Assembly (NCBI GenBank): GCA_025174535.1
Contig: JALBUN010000005.1
Span: 682,001 to 746,000, forward strand
DNA from: Cantharellus purpuraceus
Lineage: Eukaryota; Basidiomycota; Agaricomycetes; Cantharellales; Hydnaceae
Length of the DNA stretch: 64,000 bases
Direction: 5' to 3'
Shown here piece by piece: positions 1-64,000 of this stretch; position 1 is the first letter of the stretch, and each line of letters opens with the position of its first letter. The position numbers were made by a program, and so were the translations under genes. The notes under the pieces are model-generated. The model was not told the origin of the DNA and made no database searches. It saw nothing but the letters and a program-made list of their open reading frames with translations.

Positions 1-1101
1 ATTGAAAACGGACATTTCTAATAGTACCTGTGTACATGGATGCAGCAATCTCTTTGATGTCTTGAAGTAGGTGTATTTGGGAATCATCTGTCAGTTCGGT
101 TAAAGCATTAGAGACAAATGAAGGCGGGGGAGTTCCAAGTTCCTTTGAAATAACACTTGTAACGCCACAGCGAACAGTACCGAAGAGGATCACTCACTAT
201 CCGCGCCTTCAAGTCCTCAAAGGGTATTCTTATAAGGTCCTGTGCTAACTTGCGTGTTTGTGCCGCAAATGCTTTAAAACATGTTCCAGGAAATCATGAT
301 GGACTATAGTTAACTACGAGAAGCGAAAGCATCTATTAGCACATAAGCTAACTACGAATTGATGTAAACTCACGCCACGGGAAGACATTGACTAAGTTCC
401 CCCCTGGACTAACACCTTGACTAAATTGGCTTAACATACGATCGGCAAGCTCGACCAAAGGGTCGTTCATCGGCTGTACCTCATTCCCATAGGCAATGCC
501 AAGGATGTTCGCAGCCGCGTGCTTCAAGCGAGTCTTTAGCTCTGTCGGGTCGTGCAGCAGCGACCTCAAAAGAGTATGCGTCGTTGTGACTTGTTGCTGG
601 AGGAACACGCGAGCAGCAATGGGATTGGGGAACTGGATAAAGAGACGACGGTGTCTTTTCCAGCTTGGTGTATACGACTTTCAGGAAAATGTCCAGTTGC
701 ATCCATGCTATCCATTATGTAGAGGATCAGTAACACAAATGGTAGAAGCTCCAGAGACACATGCTTACAGGTTACACTCATGCATCATCGGCACATAAGG
801 CCGACCAGAATAGATAGCGGAGCGCTGCTCAAGCAACTCAGTTGCAGCTTCGACGGAGTTGAGGGCAACGATATGCTGGCCAAGAGCGTGAACATGAACT
901 ACATCGCTGAATTCTTTTCCCCATCTTCTGTAGGTCTCATACTCATGAGAGGTGGGTAAAACTAACACATTTCCCAGAAGCGGTAGAGGTCTGGGTCCAG
1001 ATGGGAATGCCAATTTGGAACGGGAGGTACTGTGTTGACGATAAGATCCCTGCTATTACCAAAAAAAAACAGCCGAGGAGGATAGATAGGGAATGAGACA
1101 T
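1..1101 (-). pseudogene. cytochrome P450 pseudogene (5' part; continues beyond window)
   Basis: The minus strand encodes the N-terminal half of a microsomal P450, a haem mono-oxygenase anchored in the ER. From the ATG at 1101 there is a hydrophobic anchor, then the proline-rich hinge FPSGPRPLPLLGN (about 1010-970), the helix C motif WKRHR (about 662-648), a helix F/G stretch (608-370) and, after an intron starting at about 383, exons giving FPGTCFKAFAAQ (about 290-255) and EIAASMYT just before helix I at the window edge. Three lesions are visible. The anchor and hinge lie in different frames, so about one base is lost or gained near 1040. A TGA at 681-683 is in frame with WKRHR. A TGA at 294-296 replaces the Trp expected in the conserved W-F-P-G. 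The haem-binding end is outside the window. The family assignment is secure; the exact CYP family was not determined. Confidence 0.85.
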
Positions 1102-2831
1102 GCTAAATTGACCGATGATGATGCTATAAGTCCTTAGTGACGCTCCAGACGACTTAATGTCTTCAAGGAGGTGTCTAGCAAAAGCTATCACTGGAAGCCA
1201 AGTGGATAAGGAGAACCAGTAGGCGTGCTCGCTGCATGACAGCTAGCGCTTAGCACACAACGGACCGAAGCTTGAGCCAAGCCAAGTGGCCCTTGGCAGG
1301 ACAGGCGTAAACCACAGGGATAGTCAGAAATCAGCGTCTCTACCTGGCATACAAGAACACCGGCTCTAGGACACCAAGCATCAGGTCGGGGAAAGCCCCG
1401 TGCTTAGTTCAGGAGTCGTAATGGGCACAGTAAAGAACCGCAGGTTAGCTTACGCGCAAAGCTCGTGCCACACCATTCCTTGATCAAGCGGTTGTACACC
1501 CTGTTAAACATAGACGCGTCGACGCGTTTGTTTGGATCCACGGCGGTCCACAGTCCTACAGCTGGCTGTTGCGGCACTAACTGTTTATGGATGTCGCCAG
1601 GGTGGTATATAACGAAATTTTTGATTTGACTAAGGGTATTGTGACAACTACCCAGTCTAGTGACACCAAGTGCGACATACTAAAAAAGGCAATGGGTCTA
1701 GCACTGTTAATAGCAGATAAGTGGAGAGATGGGATCAAGCTCGGAAGGATACGAGAAATAGGAAACATGTGCCACGTAAACCTCGGGCTCTGCGGTCATT
1801 TGTCCCAGGTTTGGTATCTGGCATGATGAGGACTTCCGCACGATCGTCATCTGGAACGAGCAGGTGGATCAAATAAAATACTCGAGATCAGGAACATATA
1901 TTGGGTCAGAAATTCTGAACAGCTACTAGTGTGCGGTGGCACGTGTCTCTGTCTATGATCCAGCAAGTTTAAAGCTTCTTCGTTTCGCATCACAGAATAT
2001 AAGACTTATTTCACGACTGTCCCGACACTGCTGATGTGATGCCGGGCTATCCAAATCATTGTGAAGAGGCACACGCATGGTATTTGCAGATGAAAGCACC
2101 GTCAATCTACCTATAGCAGGAAAAATTGGGATGACGAACACGCTGGGGGCGATTGTAGCTTCTTTCAACGTCGTGACAGGTGTATGCATTCAGCATTGGT
2201 TTATTTCAACGCTTGATTGACTAGATATAACAGGCACACTGTTTTACTGCATCGATGCTGACTGGAATCTTTTCCGCTCAAATTATTCATTCACAGACGC
2301 TATTAGGCTCGACATTACAAGATTATCCTAAAGAAAACGGATCCGTATCTGAGCGCGAAGTCGTCGTGGACAATGCGACACGCCATATCGACAGTGTCCG
2401 GGGAGTGTGCCATGAGCGGTCATCATGCATCCTTACCCCGCCTAGACTTGTGTCTAGACCCTCACGTTTACAATAAGGTCTTACACTATTGCTGTAAGAG
2501 CTTCATAGAAGAACAGCATCGTCTTATATCAACCATTTCAACCTCAACGCCAAACCGGACTCCATGATGGGGGAAATATAGCCCCTCATATATAGGAGAA
2601 GCACACTTCCACGGTGTTGAGATCCGGAGAATAAGGCGGTGGTTTTACACCACTAAATTATGTAGTATGCATTGGATTCGTTTCAGTGTTGCGAATACGT
2701 GTAGACTTTCAGATTGACTGCCAGGTCACCCCAACTCATGAATCCCAGATCCACACACAAGAAAGAAAGTTAAAGATTGCTTTATTTCATTGTTTACGAG
2801 TTGCATCGCACATAGTTCTGACAGGGGTATT
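1102..2831. other. no recognisable gene
   Basis: This 1.7-kb stretch has only short frames. Two on the plus strand look mildly exon-like: 1587-1826 and an open frame ending at the TAG at 1927-1929 that reads WHDEDFRTIVIWNEQ. I could not join them with good splice sites or match them to a family. It could hold an unrecognised gene or gene remnant. Confidence 0.4.
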
Positions 2832-3702
2832 TTAATCACAGAATTTGATGACAAGGTTAGCCTATCAGTTTCATTGTGAATATTTAAGCCTCTCAGGTTA
2901 GAAATGTCAGCACTCACGTTATTGGCCTGACAAGCGACTTGAACACCGGTGTCATCCGGTTTATGGAACGCCGTAGGGCAATTGGCGTCTGCGCAATCTG
3001 CGCTTCCAGTGCACCCGTTTGAGTATCTATATAAAGTGAGAGTCTTTCTCCACTTTTATAAAAGTATGAAAGCGCACGCGAAGCCGGATGTCACGGAGAA
3101 AGAATGACTAGGGCAAAGCATGAGCATATGATATGCAAAGAGTCATTTGCCTAGGACTGAGACTCACGGAGGGATCAGGGAGATATCCGAGCTGGATCCG
3201 CTCCCAGGGCTAGTCGGATTGACGAGTGTCGTTTCAATAAGGGTGCAACCTTCTCCGTTAGCACCACACGGGCCTTTTGACACTTGACTTAGTGTTCTGT
3301 AGAATTACCAAGGCACTCGACTTTACCTGTCTGCAAGAATCTTTTAATGCAGCGAGGTCAACATACAAGTCAAGGATAATGTGTCTTAGATTACTTACGC
3401 AATTGCAGCAGTGAGGGGTCCGTTGGAAGTGAAGGGACCGCCTGTGGACAGCGTCTGTCCGTTGGCTTTCAGGGTAGGCTGTAGGGGGGTCGAAATTAGA
3501 CGGTTGCGCTAAGCGTGCGGTCAAGCTATACCGTTCCAAAGCCACATCTAATAAATTTCAAATTCAATGACTATTTTGCCGGCAAAACGAATATTCCCAA
3601 CCTGTTGTCAAACGTAACCGTGTGCGTTTCCTGAGCCCTCGCCTGGAGCAAGGATGCTACGACAATGATGCTGGATGTTACGAGACGCTTGAAAGATGTC
3701 AT
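2832..3702 (-). CDS. secreted thaumatin-like 'glycopeptide' protein, 164 aa
   Basis: Seven exons give one frame with every phase matching: 3702-3602, 3547-3532, 3478-3399, 3296-3168, 3107-3078, 3026-2918 and 2861-2832. Introns are 51-102 bp with GT-AG ends. Residues 1-23 form a signal peptide ending in ARA, followed by HTVTFDNRCGFGTPTL, STGGPFTSNGPLTAAIA, CGANGEGCTL, SDISLIPP, NGCTGSADC, and a Cys-containing end (FCD). This is the layout of the small Cys-rich secreted proteins often annotated 'glycopeptide' in Agaricomycetes, which have a thaumatin/PR5-like fold. Their function is not established; extracellular or cell-wall action is inferred. Exon 2 is only 16 nt. The acceptor of exon 4 (102-bp intron) is the least certain. 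No lesion is seen. Confidence 0.85.
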
Positions 3703-5163
3703 TATTAAAAGCAGGAAGATGTTGCAGGTGGAAGTTCGTGAAGTGTTGTAGGGGTCGGTTGGAAGAGACACCGCTGACGGGGTAGGCTTTTATAGCCTTC
3801 AACACCTCTCAAAACAGTATAACCGGCTGTGTTTATAGGCGAAGTTGTTTGCGTATACGCGAAGCTAAATAAGCGCTTCCCTGAGAGAAAACGAATGAAT
3901 TGCCAGCAGCTAGTGATCATTCGCTGGATTCCATCGTCGACGAGCCGTTCTACCGAGCCACTGAACAGCAGAGCATTGCGGCATAGCGGCCGAGCAGGCT
4001 CCGCATCAGTGGGCGGTCTGATTTCTGGTCGAGCGTCCCGCTTCTGAGAGCTTGGCTTTTCGTCATGCGCAGTGTTGACGGAAATTGCTATACAGGGTGG
4101 TCGCCATGAGCATGCAAGGCTTGCCAGTTCCATCATAAGGTGATATATGAAACACAACTAGCACTCTATCGATGCACTGCAAGGAATGCGCATACGTATG
4201 GGGCATTGTGGAGGAAGGGCGTTAGCGGTGGTTGTCACGATCAGCATCAAGACTGTGCGGCGGGTTCGAGGCGGATGATGTGTCGGATGGCTCTTCCCGT
4301 TGGCTGATCTCCACATATGTGGATCCATGGGAACGTCGAGAGTCCACACGTACGCGACCCGAGAATCCATGCAACGACAGCACGAATTGGCAAAGGTGCG
4401 AGAGCACGATGCCCAATACTATGCATGACCGGATGCGCGCTAGTAGTACCGCAGCCGGACCAGCAGCATAGGCTCCCAACCAATCTATCACTGTTTCACC
4501 GCAAATATTGTGCTCCAACACCTAGAGCATCGCGAAGCAAAGCGCGGCTAGCTAGGCTCCACCGGCACCATAATAGGAGGGACGGAGACTCAATATTCAA
4601 TATTCAATCACGCTCGACTCCATCAATCAGAGATTCCAAAGTGGCGCAGGCTTAAGCCAGGTCACGGCGGCAGCACGGAGCCTCCTGATGAAGAACTATG
4701 CGTGGAGGCGCCCTACGGCTGTTGAGTATGTGGCCAATCTTGCATGCAATTGGCGCACAACCCTCCGTCTCAAGCGTCTAACGAGTTTCCGCTTGGGTTC
4801 TATTCTACTTCATTGCCCCCGTGATGATTAAGGACTCCACCACCGGCTCCACGAGAGCTTCGCTGGTAACACCATGTACATAGGATGGTCAAAAATAGTC
4901 GGGTAGGCTGTGCTAGTGTAAAGGGCATGTTACCTCAAGCCTACCAACACTTGAGCTTGACTTATGCTTTTATGGCATATATACCTGACGATGCCATCCC
5001 GCACAGTATCATAATATGGCTCGAAAAGATCGTAATATTGTCATGAACAAAAACATATTAGGGTGACATATATTGTCCTAGGGTATCACCAGAACATGGG
5101 GCATGGAGAGCGATACAGAGATCCCGCTGGCGATCCCGCTGGCAACTAGCCTCCTGCTCTCAA
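3703..5163. other. intergenic, no supported gene
   Basis: Several overlapping frames of 60-110 codons occur on both strands at 3700-4660, but none shows family motifs, a consistent exon chain or a conserved end. A minus-strand frame at 4222-4521 has a hydrophobic stretch. The interval contains the promoter of the secreted-protein gene (start 3702, reading left) and the 3' region of the Rab gene (stop at 5164). Confidence 0.4.
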
Positions 5164-6279
5164 TCAACACATGCATCCCCCATCGCTCTCCTCGTCAGGA
5201 GCCCGTGCTGTGAGCGATATATTTCCCGGCATCGAGCGCGCAGTACCGGTGGGTGCCGTGGCACCTGACGACGACGACGACGTTGGCGCAACAGCCCATA
5301 ATTCTGGTGTGTCAAGAATCTACGGCCACGTCAGCCACGTGGTCAGGTGCTTCTAAATTCCAACTCGGATACTATTGCGAGTGGGACACACACCTTTGAT
5401 ACAACCTCTAAGAACGCCTCCCGCACTCCCACGCTTGTCTTTGCACTCGCTTCTAGGAATAGACACCCTTGGCTCTTCGCGAACTTACGCCCTGATAGGA
5501 GCGGGGTATGCCATGAGAACGATGCTTTTTGCGGTGAGTTAACGAGGCTAACCTTCGGCCTCGGACACTGCCCGACTGAACTCCTATAGTCCGGCTTAGT
5601 GTACTGTTGCAATTATAGTGAATGTGGCGACAACATGCCTTGTCTAGTTTGTTTCCTGATCGGGTCATGAGCATTAGGAGCCAAAACTATCCCGACGTTG
5701 AAGCGTACACACCTACAACGATCTTCACAACTGAAGATGAGACGTAGGTTTCTAATTCAGAGAACCAGCGCGGAAGGGCGTCGAATGACTCTCGACTCGA
5801 CACATCATATACTAATTTCTCTCAGAAGCTTATAGCATTCTATGCATAAAACGAAACGAACCTAGAATAATTCCCTGGGCACCTCTGAGAGGACGTGTGA
5901 ATTCGTTTAGAACACGTATCATAAAAGAGACAAACGCACCGATAGTATGACGAGGTGATGGTACGAAACCGCTCCTGGCCCGCTGTATCCTGCAGTTGCG
6001 TAAACTCCCACATACCACGGACAAAGGGGGAGCCTACCCAAATGCTCAGCTTGACTTTCTTCCCCTTCACGTCCATCTTGCACACACGAAAGTCAACGCC
6101 GATGGTAGCCGACGCTTCATCCTCTGGGAGCCATTGTTCGTCTGTAAACCGTAACAGTAAACTGCTCTTCCCGACGGACGAGTTCCCTGTCGTGTGCAAC
6201 AGCTTCAGGTATAGACTTGCACGCAGCTTGGTAGAGGTGACCTACCGATGAGCAGCAGTTTGCAATTGAGCGCAGTCAT
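5164..6279 (-). CDS. Rab18-type small GTPase, 218 aa
   Basis: Nine exons (6279-6246, 6186-6038, 5989-5940, 5884-5862, 5811-5713, 5655-5639, 5583-5553, 5491-5394, 5319-5164) join in phase. All GTPase signatures are intact: P-loop GNSSVGKSS at residues 12-20, switch I ATIGVDF, switch [16 protein letters not shown] and EASAK. The protein ends GGCMC, a CxC geranylgeranylation signal. The overall pattern ([26 protein letters not shown]) fits Rab18, which acts on ER and lipid-droplet membranes. Exon 6 is 17 nt, and its following intron (5638-5584) starts GC rather than GT. A short Ser-rich stretch precedes the C-terminus. The gene is divergent from the DAP1-like gene. No lesion is seen; the cellular role comes from the family. 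Confidence 0.93.
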
Positions 6280-6408
6280 GGGAACTATTGAGTACTTGAG
6301 TGGTGGCGCCGGGTGACGTCCTTTCAGCTGACACAGCGCTGGGCGTTCCCGGCGTTTATTCTCACGGTCTGATCACGCGACGATCTGCACATTTGGTCCT
6401 TGTACAAC
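6280..6408. promoter_or_regulatory. short divergent promoter region between Rab18-like and DAP1-like genes
   Basis: Only 129 bp separate the two start codons, which face away from each other. Both genes must be driven from this interval or from within each other's transcribed region. I see no clear TATA box. A bidirectional promoter is inferred from spacing alone. Confidence 0.5.
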
Positions 6409-7152
6409 ATGTCCAACACCTATCTCGATTCATTGTCAAATCCAATCAACACGGGGCTCTTGCTTCTTATTCTGTACTACACAAAGACCATCGTGTTCCC
6501 CTCATCCTCGCGTGCACGCTCGCTGACCGAGGTCCCGAGCTCGTACGAGAAGGGCTACTCGTGGATGCCGGCAACCCACCCACCCACCGTTGTCTTCAAG
6601 ACATACACGCCGCGGACCTTGGAGCCGTTTAATGGCAAGGATGGGGGGCGCATCCTGTTGGCCATCGATGGCACGGTGTTTGATGTCACGACCGGTCGAT
6701 CGTTCTATGGGCCAGGTACGACTTTTTTGTGGGGCAAAGAAAGGGGCGTTGTGACTTAGGTTGGTGCAGATGGCATGTATGGAAATTTTGCTGGGAGGGA
6801 TGCCAGTCGCGGCATGGCGAAGCAATCATTTGACGAATGTGCGTTGTATGTATATATTGGGAAGAAGGCATTTAACACCCTGTCTTACAGCGATGCTTAC
6901 TCCTGTCGACCAGCCGCTGGACAAGTTGGCCGATCTGGACGCCGGTGAAATGTAAGATGTCAGTGTGCCCTCATCATTCTGTAACCTAATCATCTACGCC
7001 CTCACCAGCGACAACATGCGAGGTGGGTGCTCGGTGACATCCTAGATTCACGGTGCATGTGCTTAAGAACCCTTTTCTTCGCAGGCTGGATAGAGCATTT
7101 TACTAACAAGTACATTGTTTGTGGACGACTGGTGGAAAATGATGCCGTGTGA
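6409..7152 (+). CDS. dap1: DAP1/MAPR cytochrome b5-like haem-binding membrane protein, 172 aa
   Basis: Five exons (6409-6715, 6770-6838, 6891-6951, 7009-7022, 7085-7152) join in phase. A single membrane segment lies at about residues 15-31 (GLLLLILYYTKTIVF). A cytochrome b5-like domain of the progesterone-receptor membrane-component type follows: FKTYTPRTLEPFNGKDGG, LLAIDGTVFDVT, RSFYGPDGMYGNFAGRDASR. This family binds haem through Tyr and supports P450s such as Erg11 in sterol synthesis. The C-terminus ends IDNMRGWIEHFTNKY. Exon 4 is 14 nt. The chosen start is the first ATG in the frame that leaves the membrane segment near the N-terminus. The gene looks intact. Confidence 0.92.
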
Positions 7153-7613
7153 TGCCATTGTAACAAGAAGGTACGACCATCACATCGGCCTGCCTGCATG
7201 TTTTATATATATTGACCAAGTAGTGAAACATGCATGTTGTAGAATACAGGATATAAATACCAAAAGCTGCGAACATCATGTGTGATAGGTCATGTGTAGG
7301 AGCAAAAGCACTACGGTGACAACCCCAATGTTCATGGTTGCGGGGACCCCTGAGCTTGTCAAGTGCCAGCGAATGCCAGCGACTTTAATGTTTCAGCTTA
7401 TCTGCAGTAAGACTTTCTGAGGTTGAGCCACGTGACTTTGTGCGCAAGTTGCAGCACGTGGATACTGTTTCAAACGAGGATACTGCTCAAGATTACGGTC
7501 CGAATTCACGTTTCTCGCCCGCGTGATCTCGCTATAATGTGCTCTTTCCAAATGCTTCGCAAGATTCACCTGAGTCCTCGTTTCTGTGTTCTTCCAGCAC
7601 AGATTGGAGAATC
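7153..7613. other. intergenic between dap1 and atg22
   Basis: It holds the 3' region of the DAP1-like gene and the upstream region of the Atg22-like gene, both on the plus strand. A 'tataaata' box-like sequence lies at 7251-7258. No coding exon is supported. Confidence 0.4.
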
Positions 7614-10588
7614 ATGGCTTCGTCAAGGGTCGCGGTGCCAGAGCTTATCCAGGACGATGGCAAGGATGCAAGAGATGCCAGCAACACCGAGGTTGCGCCT
7701 ATTGTCACCACCGTGGATAATGAGGGGCCCATCGTCACCAGGAGGGAACTGTGGGCTTATTACCGTGCGTAAAGCAATAAGTATTTATGCATACAGTCTC
7801 ACGTCTTGGAATAGTGTATTACAACGGAGACAATGTGCGTATATGTGCTGGATCGTCTCGTTCTATGCCATGAGCTGACGGTATTCCACACAGGGCGTAG
7901 GACCCCTGGGTGTGTACACGCTCGAATTATGCTCCGAGAGGGGATCTGAACAGGACTCTCTACCGCGCAGGCTACTCCATGACCCTATTCCAGAGTTTAG
8001 CAACGTCGGCAGCGTTTGATGCCTCCCTCGGGCCCGGAAACCCCTGCGGCCCCAGCACGCCCTCCAGCGCATGCCTCCTCCCATGGGGCAGCGGCACCAA
8101 GAGCGTCGCCTCCGTCGTCCTCGTCGCCAACGGCGTGAGCTTCGCCATCATGACCGCCCTCTTCACGACCATCGGCAGTGCCGCGGACTATGGCACCTTT
8201 GGACGCTGGCTCCTCTTCGGCCTCACCGTCATCTGCTGGGGCGCGCAGTTTGCCAGTATGAGTCTCACGTGTGCGTCTTTGGCTGCTGATGGCTTTTTTG
8301 GAGTGCTGACGATGCGGAACTAGCGCCGGACAGATGGGGCGTGGCGATGGCGTTGTTCATGATCGGCTTTGTGTCGTACGGCGCGACACTGGTGTTTTAC
8401 GCCGCACTCTTCCCGCGCCTGGCGCGTAACACCCCGCATGCGCGTCAGCTCAGGGAGAAGTACGACCGCGGCGAAATCACGGCCGAGGTATACGAGATGG
8501 AGGAGAGTCTCGAGAAGAACCGTATCAGCAACATCAGCACGGTGCGTTGCGGCACCCATTGTATATTCCGACCTGCCCATGTGCTTTATTGCTCCTTTTC
8601 TACAGGCACACAGCAACATTGGATATGTGATGACGCTGGCACTCAACCTCTCCATTCTCCTCCCCCTCGCCAACAACCCAAAAGTCGACAACTACACCAT
8701 CGTCTTGCACGTCGTCGTTCTTTTCCCATACCTTTTGATCTGACCGTCTTTCAGAACAAACGCCTACTGGGTCGTCACGGGCATATGGTGGTGTACGCTA
8801 TCCCCTCCCTTCATCGTCATATATCAACTAACACCCCCCCTCCCCATCCAGTCATATTCCAACAATCGCGCCCCGGCCCGCCGCTTCCCAAAGGCGAGAG
8901 CTACTTTTCGATCGGGTGGAAACAGGTCCGTTCGCTCATTTTTCCCTCCACTCACCCGCTTAAACCCCTTTTAATGTGTGCTGCGTTAGATCTGGGAGGC
9001 GGGAAGGCAGTACAAAAAGCTGCCCTACACATTCGTGTATCTTTTCGCGTTTTTCCTACTCGCCGACGTATGTTGCCTTTTTTTTTTTCTTCGCCGTATC
9101 TCTCCCTGCTCTCCAAGGGACAGGCCAAAGCTGATGGATTGTGTTTTTTGATGATTACAGGGGCTCAACACGACGGGCACGCTCGTGAGCATCTGCCAGA
9201 ACGACATTTTCCAGTTTTCGTTTCTGCAGAATACGTATCTGGGGCTGGTGCAGGCGTTCACGTCCATCTTAAGGTACTGTGATCCCCCCCCCCCCCTTTT
9301 CCCTACCCCCCTCTTTGTGCTTGGACGTATTCGAGTATTTATGGTTTGTGGTTTGCAGTACGTTTGGGTTTTGGTATATTCAGAGGTATTGGAAGATCAA
9401 TACGAAGAAGATGGTGAGATTGAGCTGCTTGTCCTGCCCCCTTCCCTTTGTTCTCTTTCTACGAGGGAAAAATGCTCATGATGGATGGGTTACTCTTCTA
9501 GTTCGTGATAACGAATGTTGCGACCATTTTCATCCCATTGTGGGGCATGATCGGCATCTGGACTACGAAACTCGGGTGAGTGACATGCGAGTCTCATGCC
9601 GTCATGAGCAACTGTGCTGCACGAGTTGAATGGGCGATTGATCTCGGAATGATTTTTTTTTTCTCCCCTTCTTCTTTTTAGGTTCCATAATGCATGGGAA
9701 TTTTGGTGAGTGGGTATGCGTGAGTGCGCGTCGAGGACTGATTCTTGATGCGCGTGTAGGGCGTATAACGTTGTGTTTGGACTGTTCCAGGCGCCTTATT
9801 ATGCGTTTTCCCAGACTATGATGGCAGGTCAGTCGGCTATGAGAGGGCACCACGCTATTGAATAGTGACGCAACTGCTAATATCTTTCTCGTATGCAGAA
9901 CTGACGCCCCCTGGATTCGACAATATGGTAAGTGAAAAAAAAAACTATGCGTCACTTTCCTTTCTCCCCCCCCTTCTATATACGCGCTTTGCCCCATACT
10001 GGTCCACCCGTTTTGACTTGTATTAAACCCCCCCCCCCCCCCCAAATGCATACAGTTTTTCGGTCTGTTTGGCCTCTCCAACCGCGCCTCGAGCATGATT
10101 GGGCCCAACGTCATCCAGGCCATCATCGATAAAACACGTCAGTCCCCCTCACCTATACCCTCCCCTCCACACTCTCACCCCCCCCCTCACACACATATAT
10201 ATCATACACGCACACGCACACGCACACATCACACATTCCCCACACAAACACACCGCCAGGAAACAACTGGGAAGGCTTCCCCTTCCTCTTCGCGCTCTGT
10301 GTCGCCGCCTCGCTCGTCATCTGGTTCGGCGTCGACGTGCAGCAGGGCCGGCGCGACGCCGTGCGGTTTGCTGATGAGAAGCGTGCGCACATGCAGGCGA
10401 AGAAGAAGGAGAAGAAGGCAGCAGCCACACATGACGGAGCCGAGTTGGGTGTCCAGGCGGTGGTAGGGGATGGGGGTAGTAGTCGTTTAGGCGGTGGCGG
10501 TAGTAGTCATTTGAGCGGTGGTGGCGACAGTGGCGGTGGCGGTGGCGACGACGACGACAAGGAGGCATCGGATGATAACAAGGGCTAG
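7614..10588 (+). CDS. atg22: Atg22-type vacuolar amino-acid effluxer (MFS), 589 aa
   Basis: Seventeen exons join in phase: 7614-7764, 7815-7834, 7894-7909, 7971-8270, 8324-8541, 8606-8706, 8755-8792, 8852-8925, 8990-9067, 9161-9273, 9359-9413, 9502-9575, 9682-9705, 9760-9827, 9899-9927, 10056-10137, 10260-10588. Family features in order are RRELWAYYLYYNGDNG near residue 50, many hydrophobic segments, RPGPPLPKGE, GLNTTGTL, FGLFQAPYYAFSQTMM, ELTPPGFDN and FGLFGLSNRASSMIGP. Atg22 exports amino acids from the vacuole or autolysosome after autophagy. The intron at 8707-8754 is read as GC-AG because no GT gives the right phase; this is the weakest junction. The last exon ends in a Lys-rich then Gly/Ser/Asp-rich tail (from about 10380), probably cytosolic. 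The final intron carries CA-rich simple repeats. Confidence 0.92.
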
Positions 10589-11004
10589 CACCGTTTCGAC
10601 CAATGCGTGAATGTTGATAGCATTCTTTTCCCCCCATGTTATGTGACACTTGGACGGATGGTGATAGGATTGGGGAATTGGGACCGGTGTTGTTGGTGCA
10701 TCGACTGCAGAGTGTATAACACGCCCGAGCTTGGAGACTGGACTGCTGGGCTAACGTAACAAAGATGTTACACTCTTTTAGCTGTCTATGGGTAACAAAA
10801 CAAGAGTATGTAAAGTAATGGCAGACGGGATGCCGCAAAAGAAGAGGCCAACATCAAGAAGCCCACTGAGGGGGCGTTTAGTACACAGGACGAAAGGAAC
10901 GACAGAAAGCAGCTCGACGAAGAAAAAGCAAATAACAAGGTCCAGATCCGATAAGGTTAAACAACATCCCCGCACAAAAACAGAATTAACAAGGCCTCGG
11001 ATTG
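10589..11004. terminator. convergent 3' region of atg22 and the C2H2 gene
   Basis: The stop codons at 10588 (plus) and 11005 (minus) face each other over 416 bp, so this interval holds both 3' untranslated regions. Short frames here have no support. No clear polyadenylation hexamer was assigned. Confidence 0.4.
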
Positions 11005-12559
11005 TTACCTGGCGTCCACCTCCATACGATGGTCGTGCCTGGCATGGTGTGGTAGAGGCGGAGGAGGCGGAAATCCGCCACCGTTCGTCGGGGTCCCATC
11101 CCGAGGCGAAGGCGATACAGGAGCACGGCCTCGCTTGCCATTGGAAGCCATATCCAGATCATGATGAATCAGCTGCTCCGACTGTGGCCTGAAAACCACA
11201 CCCAAAAGTGCGTCGTCGTCAGTCGTTTCGGTATTCATACACACACCCGCGCCAACAACACACGCACCCGAATCCGCGCAAGAGACGGTCTACGCTGGCC
11301 TCCTTCTCCCGCCGCTCCTCCTTCTCCTGACGCTTCAACGTCTCGAGCTCGTCGTTTAACAAACCCTTTTCATCCAACACATACCTGCGCTTGTTTAATA
11401 CGCGGGTACCCGGAAGCGAGCGGCATCACATACTGATATTTAGCCTTCATAATGAGGTATTTTACCATGGCCTTGCTCCTGCCCCCCATTGCCTCCGCAT
11501 TATACGGCTTACCGCCATCCTCCTCGCCCGAACTCACACTCGCGGCGTCCTCCTCCTTTTGCTCAGGCAGTGCCACACCCTCCCTGGGCAGCAACGGCCT
11601 ATCCGCTGCACTGGCAGCCTCCGACCGCAACTTCATGGTGGAGCTGACAGAGGGCGCGGGCCGGTCATGAATGGCGGGATTGACGCGAAAGGTGTTGAAC
11701 CCCGAGTCGCGGAGGTTGGCGGACTGCGCGTAGGAGCGGTTGGCAAAGTTGTAGTGGGAGGGTGCAAAGGCCTCGTGGGGGTGGGGGTGGGGGTGCTGGT
11801 GCGGTGGTGGGGAGTGCGATCCGTGACGATCGGGGATGGGGGGCCGGGGCAATAGGGGTGGCGGGGTCATGGAGCGCTTGCGCTTGCGGTAGCCGCCTCG
11901 GGTGGGAGCAGGGGTGGCGATGTTGTGCTGCTGACGGAGATGCTTTGCACTGGACATGGGGAGGGTGAGTGAGACAAGAGCGACAGCAAGCCAGGTGCGT
12001 ACAGGGTGTCTGATCGCGTAAAGGACTTGTCGCACTCTAGAATAGGGGGGCGCTTGTGAATACAATCTACAGCGGACTCCGCGGCGAAAAGATGTATAGA
12101 GTAGCGTTACGTACCGGCAACGGAGCACACAAAAGGCTTCTCGCCGGTGTGTGAGCGACAGTGGGAGACGAGCGCAAAGCGCGAGGTCTGGACGAGCCCG
12201 CGCCGGGGACACGTCGCCCACTCGCAAGTGTAGCTCGACTTGTGTACGCCGATATGGCCTGTTGCCAAGGCGTCCCGTCAACATCACGCTCGACACCGGC
12301 ACACACGGCGCAAGCTGCGCTCACCGTTCTCGAGATGGTCCACGAGTCCGTGCACGTTGCTGAAGCGTTCGCCGCACTCGTCCCACTCGCACCGCAGGTT
12401 GGCCTGCACCAGATCCGATCTGCGCGCTGTCTCCGTGCTCTTCTCCGCCGCCGCATTCTGCTCCATCTCCGTCGACGCAGTGGGCTTGGCCGATGTCTCT
12501 GACGACGCAGGCGACGGCGAGCGCGATGCTGGAGACGTCGTCCCCTCCATTACCGCCAT
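11005..12559 (-). CDS. C2H2 zinc-finger transcription factor, 409 aa
   Basis: Six exons (12559-12325, 12258-12115, 12036-12003, 11949-11434, 11384-11268, 11188-11005) join in phase. There are three C2H2 fingers. Finger 1 has C57, C62, H75 and H80 or H84. Finger 2 has C90, C95, H111 and H115 with the linker HTGEKPF. Finger 3 has C123, C128, H141 and H146 (CDKSFTRSDTLAKHLRQQH). The junction GHIGVHKSSYTCEWATCP is typical of a conserved fungal factor. A Lys/Arg patch (GGYRKRKR) follows finger 3 and could be a nuclear signal. Next come His/Pro-rich and acidic stretches, a predicted coiled coil (LLNDELETLKRQEKEERR) and a Pro-rich end. The 49-bp intron at 11433-11385 also keeps a short open frame, so retention would truncate the protein. 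An in-frame ATG at 12625 would add 22 residues. Targets are unknown. Confidence 0.88.
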
Positions 12560-12696
12560 ATGTAAATCACCCCCCTTCCCTGCTTCCGTAAGCCGGCCTC
12601 CAACACAGCCCGTGTCCAGGAACATGGCCTCTGCCGCCACATTGCACTCGCAAAACGCATCTCATTTCCCTTTCACGTTGCTATATTACATGGCAA
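12560..12696 (-). promoter_or_regulatory. 137-bp spacer between cellobiohydrolase stop and C2H2 gene start
   Basis: Both genes read leftward. The cellobiohydrolase stop at 12697 and the C2H2 start at 12559 leave only 137 bp for the upstream 3' UTR and the downstream promoter. Upstream ATGs occur in this interval, including one in frame at 12625. Confidence 0.45.
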
Positions 12697-14808
12697 CTAC
12701 AGCGCAGGGTTCGCATTCTGCACAAGTGTCTCAAAGTAGCTCTGGAACCAGGTGCCCGCCTCGGGCGCAGGCTGCGCCGCGTCAGACTGCCCGCAGTCTG
12801 CACGCATGGCTGTTCAGTCTCTCCATGCACGGGCGAGCAAACGCCACTCACGTGTGTCATAGCGTGCAGCCATCGTGTCCGACGTGCCGTCACTCTCGCC
12901 GGGCGGCTTTACCCACTTTGCAAATCAAAGTTTCAGAAGAGGAGAATGTGCCTCGGAAATTCAAATACGAACCACAATCCTAATAATACCCGTTAGTCAA
13001 CGGAAAGAGGTAAAGCAGAAGGTCTACTGACGCGTCTATCAGCCTGTTCCCCGTGCTCGTCGTGGGGCGCATTCCGAGTCCAGCACCTGTCTCATGCTTC
13101 AGTGCAGAACATGGCGGTTCGCAGAGTGCACATTACCCTTCACATTGCACCTATTTGCAGCGACATTAGCATGTGCGACTCGACCACATCCCATGACACA
13201 TACCAGTCTCCTTCTGCAGTGCGTAATCCAGACACACCCGACCGGCCCTCTAAATCCACATCAATTTATACGCTATCAGACAACACCTACGAACGGCTCT
13301 CACGGTCGACAATAAAGTGCGCAGGGTAGTTGTTCTGGCTCAACAGCGGGGCCAGCGCATTGATATAGAGCTCCTCGTCATAGTTGGGGTTGGGTGCCTG
13401 CGCAGGGTCCTCAGGTCCACGGAGGAGATTGTAATTAGACACATCTGCAAGGCACATCAGTCTCCAGCCCCACTCAACCACCGCGAACACCTACCCGTCG
13501 CCAGCCCACGAACAACAGCCCCCGCTCCCGCTCCCGCCAAAATCTGCCCAAACAGCGTCGCAGCCGGCTGGATGTTCGCCGGCCACCCCAGCCACCCCGC
13601 GTGTCCCGCGTCCAGGTACAAAAACACGTTCGGCTGCTGCAGCTTGGAGATGGCGTACGACACGAGCGTCTTGTACGTCGACGCCGCGTTGGCGCATTTT
13701 TGGACGGACAGGTTCGTGACCAGGTTGGCGAGCCCGTCGGGTTCGACCACAAACACGACGCGCACCGTGGGGTATTCTGATACGAGCATACATACCATCA
13801 GCACGCGAGGGGTGAGTGTTACGGTCGTGAGTACGCACTGGCGACTTGTGCGGCAATGGCGTCAATGTACGCCTCGTACAGCGCCGCACCGCCGTTTGCG
13901 ATGCTGAATTCTCCCGCAGAGGACTCGGCGGCACAATCGCGGTCCGGGAGGTCGTAGATCACGGCTTGGACGAGCTGATTGCCTCCCGCGGCTGCGGCAG
14001 CAGCGAGGTACGTGCCCAGGGTGGGGACTTTTGCGGCTGTGGAAGGGATGATATGCGGCTGTGGCGTGCATGCAGGGTTCAAATGGGACTCACCGACGTC
14101 CATCCAGAAGAACACTTTGGCAAGGTGTTAGTGTGAGAAGTGGCGTGTAATGCACCATGTTCGCGCACCTGGGATTTTTTCTACTGCCGCGGCTTTCGTC
14201 GCAAGAGTCGGATCGGTGATACTGATCCTCTCATTAGTGCACGGTTCGGGGGAGGAATTCATACGTACTTGGCGACGGCCGCCTGGACCTCGGCTGGACG
14301 CAGAAAATGAGATAACACGACTGCCCAAAACGAACCAATGGCAGCTTACCGACGTATTCGGGGATCAGGAATACATTATATCCAACGTACGGGCTGGTCG
14401 TGTCCGTAGGCTGCGAGGAGGGGGCAGAGCTCGAGGCTGTTGATGAGGAAGACGTGGTTGGAGATGAAATGGGGGCCGTGGTGGGTTGCGTTGTCGTTCC
14501 ACTGACGGGCAGGCATTGCGAGTAGTATTCTGCCCCCGGGAATAATAGCTTTAGCACTCCCATGTGCGCAGAGCCAGGTGTACTTACGGTTGCTAACAGT
14601 GCACGTGGACCCAGTGGCACCTGAAATAACATATAAGCCAGATCGATACAACATGTCGCAAGTATACAAATTTTATGTACTCACACGTTGTCGGGCCAGC
14701 CCACCCAGTCCCACCGCATTGCCCCCATACGGGCGCAACACTCTGCGCACTAACGCGTAAGGCAAAGAAACCGACAGACACAGCAGCAGCAGCAGTGAGG
14801 GTCAACAT
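12697..14808 (-). CDS. cel6A: GH6 cellobiohydrolase II with N-terminal CBM1, 449 aa
   Basis: Fifteen exons join in phase: 14808-14685, 14620-14588, 14529-14350, 14293-14269, 14227-14169, 14114-14094, 14036-13839, 13776-13495, 13444-13304, 13249-13204, 13150-13137, 13086-13032, 12979-12973, 12915-12852, 12797-12697. Residues 1-21 are a signal peptide. Residues 22-60 are a CBM1 with the expected Trp, Tyr-Tyr and Cys pattern (WGQCGGTGWAGPTTC, QYYSQCLP). A Ser/Thr linker runs to about residue 97, followed by the GH6 domain. The enzyme is secreted and releases cellobiose from cellulose non-reducing ends. The proton donor Asp of YDLPDRDC is at about residue 179, with a helper Asp in FFWMD (146) and the Asp of ESDGTSD near 404. 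VKPPGES differs from the usual VKPGGEC. Exon 13 is 7 nt and supplies the residues before Trp396. No lesion is seen. Confidence 0.94.
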
Positions 14809-15694
14809 TGTGTCGTGCTTAGTAGTGGTAGCCACGTTTTGATTGGAGCAAAGAATAGAAAACGGATTTTTAACGCGAAGCGTTTGTTTTTAATGTGGCG
14901 TTTTCGCTATAAGAAGCTCAGAGCTTGATTCTTAGATGCGGGTGTTGCGATTGCATTTTTATACGGGTCCGTGTACCCCCGTGGATGGAGGATTTACGTG
15001 TTGACGTCTATTGGACCTCGCGAGTTGGGGTTGAAAAATATGAGTTCGCCGAGTATGTACCGCGCGGGTGCGAGGTCAGGCGGAAGTATACTGGCAACAG
15101 CTCCATGCATGGTCGACGGGGGCACCCAGTGATGCGGAGGGACGTCGGACAAGCGAGAGCGTGCAGTGTGCCGGGGTTTGACGCGTGGCCTATAGGACAC
15201 TAGTGTGATTCACGGGGAGTTGGATTTCCGAGGAGAATCAGGGAGAAGGTGCGGTTTCCGATGTTTCGCCAGACGTTTCTCCATCTGATGATTGTGTCAG
15301 AGGTCGGAGATGAAATGGACTTGGGAGCCGCGGTGATGCTACTGTAGCCTGCAGGGCACTGAGGGGAGTCAAGGTGCACTGTGTCGGCCAACGACGAACC
15401 TTGCTAGGCTAGAAGTAACATTTGGGAAGTTCAGGGCCTAAAAAGTTTACATATCACAAGCAGCTCAGGCTAGGGGCGTCGAACGACTCACGTGCACTGG
15501 CACCTATATTTCATCACTAACTTGTGGAGTTCGACATGTAGGGGTAGTTCTTGCCGTCTGTCTCTTTCATACCAACAATAAGTTGCCACGTCATACCTCT
15601 AGCTGCCTTTTGTCTGAGCAACCGATGAGACACCAACAACCAGTGATGTGAATGGCGAGGGTGAGCGCATTTGGCAGATGTCTTTAATCTTCGA
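14809..15694. other. upstream region of the cellobiohydrolase gene, no other gene supported
   Basis: On the minus strand it contains a CCAAT element about 35 bp before the start (14842-14846) and a possible TATA-like CTTATAG about 105 bp before it (14912-14918). Short frames at 14925-15203 (plus) and 15200-15391 (minus) show no family features. Gene-like composition fades from about 15,450 onward. Confidence 0.4.
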
Positions 15695-15976
15695 CCTATG
15701 TTGCCTCAAGAGGTTCATCCATTGTCTGATGTCAGTAATTGTGAGTTGTTTTTATAGTGTCATGTCCAAGAAATTATGATGTTATGTACAGGCATTGCGG
15801 TGTACATAAGGGAAGGAATAAGATTTCATATATGAAATTCTAGTGCCTTCCCAATGCCAATTAACCTATGTTTTCTCAACATGGTCATCCATTGTCTGAT
15901 CCCAGTAAATGTGTGTTGTTTGTCTTTGCAGTACCAATCATAACCAAGAAAATATGATGTATATATACAGGCATTA
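15695..15976. repeat. diverged tandem duplication (two copies, about 105 bp each)
   Basis: 15695-15797 and 15865-15976 share an ordered set of words: CCTATGTT, GTTCATCCATTGTCTGAT or GGTCATCCATTGTCTGAT, CAGTAA, GTTGTTT, CCAAGAAA, ATGATGT and ACAGGCATT. They are similar but clearly diverged, with a 67-bp spacer. No coding potential is seen. Confidence 0.6.
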
Positions 15977-16072
15977 TATACAGGTCCTTAAATATGTATT
16001 TGTATATACAGCAACTTTCATGAGAGTATGTTGTGAACTCTGGGATATCCCCTGGTATTCATTGATTTTATT

Positions 16073-16593
16073 TGTTATGACTATATTCATTAATGCCCAG
16101 ATCCCTGTCTGATCCACCCAGATCCCTGCACATACAAATTCTATACTCCATTTGGAAATTGACATGTCTCCATTAGTCTGTCCAATCATCACCACCGTTC
16201 CCACCCATCCATCTCCAGTTCTGCTGATGCATCAGCATCACCATAGGAACCTGGACACCCATCCCCATCAGACTTGGACATACTCATGTAAGGCCGTCAG
16301 CCTTGGAGACTTCTCACCAGAGTAATTATTATTAGATTTCAAATATGTATTCAAGTCATGCTGCTGGGGACTTCATTCCCCAGTTTGAATATTGAATCAT
16401 GTCTAGGTCCTAAGTCTGATCCAAACTAGTTAAAGTCCTACTCCATCTCCAAAATCTCAGATACCAGTATTAGTGAGGGTGCAGCACATAAGCTAAAGCC
16501 AAGTCCATCTTGATCACCATGACCCACTCTGACTCCAGCTCCATCTCAATTCCAACTTCAACTCTGACCTCCCATCAGACCTAGTGCGTAACA
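16073..16593 (+). mobile_element. LTR-A copy (solo or one end of an element)
   Basis: This is a 521-bp LTR of family A, from TGTTATGACTATATTC to CTAGTGCGTAACA, in plus orientation. It lacks a matching 5-bp duplication (ttatt on the left, gttgg on the right). On the right it abuts a family B integrase fragment, so one boundary has been rearranged. The CpG sites are largely lost. Confidence 0.8.
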
Positions 16594-16754
16594 GTTGGAT
16601 TGGATATCAGCATGGAGTGTATCAACATCCATAGTGATGGCTGCTCAGAGGACTAGGGAGTAGAACATTGTGGCTCAGAGGGAAGTGGTTAACTGTTCAT
16701 TAGTGAACACAGGCCTAAGATTAGGTGGATTTACTGCTGCATAATCATTCCTAC
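16594..16754 (-). pseudogene. family B pol fragment (end of RNase H / start of integrase)
   Basis: The minus strand matches the stretch of element B1 around 58,900-59,050 (words GGATTGGATATCAG, GGTTAACTGTT and GCTGCATAATCATT). It is separated from the rest of element B2, which stops at 42,730 in a polypeptide position that this fragment continues. The separation is explained by LTR-B insertion plus the 18,739-43,644 inversion. Confidence 0.75.
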
Positions 16755-17304
16755 TGTTACATCCTGTAACACCAAGTCCAATCTCCAGGCTTGTTAAATG
16801 CTGAGACTGCTATGAGGGGTTCAATAGAGTAACCAGAGTTTGGCTGCTAGTGACAAAGGGGATGGGACTTTACTGTTCCAGTTCAACTGGAGACAGGGTG
16901 GGGACAAATACTATTGAGTTGGATCAAGTGGACTTGGCTTCAACTTGTGTGTTGCGCCCCCTTGGATTGTTGGTCCAATATTTTGGAGTTTGGAGTATGG
17001 AGTTGGATCAAGGATCCAGAGTTCAACTTGTCAAGAGGGTACTTGTCAAGAAGCTAATTTAGTCGATATATGAACTACTGTAATAGACAGAGAGTAGCCT
17101 GTATAAGTAGGTGGAGAATTGAATGCTAAACTAAAACAATAAAACAATAAGACAGATATGGAGTACAACATGGAAAGGAGTTTGAAGTTTGGACCCAAGT
17201 CCGAACTATACTAAGCAATATAAAAGTAGAGGTTTGTTGTAACCCATAAGAAGAAACTACTTATAAGGAGAACAATAAAAGGAGTTTGGGGTTGATGGAG
17301 GTGG
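16755..17304 (-). mobile_element. two nested LTR-B fragments, both cut by the inversion
   Basis: 16755-16791 is the first 37 bp of an LTR-B (TGTTACATCCTGTAACACC), plus orientation. At 16792 a second LTR-B begins in reverse (TGTTAAATG) and runs to 17304, where LTR-G interrupts it. The 5 bp before it (aggct, 16787-16791) equal the complement of agcct at 43551-43555, next to the other half of this LTR at 43556-43644. The host LTR's remainder is 42731-43555. Confidence 0.8.
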
Positions 17305-18738
17305 TGTTTTGGAACCTGCAAAATTATGGTGTTAGGGCAAACTCTAAATCACCACAATTCCGTGAATGAACAGCTGAGAAGAATATCAAACCCTGCTGCA
17401 GCACAACTCCAGAAACAATTTAACGTTTGTACTTTGGTTACAATCCTTTGTATTGGTCAATGCAGACTATACGCAGAAAGGTAATACGTTTCTTAGCAGC
17501 AAGAAATGAATAAGACTTCCAGAGTCTAGAGTTCACGGACGCTTAGGGGTCCAGATATTCCAAAAAGAGGGGAATGCACTTAGAGGCTAAAGGAAGTAGG
17601 TGGATGAATCCAACCGTCCAACCAGTGGCACTCAGAAGCGGGTAACAGCAATGTGTGAAGTAGTCTAGCAACTGCTTCACACGAGTTCAAGATCCTAATG
17701 CTCTGCAAAGGCAGTACACACTAGTAACTTAAACAAGAGCACTAATGGCAGGACTATTGACAGACAATCTCACCCTGTAGATTCATAGTCACGTGAGGCA
17801 GATACTACACTCATGCCCAAAGCAGGAATATCACTACTTCGAGTGCAATCAAGTACAGTTACACAACTGTAAAAGATCCTTGAACTGGTAATCAACAGTT
17901 ACTGAGATAGAGGATGACACTGTATGTCACTCTAGTCACACTGGTGTGCAGAAGATGGGTAGAATATGATGGATATATCTCTATTTCAGAGGCAGAATGG
18001 CCTCCTTATATATTGTATTTACAGGGGCTGACTAATGGTTCTGGAATATTCTACCTATTAATAGATGGAAGCTACTGGAAGGTTGTGGAAGGTGGAAGAA
18101 AGGGGTAGAATATTCCAAGCCAATCACAGGTTCTGATCACTGGACTAACACTGACCAGGAGCTGAATAATGGTTCTGGAAAGATCTATCTAATAATAGAA
18201 GGAAACAGCTAGAATGTTATGGAAAGGGGGTAGAATATTCCAAGGCAATCACCTGATTTGATCACCCATCAGCTGATTTGATCCCTGAACTAGGCACTGA
18301 TCAGGCAAAAAGAAGGGTGTCCACCCTGTTTTCTGCACTGGTTTGGACAGCCATGGATAGCCACATGTCATGTGATGATCTGCATGGAAAATAGTGCCCT
18401 GAGAGGCTGTGGTTGTCAAGTTAGAGAATATTTATTGATCAGAGACATCTGAGCTTGAATTCAGGCCGAATGCCTGGTCCAAAGGTGGATAGCCGGCTGT
18501 GTGAAGGTTTGTGGGCGCCTATGGGTCCACAACTGTAGCACAGCAGAAATAAATGATTCTGGGCTGAGTTCTGCATGGAATATTCCTGGAAAAATATGGA
18601 AAAATAGAGAATATTTGAATAAGTCCATTCCAGGTACAAGCATCAAATATATGCTGATATTTAGGAATGGAAAAGCAAAGAATAGCACATTGGTGCTGCA
18701 TAAATGGAATTTGATAGGGAAAAGGTGGTTCCCATACA
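17305..18738 (-). mobile_element. LTR-G, left copy (1,434 bp)
   Basis: Read on the minus strand it runs from TGTATGGGAACC to GGTTCCAAAACA, so it starts TG and ends CA with a short terminal inverted repeat (GGAACC/GGTTCC). A TATA-like TATATAAGG lies on the minus strand near 18010. It is an almost identical inverted copy of 43,645-45,078, with the same length. The flanks do not match each other: GGTGG (complement CCACC) at 17300-17304 and CTCAG (complement CTGAG) at 18739-18743. Each flank instead matches one flank of the right copy, the mark of recombination between the two copies. Confidence 0.9.
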
Positions 18739-18940
18739 CTCAGGGTTGTACGGACCAAAATTGGTCCGAAGTTCGGAGATGAAGTCGGAGTAGTCCTCTG
18801 ACCATATCGGGTCATTGGAGTCATCCATGAGCGCTGGCTCGAAGTAGTCCAGTGTGGTGCCCTTGAGATAGGACATGGCGAAGGTAACCTTTGCCCGATC
18901 GGATGTGAATGTGTTGGGGCGATCGTGGAAATTCAACCGG
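18739..18940 (-). pseudogene. element A3 gag, middle segment
   Basis: The minus strand reads NFHDRPNTFTSDRAKVTF, AMSYLKGTTLDYFEPALM and SDFISELRTNFGPYNPE, a gypsy gag capsid segment. It ends at an LTR-G at 18738 and continues in sequence at 45,079 (EADAENEL). Its upstream side is broken by LTR-C (18941-20363), beyond which gag resumes at 20364. Confidence 0.88.
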
Positions 18941-20363
18941 TGACGAGCCAGGACGCATCGAGGACGTATATCGAACCACTCTGACAGTCCAACTCCGCCA
19001 GCGTCTTTTCATACCAACCTTTAAATAGCGCCACAACTCCCTCTCCACCTCAGTCTCTAATTCTAGCCATCGATCGTCACTTGTGTTTCATTGCCATTGA
19101 TCATTATCAGCCTTCAATTCACACTGATCCTTTCATCATCATTCACATGGCTTCCAATCCTATTCCCCTCTCCAACATCTCTTCTAATAATACGTCACAC
19201 TGGTCTCTGGACACAGAGGACTATCAAAAATACGCCGAGCTCCATGGACATGTTAAGCCACCTCCATGTGTCAAAATACTTCCAAAACTCTTTCAACGTC
19301 CAAGATCCCCACCATGTCTCTCTTATGCCATTGGTGATCCCATATTCTTTCACAATTCCGTTGAACCATATACATTCCTCAGCATTTCACCTCTATATCA
19401 TAACACGGATAGACGAGTCGAACGTGAGGTAGAATTTCAGTCGCCATCGCCGACCTATCCTCCCACTTCAATCCAACTCAGGTTACATTGTGTCAGGCAA
19501 AGGGACCGAATACCCTTGGAACGGGATACCATATGGAGACATATCACTAAGACAATAAGGAGTATTTGTTGTGGATGCTGACTGAAGTCCTCATGTGACT
19601 CAGGGTCAATTTACCTTCAGAGCCGTATGGAAGATGGTATTGGTGGATGTTTCTATTGTTCTTTTATATGACTCACCCCTGTTTCATCTTTTAATTCATT
19701 CATACATGACTTACTCATCCTTGTTCTATTTTTGGTTCTTTTATTACTCATCACCCCCTATTCTTACAAAGATTACCCCTATCTGTCGCTTCATTTCTCC
19801 ATGATTTCCCCATTAGTAGTTCAACTTCACATGCTTCGTCAGCTGGCTTGATCAGCATTTCTTGCATCATATTGCATCATTTGCTCTTCATATTGTGTCG
19901 TTGTGCCCTGGGGATTTGTATATAAAAGGGCACTAGTTTTCACCTTTGCAAGGAATCAACAGGTTTTCAGCCAATGCTCTAAAGTCAAAGTCCACGCTCT
20001 AAGTCTACACTCTATGCTCTACATCACAATCCATCATCTCTACACTAAGGTAAAGCACCTTGGTTCCACGATCAGATTTCCCTCCTCCACCAAGAGGTCG
20101 CTTCTCTTGAAACCAGCTTTCGCGTACCTCCCAACCGGGCTATCCATTGTCATCCAGTCACAGAGCACAATCAGCCATCGGGACCGACCTTTTGCTCCCA
20201 TCCTCATCCAACCACAGAGCACTATTCCACTTCCCTGTTATTAAGTGCTACCTCTACCCCTCGACCTGATTGATCTTTGGAGTGCTGAACAACTGCGTTA
20301 CACACTGTTTGCTAGGACCGTTGCACGCAGGCTTATAGGATCTATTCCTTAAGTGAACCGACA
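18941..20363 (+). mobile_element. LTR-C copy 1 (1,423 bp), inserted in A3 gag
   Basis: It runs from TGACGAGCCAGGACGC to GTGAACCGACA, flanked by ccgg (18937-18940) and ctgg (20364-20367), a 4-bp duplication with one C-to-T difference. A TATAAAA box is at 19921-19927. TG...CA ends, size, TATA position and duplication suggest a solo LTR of a third retroelement; no internal region of it is in the window. Its upstream half carries the open frame at 19147-19581. Confidence 0.8.
19147..19581 (+). CDS. 144-aa open frame inside LTR-C, unknown function
   Basis: The frame starts MASNPIPLSNISSNNTSHW and ends RSICCGC. It is rich in Pro, Ser, His and Ile and shows no membrane segment, signal peptide or known motif that I recognise. 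The same frame with the same length is intact in copy 2 (21455-21889) and is truncated by a CGA-to-TGA change in copy 3 (32961-33326). It lies upstream of the TATA box, in the part equivalent to U3. Whether it is translated is unknown; conservation of an open frame between diverged copies argues it was once under selection. Confidence 0.5.
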   Translation: MASNPIPLSNISSNNTSHWSLDTEDYQKYAELHGHVKPPPCVKILPKLFQRPRSPPCLSYAIGDPIFFHNSVEPYTFLSISPLYHNTDRRVEREVEFQSPSPTYPPTSIQLRLHCVRQRDRIPLERDTIWRHITKTIRSICCGC

Positions 20364-20648
20364 CTGGCATTGCACCAAGAATGGCTGGAGCTTGCGTGGA
20401 TCGGAACCATCGAATGGGTTGGGTTCTCGGACCTTGGTCCGGGACTTAGGGGCTTGTGGGTTACGGATGCTGCTGGCGAGCAGGGAGATGGCTTGCGCCA
20501 GATTTGGAGAGGGCAGGGTGTCATCTTCTTCATTGACGGCCTCTATGTGGTCCGTTGGTTCTTCGACGACCTCGGGGATGGTGTCGATGCTGGGGGTGGG
20601 TACCTTGACGATTCGTGCGCGTTCGGAATTGGTGGTGGATCGTGGCAT
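20364..20648 (-). pseudogene. element A3 gag, N-terminal segment
   Basis: Starting at the ATG at 20648 (MPRSTTNSERARIV), the minus strand encodes an acidic N-terminal region, NLAQAISLLASSI, and EPNPFDGSDPRKLQPFLVQC, matching gag of A1 (29657-28539). It is interrupted by LTR-C after FLVQCQ. The start codon lies 33 bp inside the 5' LTR edge. Confidence 0.88.
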
Positions 20649-20666
20649 TGGTAGGAGTGAGTATGG

Positions 20667-20680
20667 CAGTTTGAATATAC
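20667..20680 (-). promoter_or_regulatory. primer-binding site of A3 (self-priming type)
   Basis: Immediately inside the 5' LTR the leader reads (minus) GTATATTCAAACTG. It is not complementary to a usual tRNA 3' end (no TGG start). It is complementary to CAGTTCGAATAT of the LTR (51612-51623 in the partner LTR) apart from one CpG-type difference. That LTR sequence lies about 34 bp after a TATTTAA box, near the expected RNA start. Confidence 0.65.
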
Positions 20681-21272
20681 TGTTACACACTAGGTCCGAT
20701 TGGGGTCAGAGATTGGATTGGAGGTTGGGTCAGAGGTTGGGTCAGAGGTTGGGTTGGAGGTTGGGTTGGAGGTTGGGTTGGAGGTTGGGTTGGAGGTTGG
20801 GTCGGAGTCGGAGTACGTCGTGGGGGTCGGAACGGACTTGGCTTCAGCTTATGTGCTGCGCCCTCACTAATACCGGTGTCTGAGATTTCGGAGACGGAGT
20901 ATGACTTAGAGAGTTAGGATTGGACTTAGGAGCTAGGCGTGATTCAATATTCGAACTGGGGAATGAAGTCCCCAGTTGGGCAACTTAAATACATTTTCGA
21001 AATCTAATAATAATTACTCCGGTGATGGGTCTCCAAGGCCGACAGCCTTATGTGAGTATGTCCGAGTCCAATGGGGATGGATGTCCAGGTTCCTATGGTG
21101 ATGCTGATGGTGATGCATCAATCGGAACCAGAGACGGATGGGTGGAATCGGCGGTGACAATCGGACAGGTAATGGAGACGTAGTGGTTTCCAAATGGAGT
21201 ATAGATTTCATATGTGTGGGGATCTGAGGGGATCGGACGGGGATCTGGGCGTTAATGAATATAGTCATAACA
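20681..21272 (-). mobile_element. 5' LTR of element A3 (LTR-A, 592 bp)
   Basis: On the minus strand it runs TGTTATGACTATATTC to TAGTGTGTAACA. It keeps many CpG sites (CCGATTGTC, GCGTGATTC, TTCGAAAT) and closely matches the LTR at 51,330-51,853 rather than those of A1 or A2. A 12-bp tandem unit (GGTTGGGTTGGA-like) occurs more times here than in the partner LTR. On the right it is followed by atata (21273-21277), the complement of tatat at 51854-51858. Confidence 0.88.
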
Positions 21273-22664
21273 ATATATCAAACCACTCTGACAGTCCAAC
21301 TCCACCAGCGTCTTTTTGTATCAAACTTTTAAATAGCACCACAACTCCCTCTCCACCTCAGTCTCTAATTCTAGCCATCGATTGTCACTTGTGTTTCATC
21401 GCCATTGATAATTATCAGCCTTCTATTCACACCAATCCTTTCATCATCATTCACATGGCTTCCAATCCTATTCCCCTCTCCAACATCTCTTCTAATAATA
21501 CGTCACACTGGTCTCTGGACACAGAGGACTATCAAAAATACACCAAGCTCCACAGGCATGTTAAGCCACCTCCACATGTCAAAATACTTCCAAAACTCTT
21601 TCAATGTCCAAGATCCCCACCATGTCTCTCTTATGCCATTGGCAATCCCATATTCTTTCACAATTCCATTGAACCATATACATTCCTTGGCATTTCCCCT
21701 CTATATCGTAACACGGATAGAAGAGTTGAACATGAGGTAGAGTTTCAGTCACCATCACTGACCTATCCTCCCACTTCAATCCAACTCAGGTTACATTGTG
21801 TCAGGCAAAGGGACCGAATACCCTTGGAACAGGATACCATATGGAGACATATCACTAAGACAATAAGGAGTATTTGTTGTGGTTGCTGACTGAAGTCCTC
21901 ATGTGACTCAGGGTCAATTTACCTTCAGAGCCATAGGGAAGATGGTATTGGTGGATGTTTCTATTGTTCTTTTATATGACTCACCCCTGTTTCATCTTTT
22001 AATTCATTCATACACAAATTACTCATCCTTGTTCTATTTTTGGTTCTTTTGTTACTCATCACCCCCTATTCTTACAAAGATTACCCCTATCTGTTACTTC
22101 ATTTCTCCATGATTTCCCCATTAGTAGGTCAACTTCACACACTTCATCAGCTGGCTTGATCAGCATTTCTTGCATCATATTGCATCATTTGCTCCTCATA
22201 TTGTGTCATTGTGCCCTGGGGATTTGTATATAAAAGGGTGCTAGTTTTTGCCTTTTGGATCAATCAACAAGTTTTCAGCCAATGCTCTAAAGTCAAAGTC
22301 CATGCTCTACACTCTACATCACAATCCATTAGCTCTACACCAAGGTAAAGCACCTTGGTTCAATGATCAGATTTCCCTCCACCACTGAGAGGTCACATCT
22401 CCTGAAACCAGCTTTCACATACCTCCCAATGGGGCTCCCCATTGTCATCCAGTCACAGAGCACGATCAACCATCTGGACCGTCCTTTTTGCTCCCCATCC
22501 TCCTCCAACCACAGAGTACTATTACACTTACCCATTACTCAGTGCTACCCCTACCCCTCAACCTGATTGTTCTTTGGCATGCTGAACAACTGCGTTACAC
22601 ACCGTCTGTTTGCTAGGACTGTTGCGTGCAGGCTTATAGGATCTATTCCATAAGCGAACTGACA
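21273..22664 (+). mobile_element. LTR-C copy 2 (lacks its first bases here)
   Basis: The sequence matches LTR-C copy 1 from TATATC..ACCACTCTGACAG to GCGAACTGACA. Its missing first 30 bp are at 51854-51883 in reverse complement, next to the A3 3' LTR. It is followed by gtgt (22665-22668); the other side has atgc (51884-51887, complement gcat). Both derive from gcgt of the A1 LTR by CpG change. A TATAAAA box is at 22229-22235. Confidence 0.82.
21455..21889 (+). CDS. 144-aa open frame inside LTR-C copy 2
   Basis: Same frame and length as 19147-19581, with substitutions such as FQRPR to FQCPR and DNTD-type changes, many at CpG sites. The start ATG (21455) and the end (GCGC or CCGC with Cys) are kept. 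Function unknown. Confidence 0.5.
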   Translation: MASNPIPLSNISSNNTSHWSLDTEDYQKYTKLHRHVKPPPHVKILPKLFQCPRSPPCLSYAIGNPIFFHNSIEPYTFLGISPLYRNTDRRVEHEVEFQSPSLTYPPTSIQLRLHCVRQRDRIPLEQDTIWRHITKTIRSICCGC

Positions 22665-22987
22665 GTGTGATTCAATATTTGAACTGGGGAATCAGTTCAG
22701 CAACTTAAATATATAATTGAAATCTAATAATAATTACTCTGGTGATGGGTCTCTGAGGCCGATGGCCTTACATGAATATGTCTGAGTCTGATGGGGACGG
22801 ATGTCCATGTTCCTATGGTGATGCTGATGCATCAATCAGAACTGGAGGTGGATGAGTGAAATCTACAGCGACAATCAGACAGACTAATGGAGATGTGATG
22901 GTTTCCAAATGGAGTATAGATTTCATGTGCATGGGGATCTGAGTGGATCAGATGGGGATCTGGGTGTTAATGAATATAGTCATAACA
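22665..22987 (-). mobile_element. 3' LTR of element A1, part 1
   Basis: This is the first 323 bp (element sense) of an LTR-A, ending TCATAACA at 22987. The remaining part is 51888-52070. The split is caused by LTR-C insertion followed by A3 insertion and the inversion. Just inside lies the polypurine tract (TTAATGGAGAGATAC in element sense, about 22988-23002). Confidence 0.85.
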
Positions 22988-23126
22988 GTATCTCTCCATT
23001 AAGGCTGAGCCCTTGAGGCCTCATGTCTGTGGATTGAATAGGTGAGACGGTTGGGTGCAGTCGGAGTTATACTGGGGGTCTGGAGACATATAAAAGGAAG
23101 GGCATGTTGAGGTCTTATCCTCAATG

Positions 23127-24718
23127 ATGTTGAACCCTTTAGCAAACATGAGTGTGGCCAAGCTCGAGCAGTTGCTCCTGGCCCAATGGAAGGAGGAGGA
23201 GGTGGTGGAATGGAGACAGAAGGAGGAGGAGGAGGCAGAACGGAAACGGAAGGAGGAGGAGGAGGCAGAATGGAGATGGAAGGAGGCAAAGGTGGCAGAA
23301 AGGAAGCAGAAGGAAGAAGAAGTGAAGGTCAAGTGAGCATGCAGGGTCAAGGAGCTTGTGGCCACGATGGAGGCCATGAGGCTGAAGGATGTGGAGGAAC
23401 AGGCACATGAGCTAGAGGCCACCATGGAGGTAGAGGAGGAGGTGACCGGGGCAGGGGTGACTAGTCACCTGGGGAGTCCAAGTGTGCCAATATAGGCATG
23501 GACCCCTGAGGTCGCCATTATCTCTGTTACATGGATGGAGTTGACCCATCCGACAACTGCCCCTCTGGTAGACTCACCAGTGCATCTGCGACCACAGCCA
23601 TTATTTGTGGTGGGTGTGGCTGAAGAGGATGACATGACAGAGGTGGAGAGGGCGGAAGTGGAGGCAGATCCTGATGCAGACATGGAGCTCAATGCAAATG
23701 CGGAGCCCAAGGTGGGTGTGGCTGTCAGGACAGATACAAAGCCTGATCCGACCTCAAATGGTTACGAGGAGATGGCCTGGGTAGCCACAGTTGAAGCTTG
23801 CAAAAGGGTGGAGCTATATGCTGCTACCACCAGGAAGAACCTTGAGGTCATGGTCTTCTCATTGAAGGTGTACCTGAGCACTGATACAGAGAAGTGGGAG
23901 GTGGATCGGAGGGTCATATGGCACAAAGCGGAGGATTGCGTATTGGCGACTCATAAGAAGGAGCTGCATGTTGCTAGGTCAGCAATCCAGCTTCGCAAGC
24001 ATGAGATGGAGAAGGTGGCAGCGGAGCAGCAGGACAAGGAGGAGAGGAGCACTTGGAGGCTGTGTTGAAAAGGAGTGGACCACCCAAGGCTCTGGCTCCG
24101 ACGGAGCCATTTGGTGGGCCCAGCGTAATTTGTGACCTGTGTCATGACACAGGCATGGAGTGTATATGGCCCACTGGTCCAACTCGCCACCTTCGGTCCT
24201 GCGATCGTTGTTGGGGTCAGAAAGGAGGGTGTAGGATCGATAGCAAGTTCGATCCCCAAAGTCATAGTGTCAAGCCCCGACTAGTGGTACAAGGAGGGGC
24301 GGAGAAAGAACTGGAAGGTCATCTGACAAAAAGGCGGCGGATGGAGATGGGTGCTGTGGCAGCTGGAAGTAGTGGTGTCGGATCGGAAGGAGCAACAACC
24401 AGCGCAGGTATGGGGCATGTCTCTGTGCCCAACAGTACTGTGGGCCAGCTTATCTGGCTGGTTAACCTGCAGTTGGAGCACCTCCAGCGGACAGAGGGGT
24501 TGTTAGTGGAGTTAGTGAAGATGATGAAACAGAAGGAGGTTCTGGAGGGCCAGTGGACTGCTGAGTTGCGTCGGCTGTGGAAGTTCATGGCCCTCTTGGA
24601 TGAGGATTCAGACATGGGGGATGAGAAAGATTGGGTGTCAGATGTAGAGAGTGATGATGAGTCGGAGACAGAGCCTGAGGTAGACAAGGGGAAGGGAAAA
24701 AGGAAGCACAATGTATAA
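23127..24718 (+). pseudogene. antisense Zn2Cys6 accessory gene of A1 (inactivated)
   Basis: This gene lies opposite to gag-pol, between the chromodomain end and the 3' LTR. It begins MLNPLANMSVAKLEQLLLA, continues with a Glu/Lys/Arg coiled coil, then ELYAATTRKNLEVMVFSL, a cysteine cluster CDLCHDTGMEC ... SCDRCWGQKGGC (spacing C-x2-C-x6-C-x12-C-x2-C-x6-C), and an acidic end with KGKGKRKH. It is broken by TGA at 23334-23336, a stop near 23495 and a frameshift near 24050. The same gene is better preserved in A3 (51188-49500). The cysteine spacing fits the fungal Zn2Cys6 DNA-binding cluster. Role unknown. Confidence 0.8.
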
Positions 24719-24876
24719 CTAAAAAATGAAAATGATTTTGATTGTAATATTTTGGAGCGGAGAGAAAATGGGGTGGAGTGAGATTTTTTCAGAGGTTGGG
24801 TAGACTTGTAATTTTCTTTGTGACTTTGTAATAAAATGATGATGCAAAATAATAGAATTAGTGTCAGTAATGGAAC

Positions 24877-27800
24877 TTAAAGATTCATAAGAGGACCAGG
24901 TTTGTCTGGATAAGCAGAGTGAAAATTGGAGACGGATTTGGATGCATGATTGAGTTCGGATGTGGAGATCCATGAGGATTCTTCATCAGTGCCTTCGTAT
25001 CCAGTCCATTTGACTAGGTACTGGAGCTTGCACTTGTAACGATGATCAATCTTTGAGTCCAGGATCTCAGATATCTCATATTTGTTATCTCCTTTGATGA
25101 TGATTGGAGGAGGTGGGGATTGGGTGCAACCGGAGATCTCATTTGTAGTAGCAGGTTCAAGCATTGATATATGGAAGACCAGGTGAACTGCTCGGAAGTG
25201 GTCAGGGAGGTGGAGGGTGAAGGACCTGCTGCCTGCGTGAGCAATGACCTCATAAGGACCTAAGTATTTCTCAGAGAGTTTCTTCGATGGATGGGTGGTC
25301 TGGAAGTGTTCAGCCTTGATGAATACTTTGTCTCTGATTTGAAGGTCTGGGGCCAGGATGTGGCGTCAGTCTGCAGAGACTTGGTATTGTTTCTGGGCCT
25401 TGGAGATTGTTTCTTGGAGATGTTGGTGTAGTTGGTTGAGGTCAGTTCTGGCATCTCTCTGTTCTTTGCTAACAAAGGCTACCATCCAAACATCTCCATC
25501 CACCCTGAGAAGGAACTTGCCTCCACCAAAGCCCACCAATTGCATTTGGGGCGTTGTTGTAGGCAAACTCTGCCATCAGAAGTAGGTCAGCCCAGTTGTC
25601 TTGTTGATAGTTACAATAGACTCAGAGATATTGTTCCAGGGACTGATTCATTTGTTCCATTTGTCCATCTCCTTCAGGATGGTATCTGGAGGTGAAATGA
25701 AGCTTCATGTTGAGAGCCTTTCCTAATGTGTGGAAGAAGGAGGAGACGAACTCTGAGCCCCAATCGGATGTGACATGCGATGGGACTCCGTGTTTAGAGA
25801 ATATGTGGAGAATGAACAACTTAGCTAGTAAGGCGGAGGTGATAGTGTCATGTGTTGGAATGAATAGTCACTGTTTAGTGAACCTGTCGACAATCACGAG
25901 TATGGTGTCGTATCCGAGCGATGGGGGGAGCTTCTCTATGAAATCCATGGAGATGGAGTTCCATGGTTGCTCTGGGACTGGAAGTTGCTTAAGTGTTCTG
26001 TAGGGTTTGTGCCTTTGTGATTTTGAGTGCATACAGGTGGTACAAGAGTTACAGTACTGTTGAATATATTCTCGCATTTTTGGCCATACATAGTCCCATT
26101 GGACTAACCCCCGTGTGCGGTTTTGCCTGAAATGGCCTGAGATCAGGTGATCATGATGATACTGCAAAACTCAGAGTCAGAGACCATTGACATTGGGGAC
26201 GTATATCCAATTGTTGTGTCGGAGGTGTCCTTTGGGGTCAAGTGACCACTTTGGATTGGAAGGGTCATCCAAGTGTTTAACTGCAACAGGATCAGATTGG
26301 AGTGATGAGCAGATGTCAGAGTGGAGTTGGTCAATGTCCATAATGGTGACAGCTTGGAGGGTGGGAGTCATGAGGGTGGATGCTCATAGGGACAATGCCA
26401 GCTGCTTGTTAGTGAACACAGGATGAAAGTTGTAGGTTTACAGTGGCATAGTCGCTACTCCCCTCTTTAGGGTAGATGTCCCAGTGTCTAGTTAACACAT
26501 CAGGTTTTGCTCCGAGTCAACCAGGATGGAAATGGATAACGGGGTTGAACTGAGACAGGTATTCAGACCATCGGACTTGTCTCCAGGTGAGTAGTTTCAT
26601 TGTGGAGAAGTATTCCAAGTTCTTGTGGTCCATTATGATGTCTACCAGATCGGAGGACCTTCAAGGTAGTGTCTCCATATCTGGAATGCTTCATATATAG
26701 CAAGGAGCTCTTTGTCATGGATATCATAGTTCAGTTCAGGGGGCATAAATGTACATGAGTGAAAAGCGATTGGGTGGACTTGTCCGTCATCCAGAGAGAT
26801 GATGGACAGGATCGCAGCAAGTGCATAGTTGGAGGCATCGGTCTCTAATAGGATAGGAACATCTGGAACCCAATGAGTCAGTATCAGAGCAGAGGTAAAG
26901 GCCTTCTTCAAGGTCTCAAAGCTCTGTCTACATTTGTCAGTGAAATTCCATTGGATACCCTTCCTAGTAAGCTGGGTGAGCGGAATGGTAATATCAGAGT
27001 AGTTGTAGATGAAGCGGCGGTAGAAGTTGGTGAACCCCAGGAAGGACTGTACGTCTTTGACTTTCCATGGTTCTGGCCATTCCTGTATGGCTTTGATTTT
27101 GTCATCAGACATTGTCAGTCCTGCCAGGGAGAGGATATAGCCTAGATACTTGACTGAGTTGGAGTGGAATTCACATTTGTCAGCATGGGTGAAGAGGCCA
27201 TGTTTGCAGAGACGTCAGAGTACTTCTCGGATGTGTGTCCGATGTTCATCTTCATTATCCAAATATACCAAAATGTCATCTAAGTAAACGAGGACGGTAA
27301 CATCGAGGAGATTGGCAAAGGTATTGTTCATGAACTGCTCGAAGGTGGCTGGAGCATTGGTTAGTCCGAAGGGCATGACACACCATTCAAAAGATCCATA
27401 TTGAGTGTGGAAAGTTGTTTTCCACTCATCGCCTTCTTGGATACAGACTAGATGATAGGCATGTCAGAGATCTATTTTGGAATAGATCTTAGCCTTTCGT
27501 GGGCTCTCAAGTAGGTCCACGGTGTGGGGTATTGGGTATCAGTCTTTCTTAGTGATCTTGTTGAGTCCTTGGAAGTCGACACATAAATGGAGTGATCCAT
27601 CCTTTTTGTGGACAAATAGGACCGGAGCTCCATGGGGGGATAAGGATGGGTGAATGAAGCCCATGGCCAAGTTCTCATCTATGAATGTTCAGAGAGCCAG
27701 TAGCTCTTTTTGGGATAGCGAGTAGATAGGGCCAAGCAGAGGTGTGGAGTTGTCATCCAACTCAATCTTGAGATCGTATGGTCGGTGTTCCGCTAGGGAG

Positions 27801-28560
27801 TCAGCTTTAGACTTGCTGAACATGTCGGCAAACTCATGATACTCCTTAGGAACCATAGATAGGTCCAGTGGAGTTGATCAAGCAGAACGGGCAGCAAGGA
27901 GCATTGGATCGGAAAGGTGAACCTGGAACATTTGTGAGCCATCCAGTTTGCTTAGTCTGGCAAAGACCATAGCATCCACCATCGATATAGATGGAGGGTA
28001 GGTGGAGTATCTATCAGAGTGGAGTCAGCAGAGGTGGAAGATAATTTCACACCTAAAGTTGCTGGTGATGTCAGGGATGACACAGCCTGCACTGGAGAAT
28101 GTGATATGGCCCAATGCCCAGTCAATCAATGGATTGTAGTGGGTGAGCCAATTATGTCTGAGAACCACAGAACAGCTGGAGTCAAGTGGAGTAACATAGA
28201 ATGTAAGGTTCTGGATTTCTCTGACAGAAAAATGGATAGACAGATCTATAGCTCGTGAATAACAGCATTAGTAGTGCCATCAAATAATCAGAGTGATATC
28301 GGAGTTATGGTGTATGTATGGAGTTTATGTAAATCAGAAAAAGAGGAATCAAGGAAACAGTGAGTAGAACCGGAGTCAATTAATGCTTGGATAGTGATAT
28401 CAGGAATGGAGTTGGAGTAGACGAGGAGGGTGAGAGAGTCGGAGTGGGAAAGAGTGGATGCATTCAGGCAGACTTCATTTGTCATATGGGGAGTACCAAT
28501 GCAGCCCTCAGCCCATATGGAGGCTAGAGGACTGCTTACTATTTTTTTGGGTCCGTCGTG
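24877..28560 (-). pseudogene. A1 pol: protease, RT, RNase H, integrase, chromodomain
   Basis: The minus strand encodes in order an aspartic protease ([14 protein letters not shown] near 28,370), RT with LVYLDD near 27,280, RNase H (LLETDASNYALAAIL near 26,830), integrase with HDHLISGHFRQNRT, CNSCTTC and SMDFIEKLPP (26,160-25,940), and TSDWGSEFVSSFF (about 25,760). It ends with a chromodomain (YEISEILDSK, YLVKWTGYEG, about 25,090-24,880), which marks a chromovirus. It starts in the -1 frame relative to gag. Multiple TGA stops and frameshifts make it non-functional. Confidence 0.88.
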
Positions 28561-29657
28561 GCATTGGTGGCATGGCCCTTTGCCTTTGCTGCAGATGAGG
28601 TTGCCTTGTTGCAATCCTTGGCTTGGTGGCCAGGTTTTCTGCAGAACAGACAGAGGTTGTTGTCCATGCAGCGCTGGCATTCCTGCTGGGTAAGTTTGCC
28701 ATCCTTCCCCAGCTTGGTGGAGAGGTCCAGAGTGCTTTTGTGAGCTCCAGAGTTGTTGCTGGTGCTGGAGTTGTTCTGACCAGAACCAGAAGCAGCAGCA
28801 TTACCAGTGTTTGACTTCTGGCTGGAGTTGGTAGTGGTCTTCTTATTGGACCCCTTGTTGGACTTTGGGGTCTTGTCCAATGATTTGTCTGATTTGTTGT
28901 TAGCTGAATTTTTGCAGGAGACCTTGGATTGATGTTCCCAATAACAGGCATCGATGGATTGGGCGAGCTTGCGAAGGTTAACCAAAGTATCTGGTTTACC
29001 GACACATGATATCTCATCCTTGATGTGGGATGGGAGACCAATGTAAAATTGGTGTTGGAGTGTGGCATCGCCCCATTGGACTTTTGGAGCTAGCGGCTGG
29101 AAACTCACAATGTATTTTGCAATTTTGTGATTTTCCTTCATCATAAGTTGATTGAGTTCATTCTCAGCATCAGCCTCAGGGTTGTAAGGACTGAAATTGG
29201 TCCAGAGTTCGGAGATGAAGTCGGAGTAGTCTTCTGACCATATTGGGTCATCAGAGTCATCCATGAGTGCTGCCTCGAAGTAGTCCAGTGCAGTGCCCTT
29301 GAGATAGGACATGGCGAAGGTGACCTTCACCTGATTGGATGTGAACATGTCAGGGCAGTCATGGAAATTCAACTGGCATTGCACCAAGAATGGTTGGAGC
29401 TTGCGTGGATTGGAGCCATTGAATGGGTTGGGTTCCTGGACCTTGGTCTGGGACTTAAGAGCTTGTGGGGTACAGATGCTGCTGGCGAGCAGGGAGATGG
29501 CTTGTGCCAGATTCAGGGAGGGCGGAGTATCATCCTCTTTGTTGACAGTCTCTATGTGGCCCATTGGTTCTTCAATGACCTTGGGGATGGTGTTGATGCT
29601 GGGAGCAGGCACCTCGATGGTTTGTGCACGTTCAGAATTGGCAGTGGATCGTGGCAT
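28539..29657 (-). CDS. gag: A1 gag polyprotein, 372 aa
   Basis: The frame is uninterrupted from ATG 29657 (MPRSTANSERAQ) to TAG 28541-28539. It has a capsid-like region (EPNPFNGSNPRKLQPFLVQC, YLKGTALDYFE) and a CCHC zinc knuckle, [14 protein letters not shown] (C-x2-C-x4-H-x4-C). Capsid assembly and RNA binding are the family roles. It ends in ATTDPKK at the frameshift site. It is the only gag in the window still fully open, although the rest of A1 is dead. Confidence 0.85.
   Translation of the reverse strand: MPRSTANSERAQTIEVPAPSINTIPKVIEEPMGHIETVNKEDDTPPSLNLAQAISLLASSICTPQALKSQTKVQEPNPFNGSNPRKLQPFLVQCQLNFHDCPDMFTSNQVKVTFAMSYLKGTALDYFEAALMDDSDDPIWSEDYSDFISELWTNFSPYNPEADAENELNQLMMKENHKIAKYIVSFQPLAPKVQWGDATLQHQFYIGLPSHIKDEISCVGKPDTLVNLRKLAQSIDACYWEHQSKVSCKNSANNKSDKSLDKTPKSNKGSNKKTTTNSSQKSNTGNAAASGSGQNNSSTSNNSGAHKSTLDLSTKLGKDGKLTQQECQRCMDNNLCLFCRKPGHQAKDCNKATSSAAKAKGHATNATTDPKK
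28542..28548 (-). promoter_or_regulatory. gag-pol -1 ribosomal frameshift heptamer A AAA AAA
   Basis: Seven adenines directly precede the gag stop TAG. Slipping back one base places the ribosome in the pol frame (ATA GTA AGC). The same arrangement is at 61669-61663 (B1, stop TAA) and 63676-63682 (A4, stop TAG). Confidence 0.65.
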
Positions 29658-29689
29658 TGGTAGGAGTGAGTACGGCAGTTTGAATGTAC

Positions 29690-30212
29690 TGTTATGCACT
29701 AGGTCTGATTGGGGGTTGGAGCTTGGGTTGGAGCTTGGGTTGGAGCTTGGGTTGGAGTTGGAGTGGGGATTGGGGTGCATCGTGGGGGGTCAGAACAGAC
29801 TTGGCTTCAGCTTATGTGCTGTGCCCTCACTAATACCTGTGTCTGAGAGTACAACTTAGATAGTTTGGACTTAGGAGCTAGGCATGATTCGATATTTGAA
29901 CTGGGGAATGAAGTCCCTAGTTGGGCAACTTAAATACATAATTGAAATCTAATAATAATTACTCCAGTGATGGGTCTCCGAGGCCGATGGCCTTACATGA
30001 ATATGTCTGAGTCCAATGGGGACAGATGTCCATGTTCCTATGGTGATGCTGATGCATCAATCAGAACTGGAGGCGGATGAGTGAAATTGATGGTGACAAT
30101 CGGACAGACTAATGGAGATGTGATGGTTTCCAAATGGAGTATAGATTTCATGTGCATGGGGATCTGAGTGGATTGAATGGGGATCTGGGTGTTAATGAAT
30201 ATAGTCATAACA
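29690..30212 (-). mobile_element. 5' LTR of element A1 (523 bp)
   Basis: On the minus strand it runs TGTTATGACTATATTC to CTAGTGCATAACA. CpG sites are mostly TpG or CpA. It is followed by the duplication tcatg at 30213-30217. The leader next to it contains GTACATTCAAACTG, the self-priming site. Confidence 0.88.
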
Positions 30213-30217
30213 TCATG

Positions 30218-30574
30218 GTACTACACATGGCTGATGTCAGAAGCTGAGAAAAGAATGACTCACATCCCACCAGTTCACCAAATCAATAGAGTAGATGTCT
30301 GGCCAATTAGGGGCATGGCAATATGCATTGAACTTGTCATTGATTGATGAAAGGTTTGTAACTTGACCTGTGACTGTGCAAGCTTTACCAAATAGAATAC
30401 TAAAGGCTTTCTGTGATGGGCCTGAACAGTGCTGAGGTATTCTGTGAGCAGTGTGATTGTCAAGCTGACTTTTGCAATATTTTGCAAGCTTGACATAGGA
30501 ATAATAAATGTGACACCACAGTGTAAACTAAAAGAGATAAACATACATCTTGCATTACCAATCTAGCATGAGTG
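30218..30574 (-). pseudogene. hAT transposase remnant, part 1 (target of A1)
   Basis: The minus strand has an exon ending YSIDLVNWWD at about 30270 with donor GTGAGT, then a short intron to ...TGTGTAG and TACCATGA at the A1 insertion point. Part 2 at 52071 continues GAG GAT CAC TAT CCT, giving YHEDHYPTF. Together this is the hAT C-terminal pattern W-W-x(n)-Y-P-T. The left edge (30575) is cut by an LTR-B. Confidence 0.7.
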
Positions 30575-30843
30575 TGTTACATCCTGTAACACTGAGTCTG
30601 ATCTCTAGGCTCCATCCCCACCTCCTCCTACTCCATCTCCATCAACTCCATCTCTGACAACCCCAAACTCCATCTATTGTTCTCTTGATAAGTAGTTTCC
30701 TTGTTATGGGTTACAATAACCTTCATCTTTCATATTGATTAGTTATAGTTTGGACTTGAGACTGAACTTTGAACTCCTTTCCATATTGTATTCCATATCT
30801 GCTCTATTGTTCTCCCACTCCAGATTTCTCATTCAATTCTCCA

Positions 30844-31625
30844 TGTTACATCCTGTAACACCAAGTCCGATCTCCAGATCTCCATCTCCTTCATCTCCAT
30901 TATCTGTCAACTCCACCTCCATCAACTCCACCTCCATCAACTCCACCTCCATCAACTCCACCTCCATCAACTCCACCTCCATCAACTCCACCTCCATCAA
31001 CTCCACCTCCATCAACTCCACCTCCATCAACTCCACCTCCATCAACTCCACCTCCATCAACTCCACCTCCATCAACTCCACCTCCATCAACTCCACCTCC
31101 ATCAACTCCACCTCCATCAATCCCAAACTCTATTATTGTTCTCCTTATAAGTAGTTTCTTCTTATGGGTTACAACAAACCTCCTCCTTTTATGTTGCTTA
31201 GTATAGTTTGGACTTGGGTCCAAACTCCAAACTCCTTTCTGTGTTGTACTCCATATTCATCTTATTGTCTTATTCAATTCTCCACATACTTATATGGGCT
31301 ACTCTCTGTCTATTACAGTAGTTTGTATATCAACTAAGATTTTCCCCATCAACTTCTTGGTTGCTAGCTTCTTGACAAGTACCTTCTTGATAAGTCAAAC
31401 TCTGGATTCCTGATCCAACTCTGTACTCCAAACTCCAAAATATTGGACTGATGATCCGAGGGGGTGCAACACACAAGTTGAAGCCAAGTCCACTCAATCC
31501 GACTCAATAGTATTGTTCCCACTCTGTCTCCAGTTGAACTGGAACAGTAAAGTCTCATCCCCCTCTTTGCTAGCAGCCAAACTCCAGTTATACCCTTTGA
31601 ACCATGAGTTTTCCAGCTCTTAACA
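30844..31625 (+). mobile_element. solo LTR-B with expanded minisatellite
   Basis: A 782-bp LTR-B, TGTTACATCC to CTCTTAACA, flanked by ctcca at 30839-30843 and 31626-31630. It is longer than other copies (about 600 bp) because of 14 tandem 15-bp units. Confidence 0.85.
30909..31118 (+). repeat. 15-bp minisatellite, 14 units (AACTCCACCTCCATC)
   Basis: Fourteen essentially identical units, 210 bp. They keep all frames open by chance of unit length divisible by three (NSTSI on plus, GGVDG on minus); these are not genes. Other LTR-B copies have one to three units at this place. Confidence 0.95.
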
Positions 31626-32588
31626 CTCCACATACTTATACAGGCTACTCTCTGTCTGTTACCGTAGTTCGTATATCAACTAAGATTTGTCCCAACATTC
31701 TCGTGGTTACTAGCTTCTTGACAAGTTGAACTCCAGATCCCTGATCCAACTCCATACCTCTGAACTCTGAAATAGACAATCTGAGGGGGCACAACACACA
31801 AGTTGAAGCCAAGTCCACTCAATCCAACTCAATAGTTATTGCCCCTCTCTGTCTCCAGTTGAATATTAAAGGCTGGGAAACTTGGGGTTCAATGGAATAA
31901 CTGGAGTTCAGCTGCTAGTGAAGAAGGGGAGGGGACTTTACTGTTCCAGTTCAACCGGGACAGAATGGGGCAATAACTATTGAGTCAGATTGAGTGGACT
32001 TGGCTTCAACTTGTGTGTTGCACCCCCTTGGATTTTCGGTCCAATATTTCAGAGTTTGGAGTACAGAGTTGGATCAGGGATCTAGAGTTTGACTTGTCAA
32101 GAAGGTACTTGTCAAGAAGCTAGCAACCAAGAAGTTGATGGGGCAAATTTGGTTGATATACGAACTACTGTAATAGACAGAGAGTAGCCATATAAGTATG
32201 TGGAGAATTGAATGCTGAAACTAAAACAATAAGACAATAAGACAGATATGGAGTACAACATGGAAAGGAGTTTGGAGTTTGGACCCAAGTCTGAACTATA
32301 CTAAGCAATATAAAAGAAGAAGGTTTGTTGTAACCCATAAGAAGAAACTACTTATGAGGAGAACAATAAAGGAGTTTGGGGTTGACGGAGGTGGGGTTGA
32401 CGGAGGTGGGGTTGACAGAGGTGGAGTTGATGGAGAATGGAGATGAAGGAGATGGAGATGGAGATCCAGAGATTGGACTTGGTGTTACAGGATGTAACAT
32501 TGGACTGGAACAGTAAAGTCCCCTTCCATATATCTCTAGCATCCAAACTCCGGTTACCTCCTTGAACTCCATTTCCAGCTACTTAACA

Positions 32589-32615
32589 GTATATACAAAC
32601 TACTACCCTCAATTG
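32589..32615 (+). promoter_or_regulatory. family B leader with self-priming site
   Basis: Directly after the LTR-B end the leader reads GTATATACAAACTAC. Its complement GTAGTTTGTATAT is present inside LTR-B about 25 bp after TATATGGG (for example around 31319-31331). It parallels the family A leader. Confidence 0.6.
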
Positions 32616-32763
32616 TCATGCCCCCCCAAAGCACCCAAGCCTCCATCCAAGCAAGAGTACAACCTGCCACCATCAAGGAAGTCCCTAGAGAAGCACCAGC
32701 CTCTGATCAGGAGCTCAAATCCAAACTCCAGGAAGGCACTCCTCCTGCCAATCCCTCATCCAT
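32616..32763 (+). pseudogene. family B gag N-terminal fragment
   Basis: An ATG in context starts MPPQSTQASIQARVQPATIK and stays open to the LTR-C insertion at 32764 (flank ccat). The position 27 bp after an LTR-B end fits a gag start. The B1 gag lacks this N-terminal part, so identity is inferred from position. Confidence 0.6.
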
Positions 32764-34045
32764 TGATGAGCCAGGACACATCGAGGACGTATATCAAATC
32801 ACTTTGACAGTCAAACTCTGCCAGTGTATCAAACCTTTAAAGCACTGCAACTCCCTCTCTGCCTCATTCTCTATTTCTAGCCATCGATTGTCACTCGTGT
32901 TTCATCACCATCGATCATTATCAGCCGTCTATTCACACCAATCCTTTCATCATCATTCACATGGCTTCCAATTCTATTCCTCTCTCCAATCTCTCTTCTA
33001 ATAATAATACGTCACACTGGTCTCTGGACATGGAGGACTATCAAAAATACGCTGAGCTCCACAGGCATGTTAAGCCACCTCCACATGTCAAAATACTTCC
33101 AAAACTCTTTCAACATCCAAGATCCCCACCTTATCCCCCTCATGCCATTGGCAATCCCATATTCTTTCACAATTCCATTGAACCATATACATTCCTTGGC
33201 ATTTCATCTCTATATTGTAACACGGATAGAAGAGTTGAATGTGAGGTAGAGTTTCAGTCACCATCACTGACCTATCCTCCCACTTCAATCCAACTCAGGT
33301 TACATCATGCCAGGCAAAGGGATTGAATACCCTTGGAATGGGATACCATATGGAGATGGATCACCAAGACAATAAGGATTTGTTGTGGTTGCTGACTGAA
33401 GTCCTCATGTGACTCAGGGTCAACTTACCTTTGGAGCCGTAGGGAAGATGGTATTGGTGGATGTTTCTATTGTTCTTTTATATGACTCACCCCTGTTTTT
33501 TTTTTTTTCTTTTAATTCATTCATACATGAATTACTCATCCTTGTTCTATTTTTGGTTCTTTTATTACTCATCATCTCCTATTCTACCCCTATCTGTCGC
33601 TTCATTTCTCCTTGATTTCCCCATTAGTAGTTCAACTTCACATGCTTTGTCAGCTGGCTTGATCAGCATTTCTTGCATCATATTGCATCATTTGCTCCAC
33701 ATATTGTGTTGTTATGCCCTGGGGATTTGTATATAAAAGGGCAGTTTTCGCCTTTGGAGAAATCAATCAATAAGTTTTCAGTCAACACTCTAAAGTCAAA
33801 GTCCACGCTCTAAAGTCTACGCTCTACACTCTACATCACAATCCATCAGCTCTACACTGAGGTAAAACACCTTGGTTCAATAATCAGATTTCCCCTCTCC
33901 ACCAAGAGGTCACTGTTCTTGAAACCACTCTTTGCACTCCTCCCAACCGGGCTCCCCATCATCCTCCAGTCACAGAGCACGATCAACCATCTTGCCAGAA
34001 AGTCCCAGAGCGCAATCTACCATCTTGACCATCCTTTTCACTCCC
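32764..34045 (+). mobile_element. LTR-C copy 3, 3'-truncated, with broken open frame
   Basis: It starts TGATGAGCCAGGACACATC and matches LTR-C until about 34040, where it joins A2 pol. The internal frame (32961-33326) is cut after 121 codons by TGA where the other copies have CGA. TATAAAA is at 33732-33738. About 330 bp of the 3' end are missing, removed with the 5' half of A2. Confidence 0.8.
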
Positions 34046-36459
34046 CAGAACACTGACCATACAATCTCAAGATTGAGTTGGATGACAACTCCACACCTCT
34101 GCTTGGCCCTATCTACTCACTATCCCAAAAAGAGCTACTGGCTTTCCGAACATTCATAGACAAGAACTTGGCCACAGGCTTCATTCACCCATCCCTATCC
34201 CCCCATGGATCTCCGGTCCTATTTGTCAGCAAAAAGGATGGATCACTCCGTCTATGCGTCGACTTCCATGGACTTAACAAGATCACCAAGAAAGACCGAT
34301 ACCCAATACCCCACACCACAGACCTACGCGAGAGCCTGCGAAAGGCTAAGATCTATTCCAAAATAGATCTCTGACATGCCTACCATCTAGTCCACATCCG
34401 AGAAGGTGATGAGTGGAAGATGACTTTCCACACTTGATATGGATCTTCTGAATGGTGCGTCATGCCCTTCAGACTAACCAATGCTCCAGCCACCTTCCAG
34501 AGGTTCAAGAATGGTACCTTTGCCGACCTCCTCGATGTTACCGTCCTTGTTTACTTAGATGACATTTTGGTATATTTGGATGATGAAGAAGAGCATTGGA
34601 CACATGTCTGAGAAGTACTCTGACGTCTCCGAAAATATGGCCTCTTCGCCCATGCCAACAAATGCAAATTCCACTCCAACTCAGTCAAGTATCTAGGCTA
34701 TATCCTCTCCCTGGCAGGACTGACAATGTCTGATGACAAAATCAAAGCCATACAGGAATGGCCAGAACCATGGAAAGTCAAAGACGTACAGTCCTTCCTG
34801 GGGTTCACCAACTTCTACCGCCGCTTCATTTACAGCTACTCCCATATCACCATTCCGCTCACCCAACTTACTAGGAAGGGTATCCAATGGAATTTCACAT
34901 CAGATCGGAGGTAAAGGCCTTCTTCAAGGTCTCAAAGCTCTGTCTACATTCATCAGTGACTCATTGGGTTCCAGACGTTCCTATCCTATTAGAGACCAAT
35001 GCCTCCGACTATGTGCTTGCCGTGATCCTGTCCATCATCCAGAGAGATGATGGACAAGTCCATCCAATCGCTTTTCACTTGTGTACATTTACACCCCCCG
35101 AACTGAACTATGACGTCCATGACAAAGAGCTCCCCCGATGCCAACAGTCTCTGACTCCAAGTTTTGGTATTACCATGATCACCTGATCTCCGGCCATTTT
35201 GGGCAAAATCACACACAAGGGTTAATCCGACAAGACTACATATGGCCAAAAATGCGAGAATACATTCAACACTACTGTAACTCTTGTACCACCTGTATGC
35301 GCTCAAAATCACAAAGGCACAAACCCTACAGAATGCTTAAGCAACTTCTGGTCCCAGAGTGACCATGGAACTCCATCTCCATGGATTTCATAGAGAAACT
35401 CCCCCCATCGCTCAGATATGACACCATACTCGTGATTGTTGACAGGTTCACTAAACAGTCACTATTCATTCTGATGCACGACACTATCACCTCCACCTCA
35501 CTAGCTAAGTTGTTCGTTCTCCATGTATTCTCTAAACATGGAGTCCCATCGCATGTCACATCCAATCAAGGCTCGGAGTTCATCTCCTCCTTCTTCCGCA
35601 CATTAGGAAAGGCTCTCAACATGAAGCTTCATTTCACCTCCAGATACCATCCTGAAGGAGATGGACAAACGGAACAAATGAATCAGTCCCTGGAACAATA
35701 TCTCTGAGTCTATTGTAACTATCAACAAGACAACTGGGCTGACCTACTTCCGATGGCAGAGTTTGCCTACAACAACGCTCTGAATACAACTACTGGTGTC
35801 TCTCCGTTCTTTGCTAATAAAGGCTACCATCCGAACATCTCCATCCACCCGGAGAAGGAACTCACCTCCACCAAAGCCCACCAATTTGTAACTGACCTTG
35901 ACCAACTACACCAACATCTCCGAGAAACAATCTCCAATGCCCAGAAACAATACCAAGTCTCTGCAGACCGATGCTGCATTCCGGCTCTGGACCTGCAAAT
36001 CAGAGACAAAGTATTTGTCAAGGCTGAACACTTCCAGACCACCTGTCCATTGAAGAAACTCTCTGAGAAATACTTAGGTCCTTATGAGGTCATTGCTCAC
36101 GCAGGCAGCAGGTCCTTCACCCTCCACCTCCTGACCACTTCCAAGCAGTTCACCCAGTCTTCCATATATCAATGCTTGAACCTGCTACTACAAACAAGAT
36201 CTCCAGTCGCACCCAACCTCCACCTCCTCCAATCATCATCAAAGGAGATAACAAATATGAGATATCTGAGATCCTGGACTCGAAGATCAATCGTCGGTAC
36301 AAGTGCAAGCTCCAGTACCTAGTCAAATGGACTGGATACGAAGGCACCAATGAAGAGTCCACATGGATCTCCACATCCAAACTCGACCACATATCCAAAT
36401 CCATCTCCAATTTGCACTCCACTTATCCAGACAAACCTGGCCCTCTTATGAATCTTTGA
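34046..36459 (+). pseudogene. A2 pol remnant: RT, part of RNase H, integrase, chromodomain
   Basis: It starts in the protease-RT linker (PYNLKIELDD), then RT with [12 protein letters not shown] and VYLDDILVY (about 34,550). RNase H stops after NYDVHDKELP near 35,130, where about 515 bp are missing compared with A3 (47,540-48,055), and resumes at the integrase zinc region (HDHLISGHFGQNHT, CNSCTTC), SMDFIEKLPP, NQGSEFISSFF. It ends with the chromodomain YEISEILDSKINRRYKCK (about 36,260-36,440). Many TGA stops. Confidence 0.88.
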
Positions 36460-36616
36460 GTTCCATTACTGATGCTAATTCTATTATTTCACATGATCAT
36501 TTCATTACAAAGTCACAAAGGAAATTACAAGTCTACCCAAACTCCAAAGGAATTTCACTCCACCCCATTTTTCTCCACTCTGAAATATTACAATCAAATC
36601 ATTTTCATTTTTTAAG

Positions 36617-38640
36617 TTATACATTGTGTTTCCTTTTTCCCTTCCCCTTGTCTACCTCAGGCTCCATCTCCGACTCATCATCACTCTCTACATCCAACAC
36701 CCAATCTTTCTCATCCCCCATGTCTGAATCCTCGTCCAAGGGGGCCATGAACTTCCACAGCTGCTGCAACTCAGCAGTCCGCCAACCCTCCAGAACCTCC
36801 TTCCATTTCATCGTCTTCACCAACTCCACTAACAACCCCTCTGTCTGCCAGAGGTGCTCCGACTGAAGGTTAACCAGCCGGATAAGCTGGCCCACAGTAC
36901 TGTTGGGCACAGAGACGCACCCTGTACCTGCGCCAGTTGTTGCTCCTTCCAATCCAACACCATTACCCCCAGCTGCCACAGCACCCATCTCCGTCTGCCA
37001 CTTTTTGGTCGGATGACCTTCTGATTCTTTCTCCGCCCCTCCTTGTACCACTAGTCAGGGCTTGACGCTCCAACTTTGGGGATTGAACTTTCCATCGATC
37101 CTACACCCTCCTTTCCAACCCCGACAATGATCGCAGGACCGAAGGTGGCGAGTTGGGCCAGTGGGTCATATACACTCCATGCCTGTGTCATGACACAAGT
37201 CGCAAATCATGCCAGGCCTGCCAAATGGCTCCATCGGGGCCAGAGCCTTGGGCGGTCCGCTCCTTCTTGACGCAGCCTCCAAGTGCTCCCTCTCCTCCTC
37301 CTTGTCCTGCTGTTGTCAGGGTTCAAATGAGTCATATTCTATTTTTAGTATTTTCTCTTGACGCCCCTATCAGCACAGCCTGTCAGGGTGCGTCTCCCCT
37401 ATTTCATTGCCCCTATCACTTCCCCTATCCTTCCTCCCTATTATTCCCCTATCTTGGTTCTCCTATCTGTCTCCATCATTTAGTATAAAGACTCGCCTTG
37501 GTGCAGTGTGATCCCCTCAGCTTGATCTCTGAGGATATCCACTGTACCAGGTAAGTCCCATGTATTTATCAGAAACAGCTGTATAGACTGAGGATATCCG
37601 CTGTACCAGCTGGCATTATCTCTTATTGGCTCTCATCTATTGAGTATCTTGTAGTTGTGGCCTCGTCATCAGCATCGCCCTCACAGCTGTTTCGCCACCG
37701 CCTTCTCCATCTCATGCTTGTGGATCTGGATCACTGACCTAGCAACACGCAGCTCCTTCTTATGAGTCGCCAATATGCGATTCTCCACCTTGCACCATAT
37801 GACCCTCCGATCCGCCTCCCGCTTCTCCGTATCAGCACTCAGGTGCGCCTTCAATGAAAAGATCACAACCTCAAGGTTTTTCTTGGTGGTAGCAGCATAG
37901 AGCTCCACCCTTTTGCAAGCTTCAACTGCAGCTACCCAAGCCATCTCCTCATAACAATTCGAGGTGGGATCCGGCTCCATATCTGTCCTGACATCCACAC
38001 CTGCCTCAGGCTCTGCATTTGTGTCGAGCTCCATGTTGGTATTGGGATCCGCCTCTACTTCTGCCCTCTCCACCTCTGCCACGTCATCTTCCTCAGCCAC
38101 ACCCACCGCAAATAACGGCCGTGACCGCAGATGTAACGGCGAGTCCACTGGAGGGACAGTTGTTGGACGGGTTGACTCCATCTGTGTGATTGAGATAATG
38201 GTGACCTTGGGGGTTCCCACCCATATTGGCACACTCAGACTCCCCGAGTGACTAGTCGCCCCTGCCCCAGTCACCTCCTCTTCTACCTCCATGGTGGCTT
38301 CTAGCTCATGTGCCTGCTCTTCTACTTCCTTCAGCCTCATGGCCTCCATTGCAGCCGCAAGCTCCCTGACCCTGCGGGCTTGCTTGGCTTTTGCTTCTTC
38401 CTCCTTCCTTCTCTGTTCCACCTCCGCCTCCTCCTTCCATCTCCACTCCTCCTCCTCCTCCTTCCATCTCCACTCCTCCTCCTCCTCCTTCCATCTCCAT
38501 TCCGCCTCCTCCTCCTCCTTCCATCTCCGTTCTGCCTCCTCCTCCTCCTCCTTCCGTCTCCGCTCCTCTTCCTCTTCCTTCCATCAGGCCAAGAGCAACT
38601 GCTCGAGCTCAGCCACACTCATGTTTGCCAAAGGGTTTGA
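36617..38640 (-). pseudogene. antisense Zn2Cys6 accessory gene of A2 (broken)
   Basis: On the minus strand it begins near 38640 (MSNPLANMSVAELEQLLLA), followed by TGA where A1 has CAA; a coiled coil of E/R/K repeats follows. It carries the central region (ELYAATTKKNLEVVIFSL), is split by LTR-J at 37314-37685, and continues with a degraded cysteine cluster and the acidic end PEVDKGKGKRKHNV at 36617. Several Cys codons of the cluster region are mutated or shifted. Confidence 0.78.
37314..37685 (+). mobile_element. solo LTR-J (372 bp)
   Basis: TGTCAGGG to CCCTCACA with a 5-bp duplication gctgt (37309-37313 and 37686-37690). A TATAAAG box lies at about 37482. It contains an internal duplication of about 67 bp (GGATATCC..CTGTACCAG present twice) that the second copy at 40080-40384 lacks. 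Confidence 0.85.
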
Positions 38641-38784
38641 CATCATTGAGGATAAGACCTCAATCACGCCCCTCCTTTTATATGTCTCCACACCCCCAGT
38701 ATAACTCCGACTGTGCCCAACCGTCTCACCTATTCAATCCACAGACATGAGGCCTCAGGGGCTTGGCCTTAAATGGAGAGATAC

Positions 38785-39415
38785 TGTTATGACTATATTC
38801 ATTAATGCCCAGATCCCCATCCAATCAGATCCCCACACATATGAAATCTATACTCCATTTGGAAACCATCACATCTCCATTTATCTGTCCGATTGCCACT
38901 GCCGAATCTTGCCCATCCATGTCCAGTTCCAATTGATGCATCACCATCACCATAGGAACCCAGACATCTGTCCCCATCAGACTTGGACATATTCATGTAA
39001 GGCCGTCAGCCTCAGAGACCCATCACCAGAGTAATTATTATTAGATTTCAAATATGTATTTAAGTTGCCCAACTGGGGACTTCATTCCCCAGTTTGAATA
39101 TTGAATCACACCTAGTTCCTAAGTCCAATCCTAATCATCTAAGTCATACTCCGTCTCCAAAATCTTGGACACTGGTATTAGTGAGGGTGCAGCGCATAAG
39201 CTGAAGCCAAGTCCGTTCTGACCCCCACAATGCACCCCGATTCCCGCTCTGACTCCAACCCAAACCCAACCCAATCTCCAACCCAATCTCCAACCCAATC
39301 TCCAACCCAATCTCCAACCCAATCTCCAACCCAATCTCCAACCCAATCTCCAACCCAATCTCCAACCCAATCTCCAACCCAATCTCCAACCCCCAATCAG
39401 ACCTAGTGTGTAACA
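38785..39415 (+). mobile_element. 3' LTR of A2 (LTR-A, 631 bp)
   Basis: TGTTATGACTATATTC to CTAGTGTGTAACA, preceded by the polypurine tract TTAAATGGAGAGATAC. A hairpin AACTGGGG (39071-39078) / CCCCAGTT (39087-39094) sits about 25 bp after TATTTAA and overlaps the self-priming sequence CAGTTTGAATAT (39090-39101). Confidence 0.9.
39267..39386 (+). repeat. 12-bp tandem repeat, 10 units (CAACCCAATCTC)
   Basis: Ten near-perfect units near the 3' end of LTR-A. Other LTR-A copies have fewer or different numbers of a related unit, so this block accounts for much of the LTR length variation. Confidence 0.93.
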
Positions 39416-40079
39416 CCCACTACAATCCATTGATTGACTGGGTATTGGGCAGTATCTTGTTCCAAACTCCAATAGAGACTAAATTCTTGGTGCCATCTGA
39501 GTTGGCAGCTTCAGCACCACTCAACTCCATAACTCCATCTCCACTTGTTGCTCCAAAAATTGCTTTCATCAATGCAGCAGCCTCTGCCCATGACTCTACC
39601 CAAGTCAACGCACAAACATTCAAGTTGTTCATCTCCTCCACAGTTCCAAAGAACTCTGAGGGCCCTCCAGTCGACATGAAGAATGTTCCAGCTGAATATC
39701 ATGAATTCAAAGACATTTTTAGCAAAACTCATGCTGACACCCTACCCACTCACAAGCTGTATGACCTGAAGATCAAAATGGAAGATGGAACATCTCCTCC
39801 TTTTGGTCCAATCTACTCTTTGTCTCAGAGCAAACTCCAGGCTCTTCAAGAATTCATTGATGAGCATTTATCATATGGTTTCATCTGGCCAACCTGTTCT
39901 CCAGGCAGTGCTCTAGTCCTTTTCATTCAGAAAAAAGATGGCTCTCTCTGACTCTGTTTCAATTTCAGAGGACTCAATAAAATCACCAAAAAGGACCATT
40001 ATTCACTTCCTCACATCTCTGATCTCCTTGACAGCCCCAGAAAGGCTCAATTCTTCACCAAAATTGATCTCTGGCATGC

Positions 40080-40384
40080 TGTGAGGGCTATGCTGAATGA
40101 CAAGGCCACAACCACAAGATACTCAATAGATGAGAGTCAATAAGAGATAATGCCAGCTGGTACAGCGGATATCCTGAGAGATCAAGCTGAGGAAACCATG
40201 CTGCACCAGGCAAAGTCTTTATACTAGATGACACAAGGAATAGGGGAACCAAGATAGGGAAACAATAGAGGAAAGATAGGAGAGAGATGGGAGAGAGATA
40301 GGAGAGTGCACCCTGACAGACTGTGCTGATAGGGGTGATAAGAAAGGTACTAAAAATAGAAACTGAATTATATGAACCCTGACA
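40080..40384 (-). mobile_element. solo LTR-J (305 bp) in B2 RT
   Basis: Reverse of the copy at 37314-37685, TGTGAGGG to CCCTGACA on the plus strand, with exact duplication catgc at 40075-40079 and 40385-40389. It has one copy of the internal 67-bp unit. Confidence 0.88.
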
Positions 40385-40514
40385 CATGCTTACCACCTTG
40401 TCCAGATTCACAAAGGTGACAAATGGAAAACTGCATTCCACACTCACTATGGCTCATTCAAGTGGTGCACTATGCCCTTTGGACTTACCAATGCTCCAGC
40501 AGCATTCCAGCATC

Positions 40515-41848
40515 TGTTTTGGAACCCGCAAAATTATGGTGTTAGGGCAAACTCTAAATCACCACAATTCCGTGAATGAACAGCTGAGAAGAATATCAAA
40601 TCCTACTGCAGCACAACTCCAGAAACAATTTAACGTTTGTACTTTGGTTACAATCCGTTGTAATGGTCAATGCAGACGATACACAGGAAGGTAATACGTT
40701 TCTTAGCAGTAGGGAATGAATAAGACTTCCAGAGTCTAGAGTTCACGGACGCTTAGGGGTCCAGATATTCCAAAAAGAGGGGAATGCACTTAGAGGCTAG
40801 AGGAAGTAGGTGGATGAATCCAACCGTCCAACCAGTGGCACTCAGAAGCGGGTAACAGCAATGTGTGAAGTAGTCTAGCAACTGCTTCACACGAGTTCAA
40901 GATCCTAATGCTCTGCAAAGGCAGTACACACTAGTAACTTAAACAAGAGCACTAATGGCAGGACTATTGACAGACAATCTCACCCTGTAGATTCGTAGTC
41001 ATGCGAGGTAGATACTACACTCACGCCCAAAGCAGGACAATCACTACTTCGAGTGCAATCGAATACAGTTACACAACTGTAAGCGACCCTTGAACTGGAC
41101 AATCAACAGTTACTGAGATATAGAGGATGACACTGTATGTCACTCTAGTCACACTGATGTGCAGATGATGGGGTAGAAAATGGTTATTTATTCAGAGGCA
41201 GAATGGGCTCCTTTTATATTGTATTTACAGGAGCTGACTAATACTACTGGAAACTTCTACCTATTAATAGATGGAAACTACTGGAAGCTAGTGGAATATG
41301 TGAGAAGGGGGTGGAAGTTTCCTAGCCAATGAGCTGCTTGGATTTGCTCTGACTCATGGCATGAGTCACCATTACTCAAATAACTCGGTCAATACTTCGT
41401 TTCCCAGGCTGATCAGCACAGCTATAGGTAGGCACAGCTTCTATTGAACTCTCCACTGAAAATGGAGTCAGGAGGTGCAGTGGTTGTGAAGATATTGAGC
41501 ATTTACTGGCAGTGGTGACCAGATTGAGTCGGAGATTGAAATGAGTCATGTGATCGAAAATGAGTCAGTTGTCCAGGTGACTCCGGCTGACTTTGGGGCT
41601 GCTGACATCTGCGAAGGTTTGTGGGTCCATGTGGGTCCCAAAACTTCGCCCAGCAGAACAATAAGTTTGTAGACTCATTTCTGCATGGAAAATTCCCGAA
41701 AAATTATGAAAAAATAGAGAATATTTGAATGGCCCTGAATCAAGAGAAAGCAGCACATATATGCTGATATTTTAAGGCCATGAAGCGAAATTGTACAGTT
41801 TCGGGACTTTAAACAAGGTCTTTTTAAGGGAGGACCAGTTCCCATACA
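40515..41848 (-). mobile_element. LTR-G variant (1,334 bp) in B2 RT
   Basis: On the minus strand it runs TGTATGGGAACTGG to GGTTCCAAAACA, with exact duplication gcatc at 40510-40514 and 41849-41853. The half near 40515-41100 is nearly identical to the two other G copies; the other half is diverged. Because both flanks match, this copy did not take part in the inversion. Confidence 0.88.
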
Positions 41849-42730
41849 GCATCTTATGAACAGCATCTTCTCTGACGTCCTGGATATATGCATCCTTGTA
41901 TACTTGGATGATATCCTGATATACTCCAACAACTCCAAAGAACACAGCAAACATGTCTGTGAAGCCCTTCTCCAACTCCAGAAGCACAAGCTGTATGCTT
42001 GAGCCAACAAATGTTCTTTCCATGAGAACACAGCCAAGTACCTCAGATATATATTGTCTCCAAACAGACTTACTATGGACTCCAGCAAAGTTCAGGTAAC
42101 ACAAGATTGGCCAGAACCTCACAAAGTCAAGGATGTGCAATCCTTCTTAGGATTTGCCAACTTTTATAGATGTTTTATATTCAACTACTCCAATCTCACA
42201 GTTCCACTAACACATCTAACTTGTAATGGAACTCTGTGGGAGTTCTCAGACTTCTGTTGGACATCCTTCAAAATGTTAAAGAGAGCTTTCATCACAGCTC
42301 CAGTCTTAGCACAATGGAACCCTGGATCTCCAATCATTGTAGAAACCACTGCCTCTGATTATGTACTTGCGGCCATTCTTTCAACTGTCTCTCCAACAGA
42401 CAATGAGGTCCATCCAATAGCTTTCCACTCCTGGACTTCACTCTGGTGGAGCTCAAATATGATGTCCATGATAAAGAATTACTCACAATCTTTGAAGCTT
42501 TCAAGTCCTTGTGACATTATCTTGAAGGATCTCCAACTCTGGTCAATGTCATCACAGACCACAAGAACCTTGAATACTTTTTGACTACCAAACTTCTCAC
42601 ACAGCAGCAAGCCTGCTGGTCTGAATTCATTTCCCAGTTTAATCTGGTAATCCATTTCTGTCCTGGCAAACTCAGTACAAAACTGGACTCATTCACTAGA
42701 TGATGGGACATCTATCCTACAGAGGGAGGG

Positions 42731-43555
42731 TGTTAAGGACTGTTACGTGGGGTTCAAAGGAGTAACTGGAGTTCAGCTGCTAGTGATAAAAGGAGAGGGG
42801 ACTTAACTGTTCCAGTTCAACTGGAGACAGAACAGAGCAATAACTATTGAGTCAGATTGAGTGGACTTGGCTTCAACTTATGTGTTGCGCCCCCTTGGAC
42901 CATTGGTCCAGTATTTCAGAATTCAGAGTATGGAGTTGGATCAAGGATCCTGAGTTCGACTTGTCAAGAAGATAGAGGCCAAACTTAGTCAATATACAAA
43001 CTGCTGTAACATACAGAGAATAGCCCATATAAGTATGTGACAAATTGAATGATAAAACTGAAGTGAGAGAACAATAAGACAGATATGGAGTACAACACGG
43101 AAAGGAATTTGGAGTTTGGACCAAAGTCCAGACTAAAACTAAGCAATATAAAAGATGATGGTTTGTTGTTAATGGGTGCCTTAGTTCACACTGTTACACA
43201 GAACTCAACCAAGTGTATTGGTTGGGCGATGTGCTGTACAGTGTGGCAGTTACTAAGTTCTGTCTACTATATGTGGACCCACACGTGTACTTGGGTCCAC
43301 TGGCTTACATAATAACTATACATATGCACCCTATGGGCACATATATCTATCAAGAAGTCAGCATTCCTTAATGGAATGCTACATACATTAATTATAACTA
43401 TCTAGCTATATACTATAGTAAGTAAGTACCTTGGGTACTTACATTTGTTGTAACCCATAAGAAGAAACTACTTATAAAGAGAACAATAGTGGAGTTCAGG
43501 GTTGATGGAAATGGAGTTAACAGAGGTGGAGATGATGGAGGTGGAGATAGAGCCT
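42731..43555 (-). mobile_element. LTR-B in B2 pol, carrying a 275-bp insertion
   Basis: Reverse-oriented LTR-B starting TGTTAAGGACTG at 42731. Its last 37 bp are at 16755-16791, beyond the inversion. A 275-bp insertion lies at 43169-43443. At 43555 it is interrupted by another LTR-B (43556-43644, duplication agcct), itself interrupted by LTR-G. Confidence 0.78.
43169..43443. mobile_element. 275-bp non-LTR insertion with 7-bp duplication
   Basis: It breaks the constant LTR-B sequence GGTTTGTTGTAACCC. tttgttg is present at 43162-43168 and 43444-43450. The insert runs TTAATGGGTGCC to GGGTACTTACA and holds a hairpin GTGGACCC..GGGTCCAC near 43275-43302. It has no coding frame. It may be a small non-autonomous DNA element; class not determined. 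Confidence 0.6.
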
Positions 43556-43644
43556 TGTTACATCCTGTAACACCAAGTCCGATCTCCAGATCTCCATCTC
43601 CTTCATCTCCATTATCTGTCAACTCCACCTCTGTCAACTCCACC
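43556..43644 (+). mobile_element. LTR-B fragment, other half at 16792-17304
   Basis: TGTTACATCCTGTAACACC to CAACTCCACC, ending at the LTR-G insertion. Flank agcct (43551-43555) matches 16787-16791 in complement; ccacc (43640-43644) matches 17300-17304 in complement. Confidence 0.85.
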
Positions 43645-45078
43645 TGTATGGGAACCACCTTTTCCCTATCAAATTCCATTTATGCAGCACCAATGTGCTA
43701 TTCTTTGCTTTTCCATTCCTAAATATCAGCATATATTTGATGCTTGTACCTGGAATGGACTTATTCAAATATTCTCTATTTTTCCATATTTTTCCAGGAA
43801 TATTCCATGCAGAACTCAGCCCAGAATCATTTATTTCTGCTGTGCTACAGTTGTGGACCCATAGGCGCCCACAAACCTTCACACAGCCGGCTATCCACCT
43901 TTGGACCAGGCATTCGGCCTGAATTCAAGCTCAGATGTCTCTGATCAATAAATATTCTCTAACTTGACAACCACAGCCTCTCAGGGCACTATTTTCCATG
44001 CAGATCATCACATGACATGTGGCTATCCATGGCTGTCCAAACCAGTGCAGAAAACAGGGTGGACACCCTTCTTTTTGCCTGATCAGTGCCTAGTTCAGGG
44101 ATCAAATCAGCTGATGGGTGATCAAATCAGGTGATTGCCTTGGAATATTCTACCCCCTTTCCATAACATTCTAGCTGTTTCCTTCTATTATTAGATAGAA
44201 CTTTCCAGAACCATTATTCAGCTCCTGGTCAGTGTTAGTCCAGTGATCAGAACCTGTGATTGGCTTGGAATATTCTACCCCTTTCTTCCACCTTCCACAA
44301 CCTTCCAGTAGCTTCCATCTATTAATAGGTAGAATATTCCAGAACCATTAGTCAGCCCCTGTAAATACAATATATAAGGAGGCCATTCTGCCTCTGAAAT
44401 AGAGATATATCCATCATATTCTACCCATCTTCTGCACACCAGTGTGACTAGAGTGACATACAGTGTCATCTTCTATCTCAGTAACTGTTGATTACCAGTT
44501 CAAGGATCTTTTACAGTTGTGTAACTGTACTTGATTGCACTCGAAGTAGTGATATTCCTGCTTTGGGCATGAGTGTAGTATCTGCCTCACGTGACTATGA
44601 ATCTACAGGGTGAGATTGTCTGTCAATAGTCCTGCCATTAGTGCTCTTGTTTAAGTTACTAGTGTGTACTGCCTTTGCAGAGCATTAGGATCTTGAACTC
44701 GTGTGAAGCAGTTGCTAGACTACTTCACACATTGCTGTTACCCGCTTCTGAGTGCCACTGGTTGGACGGTTGGATTCATCCACCTACTTCCTTTAGCCTC
44801 TAAGTGCATTCCCCTCTTTTTGGAATATCTGGACCCCTAAGCGTCCGTGAACTCTAGACTCTGGAAGTCTTATTCATTTCTTGCTGCTAAGAAACGTATT
44901 ACCTTTCTGCGTATAGTCTGCATTGACCAATACAAAGGATTGTAACCAAAGTACAAACGTTAAATTGTTTCTGGAGTTGTGCTGCAGCAGGGTTTGATAT
45001 TCTTCTCAGCTGTTCATTCACGGAATTGTGGTGATTTAGAGTTTGCCCTAACACCATAATTTTGCGGGTTCCAAAACA
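43645..45078 (+). mobile_element. LTR-G, right copy (1,434 bp)
   Basis: TGTATGGGAACC to GGTTCCAAAACA with TATATAAGG at 44371. It is nearly identical to the left copy in inverted orientation. Flanks: ccacc before and ccgag after, which do not match each other but match the left copy's flanks. Confidence 0.9.
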
Positions 45079-46370
45079 CCGAGGCCGATGCCGAGAATGA
45101 ACTCGATCGACTTCGGATGAAGGAAAATCACAAAATTGCAAAATACATTGTGAGTTTCCAGCAGCTAGCTCCAAAAGTCCAATGGGGCGATGCCGCACTC
45201 CGATGCCAATTTTACGTTGGACTCCCATCCCGCATCAAGGATGAGATATCACGCGTCGGTAAGCCGGATACTTGGCTACCCTTCACAAGCTCGCCCAATC
45301 CATCGACGCCCATTATTGGGAACGTCAATCCAAGGTCTCCTGCAAAAATTCGGCTAACAACAAATCGGACAAATCATCGGACAAAACTCCAAAGTCCAAC
45401 AAGGGGTCCGATAAGCAGGCCACCGCCAATTCAGGCCAGAAATCAAACACTGGTAACACTGCTGCTTCCAGTTCTGGTCAGAACAACTCCGGCACCAGCA
45501 ATAACTCCGGAGCTCGCAAGAGTACTCTGGACCTCTCCACCAAGCTGGGAAAGGACAGGAAACTTACCCAGCAGGAACGCCAGCGCCGCATGGACAACAA
45601 CCTCTGTCTGTTCTGCGGAAAGCCTGGTCACCAAGCCAAGGATTGCAACAAGGCAACCTCGTCTGCAGCAAAGGTGAAGGGCCACGACGGACCAAAAAAA
45701 ATAGTAAGCAGTCCTATAGCCTCCGTACAGGCTGAGGGCTGCATTGGTACTCCCCATACGACAGATGAGGTCCGCCTGAACGCATCCGCTCTTTTCCACT
45801 CTGACTCCCTTACCCTCCTCGTCCACTCCAACTCCATTCCCGATACCACTATTCAAGCGTTAATTGACTCCGGTTCTACTCACTGTTTCCTCGATTCCTC
45901 TTTTTCTGATTTACATAAACTCCATACATACACCATAACTCCGATACCACTCCAATTATTTGATGGCACTACTAATGCTGTTATTTCACGAGCTATAGAT
46001 CTGTCTATCCGTTTTTCTGTCGGAGAAATCCAGACCCTTACATTCTATGTTACTCCACTTGACTCCAGCTGTTCTGTGGTTCTTGGACATAACTGGCTCA
46101 CCTGCTACAATCCGTTGATTGACTGGGCATTGGGCCATATCACATTCCGTTCTCCAGCACAGGCTGTGTCATCCCCGACGTCACCAGCAACTATAGGTGC
46201 GAAATTATCTTCCGCCTCCGCTGACTCTGCTCCGATAGATACTCTGTCTACCCCTCCGTTTATATCAATGGTGGACGCTATGGTCTTCGCCAGACTAAGC
46301 AAGCTGGACGGTTCTCACACATTCCAGGTCCACCTCTCTGACCCGATATTCCTCGCCGCTCGTTCTGCCT
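45079..46370 (+). pseudogene. A3 gag (C-terminal part) fused to protease
   Basis: Continuing the gag of 18739 (PYNPE), it reads EADAENELDRLRMKENHK, has a one-base loss near 45270, then an open frame to the TGA at 46370-46372 with knuckle [14 protein letters not shown] and protease [15 protein letters not shown] 14-nt deletion just before the frameshift site plus an eighth A (45694-45701) puts gag and pol in one frame in this copy, unlike A1 and A4. Confidence 0.83.
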
Positions 46371-49353
46371 GATCCACTCCACCGGACCTCTCTATGGTTC
46401 CCAAGGAGTATCATGAGTTTGCCGACATGTTCAGCAAGTCTAAAGCCGACTCCCTAGCAGAACACTGACCATATGATCTCAAGATTGAACTGGATGACAA
46501 CTCCACCCCTCCGCTTGGCCCTATCTACTCGCTATCACAAAAAGAGCTACTGGCTCTCTGAACATTCATAGATGAGAACGTGGCCACAGGCTTCATCCGC
46601 CCATCCCTATCTCCTCATGGAGCTCCGGTCCTATTTGTCTGCAAAAAGGATGGATCACTCCGTCTATGCGTTGACTTCCGTGGGCTCAACAAGATCACCA
46701 AGAAAGACCGATACCCAATACCCCGCACCACGGACCTACTCGAGAGTCCTCGAAAGGCTAAGATCTACTCCAAAATAGATCTCCGACATGCCTACCATCT
46801 AGTCCGTATCTGAGAAGGCGACGAATGGAAAATGACCTTCCGCACATGATATGGATCTTTCGAGTGGTGTGTCATGCCCTTCGGACTAACCAATGCTCCG
46901 GCCGCCTTCCAGAGGTTCATGAATGATACCTTCGCCGACCTCCTCAATGTGACTGTCCTCATTTACTTAGACGACATTTTGGTATATTCGGACAATGAAG
47001 AAGAACATCGGACACATGTCCGAGAGGTACTCCGATGTCTCCGAAAGCATGGCCTCTTCACCCATGCTGACAAATGTGAATTCCACTCCAACTCGGTCAA
47101 ATACCTAGGCTATATCCTCTCCCCGGCAGGATTGACAATGTCCGATGACAAAATCAAAGCCATACAGGAATGGCCAGAACCCCGGAAAGTCAAGGATGTA
47201 CAGTCCTTCCTCGGGTTTGCCAACTTCTACTGCCGCTTTATTCACGGCTACTCCGATATCACTGTTCCGCTCACCCGACTCACTAGGAAGGGTATCCAAT
47301 GGAATTTCACTGACGAATGTAGACAGAGTTTTGAGACCTTGAAAAAGGCCTTTACTTCCGCTCCGATACTGACTCATTGGGTTCCAGACGTTCCTATCCT
47401 ATTAGAGACCGACGCCTCCAACTATGCACTTGCCGCGATCCTGTCCATCATCTCTCCGGACGACAGACAAGTCCATCCGATCGCTTTTCACTCGCGTACA
47501 TTTACGCCCCCCGAACTGAACTATGACGTCCATGACAAAGAGCTCCTTGCCATATATGAAGCCTTCCGGATATGGAGACACTACCTTGAAGGTCCCTCCA
47601 ATCCGGTGGACGTCATAATGGACCACAAGAACTTGGAATACTTCTCCACAATGAAACTGCTCACCCGGAGACAAGTCTGATGGTCCGAATACCTATCTCA
47701 GTTCAATCTCATTATCCGTTTCCATCCAGGTCGACTCGGAGCAAAGCCCAACGCGTTAACTAGACAATGGGATGTCTACCCTAAAGAGGGGAGTAGCGAC
47801 TATGCCACTGTAAACCCCCACAACTTTCATCCTGTGTTTACTAACGAGCAGCTGGCATCGTCCCTACGAGCATCCACCCTCATGACTCCCACTCTCCGAG
47901 CTGTCACCATTATGGACATCGACCAACTCCGCTCTGACATCCGCTCATCACTCCGATCTGATCCTGTTGCAGTTAAACACTTGGACAACCCTTCCGATCA
48001 GAAATGGTCACTTGACCCCGAAGGGCACCTCCGACACAACAACCAGATATACATCCCCGATGCCAATGGCCTCCGACTCCGAGTTTTGCAGTATTATCAT
48101 GATCACCCAATCTCAGGCCACTTCGGGCAAAATCGCACACAAGGATTAATCTGACGAGACTATGTATGGCCAAAAATGCGGGAATACATCCAACACTACT
48201 GTAACTCCTGCACCACGTGTATGCGCTCAAAATCGCAAAGGCACAAACCCTACGGAACGCTCAAACAACTTCCGATCCCAGAGCAACCATGGAACTCCAT
48301 CTCTATGGACTTCATAGAGAAGCTCCCCCCATCGCTCGGATACGACACCATACTTGTGATTGTCGACAGGTTCACCAAACAGTGACTATTCATTCCAACG
48401 CATGACACTATCACCTCCGCCTCGCTAGCTAAATTGTTCGTTCTCCACGTATTCTCTAAACACGGAGTCCTGTCGCATGTCACGTCCGATCGGGGTTCAG
48501 AGTTCGTGTCCTCCTTCTTCCGCACATTAGGAAAGGCTCTCGACATGAAGCTCCATTTCACCTCCAGATACCACCCTGAAGGAGACGGACAAATGGAACG
48601 AATGAATCAGTCACTGGAACAATATCTCCAAATCTATTGTAACTATCAACAAGACAACTGGGCTGATCTACTTCTGATCGCAGAGTTTGCCTACAACAAT
48701 GCTCCAAATGTGACTACCAGCATCTCTCCGTTCTTTGCTAACAAAGGCTACCATCCGAACATCTCCGTCCACCCCAAGAAAGAACTTGCCTCCACCAAAG
48801 CCTGCCAATTCGTAACCGACCTTGATCAACTACACCAACATCTCCGAGAGACCAAACAATATCAAGTCTCTGCAGACTGACGCCACATTCCGGCTCCGGA
48901 CCTGCAAATCGGAGACCAAGACACTTCTAGACCACCCGTCCATCAAAGAAACTCTCCGAGAAATACTTAGGTCCTTATGAGGTCATTGCTTGCACAGGCA
49001 GCAGGTCTTTCACCCTCCGCCTCCCAGACCACTTCCAAGCAGTTCATCCGGTCTTCCATATATCAATGCTCGAACCCACTACTACAAACGAGATCTCCGG
49101 TCGCACGCAACCTCCACCTCCCCCGATCATCATCGAAGGAGACAATGAATATGAGATATCTGAGATCCTGGACTCGAAGATCAACCGTCGATACAAGTGC
49201 AAGCTCCAGTACTTAGTCAAATGGACTGGATACGAAGGCACCGATGAAGAGTCTTCATGGATCTCCGCATCCGAACTCGATCACGCATCCGAATCCATCT
49301 CCGATTTTCACTCCGCTTATCCAGACAAACCTGGCCCCCTTACGAATCTTTAA
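46371..49353 (+). pseudogene. A3 pol: RT, RNase H, integrase, chromodomain
   Basis: RT includes [31 protein letters not shown] and YLDD at 46964-46975; RNase H LLETDASNYALAAIL; integrase zinc region HDHPISGHFGQNRT..CNSCTTC, SMDFIEKLPP and TSDRGSEFVSSFFRTL; chromodomain YEISEILDSKINRRYKCK and YLVKWTGYEG near 49,150-49,300. About nine in-frame stops, all TGA, nearly all where other copies have Arg or Gln (ancestral CGA). CpG sites are otherwise well kept, so this is the youngest family A copy here. Confidence 0.88.
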
Positions 49354-49499
49354 GTTCAATTACTAATGCTAATGTTATTATTGCATCATCATTTTATTAC
49401 AAGTCAAGGGAAATTGCATGCCTGCCCAAAAAGCTCCGAAGGAATCACTCCACCTCATTTTTCTCCATTCCGAAATTTATAATCATTTTCATTCTTATT

Positions 49500-51188
49500 T
49501 TATACATCGCGTTTCCTTTTTCCCTTTCCCTTATCTACCTCAGGCTCCGTCTCTGACTCCTCATCACTCTCTACATCCGACACCCAATCCTTCTCATCTC
49601 CCATGTCCGAATCCTCGTCCAATGGGGCCATGAATTTCCACAACCGACGTAACTCGGCTGTCCGACGACCCTCCAGAACCTCCTTCTGTTTCATCGTCCT
49701 CACCAAGTCTACTAACAACCCCTCTGTCCACCGAAGGTGCTCCGACTGTAGGTTAACCAGCCAGATAAGCTGGCCCACAGTGCTATTGGGCGCCGAAACG
49801 CGCCCCATACCTGCACCGGTCATCGCCCCTTCCGATCCGACGCCGCTACCCCCGGCTGCCACAGCACCCATCTCCGTCCGCCTCTTTTTGGTCAGATGAC
49901 CCTCCGATTCCTTCTCTGCCCCTCCTTGTACCACTAGTCGGGGCTTGACACTCCGACTCCAGGGATCGAACTTCCCATCGATCCTACACCCTCCTTTCCA
50001 ACCCCGACAACGATCGCAGGACCGAAGTCGGCGAGTTGGGCCAGTAGGCCACACGCACTCCACACCTGCATCACAACACAAGTCGCAAGTTACGCCGGGT
50101 CCGCCAAATGGCTCCGTTGGAGCCAGAGCCTTGGGTGGCCTGCCCCTTCTCACTGCAGCCTCCAAGCGTTCCCTCTCCTCCTCCTTGTCCTGCTGTTCTG
50201 TGGCCGCCTTCTCCATCTCGCGCTTGCGAAGCTGGATCGCTGACCTTGCGACACACAGCTCCTTCTTATGGGTCGCCAACACGTGACTCTCCGCCTTGCA
50301 CCATATGACCCTCCGGTCCGCCTCCCGCTTCTCCATATCAGCACTCAGGTAGGCCTTCAGTGAAAAGACCGCGACGTCGAGGTTCTTCTTGGTGGTAGCA
50401 GCATAAAGCTCCGCTCTTTTGCGAGCCTCGACCGCAGCTACCCAAGCCATCTCCTCGTAGGAATTCGAAGTAGGATCCAGCTCCACATCCATCCCAACAT
50501 CCACGCCCGCCTCAGGGTCCGCATTTGCGTTGAGCTCCATATTGGCATCGGGATCCGCTTCCACCTCTGCCCTCTCCATCTCCACCGCATCATCTTCCTC
50601 AGCTGCCCCCAACTCAAATAAGGGCCGTGCCCGTGGATGTAACGGCGAGTCCTCCGCAGTGACAGTCCTCGAACGAGTCGTCTCTGTCCATGTAATGGAG
50701 ATGATGGCGACTTCTGGGGTCCCTGGCCATATGGGCATGCTTGGACTTCCTGGGTGGCTGGTTTCCCCTGCCCCGGTCACCTCCTCCTCTACCTCCATGG
50801 CCGCCTCTAACTCGTGCGCTTGCTCCTCCACTTCTTTCAGTCTCGCAGCCTCCATGTGGGCCCTCTCAACTTTCGCTTCCTCCTCTTTCCTTCTCCATTC
50901 TGTTTTCGCCGCCTCTCTCCATTCCACCTCCTCCTCCTCCTTCCGTCTCCATTCTGCCTCCTCCTCCTCCTTCCGCCTCCGTTCCGCCTCCTCCTCCTCC
51001 TCCTTCCACCTCCGTTCCGCCTCCTCCTCCTCCTCCTTCCGTCTCCGTTCCGCCTCCTCCTCCTCCTTCCGTCTCCGTTCTGCTTCCTCCTCCTCTTTCT
51101 GTTTCCACTCCTCTTCCTCTTCCTTCTGTCAGGCCAAGAGCAACTGCTCCAGCTCGGCCACGCTCATGCTTGCCAAAGGGTTTGACAT
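49500..51188 (-). pseudogene. antisense Zn2Cys6 / AT-hook accessory gene of A3, best copy (562 codons, one stop)
   Basis: One frame runs from ATG 51188 (MSNPLASMSVAELEQLLLA) to the stop at 49500, with a single TGA at codon 20 (51131-51129). Order: short N-terminal region; Glu/Arg/Lys coiled coil (about residues 20-100); acidic middle; a second helical stretch (ELYAATTKKNLDVAVFSL); an AT-hook core RGRPPK at 348-353; a cysteine cluster at 368-401 (CDLCCDAGVEC..SCDRCRGWKGGC) with spacing C-x2-C-x6-C-x12-C-x2-C-x6-C, the fungal Zn2Cys6 pattern; basic stretch LTKKRRTE; a leucine-rich helix (VGQLIWLVNLQSEHL); an acidic end and KGKGKRKRD. Nuclear DNA binding is inferred. It is antisense to gag-pol, between chromodomain and 3' LTR. 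Confidence 0.82.
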
Positions 51189-51329
51189 CGTTGAGGATAA
51201 GACCTCAATCATGCCCCTCCTTTTATATGTCTCCAGACCCCCAGTATAACTCCGACCGTGCCCAATCGTCTCACCTATTCAATCCACGGACATAAGGCCT
51301 CAGGGGCTCAGCCTTAAATGGAGAGATAC

Positions 51330-51853
51330 TGTTATGACTATATTCATTAATGCCCAGATCCCACATATATGAAATCTATACTCCATTTGGAAACCGCTAC
51401 GTCTCCATTACCTGTCCGATTGTCACCGCCAATTCCACCCATCCGTCTCCGGTTCCGATGCATCAGCATCACCATAGGAACCCGGACATCCGTCCCCATC
51501 GGACTCGGACATACTCACATAAGGCCGTCGGCCTCAGAGACCCATCACCGGAGTAATTATTATTAGATTTCGAAAATGTATTTAAGTTGCCCAACTGGGG
51601 ACTTCATTCCCCAGTTCGAATATTGAATCACGCCTAGCTCCTAAGTCCAATCCTAACTCTCTAAGTCGTACTCCGTCTCCGAAATCCCGGACACCGGTAT
51701 TAGTGAGGGCGCAGCACATAAGCTGAAGCCAAGTCCGTTCCGACCCCCACGACGTACTCTGACTCCGACCCAACCTCCAACCCAACCTCCAACCCAACCT
51801 CCAACCCAACCTCCGATCCAATCTCCAACCCCAATCGGACTTAGTGTGTAACA
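51330..51853 (+). mobile_element. 3' LTR of element A3 (524 bp)
   Basis: TGTTATGACTATATTC to TTAGTGTGTAACA, CpG-rich, preceded by the polypurine tract TTAAATGGAGAGATAC. Hairpin AACTGGGG (51593-51600) / CCCCAGTT (51609-51616). Followed by tatat (51854-51858), the complement of atata after the 5' LTR at 21273. Confidence 0.88.
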
Positions 51854-51887
51854 TATATGTCCTTGATGCATCCTGGCTCATCAATGC
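51854..51887 (-). mobile_element. first 30 bp of LTR-C copy 2 plus duplication
   Basis: In complement this reads TGATGAGCCAGGATGCATC.., the start of LTR-C, preceded by gcat. It is the missing beginning of the copy at 21273-22664. Confidence 0.82.
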
Positions 51888-52070
51888 CTAGCTCCTAAGT
51901 CCAATCCAAATCTAAGTTGTACTCTGTCTCTGAAATCTCAGACACAGGTATTAGTGAGGGTGCAGCACATAAGCTGAAGCCAAGTCTGTTCTGACCCCCC
52001 ATGATGCACCCCAATCCCCACTCCGACTCCGACCCAAGCTCCGACCCCCAATTGGACCTAGTGCGTAACA
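51888..52070 (+). mobile_element. 3' LTR of element A1, part 2
   Basis: From CTAGCTCCTAAGTCC to CTAGTGCGTAACA, the last third of an LTR-A. It completes the LTR begun at 22987-22665 and is followed by catga (52071-52075), matching tcatg at 30213. Confidence 0.85.
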
Positions 52071-52262
52071 CATGAGGATCACTATCCTACATTCAATCTA
52101 ATGGCACTTGATTATCTTCCAGTCCAAGTGTCCTCAGTACCATCCAAATGAGCATTCTCCTCAAGTGCTGACTGAGACTTGATGTCACAATCTGATCACA
52201 CCCAATCTAATGAAAAAACTTACAGATGCTCAAGTTTATGCTTAAGTGGGCTTGGTTCAATT
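52071..52262 (+). pseudogene. hAT transposase remnant, part 2 (C-terminal dimerisation region)
   Basis: Reads EDHYPTFNLMALDYLPVQVS, VP, then a degraded S-x-R-A-F-S-S-S-A block with TGA for Arg, and, after a frame change, LITPNLM and QMLKFMLKWAWFNFT. This is the hAT family C-terminal dimerisation domain. Part 1 lies at 30574-30218 on the minus strand, separated by A1 and the inversion. Confidence 0.78.
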
Positions 52263-53021
52263 TCACAGGGGGGCTGGAAGTGTGATGAGGAGGACCTTGA
52301 GTTGGAAAATGAGTGCATTGATGGGCAGGTTGAAGTGTTCTCTGGAAGAGCTGGTTTGGAAGCTCCAGCAGGTTTGAGCCTGATCAGCCAGAGCAGACAT
52401 CAAGTGAAAGTAGAGATGGTGACTGGATTTCAGAGTAGGTAGTTTCATCCATAAGGCTTATCTACACAGTGATAACAGTGCAGAGACCGCGTGAAATAAC
52501 ACTGTACCTGCTATCATAAGTAGCGCTCATGACAAACCGGCTTGTGGTTGGAAAGCCGGCTAGAAGCCGAGCCGCACCGAGTTTAACGGTTCGGCTTCAC
52601 TGGATATGGGTCGGCGCAGCTAATTGACGACTTGGCTCGGCTAAGAGCCAAAGCCGAGCCGCGGCAACACTAATTGCGAGTCCATAATGGACGCGCGACT
52701 TAGTATCCCACAGATCATTAATAATCAGTCGCTTGTAGTGCTACTACTAAAAGTCGGGCTGCCTTGCGATGTACAAGGACAGACGCGGCCGAAATGTATG
52801 AAGTGACATTAATAAGTCATGCATCAATTATCTGCCAAGTCTAAAACGAAGTCACGTGACTTGTGCAGATTCGACTTGCAAGTGCCTGCTGTTAGTTCAA
52901 CATTGACTTATGACTGCGAGCTCGGATTTCCCAGTCTTAGAGGAAACATGGGACATGGTAGACCGGTTAGTATTTTTCCATATCCGCTGAATACTTACTC
53001 ACATAGCGTCTAAGCTCTACC
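52263..53021. other. upstream region of the kinase gene; host sequence
   Basis: A short open continuation (GGWKCDEEDLELENE) after the hAT remnant may be its tail. At 52540-52670 the words GCCGAGCCG, GGCTCGGCT and AAGCCG recur on both strands over about 120 bp, a GC-rich local repeat. No other gene is supported. Confidence 0.4.
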
Positions 53022-54272
53022 ATGGACCAGAGACTCTTCAGAAAAGTCTGGTTGCGTTGCGAAGCGTACTTGCATGCACGTGGATACACGCTCGCGCATC
53101 CTGACTCTGATTCCTACCGCGCCATCTTTGCGGATTGCTCTTCTATACCCACAAAAGCGCCTGAAGATCCATTCCACCCACAGACTGATGAAGCATTCTG
53201 GTTCATTGAGCCTGGAGAATGTCCACTTGAAGAACCAAAATATGTAGGAACACCCTTGTTTCCTGTATGAAAATTTCTTTTTTTGTCTTGTTGCCGATTT
53301 CAAACCTAGTATGTACAAGAAGACACCGAGCGTGCACCCTGCACTCGATGGCCGCGGTCGCAGAGTGATGCTTAAGGCTGTTCGGGCCTCTAGCGCAGAG
53401 TTGGAAATTATGCGTCTTCTTTCAACTGATCCGCTGCGCGCGGACATGCGTAATCATACCATCCCTCTTCTGGAGATTCTTGACGCGGGCGAGTGGGCGA
53501 TTCTTGTCACGCCGGAGTGGGGGTTTCACCACTGGGAGCCATGTACTTCTGTTGAAGAATATGTTGAATTCTCAAGACAACTCTTCGAGGTGAGTTTTGA
53601 ATTTAAGGTATTTACTGGTGGATGGTGTTGTCATGCTTATGCGATGGAGCATAGGGGTTAGCGTTTATGCACGAGCACGGAATTGTTCACGGCGTAAGTC
53701 AAATTAGTTTTTCTCTCTTTCGTCTTGTTTGTTTTAAAGTTCCAGGCCAATTGCAGGACATCCATAAGTTAAACGTAGTTATGAATCTCCACGGATACGT
53801 CACCGCTCCCTACGTCATTTTCGCTCGCCTGCCAAGGGATTTCGGTCCATGCGGAGCCAAGTATGCGTTCATCGATTTTGGCGAGTCTTTGCTGGTACAC
53901 ACAGAGGACGATGCGATGCGGTCCCCGGACGAGATGCGTGTTCACACAGACGCCTTAGCCCCAGAGCTACTTAAGGATGATCCTGTTAACGTCTTTTCTT
54001 GCGATGTGTATGCACTCGGAGCAATTTTCAAAGAGCACATAGAACGCGAGAAAATTTTTGTAAGCACTACGTGTTTCATTCTGCTACCGGTGATTGATAA
54101 CCATCTAACTGTCTTCCGGACTTAGGGGGCAAAGGGTCATGGGTCTGTCCTTAAGACAACCACTCAATATGTTCAGTTGATTGATACCATCACACACAAT
54201 GATCCTAAAAAACGACCGACTGCAGGGGAGGCTCTTGCTCAATTCCAAGACTTACTTCACGGGAAGAGTTGA
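53022..54272 (+). CDS. Agaricomycete protein kinase-like gene, 333 aa
   Basis: Five exons (53022-53264, 53320-53589, 53655-53693, 53757-54059, 54126-54272) join in phase. Kinase signatures are present: RRVMLKAV with the ATP-binding Lys, FMHEHGIVHG then DIHKLNVVMN (catalytic loop, HGD in place of HRD, with Asp and Asn kept), FIDFGES (the DFG Mg-binding motif), and DVYALGAIFKEHI, ending with a C-lobe helix region (DPKKRPTAGEAL). It resembles the large FunK1-like kinase families of mushroom-forming fungi; substrate unknown. The start of exon 2 could be 53323 instead of 53320. The frame is intact although it lies between transposons. Confidence 0.82.
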
Positions 54273-54690
54273 CATTCGTTATCAGACTTGTAACCTAGAG
54301 TTCTCTAGTACGATAGGATGAGACCCCATTCATAGCCCTTTTCCATAATGCATAGGTCAATTTGTTCCAAAACATAGCTAGGGCAATGGGGTGTTACAGT
54401 TTATGTTGCTCAGAGTCAACATTCAACACGCGTTGCGTAAACCCCGAGTTTGACCCTATCGCTTGCACGCTTCTGCAATTCAATATACTGATGAACATCA
54501 AGAAGAGCATATGTTGCTGCCACATACAGTGTATGAGAAGGTGTAACTATGAAACTTTGCCATAACCCAGGCATCACTACCCATTGAGTTGTCCAGCATG
54601 CGGTCCTGGCCAGGAAGTGGTCCACTGCATGAGTTAGTGTAGACTTTGAAATTGTGTTGATGCATCAATCAATGCATCAGGTAGGCAAGG
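54273..54690. other. 3' region of the kinase gene, no further gene
   Basis: Only short unsupported frames are present. It contains the kinase 3' untranslated region and the unassigned boundary to the transposon-derived sequence that follows. Confidence 0.35.
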
Positions 54691-55321
54691 AAGACCTACT
54701 AGATGATCATCCAGATCATGGATGCTTGCGGTCCAGACCAGGGGAATAATTGTGCCCAGGGCAGCCCATGCACTCAGGATCTTCGGCTTGAGAAGGTCAT
54801 AGAAGACAAAGATTCCAACCTGAGCAATGGCACAGAAATCTCAACCCACAAGTGAGCCAGCATACTGAACTAATGTGGTACCTGAAGTTGGGTCAGATTG
54901 GGGTCTAAACCAGTGACATCCAAACAGTGCAGTCCAGCTTTGACCATGGTTTTTTGAACATCACTGAAGTGTTTCATGGCATCTCACCAAAAGTATTTGA
55001 CTATGCCCCAAAGCACAACATGCAGGATTTCCACTGGAGTGTCAGCATGAGGGTCTATCCCTGAGTGTGGCCAACAATGCTCAGCATGAGGAATAGTACA
55101 CCATTGACTCACTCACCATGCAAATACCAGATGGGAGGATTCCACCACCAGGCTGGAAACTGTTCCAGTGCAGTGGTCACCACTTTTTCTGCATTGGCCA
55201 CTCTTCCCCTTGCATGCCTTCTCAAGCTCATGGCAGAAATGCTCAAAAAAGTTGTCCTTGACCCCTGTGCTTGTCATTTGCATTGGGATGTCCCTTTGTG
55301 GAGCCAACTCTTGTAAGGCCT
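54691..55321 (-). pseudogene. remnant of a transposon-associated basidiomycete gene
   Basis: The minus strand reads EILHVVLWGIVKYFW, TGA (for Arg), DAMKHFSDVQKTMVKAGL, then FCAIAQVGIFVFYDLL and AWAALGTIIPLVW. I recall this pattern from proteins repeated in basidiomycete genomes next to DNA transposons, but cannot name the class from sequence alone. It is cut at 55321 by an LTR-A. Several stops and frame changes are present. Confidence 0.5.
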
Positions 55322-55685
55322 TGTTATGATCACATTCATTAATGCCCAGATCCCCATGCATATGAGATCTATACTCCATTTGGAAATTGTCCCATCTCCA
55401 TTAGTCCATCTGATCATCACCACTGTTCCCACCCATCTGTCTCCAGCTTTGTTGATGCGACAGCATCATCATAGGAACCCAGACACCCATCCCCATTGGA
55501 TTTGGACATACTCATGTAAGGCTGTTGGCCTCAGAGATTCCTCACCAGAGTATTTATTATTAGATTTCAAATATGTATTTAAGTCATACTACTGGGGACT
55601 TCATTCCCCAGTTTGAATATCAAATCATGTCTAGGTCCTAAGTCCAATCCAAACTAGTTAAAGTCCTATTCCATCTCTGAAATCT
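55322..55685 (+). mobile_element. LTR-A, 3'-truncated (probable 5' LTR of A4)
   Basis: TGTTATGATCACATTC to CTGAAATCT, where the B1 LTR begins. About 170 bp of the LTR end is missing. Preceding 5 bp are ggcct. Orientation matches A4 gag at 63205. Confidence 0.75.
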
Positions 55686-56287
55686 TGTTAAGGGCTGGAA
55701 TTTTCAGAGTTCAAAAGGAATAACCAGAGTTAGGCTGCTAGTAAGAGGGGGATGGGACTTTACTGTTCCAGTTCAACTGGAGACAGAGTGGGAACAATAC
55801 TATTGAGTCAGATCGAGTGGACTTGGCTTTAACTTGTGTGTTGCGCCCCCTCAGATCATTGGTCCAATATTTTGGAGTTCAGAGTATGGAGTTGGATCAG
55901 GGATCTGGAGTTCAACTTGTCAAGAAGGTACTTGTCAAGAAGCTAGCAACCAAGAAGTTGATGAGGCAAATCTTAGTCAATATACAAACTACTGTAATAG
56001 ACAGAGAGTAGCCCATATAAGTAGGTGGAGAATTGAATGCTAAACTAAAACAATAAAACAATAAGACGGATATGGAGTACAACATGGAAAGGAGTTCAGA
56101 GTTCGGACCCAAGTCCAAACTATACTAAGCAATATAAAACAAGAGGTTTGTTGTACCCCATAAGAAGAAACTACTTATGGAGAACAATAAGAAAAGGAAT
56201 TTGGGGTTGACAGAGGTGGAGTTGACGGAGGTGGAGATGAAGGAGATGGAGATCCAGAGATTGGACTTGGTGTTACAGGATGTAACA
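55686..56287 (-). mobile_element. 3' LTR of B1 (LTR-B, 602 bp)
   Basis: Minus strand TGTTACATCCTGTAACACC to CAGCCCTTAACA. It contains TTATATGGGC followed by GTAGTTTGTATAT, the predicted RNA start and self-priming complement. Confidence 0.88.
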
Positions 56288-56431
56288 GTATCTCCCTTCT
56301 AGATCGAGCCCACAAGATCTTAGTCAGTGTCATGGGAAAATTGGTGGTATATGCATTTGAATTGGCGCATGAGGCTGGCCAAATCATTAAATGCGTGTTA
56401 CCTCTCTCCTTATCTCTTACCACCATCTGAT

Positions 56432-57401
56432 ATGCCCTCTGCCAAAGAACTTTGCCAGCAATGCACCGCATTGGACAAGTTGATCATGGAGGCTGATGCC
56501 GCAGGGAAAAAGAAGGTGGAAGAGGAGAAGAGGATTGTGAGGGAAGTAGCAGCTCGCAAGAGGGCCGCTGAGGCGGCTCAGGTTAGGGTGGAGGCCGTGA
56601 GGAAAAGGGCCTTATCAAGGGTAGTCACGAAAGGCAAGGAGGTGGCCAAGGATCCGGGTGAAGAGTCTGAATTGGACCTTGTATGCAATATGTGCATCAA
56701 GCGCGATGATGTGTGCGAGTGGGCAACGGTGAGTGAAATAGTGACTGGATGTTGAAATATCATACTGATTATTACTTTGTATTTCCTAGACTGCAAAAGC
56801 ACACTCCTGCCTCGCATGCCAGTCAAACCGGCTGAAATGCGAGGTAAAGGGTAGTGCTCCTCCTCAACAGAAACATGATCGCAAGGAGGGCAGCAGCATG
56901 GTGGATCCTTCTCCCAAATGATGATGGACTAGGGCCACAAGTACGGGTCCTGCCATGGAGAGCATTCCTCCTGCATTGGTCGAAGCCGTGCAGGATGTCA
57001 GTATTAACATGGCTGCGGTGGCCTGTTGACTGATCAAGGTTTCCGAGCACACTGAAAGGATGAACACAGCTCTCCAGGGCATTGAGACCTATATGGGTGA
57101 GCTTGCAGGGATCCATCATTATTCAACAGGACAGAGGTGGGGTCCACTCCAATGGGAGTTGGATACACTGGAGTTGGAAGCTCTGGGCACCATATATGAC
57201 ATGGACTCAAACTCCTCAGGATCTTGGGACTCTTTGGAGAATCTTGATAGGCTGGATGATGAGAGGTGGTGGTCATGGGAGGAGATAGATAGGATGCTGA
57301 GGGAGCAGGAGTTGGAATTGGAGAATCTGGAGAAGGAGGGAATGGTGGATGGAGAATCAGAGGAGTTGGGTGTCAGAGGATTGGAGATAGAGGAGAAGTG
57401 A
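56432..57401 (+). pseudogene. antisense Zn2Cys6 accessory gene of B1, two exons, three stops
   Basis: Exon 1 56432-56728 starts MPSAKELCQQCTALDKLIM and has a basic coiled coil and CNMCIKRDDVC. A 61-bp intron (GTGAGT..CCTAG, 56729-56789) follows, then exon 2 with CLACQSNRLKC. Spliced, the cysteines are C-x2-C-x6-C-x10-C-x2-C-x6-C, an exact Zn2Cys6 spacing; unspliced, the frame ends after four codons of intron region. Exon 2 stays in one frame to 57401 (acidic end ELENLEKEG) apart from TGA at 56919-56924 (two) and near 57028, all fitting CGA decay. Position and strand match the family A accessory gene. Confidence 0.8.
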
Positions 57402-57479
57402 TGTATCTAGAGAATGTGATGACTAGAATGACTGATTTCTTGGAGGAAACCTGGAGTGAATCAAAGCAATGTGGGCCTG

Positions 57480-60400
57480 GGTTTATGAGGGTAGGCCTGG
57501 TGGAAATCAGAGATAATCTCTGTCACATGTCCTAATTCCAAAGCTGGTAGCCAGGAGGTTTCTTCATCTGTTCCTTCATATCCTGCCCACTTGACAAGGT
57601 ATTGGAGTTTACATTTTCGTCTCTTGTCGATCTTGGAGTCCAGGATCTCTGATATCTCATACTCCGGTTCTCCATCTATGACAACAGGAGGGACTGGAGT
57701 TGGTTCTCAACTGGAGAATGGATCTGGAGTTGCGGGTTCAAGCATGGAAACATGGAAGACAGGGTGAATGGAGTGCATGGATTCTTGTAGATGGAGGGTA
57801 AAGGAGTTAGAGCTTGCTTGAGTGATGATTTTGAAAGGACCAAGGTATTTTTCTGATAGTTTCTTGGAAGGTCTTGTTGTACAGATATTGTCAGATTTGA
57901 CAAAAACCTTGTCTCCAACCTTGAAGTCCAGGGCCAGAGATCAGTGGTGGTCAGTGGAGGTGGAGTATTGGAGTTGAGCATCAGAGATGGTCTTTTGGAG
58001 ATGCTGATGGAGTTCATTGAGATCCACAGCAAAGTTTTGAGCTCTTGAAGAAGTGAGGTCTTGTTTGGGATGTATGGAGATGTTTGGGTGATAACCCTTG
58101 TTGGCAAAGAATGGAGATAAGCCAGTAGTGGCATTCAGAGCATTATTATGCACGAATTCTGCGAGTGGAAGTAAGTTGGACCAGTTGTCCTGTTGGTAGT
58201 TGCAATAGACTCAGAGGTACTGTTCCAGGGTCTGGTTCATTTGTTTGGTTTGTCCATTAGCTTCCAGGTGGTATCCAGAGGTGAAATGGAGTTTGATGTC
58301 CAAAGCTTTTCCAAGGGTTTGGAAAAAGGAGGACACGAACTCCATACCACGGTCAGAGGTAATGTGTGATGGAACTCCATGCTTGGAAAAGACATGGAGC
58401 ATGAATAGTTTTGCAAGCATAGGAGCTGTGATGGTGTCGACCGTAGGAATAAAAATGGACTGCTTGGTAAGGCAGTCCACAATAACTAAGATGGTGTTGT
58501 AACCGGAGGATGCTGGGACCTTCTCAATAAAATCCATGGATATGGAGTTCCACAGACTCTCCGGAACAGGGAGTTGCTTGAGTAGTCCATAAGGACAATG
58601 TCTCTGTGACTTTGAGCACATACAAGTGGTACATGACTTGATGTAGAACTTAATGAAACTACGGAGTTCAGGTCAGACATAGTCCCACCTGACTAGTTCT
58701 ATAGTTCAGTTCTGTCCAAAATGACTGGAGATCAGATGGTCATGTTTGTTCTGGAGTACACGGAGTTGGAGATTGTTCACGTCAGGAACGTAGATGCGGT
58801 TGTCAACATGGAGTAAGCCTTCTGGGTCAATAAACCAGCAATTGGTCAGTTTAATGAGATGTCTGGAGATGGCTGGATCTGATTGGAGTGTGGATTGGAT
58901 ATCAGAGTGGAGTGTGTTGACATCCATAGTGATGGCTGCTTGGAGGACTGGGGAATAGAACATCGTTGCTCGGAGGGAAGTGGTTAACTGTTTGTTAGTG
59001 AACATGGGCCTAAGATTATGTGGATTTACTGCTGCATAATCATTTCCTCCCTCTTTAGGATAGATGTCCCATCATCTAGTTAACAAGTCCGGTTTTGTAC
59101 CGAGTTTGCCAGGATGGAAATGGATTACCAGATTAAACTGGGACAGGAATTCAGACCAGTGGGCTTGCCACCTAGTAAGGAGTTTGGTAGTTGAGAAGTA
59201 TTTGAGGTTCTTGTGGTCTGTGATGACATTGACCAGAGTTGGAGATCCTTTGAGGTAATGTTGCCAGGACTTGAAAGCTTCAAAAATTGCTAGTAGTTCT
59301 TTATCATGGACATCGTAGTTGAGTTCTGCTGGAGTGAAAGTATGAGAATGGAAAGCTATTGGATGAAGCTCATTGTCTGCTGGAGAGACGGTTGATAGAA
59401 TGGCCACCATGCGTAGGGAGGCATCAGTTTCTACAATGATCAGAGATCCTGGGTTCCATTGTGATAAGACCAGAGCTGTAGTGAAAGCACTCTTTAACAT
59501 TTTGAAGGATGTCCGGCAGGAGTCTGAGTACTCCCACGGAGTTCCTTTATGAGTTAAATGGGTCAGTGGAACTGTGAGATCAGAGTAGTTGAATATGAAA
59601 CACCTATAGAAATTGGCAAACCCTAAGAAGGATTGCACATCTTTGACTTTGTGGGGTTCTGGCCAATCTTGTATTACCTGGACTTTGCTGGAGTCCATAG
59701 TAAGTCCATTTGGAGACAATATATATCTGAGGTACTTGACCGTGCTTTTGTGGAAAGAACATTTGTCAGCTTGAGCATACAGCTTGTTTTTCTGGGGTTG
59801 GAGAAGGACTTCACGGACATGGTTGCTGTGTTCTTTGGAGTTGTTAGAGTATATCAGGATATCATCCAAGCACATGAGGATGCATATATCCAGGAGGTTG
59901 GAGAAGATGTCATTCATAAGACGCTGGAATGCTGCTGGAGCATTGGTAAGTCCAAAGGGCATAACGCACCACTCGAATGAGCCATAGTGAGTGTGAAATG
60001 CAGTTTTCCATTCATCACCTTCATGAATCTGGACAAGATGGTAAGCATGCTGGAGATTGATTTTGGTGAAGAATTGAGCCTTCCTAGGACTGTCAAGAAG
60101 ATCGGAGATGCAAGGAAGGTAATGGTCTTTTTTGGTGATTTTATTGAGGCCCCTGAAATCAACACAGAGTCAGAGGGAGCCATCTTTTTTCTGAATGAAA
60201 AGGACTGGAGTGCTGCCCAGAGATTGGGTTGGCCAGATGAAACCATAGGATAGATGCTCATTGATGAATTCTCAAAGAGCCTGGAGTTTGCTCTGGGACA
60301 AGGAGTAGATTGGGCCAAAAGGAGGAGATGTTCCATCTTCCATTTTGATTCTCAAATCGTGGCTTGTGAGCGGGTAGGGTATCAGCATGGGTTTTGCTAA

Positions 60401-60853
60401 AAACATCCATGAATTTGTGATATTCTGTCAGAACATTCCTCATGTCGACCAGAGGGTCCTTGGAGTTCCTTGGAACTGTGGAGGAAATGAACAACTTGAA
60501 TGTTTGCACATCAGCTTGGAAAGAGTCATGGGCGAAGGTTGCTGCATTGACGAAAGCAATTTTCAGAGCAACAAGTGGAGATGGAGTTATGGAGTTGAGT
60601 GGAGCTGATGCTACCAACTCAGATGGTGCCAAGGATTTAGTCTCTATCGGAGTTTGGAATGAGATACTGCCCAATACCTAGTCAATCAATGGATTGTAGT
60701 GGGTGAGCCAGTTGTGTCCCAGAACTGCCAAGCAACTAATATCCAACGGAGTTACATAAAAAGTAACAGAGTGGGTTTCTCCCATAGGAAAATGGAGTGG
60801 CAAGTCGATTGTGGATTTGATAACAGAGTTAGAGGATCCATCGAAGAGCCATA
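57480..60853 (-). pseudogene. B1 pol: protease end, RT, RNase H, integrase, chromodomain
   Basis: From FDGSSNSVIKSTIDLP (protease side, 60,840) through the linker, RT ([25 protein letters not shown] at about 59,860), RNase H (AELNYDVHDKELLAIFEAF), integrase (HDHLISSHFGQN, CSKSQRH, SMDFIEKVP, TSDRGMEFVSSFFQTL) to the chromodomain (YEISEILDSKIDKRRKCK, YLVKWAGYEGTDEE, about 57,660-57,500). Stops are mostly TGA. The protease N-terminal part lies beyond a 557-bp insertion at 60854. Confidence 0.85.
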
Positions 60854-61410
60854 GACACTTGTTCAGAATGATGCTGTTATACAATATTCTGATGTATATG
60901 AGATGTACATCAGAATATATGAGATATACATCAGAATTTTAATAATGATCATAAAAATAGGGAGTTACAATCTGGATATCTTTAAAGATTTCAGATATCT
61001 GAATTTTTTTTGGATATCTTAAATTTTTATAAATATAAATATATATTTCATATTTTAATAAGATGTTTGTTATGGATGAACATAATTATTTATATGAATA
61101 TAACAGTAATATATATATTAATATTATTGGTATAATAGAGAATATTTAGATATACAAATGCCAGGTGAGGATTCAAGGTACATTAGATTATTTGACCAGT
61201 ATAGTACAAGAAAGAAAGAATGAAAGAAATTAAGTGTAGTGGGAGTAGAATATTCCCTTGAAGCAGTTGCCACTGGTAAAGGAAAAAAAAAAACAATTAT
61301 TTTTGAGAATCATGTCAAAATATCAAAATATGTTTTAATATAAGTATATTATATAAAATTTGAGGAAATAGGTTGTATATACATATTTGATGTATCCCTG
61401 AACAAGTGTC
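60854..61410. mobile_element. AT-rich MITE with 13-bp terminal inverted repeats
   Basis: GACACTTGTTCAG at 60854-60866 is repeated in inverse as CTGAACAAGTGTC at 61398-61410. ata flanks both ends (60851-60853, 61411-61413). Removing the element and one ata restores the protease frame (ITPIPLWLFDG). The interior is very AT-rich with small palindromes such as TCTGATGTA..TACATCAGA and has no coding frame. It is a non-autonomous terminal-inverted-repeat DNA transposon; 3-bp duplication suggests a PIF/Harbinger-like class but the target is not typical. Confidence 0.82.
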
Positions 61411-62640
61411 ATAATGGAATTGGAGTGATGTCTTCAGTCTGGAGATGATGTCCAGAGACAAACAAAGAATTGAGGAAACAATGAGTGGAACTGGAGTCCA
61501 CTAGGGTTGGGATTGGAGTTAAGGGGATGAGATTGGAGGTGAGTTGGAGTGTCAAGGAGTTAGGGTCTGAAAGAGCGGATGCATTGTGATGTAGCTCTGC
61601 AAAGGCACCAGTGAGTTCAACACAACCCTTGTCCAGTGCTGGAGCTGGAGGGTTGCTGATTATTTTTTTGGCTCTGTAGCCTTGGCTTTGGAGCTCTTGT
61701 CAGACTTGTTGTCCGTCATAGCAGCATGAGCCTTCATGGCTGCTGAGGTGGTCTTCAGACAATCCTTGGCAATGTGACCTACTCGTCCACAAAAGAGACA
61801 GACGTTCTGATCGATATGACACTGTCGTTCCTGTGGAGTAAGTTTACCATCTTTACCTAGCTTGGTAGAGAGGTCATGGGTCTGCTTTGGAGTTCCAGAG
61901 GTAGAGGCTGTAGGGGGGTTGGATCTGGGGTTACCAGATTTACTGGAGTTGGACTGCTTCTTGTTGTTGCTGCCCTGGGTGTTGGAGGAAGAAGTGGACT
62001 TGCCCTTGTCATGGGACTTATCCTGATTCTTGCCCAAGGAGGTCTCTCGAGCTACCTCAGAGCATCATTCCCAGTACCGAGCATCAATGGACTGTACTAA
62101 AGTCCTGAGTTCAGATAGGGTGATGGGTTTGCCTACTCTGGCAACTTTGTCCTTAATTTGGGATGGAAGGCCATTGTATAATTAGTGCCAGAGTGCAGTG
62201 TTCCCCCATTGGACACAAGCAGCTAGTCAATTGAACATAACTAGATACTTAGTGATCCGCTGGTTATCACACATTTGGAGATTCTCAAGTTCAGCCTCAG
62301 CTTCGGCCTCCAGGTCATGAGGTCCAAAATTGGTCTTCAATTCAGAGATGAACACGGAGTAGTTGTCTAGCCAAGAGGCTTCAGAATTGGAGGTCAGGGT
62401 GGGTTCAAACCAATCAAGTGCAGTTCCCTTTAAATAAGATAGAGCATAAGTAACTTTAGCACTACCATTGGAGAATGCATCAGGACAGTCACAGAAGTTG
62501 AGGGTGCATTGGGTAAGGAAGGGCTGGAGTTTGTGGGAATTGGATCCATCAAAGGTATCTGGTTCCTGGACCTTGGTCCAAGCAGAGGACTTCTTCGGAG
62601 ACAATATGGAGTTAGCCAACATACTGAGGGCTTCCACAAG
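61411..62640 (-). pseudogene. B1 gag and protease start
   Basis: Gag begins truncated (VEALSMLANSILSPKK), reads EPDTFDGSNSHKLQPFLTQC and YLKGTALDWFEPTL, has stops near 62,230-62,070, then knuckle CLFCGRVGHIAKDC and ends AKATEPKK at TAA 61662-61660 with A AAA AAA before it. The protease (VDSSSTHCFLNS-like, 61,500) follows in the -1 frame up to the MITE. Confidence 0.83.
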
Positions 62641-62659
62641 GTTAGGGATTGGGACGGAT

Positions 62660-63204
62660 CCAGTTCAACCGGAGACAGAGTGGGAGCAATACTATTGAGT
62701 CAGATTGAGTGGACTTGGCTTCAACTTGTGTTGCACCCCCTCAGATTGTCAGTCCAATATTTTGGAGTTCGGAGTATGGAGTTGGATCAGGGATCCAGAG
62801 TTCAACTTGTCAAGAAGGTACTTTTCAAGAAGCTAGCAACCAAGAAGTTGATGGGGCAAATCTTAGTTGATATACGAACTACTGTAATAGACAGAAAGTA
62901 GCCCGTATAAGTATGTGGAGAATTGAATGCTAAAACTAAAATGAGAAAACAATAAGATGGATATGGAGTACAACACGGAAAGGAGTTTGGAGTTCAGACC
63001 CAAGTTCAAACTATACTAAGCAACATAAAAGAAGAGGTTTGTTGTACCCCATAAGAAGAAGCTACTTATGGAGAACAATAAGAAAAGGAGTTTGGAGTTG
63101 ACAGAGGTGGAGTAGGAAGAGATGGAGATGGAGATGGAGATGGAGATGGAGATGGAGTTGGAGTTGGAGTCCGGAGATCAGACTTGGTGTTACAGGATGT
63201 AACA
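62660..63204 (-). mobile_element. 5' LTR of B1, 3'-truncated
   Basis: Minus strand TGTTACATCCTGTAACACC to GGTTGAACTGG; the last 100 bp or so and the leader are deleted, joining the LTR to internal gag. Confidence 0.82.
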
Positions 63205-64000
63205 GCCAGACACCCTGGTCACCCTTTGCAAACTCACCCAATCCATCGACACCTGTTACTGAGAACATCAATCTGAGGTCTCCCCAAATAATTCAACTAA
63301 CAATAAGTTAGACAAATCATTGGATAAGACCCCCAAGTCCAACAAAGGGTCTGACAAGAAGTCCACCAGTAACTCCAGTCAGAAGTCAAACACTGGCAAT
63401 GTCACCCCATCTGGTTCTGGTCAGAACAACTCCAGTTCTGGCAACAACTCTGGTGCTTGCAAGAGTACTCTGGACCTCTCTACCAAACTGGGTAAGGATG
63501 GCAAACTTACCCAACAGGAACACCAGCGCCACATGGACAACAATCTCTGCTTGTTCTGCAGAAGGGCTGGTCACCAAGTCAAGGATTGCAACAAGGCAAC
63601 TTCATCTGCTTCAAAAGTGAAGGCCCGCATGGCCAATGCTATGGAGGACAAGTCCAATGCCAAGGCAACAGACTCAAAAAAATAGTAAGCAGTCCTCTAG
63701 CCTCTGCATGGGCCAATGGCTGTATTCATACTCTCCGTACAACAAACAAGGTCTGCCTGAATGCATCCGCTCTTTTCCACTCTGACTCCCTTACCCTCCT
63801 CATCTACTCTGACTCCATCTCTGATACTGCTATACAAGCTTTAATTGATTCCAGTTCTACTCATTGTTTCCTTGATTCTCCCACTTTTCTGATCTACATA
63901 AACTCCATACATCCCCCATAACCCCAGTTCCACTCTGATTATTTGATGGCACTACTAATGCTGTTATTTCACAAGCTATAGATTTGTCTATCTGTTTTTC
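63205..64000 (+). pseudogene. A4 gag (C-terminal part) and protease start
   Basis: Begins within GKPDTLVTL, reads [13 protein letters not shown], knuckle CLFCRRAGHQVKDC, and ends ATDSKK at TAG 63683-63685 preceded by A AAA AAA. The protease ([14 protein letters not shown]) follows in the -1 frame and runs off the window; its Gly after Asp-Ser is changed to Ser. A TGA near 63258 replaces Trp (CYWE in A1). Confidence 0.82.

Follow-up and report, generated by a model that had tools for sequence, protein, structure and literature searches.

Crossed target-site duplications point to a 24.9-kb inversion by recombination between inverted solo LTRs in Cantharellus purpuraceus

The window analyzed here is a whole stretch of 64 kb from Cantharellus purpuraceus, and it holds two copies of a repeat, G, in opposite orientations. 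The left copy (17305-18738, minus strand) and the right copy (43645-45078, plus strand) are 1,434 bp each, enclose 24,906 bp and show three mismatches, at LTR positions 13, 608 and 879; the first-pass annotation had their positions, lengths and orientation right. Both copies start with TG and finish with CA. Among 81 single-stretch copies of the family, 43 are flanked by a 5-bp target-site duplication (TSD) of their own that matches at 5/5 positions and two by one that matches at 4/5, and 36 reach 3/5 or less. Some G copies are joined to internal sequence, with a purine-rich stretch upstream common to four copies and a leader downstream common to three. Moreover, two elements with paired LTRs (C10 1515385-1527048 and C3 1000035-1011563) each consist of a direct G pair with approximately 8.8 kb between and have matching outer 5-mers, GATTT and TCAGG, respectively. 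The four flanks of the window copies are LTR-B and A3 gag, with no internal G region adjoining; both copies are solo LTRs of an LTR retrotransposon.

The surrounding elements lie in pieces on the two sides of the G copies. The front of LTR-B (16792-17304, plus), which is similar to the B copies at 31884-32398, 55709-56223 and 62659-63113 and is preceded by AGGCT, is cut by the left G, and the tail severed from it is found at 43556-43644 (minus), next to the right G. Inside the left G lies the 5′ piece of A3 gag, now reversed (18739-18940, minus), which aligns to A1 gag as far as the insertion point. It is followed by LTR C copy 1, nested in A3 (18941-20363, plus; flanks CCGG and CTGG), and by the A3 5′ LTR (20739-21272, minus), which matches the 3′ LTR with a K2P divergence of 0.044. 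Next come the bulk of LTR C copy 2, or C2 (21273-22664, plus), and A1 (22665-30212, minus), consisting of the inner part of its 3′ LTR (22665-22987), its body and a 5′ LTR ending at 30212. Outside the right G, the rest of A3 (45079-51853, plus) comprises the gag remainder, protease, RT/RNase H and the 3′ LTR (approximately 51323-51853), with zf-CCHC, RVP_2, RVT_1 and RT_RNaseH domains. The last 30 bp of C2 (51854-51883, minus), which open with the A3 TSD, and the outer part of the A1 3′ LTR (51884-52070, plus) complete the series. A3 is a putative Ty3-type element: RVP_2, RVT_1 and RT_RNaseH were detected in A3 and Retrotrans_gag in the A1 copy. An Rfam search of the window returned no match at the gathering threshold.

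Read in the orientation of the left copy, the left G is flanked by GGTGG (17300-17304) and CTCAG (18739-18743), which match each other at 1/5 positions, and the right G by CTCGG and GGTGG, which match at 2/5. Paired crosswise, the same flanks match at 5/5 (GGTGG, the reverse complement of 43640-43644, for the G in LTR-B) and at 4/5 (CTCAG/CTCGG, with one mismatch to the partner at 45079-45083, for the G in A3 gag), as the first-pass annotation had recognized. In a chance control of 3,570 pairs among 85 G copies, which omits pairs in which both copies own a good TSD, a crosswise match of at least 9/10 was reached by two pairs, both of them inverted: that of the window and one on C6. The unfiltered control (97 copies, 4,656 pairs) yielded one extra pair, L038/L094, both members of which have the same intact TSD of their own, ACTCC. 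A crosswise match of 8/10 carries little weight because nine pairs in the 3,570-pair control reach it, exceeding the expectation under equal base frequencies. In addition, the 5/5 match of GGTGG is less telling than it appears because GGTGG repeats every 15 bp in that part of LTR-B; the continuity of LTR-B itself weighs more.

This continuity was observed at unoccupied paralogous sites, where each outer G flank leads on to the inner flank of the partner copy. The gag junction is continuous exactly in A1 gag, and the insertion point is crossed unbroken by the 40 best-scoring of 496 first-look genome candidates, A1 included, a choice of sample that favors unbroken copies. B2, B3 and B4 carry the LTR-B junction uninterrupted, give or take one 15-bp repeat unit.

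Older insertions are also split by the turn. The TSD halves of LTR-B (AGGCT, 16787-16791 and 43551-43555), A3 (TATAT, 21273-21277 and 51854-51858) and A1 (CATGA, on the minus strand at 30213-30217, and 52071-52075) all match at 5/5, which bears out three of the split pairs listed previously as agcct, atata and catga. The fourth, given as gtgt/gcat at C2, pairs only weakly (ACAC and ATGC), with each half one CpG transition away from ACGC; the C2 target reads CACGCC in the unoccupied A3 3′ LTR and CACACC in another sister LTR. When aligned to C3, the two pieces of C2 meet, with the A3 TSD in common. The A1 3′ LTR breaks at a point across which the 5′ LTR of the same element runs without interruption; the halves of the 3′ LTR meet at position 328 of that 5′ LTR, and divergence is equal across the split (K2P 0.070 inner, 0.068 outer).

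Taken together, the crossed TSDs, both unoccupied junctions and the nested splits in the A1 3′ LTR, C2, LTR-B and A3 call for 18739-43644 to be read in reverse. Turning this segment had been expected to repair A3 gag, the A1 3′ LTR, C2 and a hAT gene jointly, and this is supported for all but the last. The right piece of the putative hAT gene at the A1 target matched Dimer_Tnp_hAT only at E 0.026, below the cut-off, and the left piece had no family; the alignment of the latter to its sole other match in the genome (C11) ends 31 bp short of the end of the piece. Separate searches with both pieces and the alignment of the C11 match thus did not confirm the hAT repair. The nest records an ordered history, from A1 through C2, A3 and G to the inversion.

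We consider it very probable that a homologous crossover between the inverted G LTRs turned the 24.9 kb and that gene conversion brought about their near identity. Two G elements would have inserted independently and in opposite orientations, one in LTR-B and one in A3 gag, and both are now solo LTRs. The inverted LTRs would have recombined in a homologous crossover that reversed the intervening 24.9 kb, swapping the inner flanks of the G copies and thereby crossing their TSDs. Gene conversion, in the same or other exchanges, would have made both LTRs nearly identical. The position of the crossover inside G is not resolvable because the copies differ at only three sites.

Other G pairs in the genome bear marks of similar exchanges. 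An inverted pair on C6 (98281+/102525-), which spans only 5.6 kb, has crossed TSDs (5/5 and 5/5) and one junction continuous in gag; this pair and the window pair are the only two crossed-TSD pairs found, a scarcity that counts against the crossover reading. In C11 110683-/114618+, 1,276 identical alignment columns are followed by 10 differences in 84, a break that reads as the edge of a conversion tract; no such run was seen in 16 distant G pairs with a similar difference count. The copies of C5 402621-/411137+ show one difference and both retain intact TSDs of their own, a combination that reads as conversion without crossover.

The census drew on all 130 G pieces no shorter than 400 bp and no less than 93.5% similar to the window copy that occur in the fetched loci (older overlapping loci L001-L008 omitted) and in the window. 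Pairs had to share 400 or more aligned bases, which left 37 inverted, 15 direct and 8,245 distant ones. A difference below 0.3% was found in 14 of the 37 sampled inverted neighbor pairs within 25 kb, the remaining 23 (which weigh against the conversion reading) not being homogenized, in none of 13 direct neighbors (two same-element LTR pairs left out) and in 1 of the 8,245 distant pairs. For 14/37 inverted versus 1/15 direct, that is, with all direct pairs, Fisher's p was 0.040. The one direct pair below 0.3% (C10) is two LTRs of one element, as is the direct pair C3 1000035/1010133 (1.8% difference); the lone distant pair, L023/L034, has flanks alike on both sides and is a segmental duplicate. 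Copies L049, L054, L057, L067 and L121 were counted in two inverted pairs each.

G copies were sampled by similarity to the window copy (40 of 1,576 candidates scored) and, in a second sampling, as the first 100 entries in a list of 780 ends. Some of these ends are not full LTRs, among them a row of four matches on C1 spaced 97 bp from one another. Five listed ends on C5 and one on C6 lay outside the sample. Part of the sampling favored inverted neighbors. A list of one LTR haplotype (64 copies) contributed further copies, of which 19 served to complete inverted pairs and one was a direct neighbor; others of the 64 were already in the sample. Direct neighbors are therefore few in the census. 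Among the 64 copies of this haplotype, pairs spaced by 1.5-26.5 kb number 15 in inverted and 8 in direct orientation, compared with 2.5 in total under uniform placement, an excess that is only suggestive, as the repeats themselves may cluster. We tentatively speculate that neighboring inverted LTRs constitute a standing recombination system, converting far more than direct neighbors and occasionally crossing over, and that repeat-rich blocks might contain many invertible segments of approximately 3-25 kb whose orientation perhaps varies between strains or nuclei; at present, we would sooner doubt this generalization than assert it.

A further reading, which we rate at well under even chances, is that both orientations of the window segment exist, either as a polymorphism among strains, nuclei or homologues or through continued flipping, which would be compatible with the crossover explanation. 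The same exchange could reverse the turn, and near identity would favor its repetition; however, the assembly yielded no other haplotype for the right flank, as 52076-53600 has one full-length match there. It is unlikely that the identity of inverted neighbors stems from sister cDNAs having been inserted together or from a local duplication, with the inversion as a separate later crossover. Some inverted partners are LTRs joined to internal sequence (one copy each in L041 and L026; L120 and L123), but near-identical partners occupy different flanks with different 5-mers, and one pair shows the abrupt tract edge described above. We infer that conversion rather than co-insertion underlies the near identity of the G copies.

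The inversion had been called proven, and this stands for the ancestral order of the pieces; it does not extend to the claim that the organism, and not the assembler, made the turn. In a misassembly, which the first-pass annotation wished to see excluded first, the organism would be un-inverted and the assembler would have crossed between the near-identical G copies. Inverted repeats of 1.4 kb that are nearly identical are places where assemblers err, and the window copies share 99.8% identity along their 1,434 bp; because their longest difference-free stretch reaches 600 alignment columns, short reads could not phase them. In contrast, no N occurs in the 64-kb window, nor in the fetched loci, which partly overlap and total 267,859 letters, as would fit a long-read assembly, and the C6 pair, at only 5.6 kb, is short enough for ordinary long reads to cross. 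The window copies are resolved as separate because each has one base absent from the other 80 aligned copies. We therefore disfavor misassembly, giving it a slim chance, and believe that the crossover probably occurred in the living organism; the two junctions are amenable to ordinary PCR. Pure accident, in which each G copy lost its TSD by an unconnected route and the crosswise matches are coincidence, is negligible: missing TSDs are common in G (36/81) and GGTGG recurs in LTR-B, but at least 9/10 is reached by only 2 of 3,570 filtered pairs, both of them inverted neighbors, and inversion also accords with the paralogous sites and with the other insertions that are split.

Homologous recombination between inverted neighboring LTRs, by conversion and crossover, is a known kind of event, and this is our best reading of the locus. 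If the genome-wide pattern stands against reads, crossover and non-crossover ectopic exchange could be counted in one genome with TSDs as the record. In yeasts and other fungi, LTRs or Ty elements in inverted orientation undergo ectopic homologous recombination, which produces inversions. The window resembles these in its inverted LTRs at both ends, swapped flanks and crossed TSDs; unlike them, the turn here breaks up several nested elements, and therefore several independent insertions attest it. In plants and primates, solo LTRs and endogenous retroviruses whose TSDs do not match have served to infer LTR-mediated rearrangements. The diagnostic is the same, since own TSDs differ and partner TSDs match, whereas here a single window contains both partners, separated by 25 kb, and paralogous empty sites are present. 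Intrachromosomal gene conversion is also known among dispersed Ty or LTR repeats. As in that process, G neighbors are homogenized and one pair has a tract edge inside the LTR; in contrast to it, homogenization here concerns inverted rather than direct neighbors (14/37 versus 0/13 in this sample), for which the simplest reason would be survivorship, as direct pairs that cross over delete.

The window (contig C5, 682001-746000), part of a genome of 40.15 Mb in 50 contigs, holds a nest of LTR elements, and the two inverted 1,434-bp copies of the solo LTR G described by the first-pass annotation were borne out: the left copy (17305-18738, minus strand) and the right copy (43645-45078, plus strand) lie in opposite orientation with 24,906 bp between them and show 3 differences. 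G is an LTR, since it starts with TG and finishes with CA, a perfect 5-bp target site duplication (TSD) flanks 43 of 81 single-stretch copies, a purine-rich stretch upstream is common to four copies and a leader downstream to three, and two direct, element-like pairs enclose about 8.8 kb between matching outer 5-mers. These pairs lie on contigs C10 (1515385-1527048; L133 and L120; GATTT) and C3 (1000035-1011563; L097 and L098; TCAGG), both with the leader and the purine-rich stretch at their inner edges. Only 3 substitutions in 1,431 bases separate the LTRs of the C10 element, and the family has thus moved recently. The terminal 33-mer of G has 780 genome-wide matches with up to 3 mismatches, some short of full LTRs; median divergence is 2.8% among copies and 1.3% to the nearest copy.

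Read in the orientation of the left copy, the flanks are GGTGG-G-CTCAG at the left copy and CTCGG-G-GGTGG at the right. As had been claimed, the copies' own duplications fail to match (1/5 and 2/5 bases) and the crosswise ones are good (5/5 and 4/5). Because own TSDs are often missing in this family (at most 3 bases match in 36 of 81 copies), it is the crosswise match that is telling. Of 3,570 G pairs, counted after setting aside those in which both copies have a good own TSD, 2 reached a crosswise score of 9/10, each formed by inverted neighbours (the window pair and a pair on contig C6); with none set aside (97 copies, 4,656 pairs), one more pair reached that level, merely by sharing an intact TSD. 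The GGTGG half is weaker than its five bases imply, since GGTGG repeats every 15 bp in the local part of LTR-B, the LTR interrupted by the left copy. An array of tandem 15-bp units also occupies 30847-31176, within an LTR-B-like stretch.

Unoccupied sites show the order before the inversion. The nested element A1 has a gag region without G, and in alignment with it the reverse complement of 18739-18800 reaches CTGAG while 45079-45140 starts at the same GAG. Gag is unbroken across the insertion point in the best-scoring 40 of 496 candidate genomic places, the window A1 included; best-scoring matches are biased to unbroken copies and nonetheless show the normal order. At the other junction, LTR-B up to 17304 is followed, in three further B copies, by the reverse complement of 43556-43644, with one extra 15-bp unit at the join in B2 and one fewer in B3 and B4; in B5, the fourth copy tried, the join region is too repetitive for exact placement.

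Turning the segment 18739-43644 rejoins LTR-B, the probable Ty3-type element A3 with its gag, LTR C copy 2 and A1, each of which the inversion had split. It pairs AGGCT of LTR-B (16787-16791 with 43551-43555) and TATAT of A3 (21273-21277 with 51854-51858). The two parts of the A1 3′ LTR (22665-22987 and 51884-52070; outer TSD CATGA) adjoin each other at position 328 of the 5′ LTR of A1 itself, from which they are equally diverged (K2P 0.070 and 0.068), and the 30-bp remainder of LTR C copy 2 (51854-51883) meets 21273 when both pieces are aligned to the third copy of that LTR. Among the further split duplications proposed earlier, AGGCT, TATAT and CATGA stood; the 4-bp TSD of LTR C copy 2 is weak (ACAC and ATGC), each being one CpG transition off ACGC, read at the unoccupied A3 3′ LTR, with CACACC at another sister LTR. 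In time, A1 came first (LTR K2P about 0.07), followed by LTR C copy 2, A3 (0.044), G and finally the inversion. The A3 LTRs (20739-21272 and 51323-51853) differ by 20 transitions and 1 transversion in 502 sites, a strong transition excess such as methylated-CpG decay or RIP-like mutation would give. A G relative at 40515-41846 (92% over 824 bp), inside a Ty3-type pol gene, keeps its own TSD GCATC and has no part in the inversion. Just beyond the nest on its right-hand side, a reading frame at 53655-54125 has a protein kinase match below the Pfam cut-off.

The proposed simultaneous repair of a hAT gene was not confirmed: the right piece matches the hAT dimerisation model at an E value of only 0.026, below the cut-off, the left piece matched no family in a domain-family search, and the alignment to its sole other genomic match, on contig C11, falls 31 bp short of the end of the piece. 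That part excepted, the inversion finding is right in substance.

The C6 pair (98281-99685, plus; 102525-103929, minus; 2.8 kb between) has the flanks AATGG-G-GTGGC and GTGGC-G-AATGG, crossed at 5/5 and 5/5, and its copies are 0.14% apart, the next closest aligned copy being 2.35% off. In a single gag (reference A3 gag, about 45271-45381, and also A1), its inner-right flank joins the reverse-complemented outer-left flank, the two overlapping by the TSD; the other two flanks matched neither that gag nor anything else in the sampled loci. On contig C3, a near-identical inverted pair containing nested G-like pieces (L043, 1771700-1776500) has one matching crosswise 5-mer (GCTTC, 5/5) and one that does not match (2/5), and is possibly a third, more complex exchange.

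A misassembly across the near-identical copies would produce the window order artificially, and we regard it as improbable: N is absent from the window and from 267,859 letters of sampled, partly overlapping loci, each window copy has one base found in no other aligned copy, and the C6 case spans so little DNA that ordinary long reads would cross it. It is quite possible that the inversion is polymorphic.

We systematically counted near-identical pairs (<0.3% difference) among all sampled G pieces of at least 400 bp, taking neighbours as <25 kb apart. They made up 14 of 37 inverted neighbours, 1 of 15 direct neighbours (the two LTRs of a single element; 0 of 13 once two same-element pairs were dropped) and 1 of 8,245 distant pairs (a segmental duplicate). 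The inverted-versus-direct contrast is weak (p 0.040, same-element pair kept in), and sampling favoured inverted pairs. One inverted pair is identical over 1,276 columns and then has 10 differences in 84, as a conversion tract would give, and another has one difference with both own TSDs intact. Together with the crossed pairs, these suggest that three outcomes are present: conversion with crossover, conversion alone and partial conversion. When direct neighbours cross over, the intervening DNA is lost, and this may explain the absence of homogenised direct pairs from the sample. The two copies of that distant pair (C49:32673-34105 and C17:709747-711176; L023 and L034) share their flanks on both sides and have no TSD of their own, apparently as duplicates of a segment whose LTR had been rearranged before; at C1:2436347-2438320 and C15:248127-250222, G copies are embedded in, or border on, fragments of G or G-like copies in inverted orientation. 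LTR pairs in opposite orientation are known to give rise to inversions with crossed TSDs, and the neat record in the window, with the hint of frequent exchange among inverted neighbours, sets this one above the routine.
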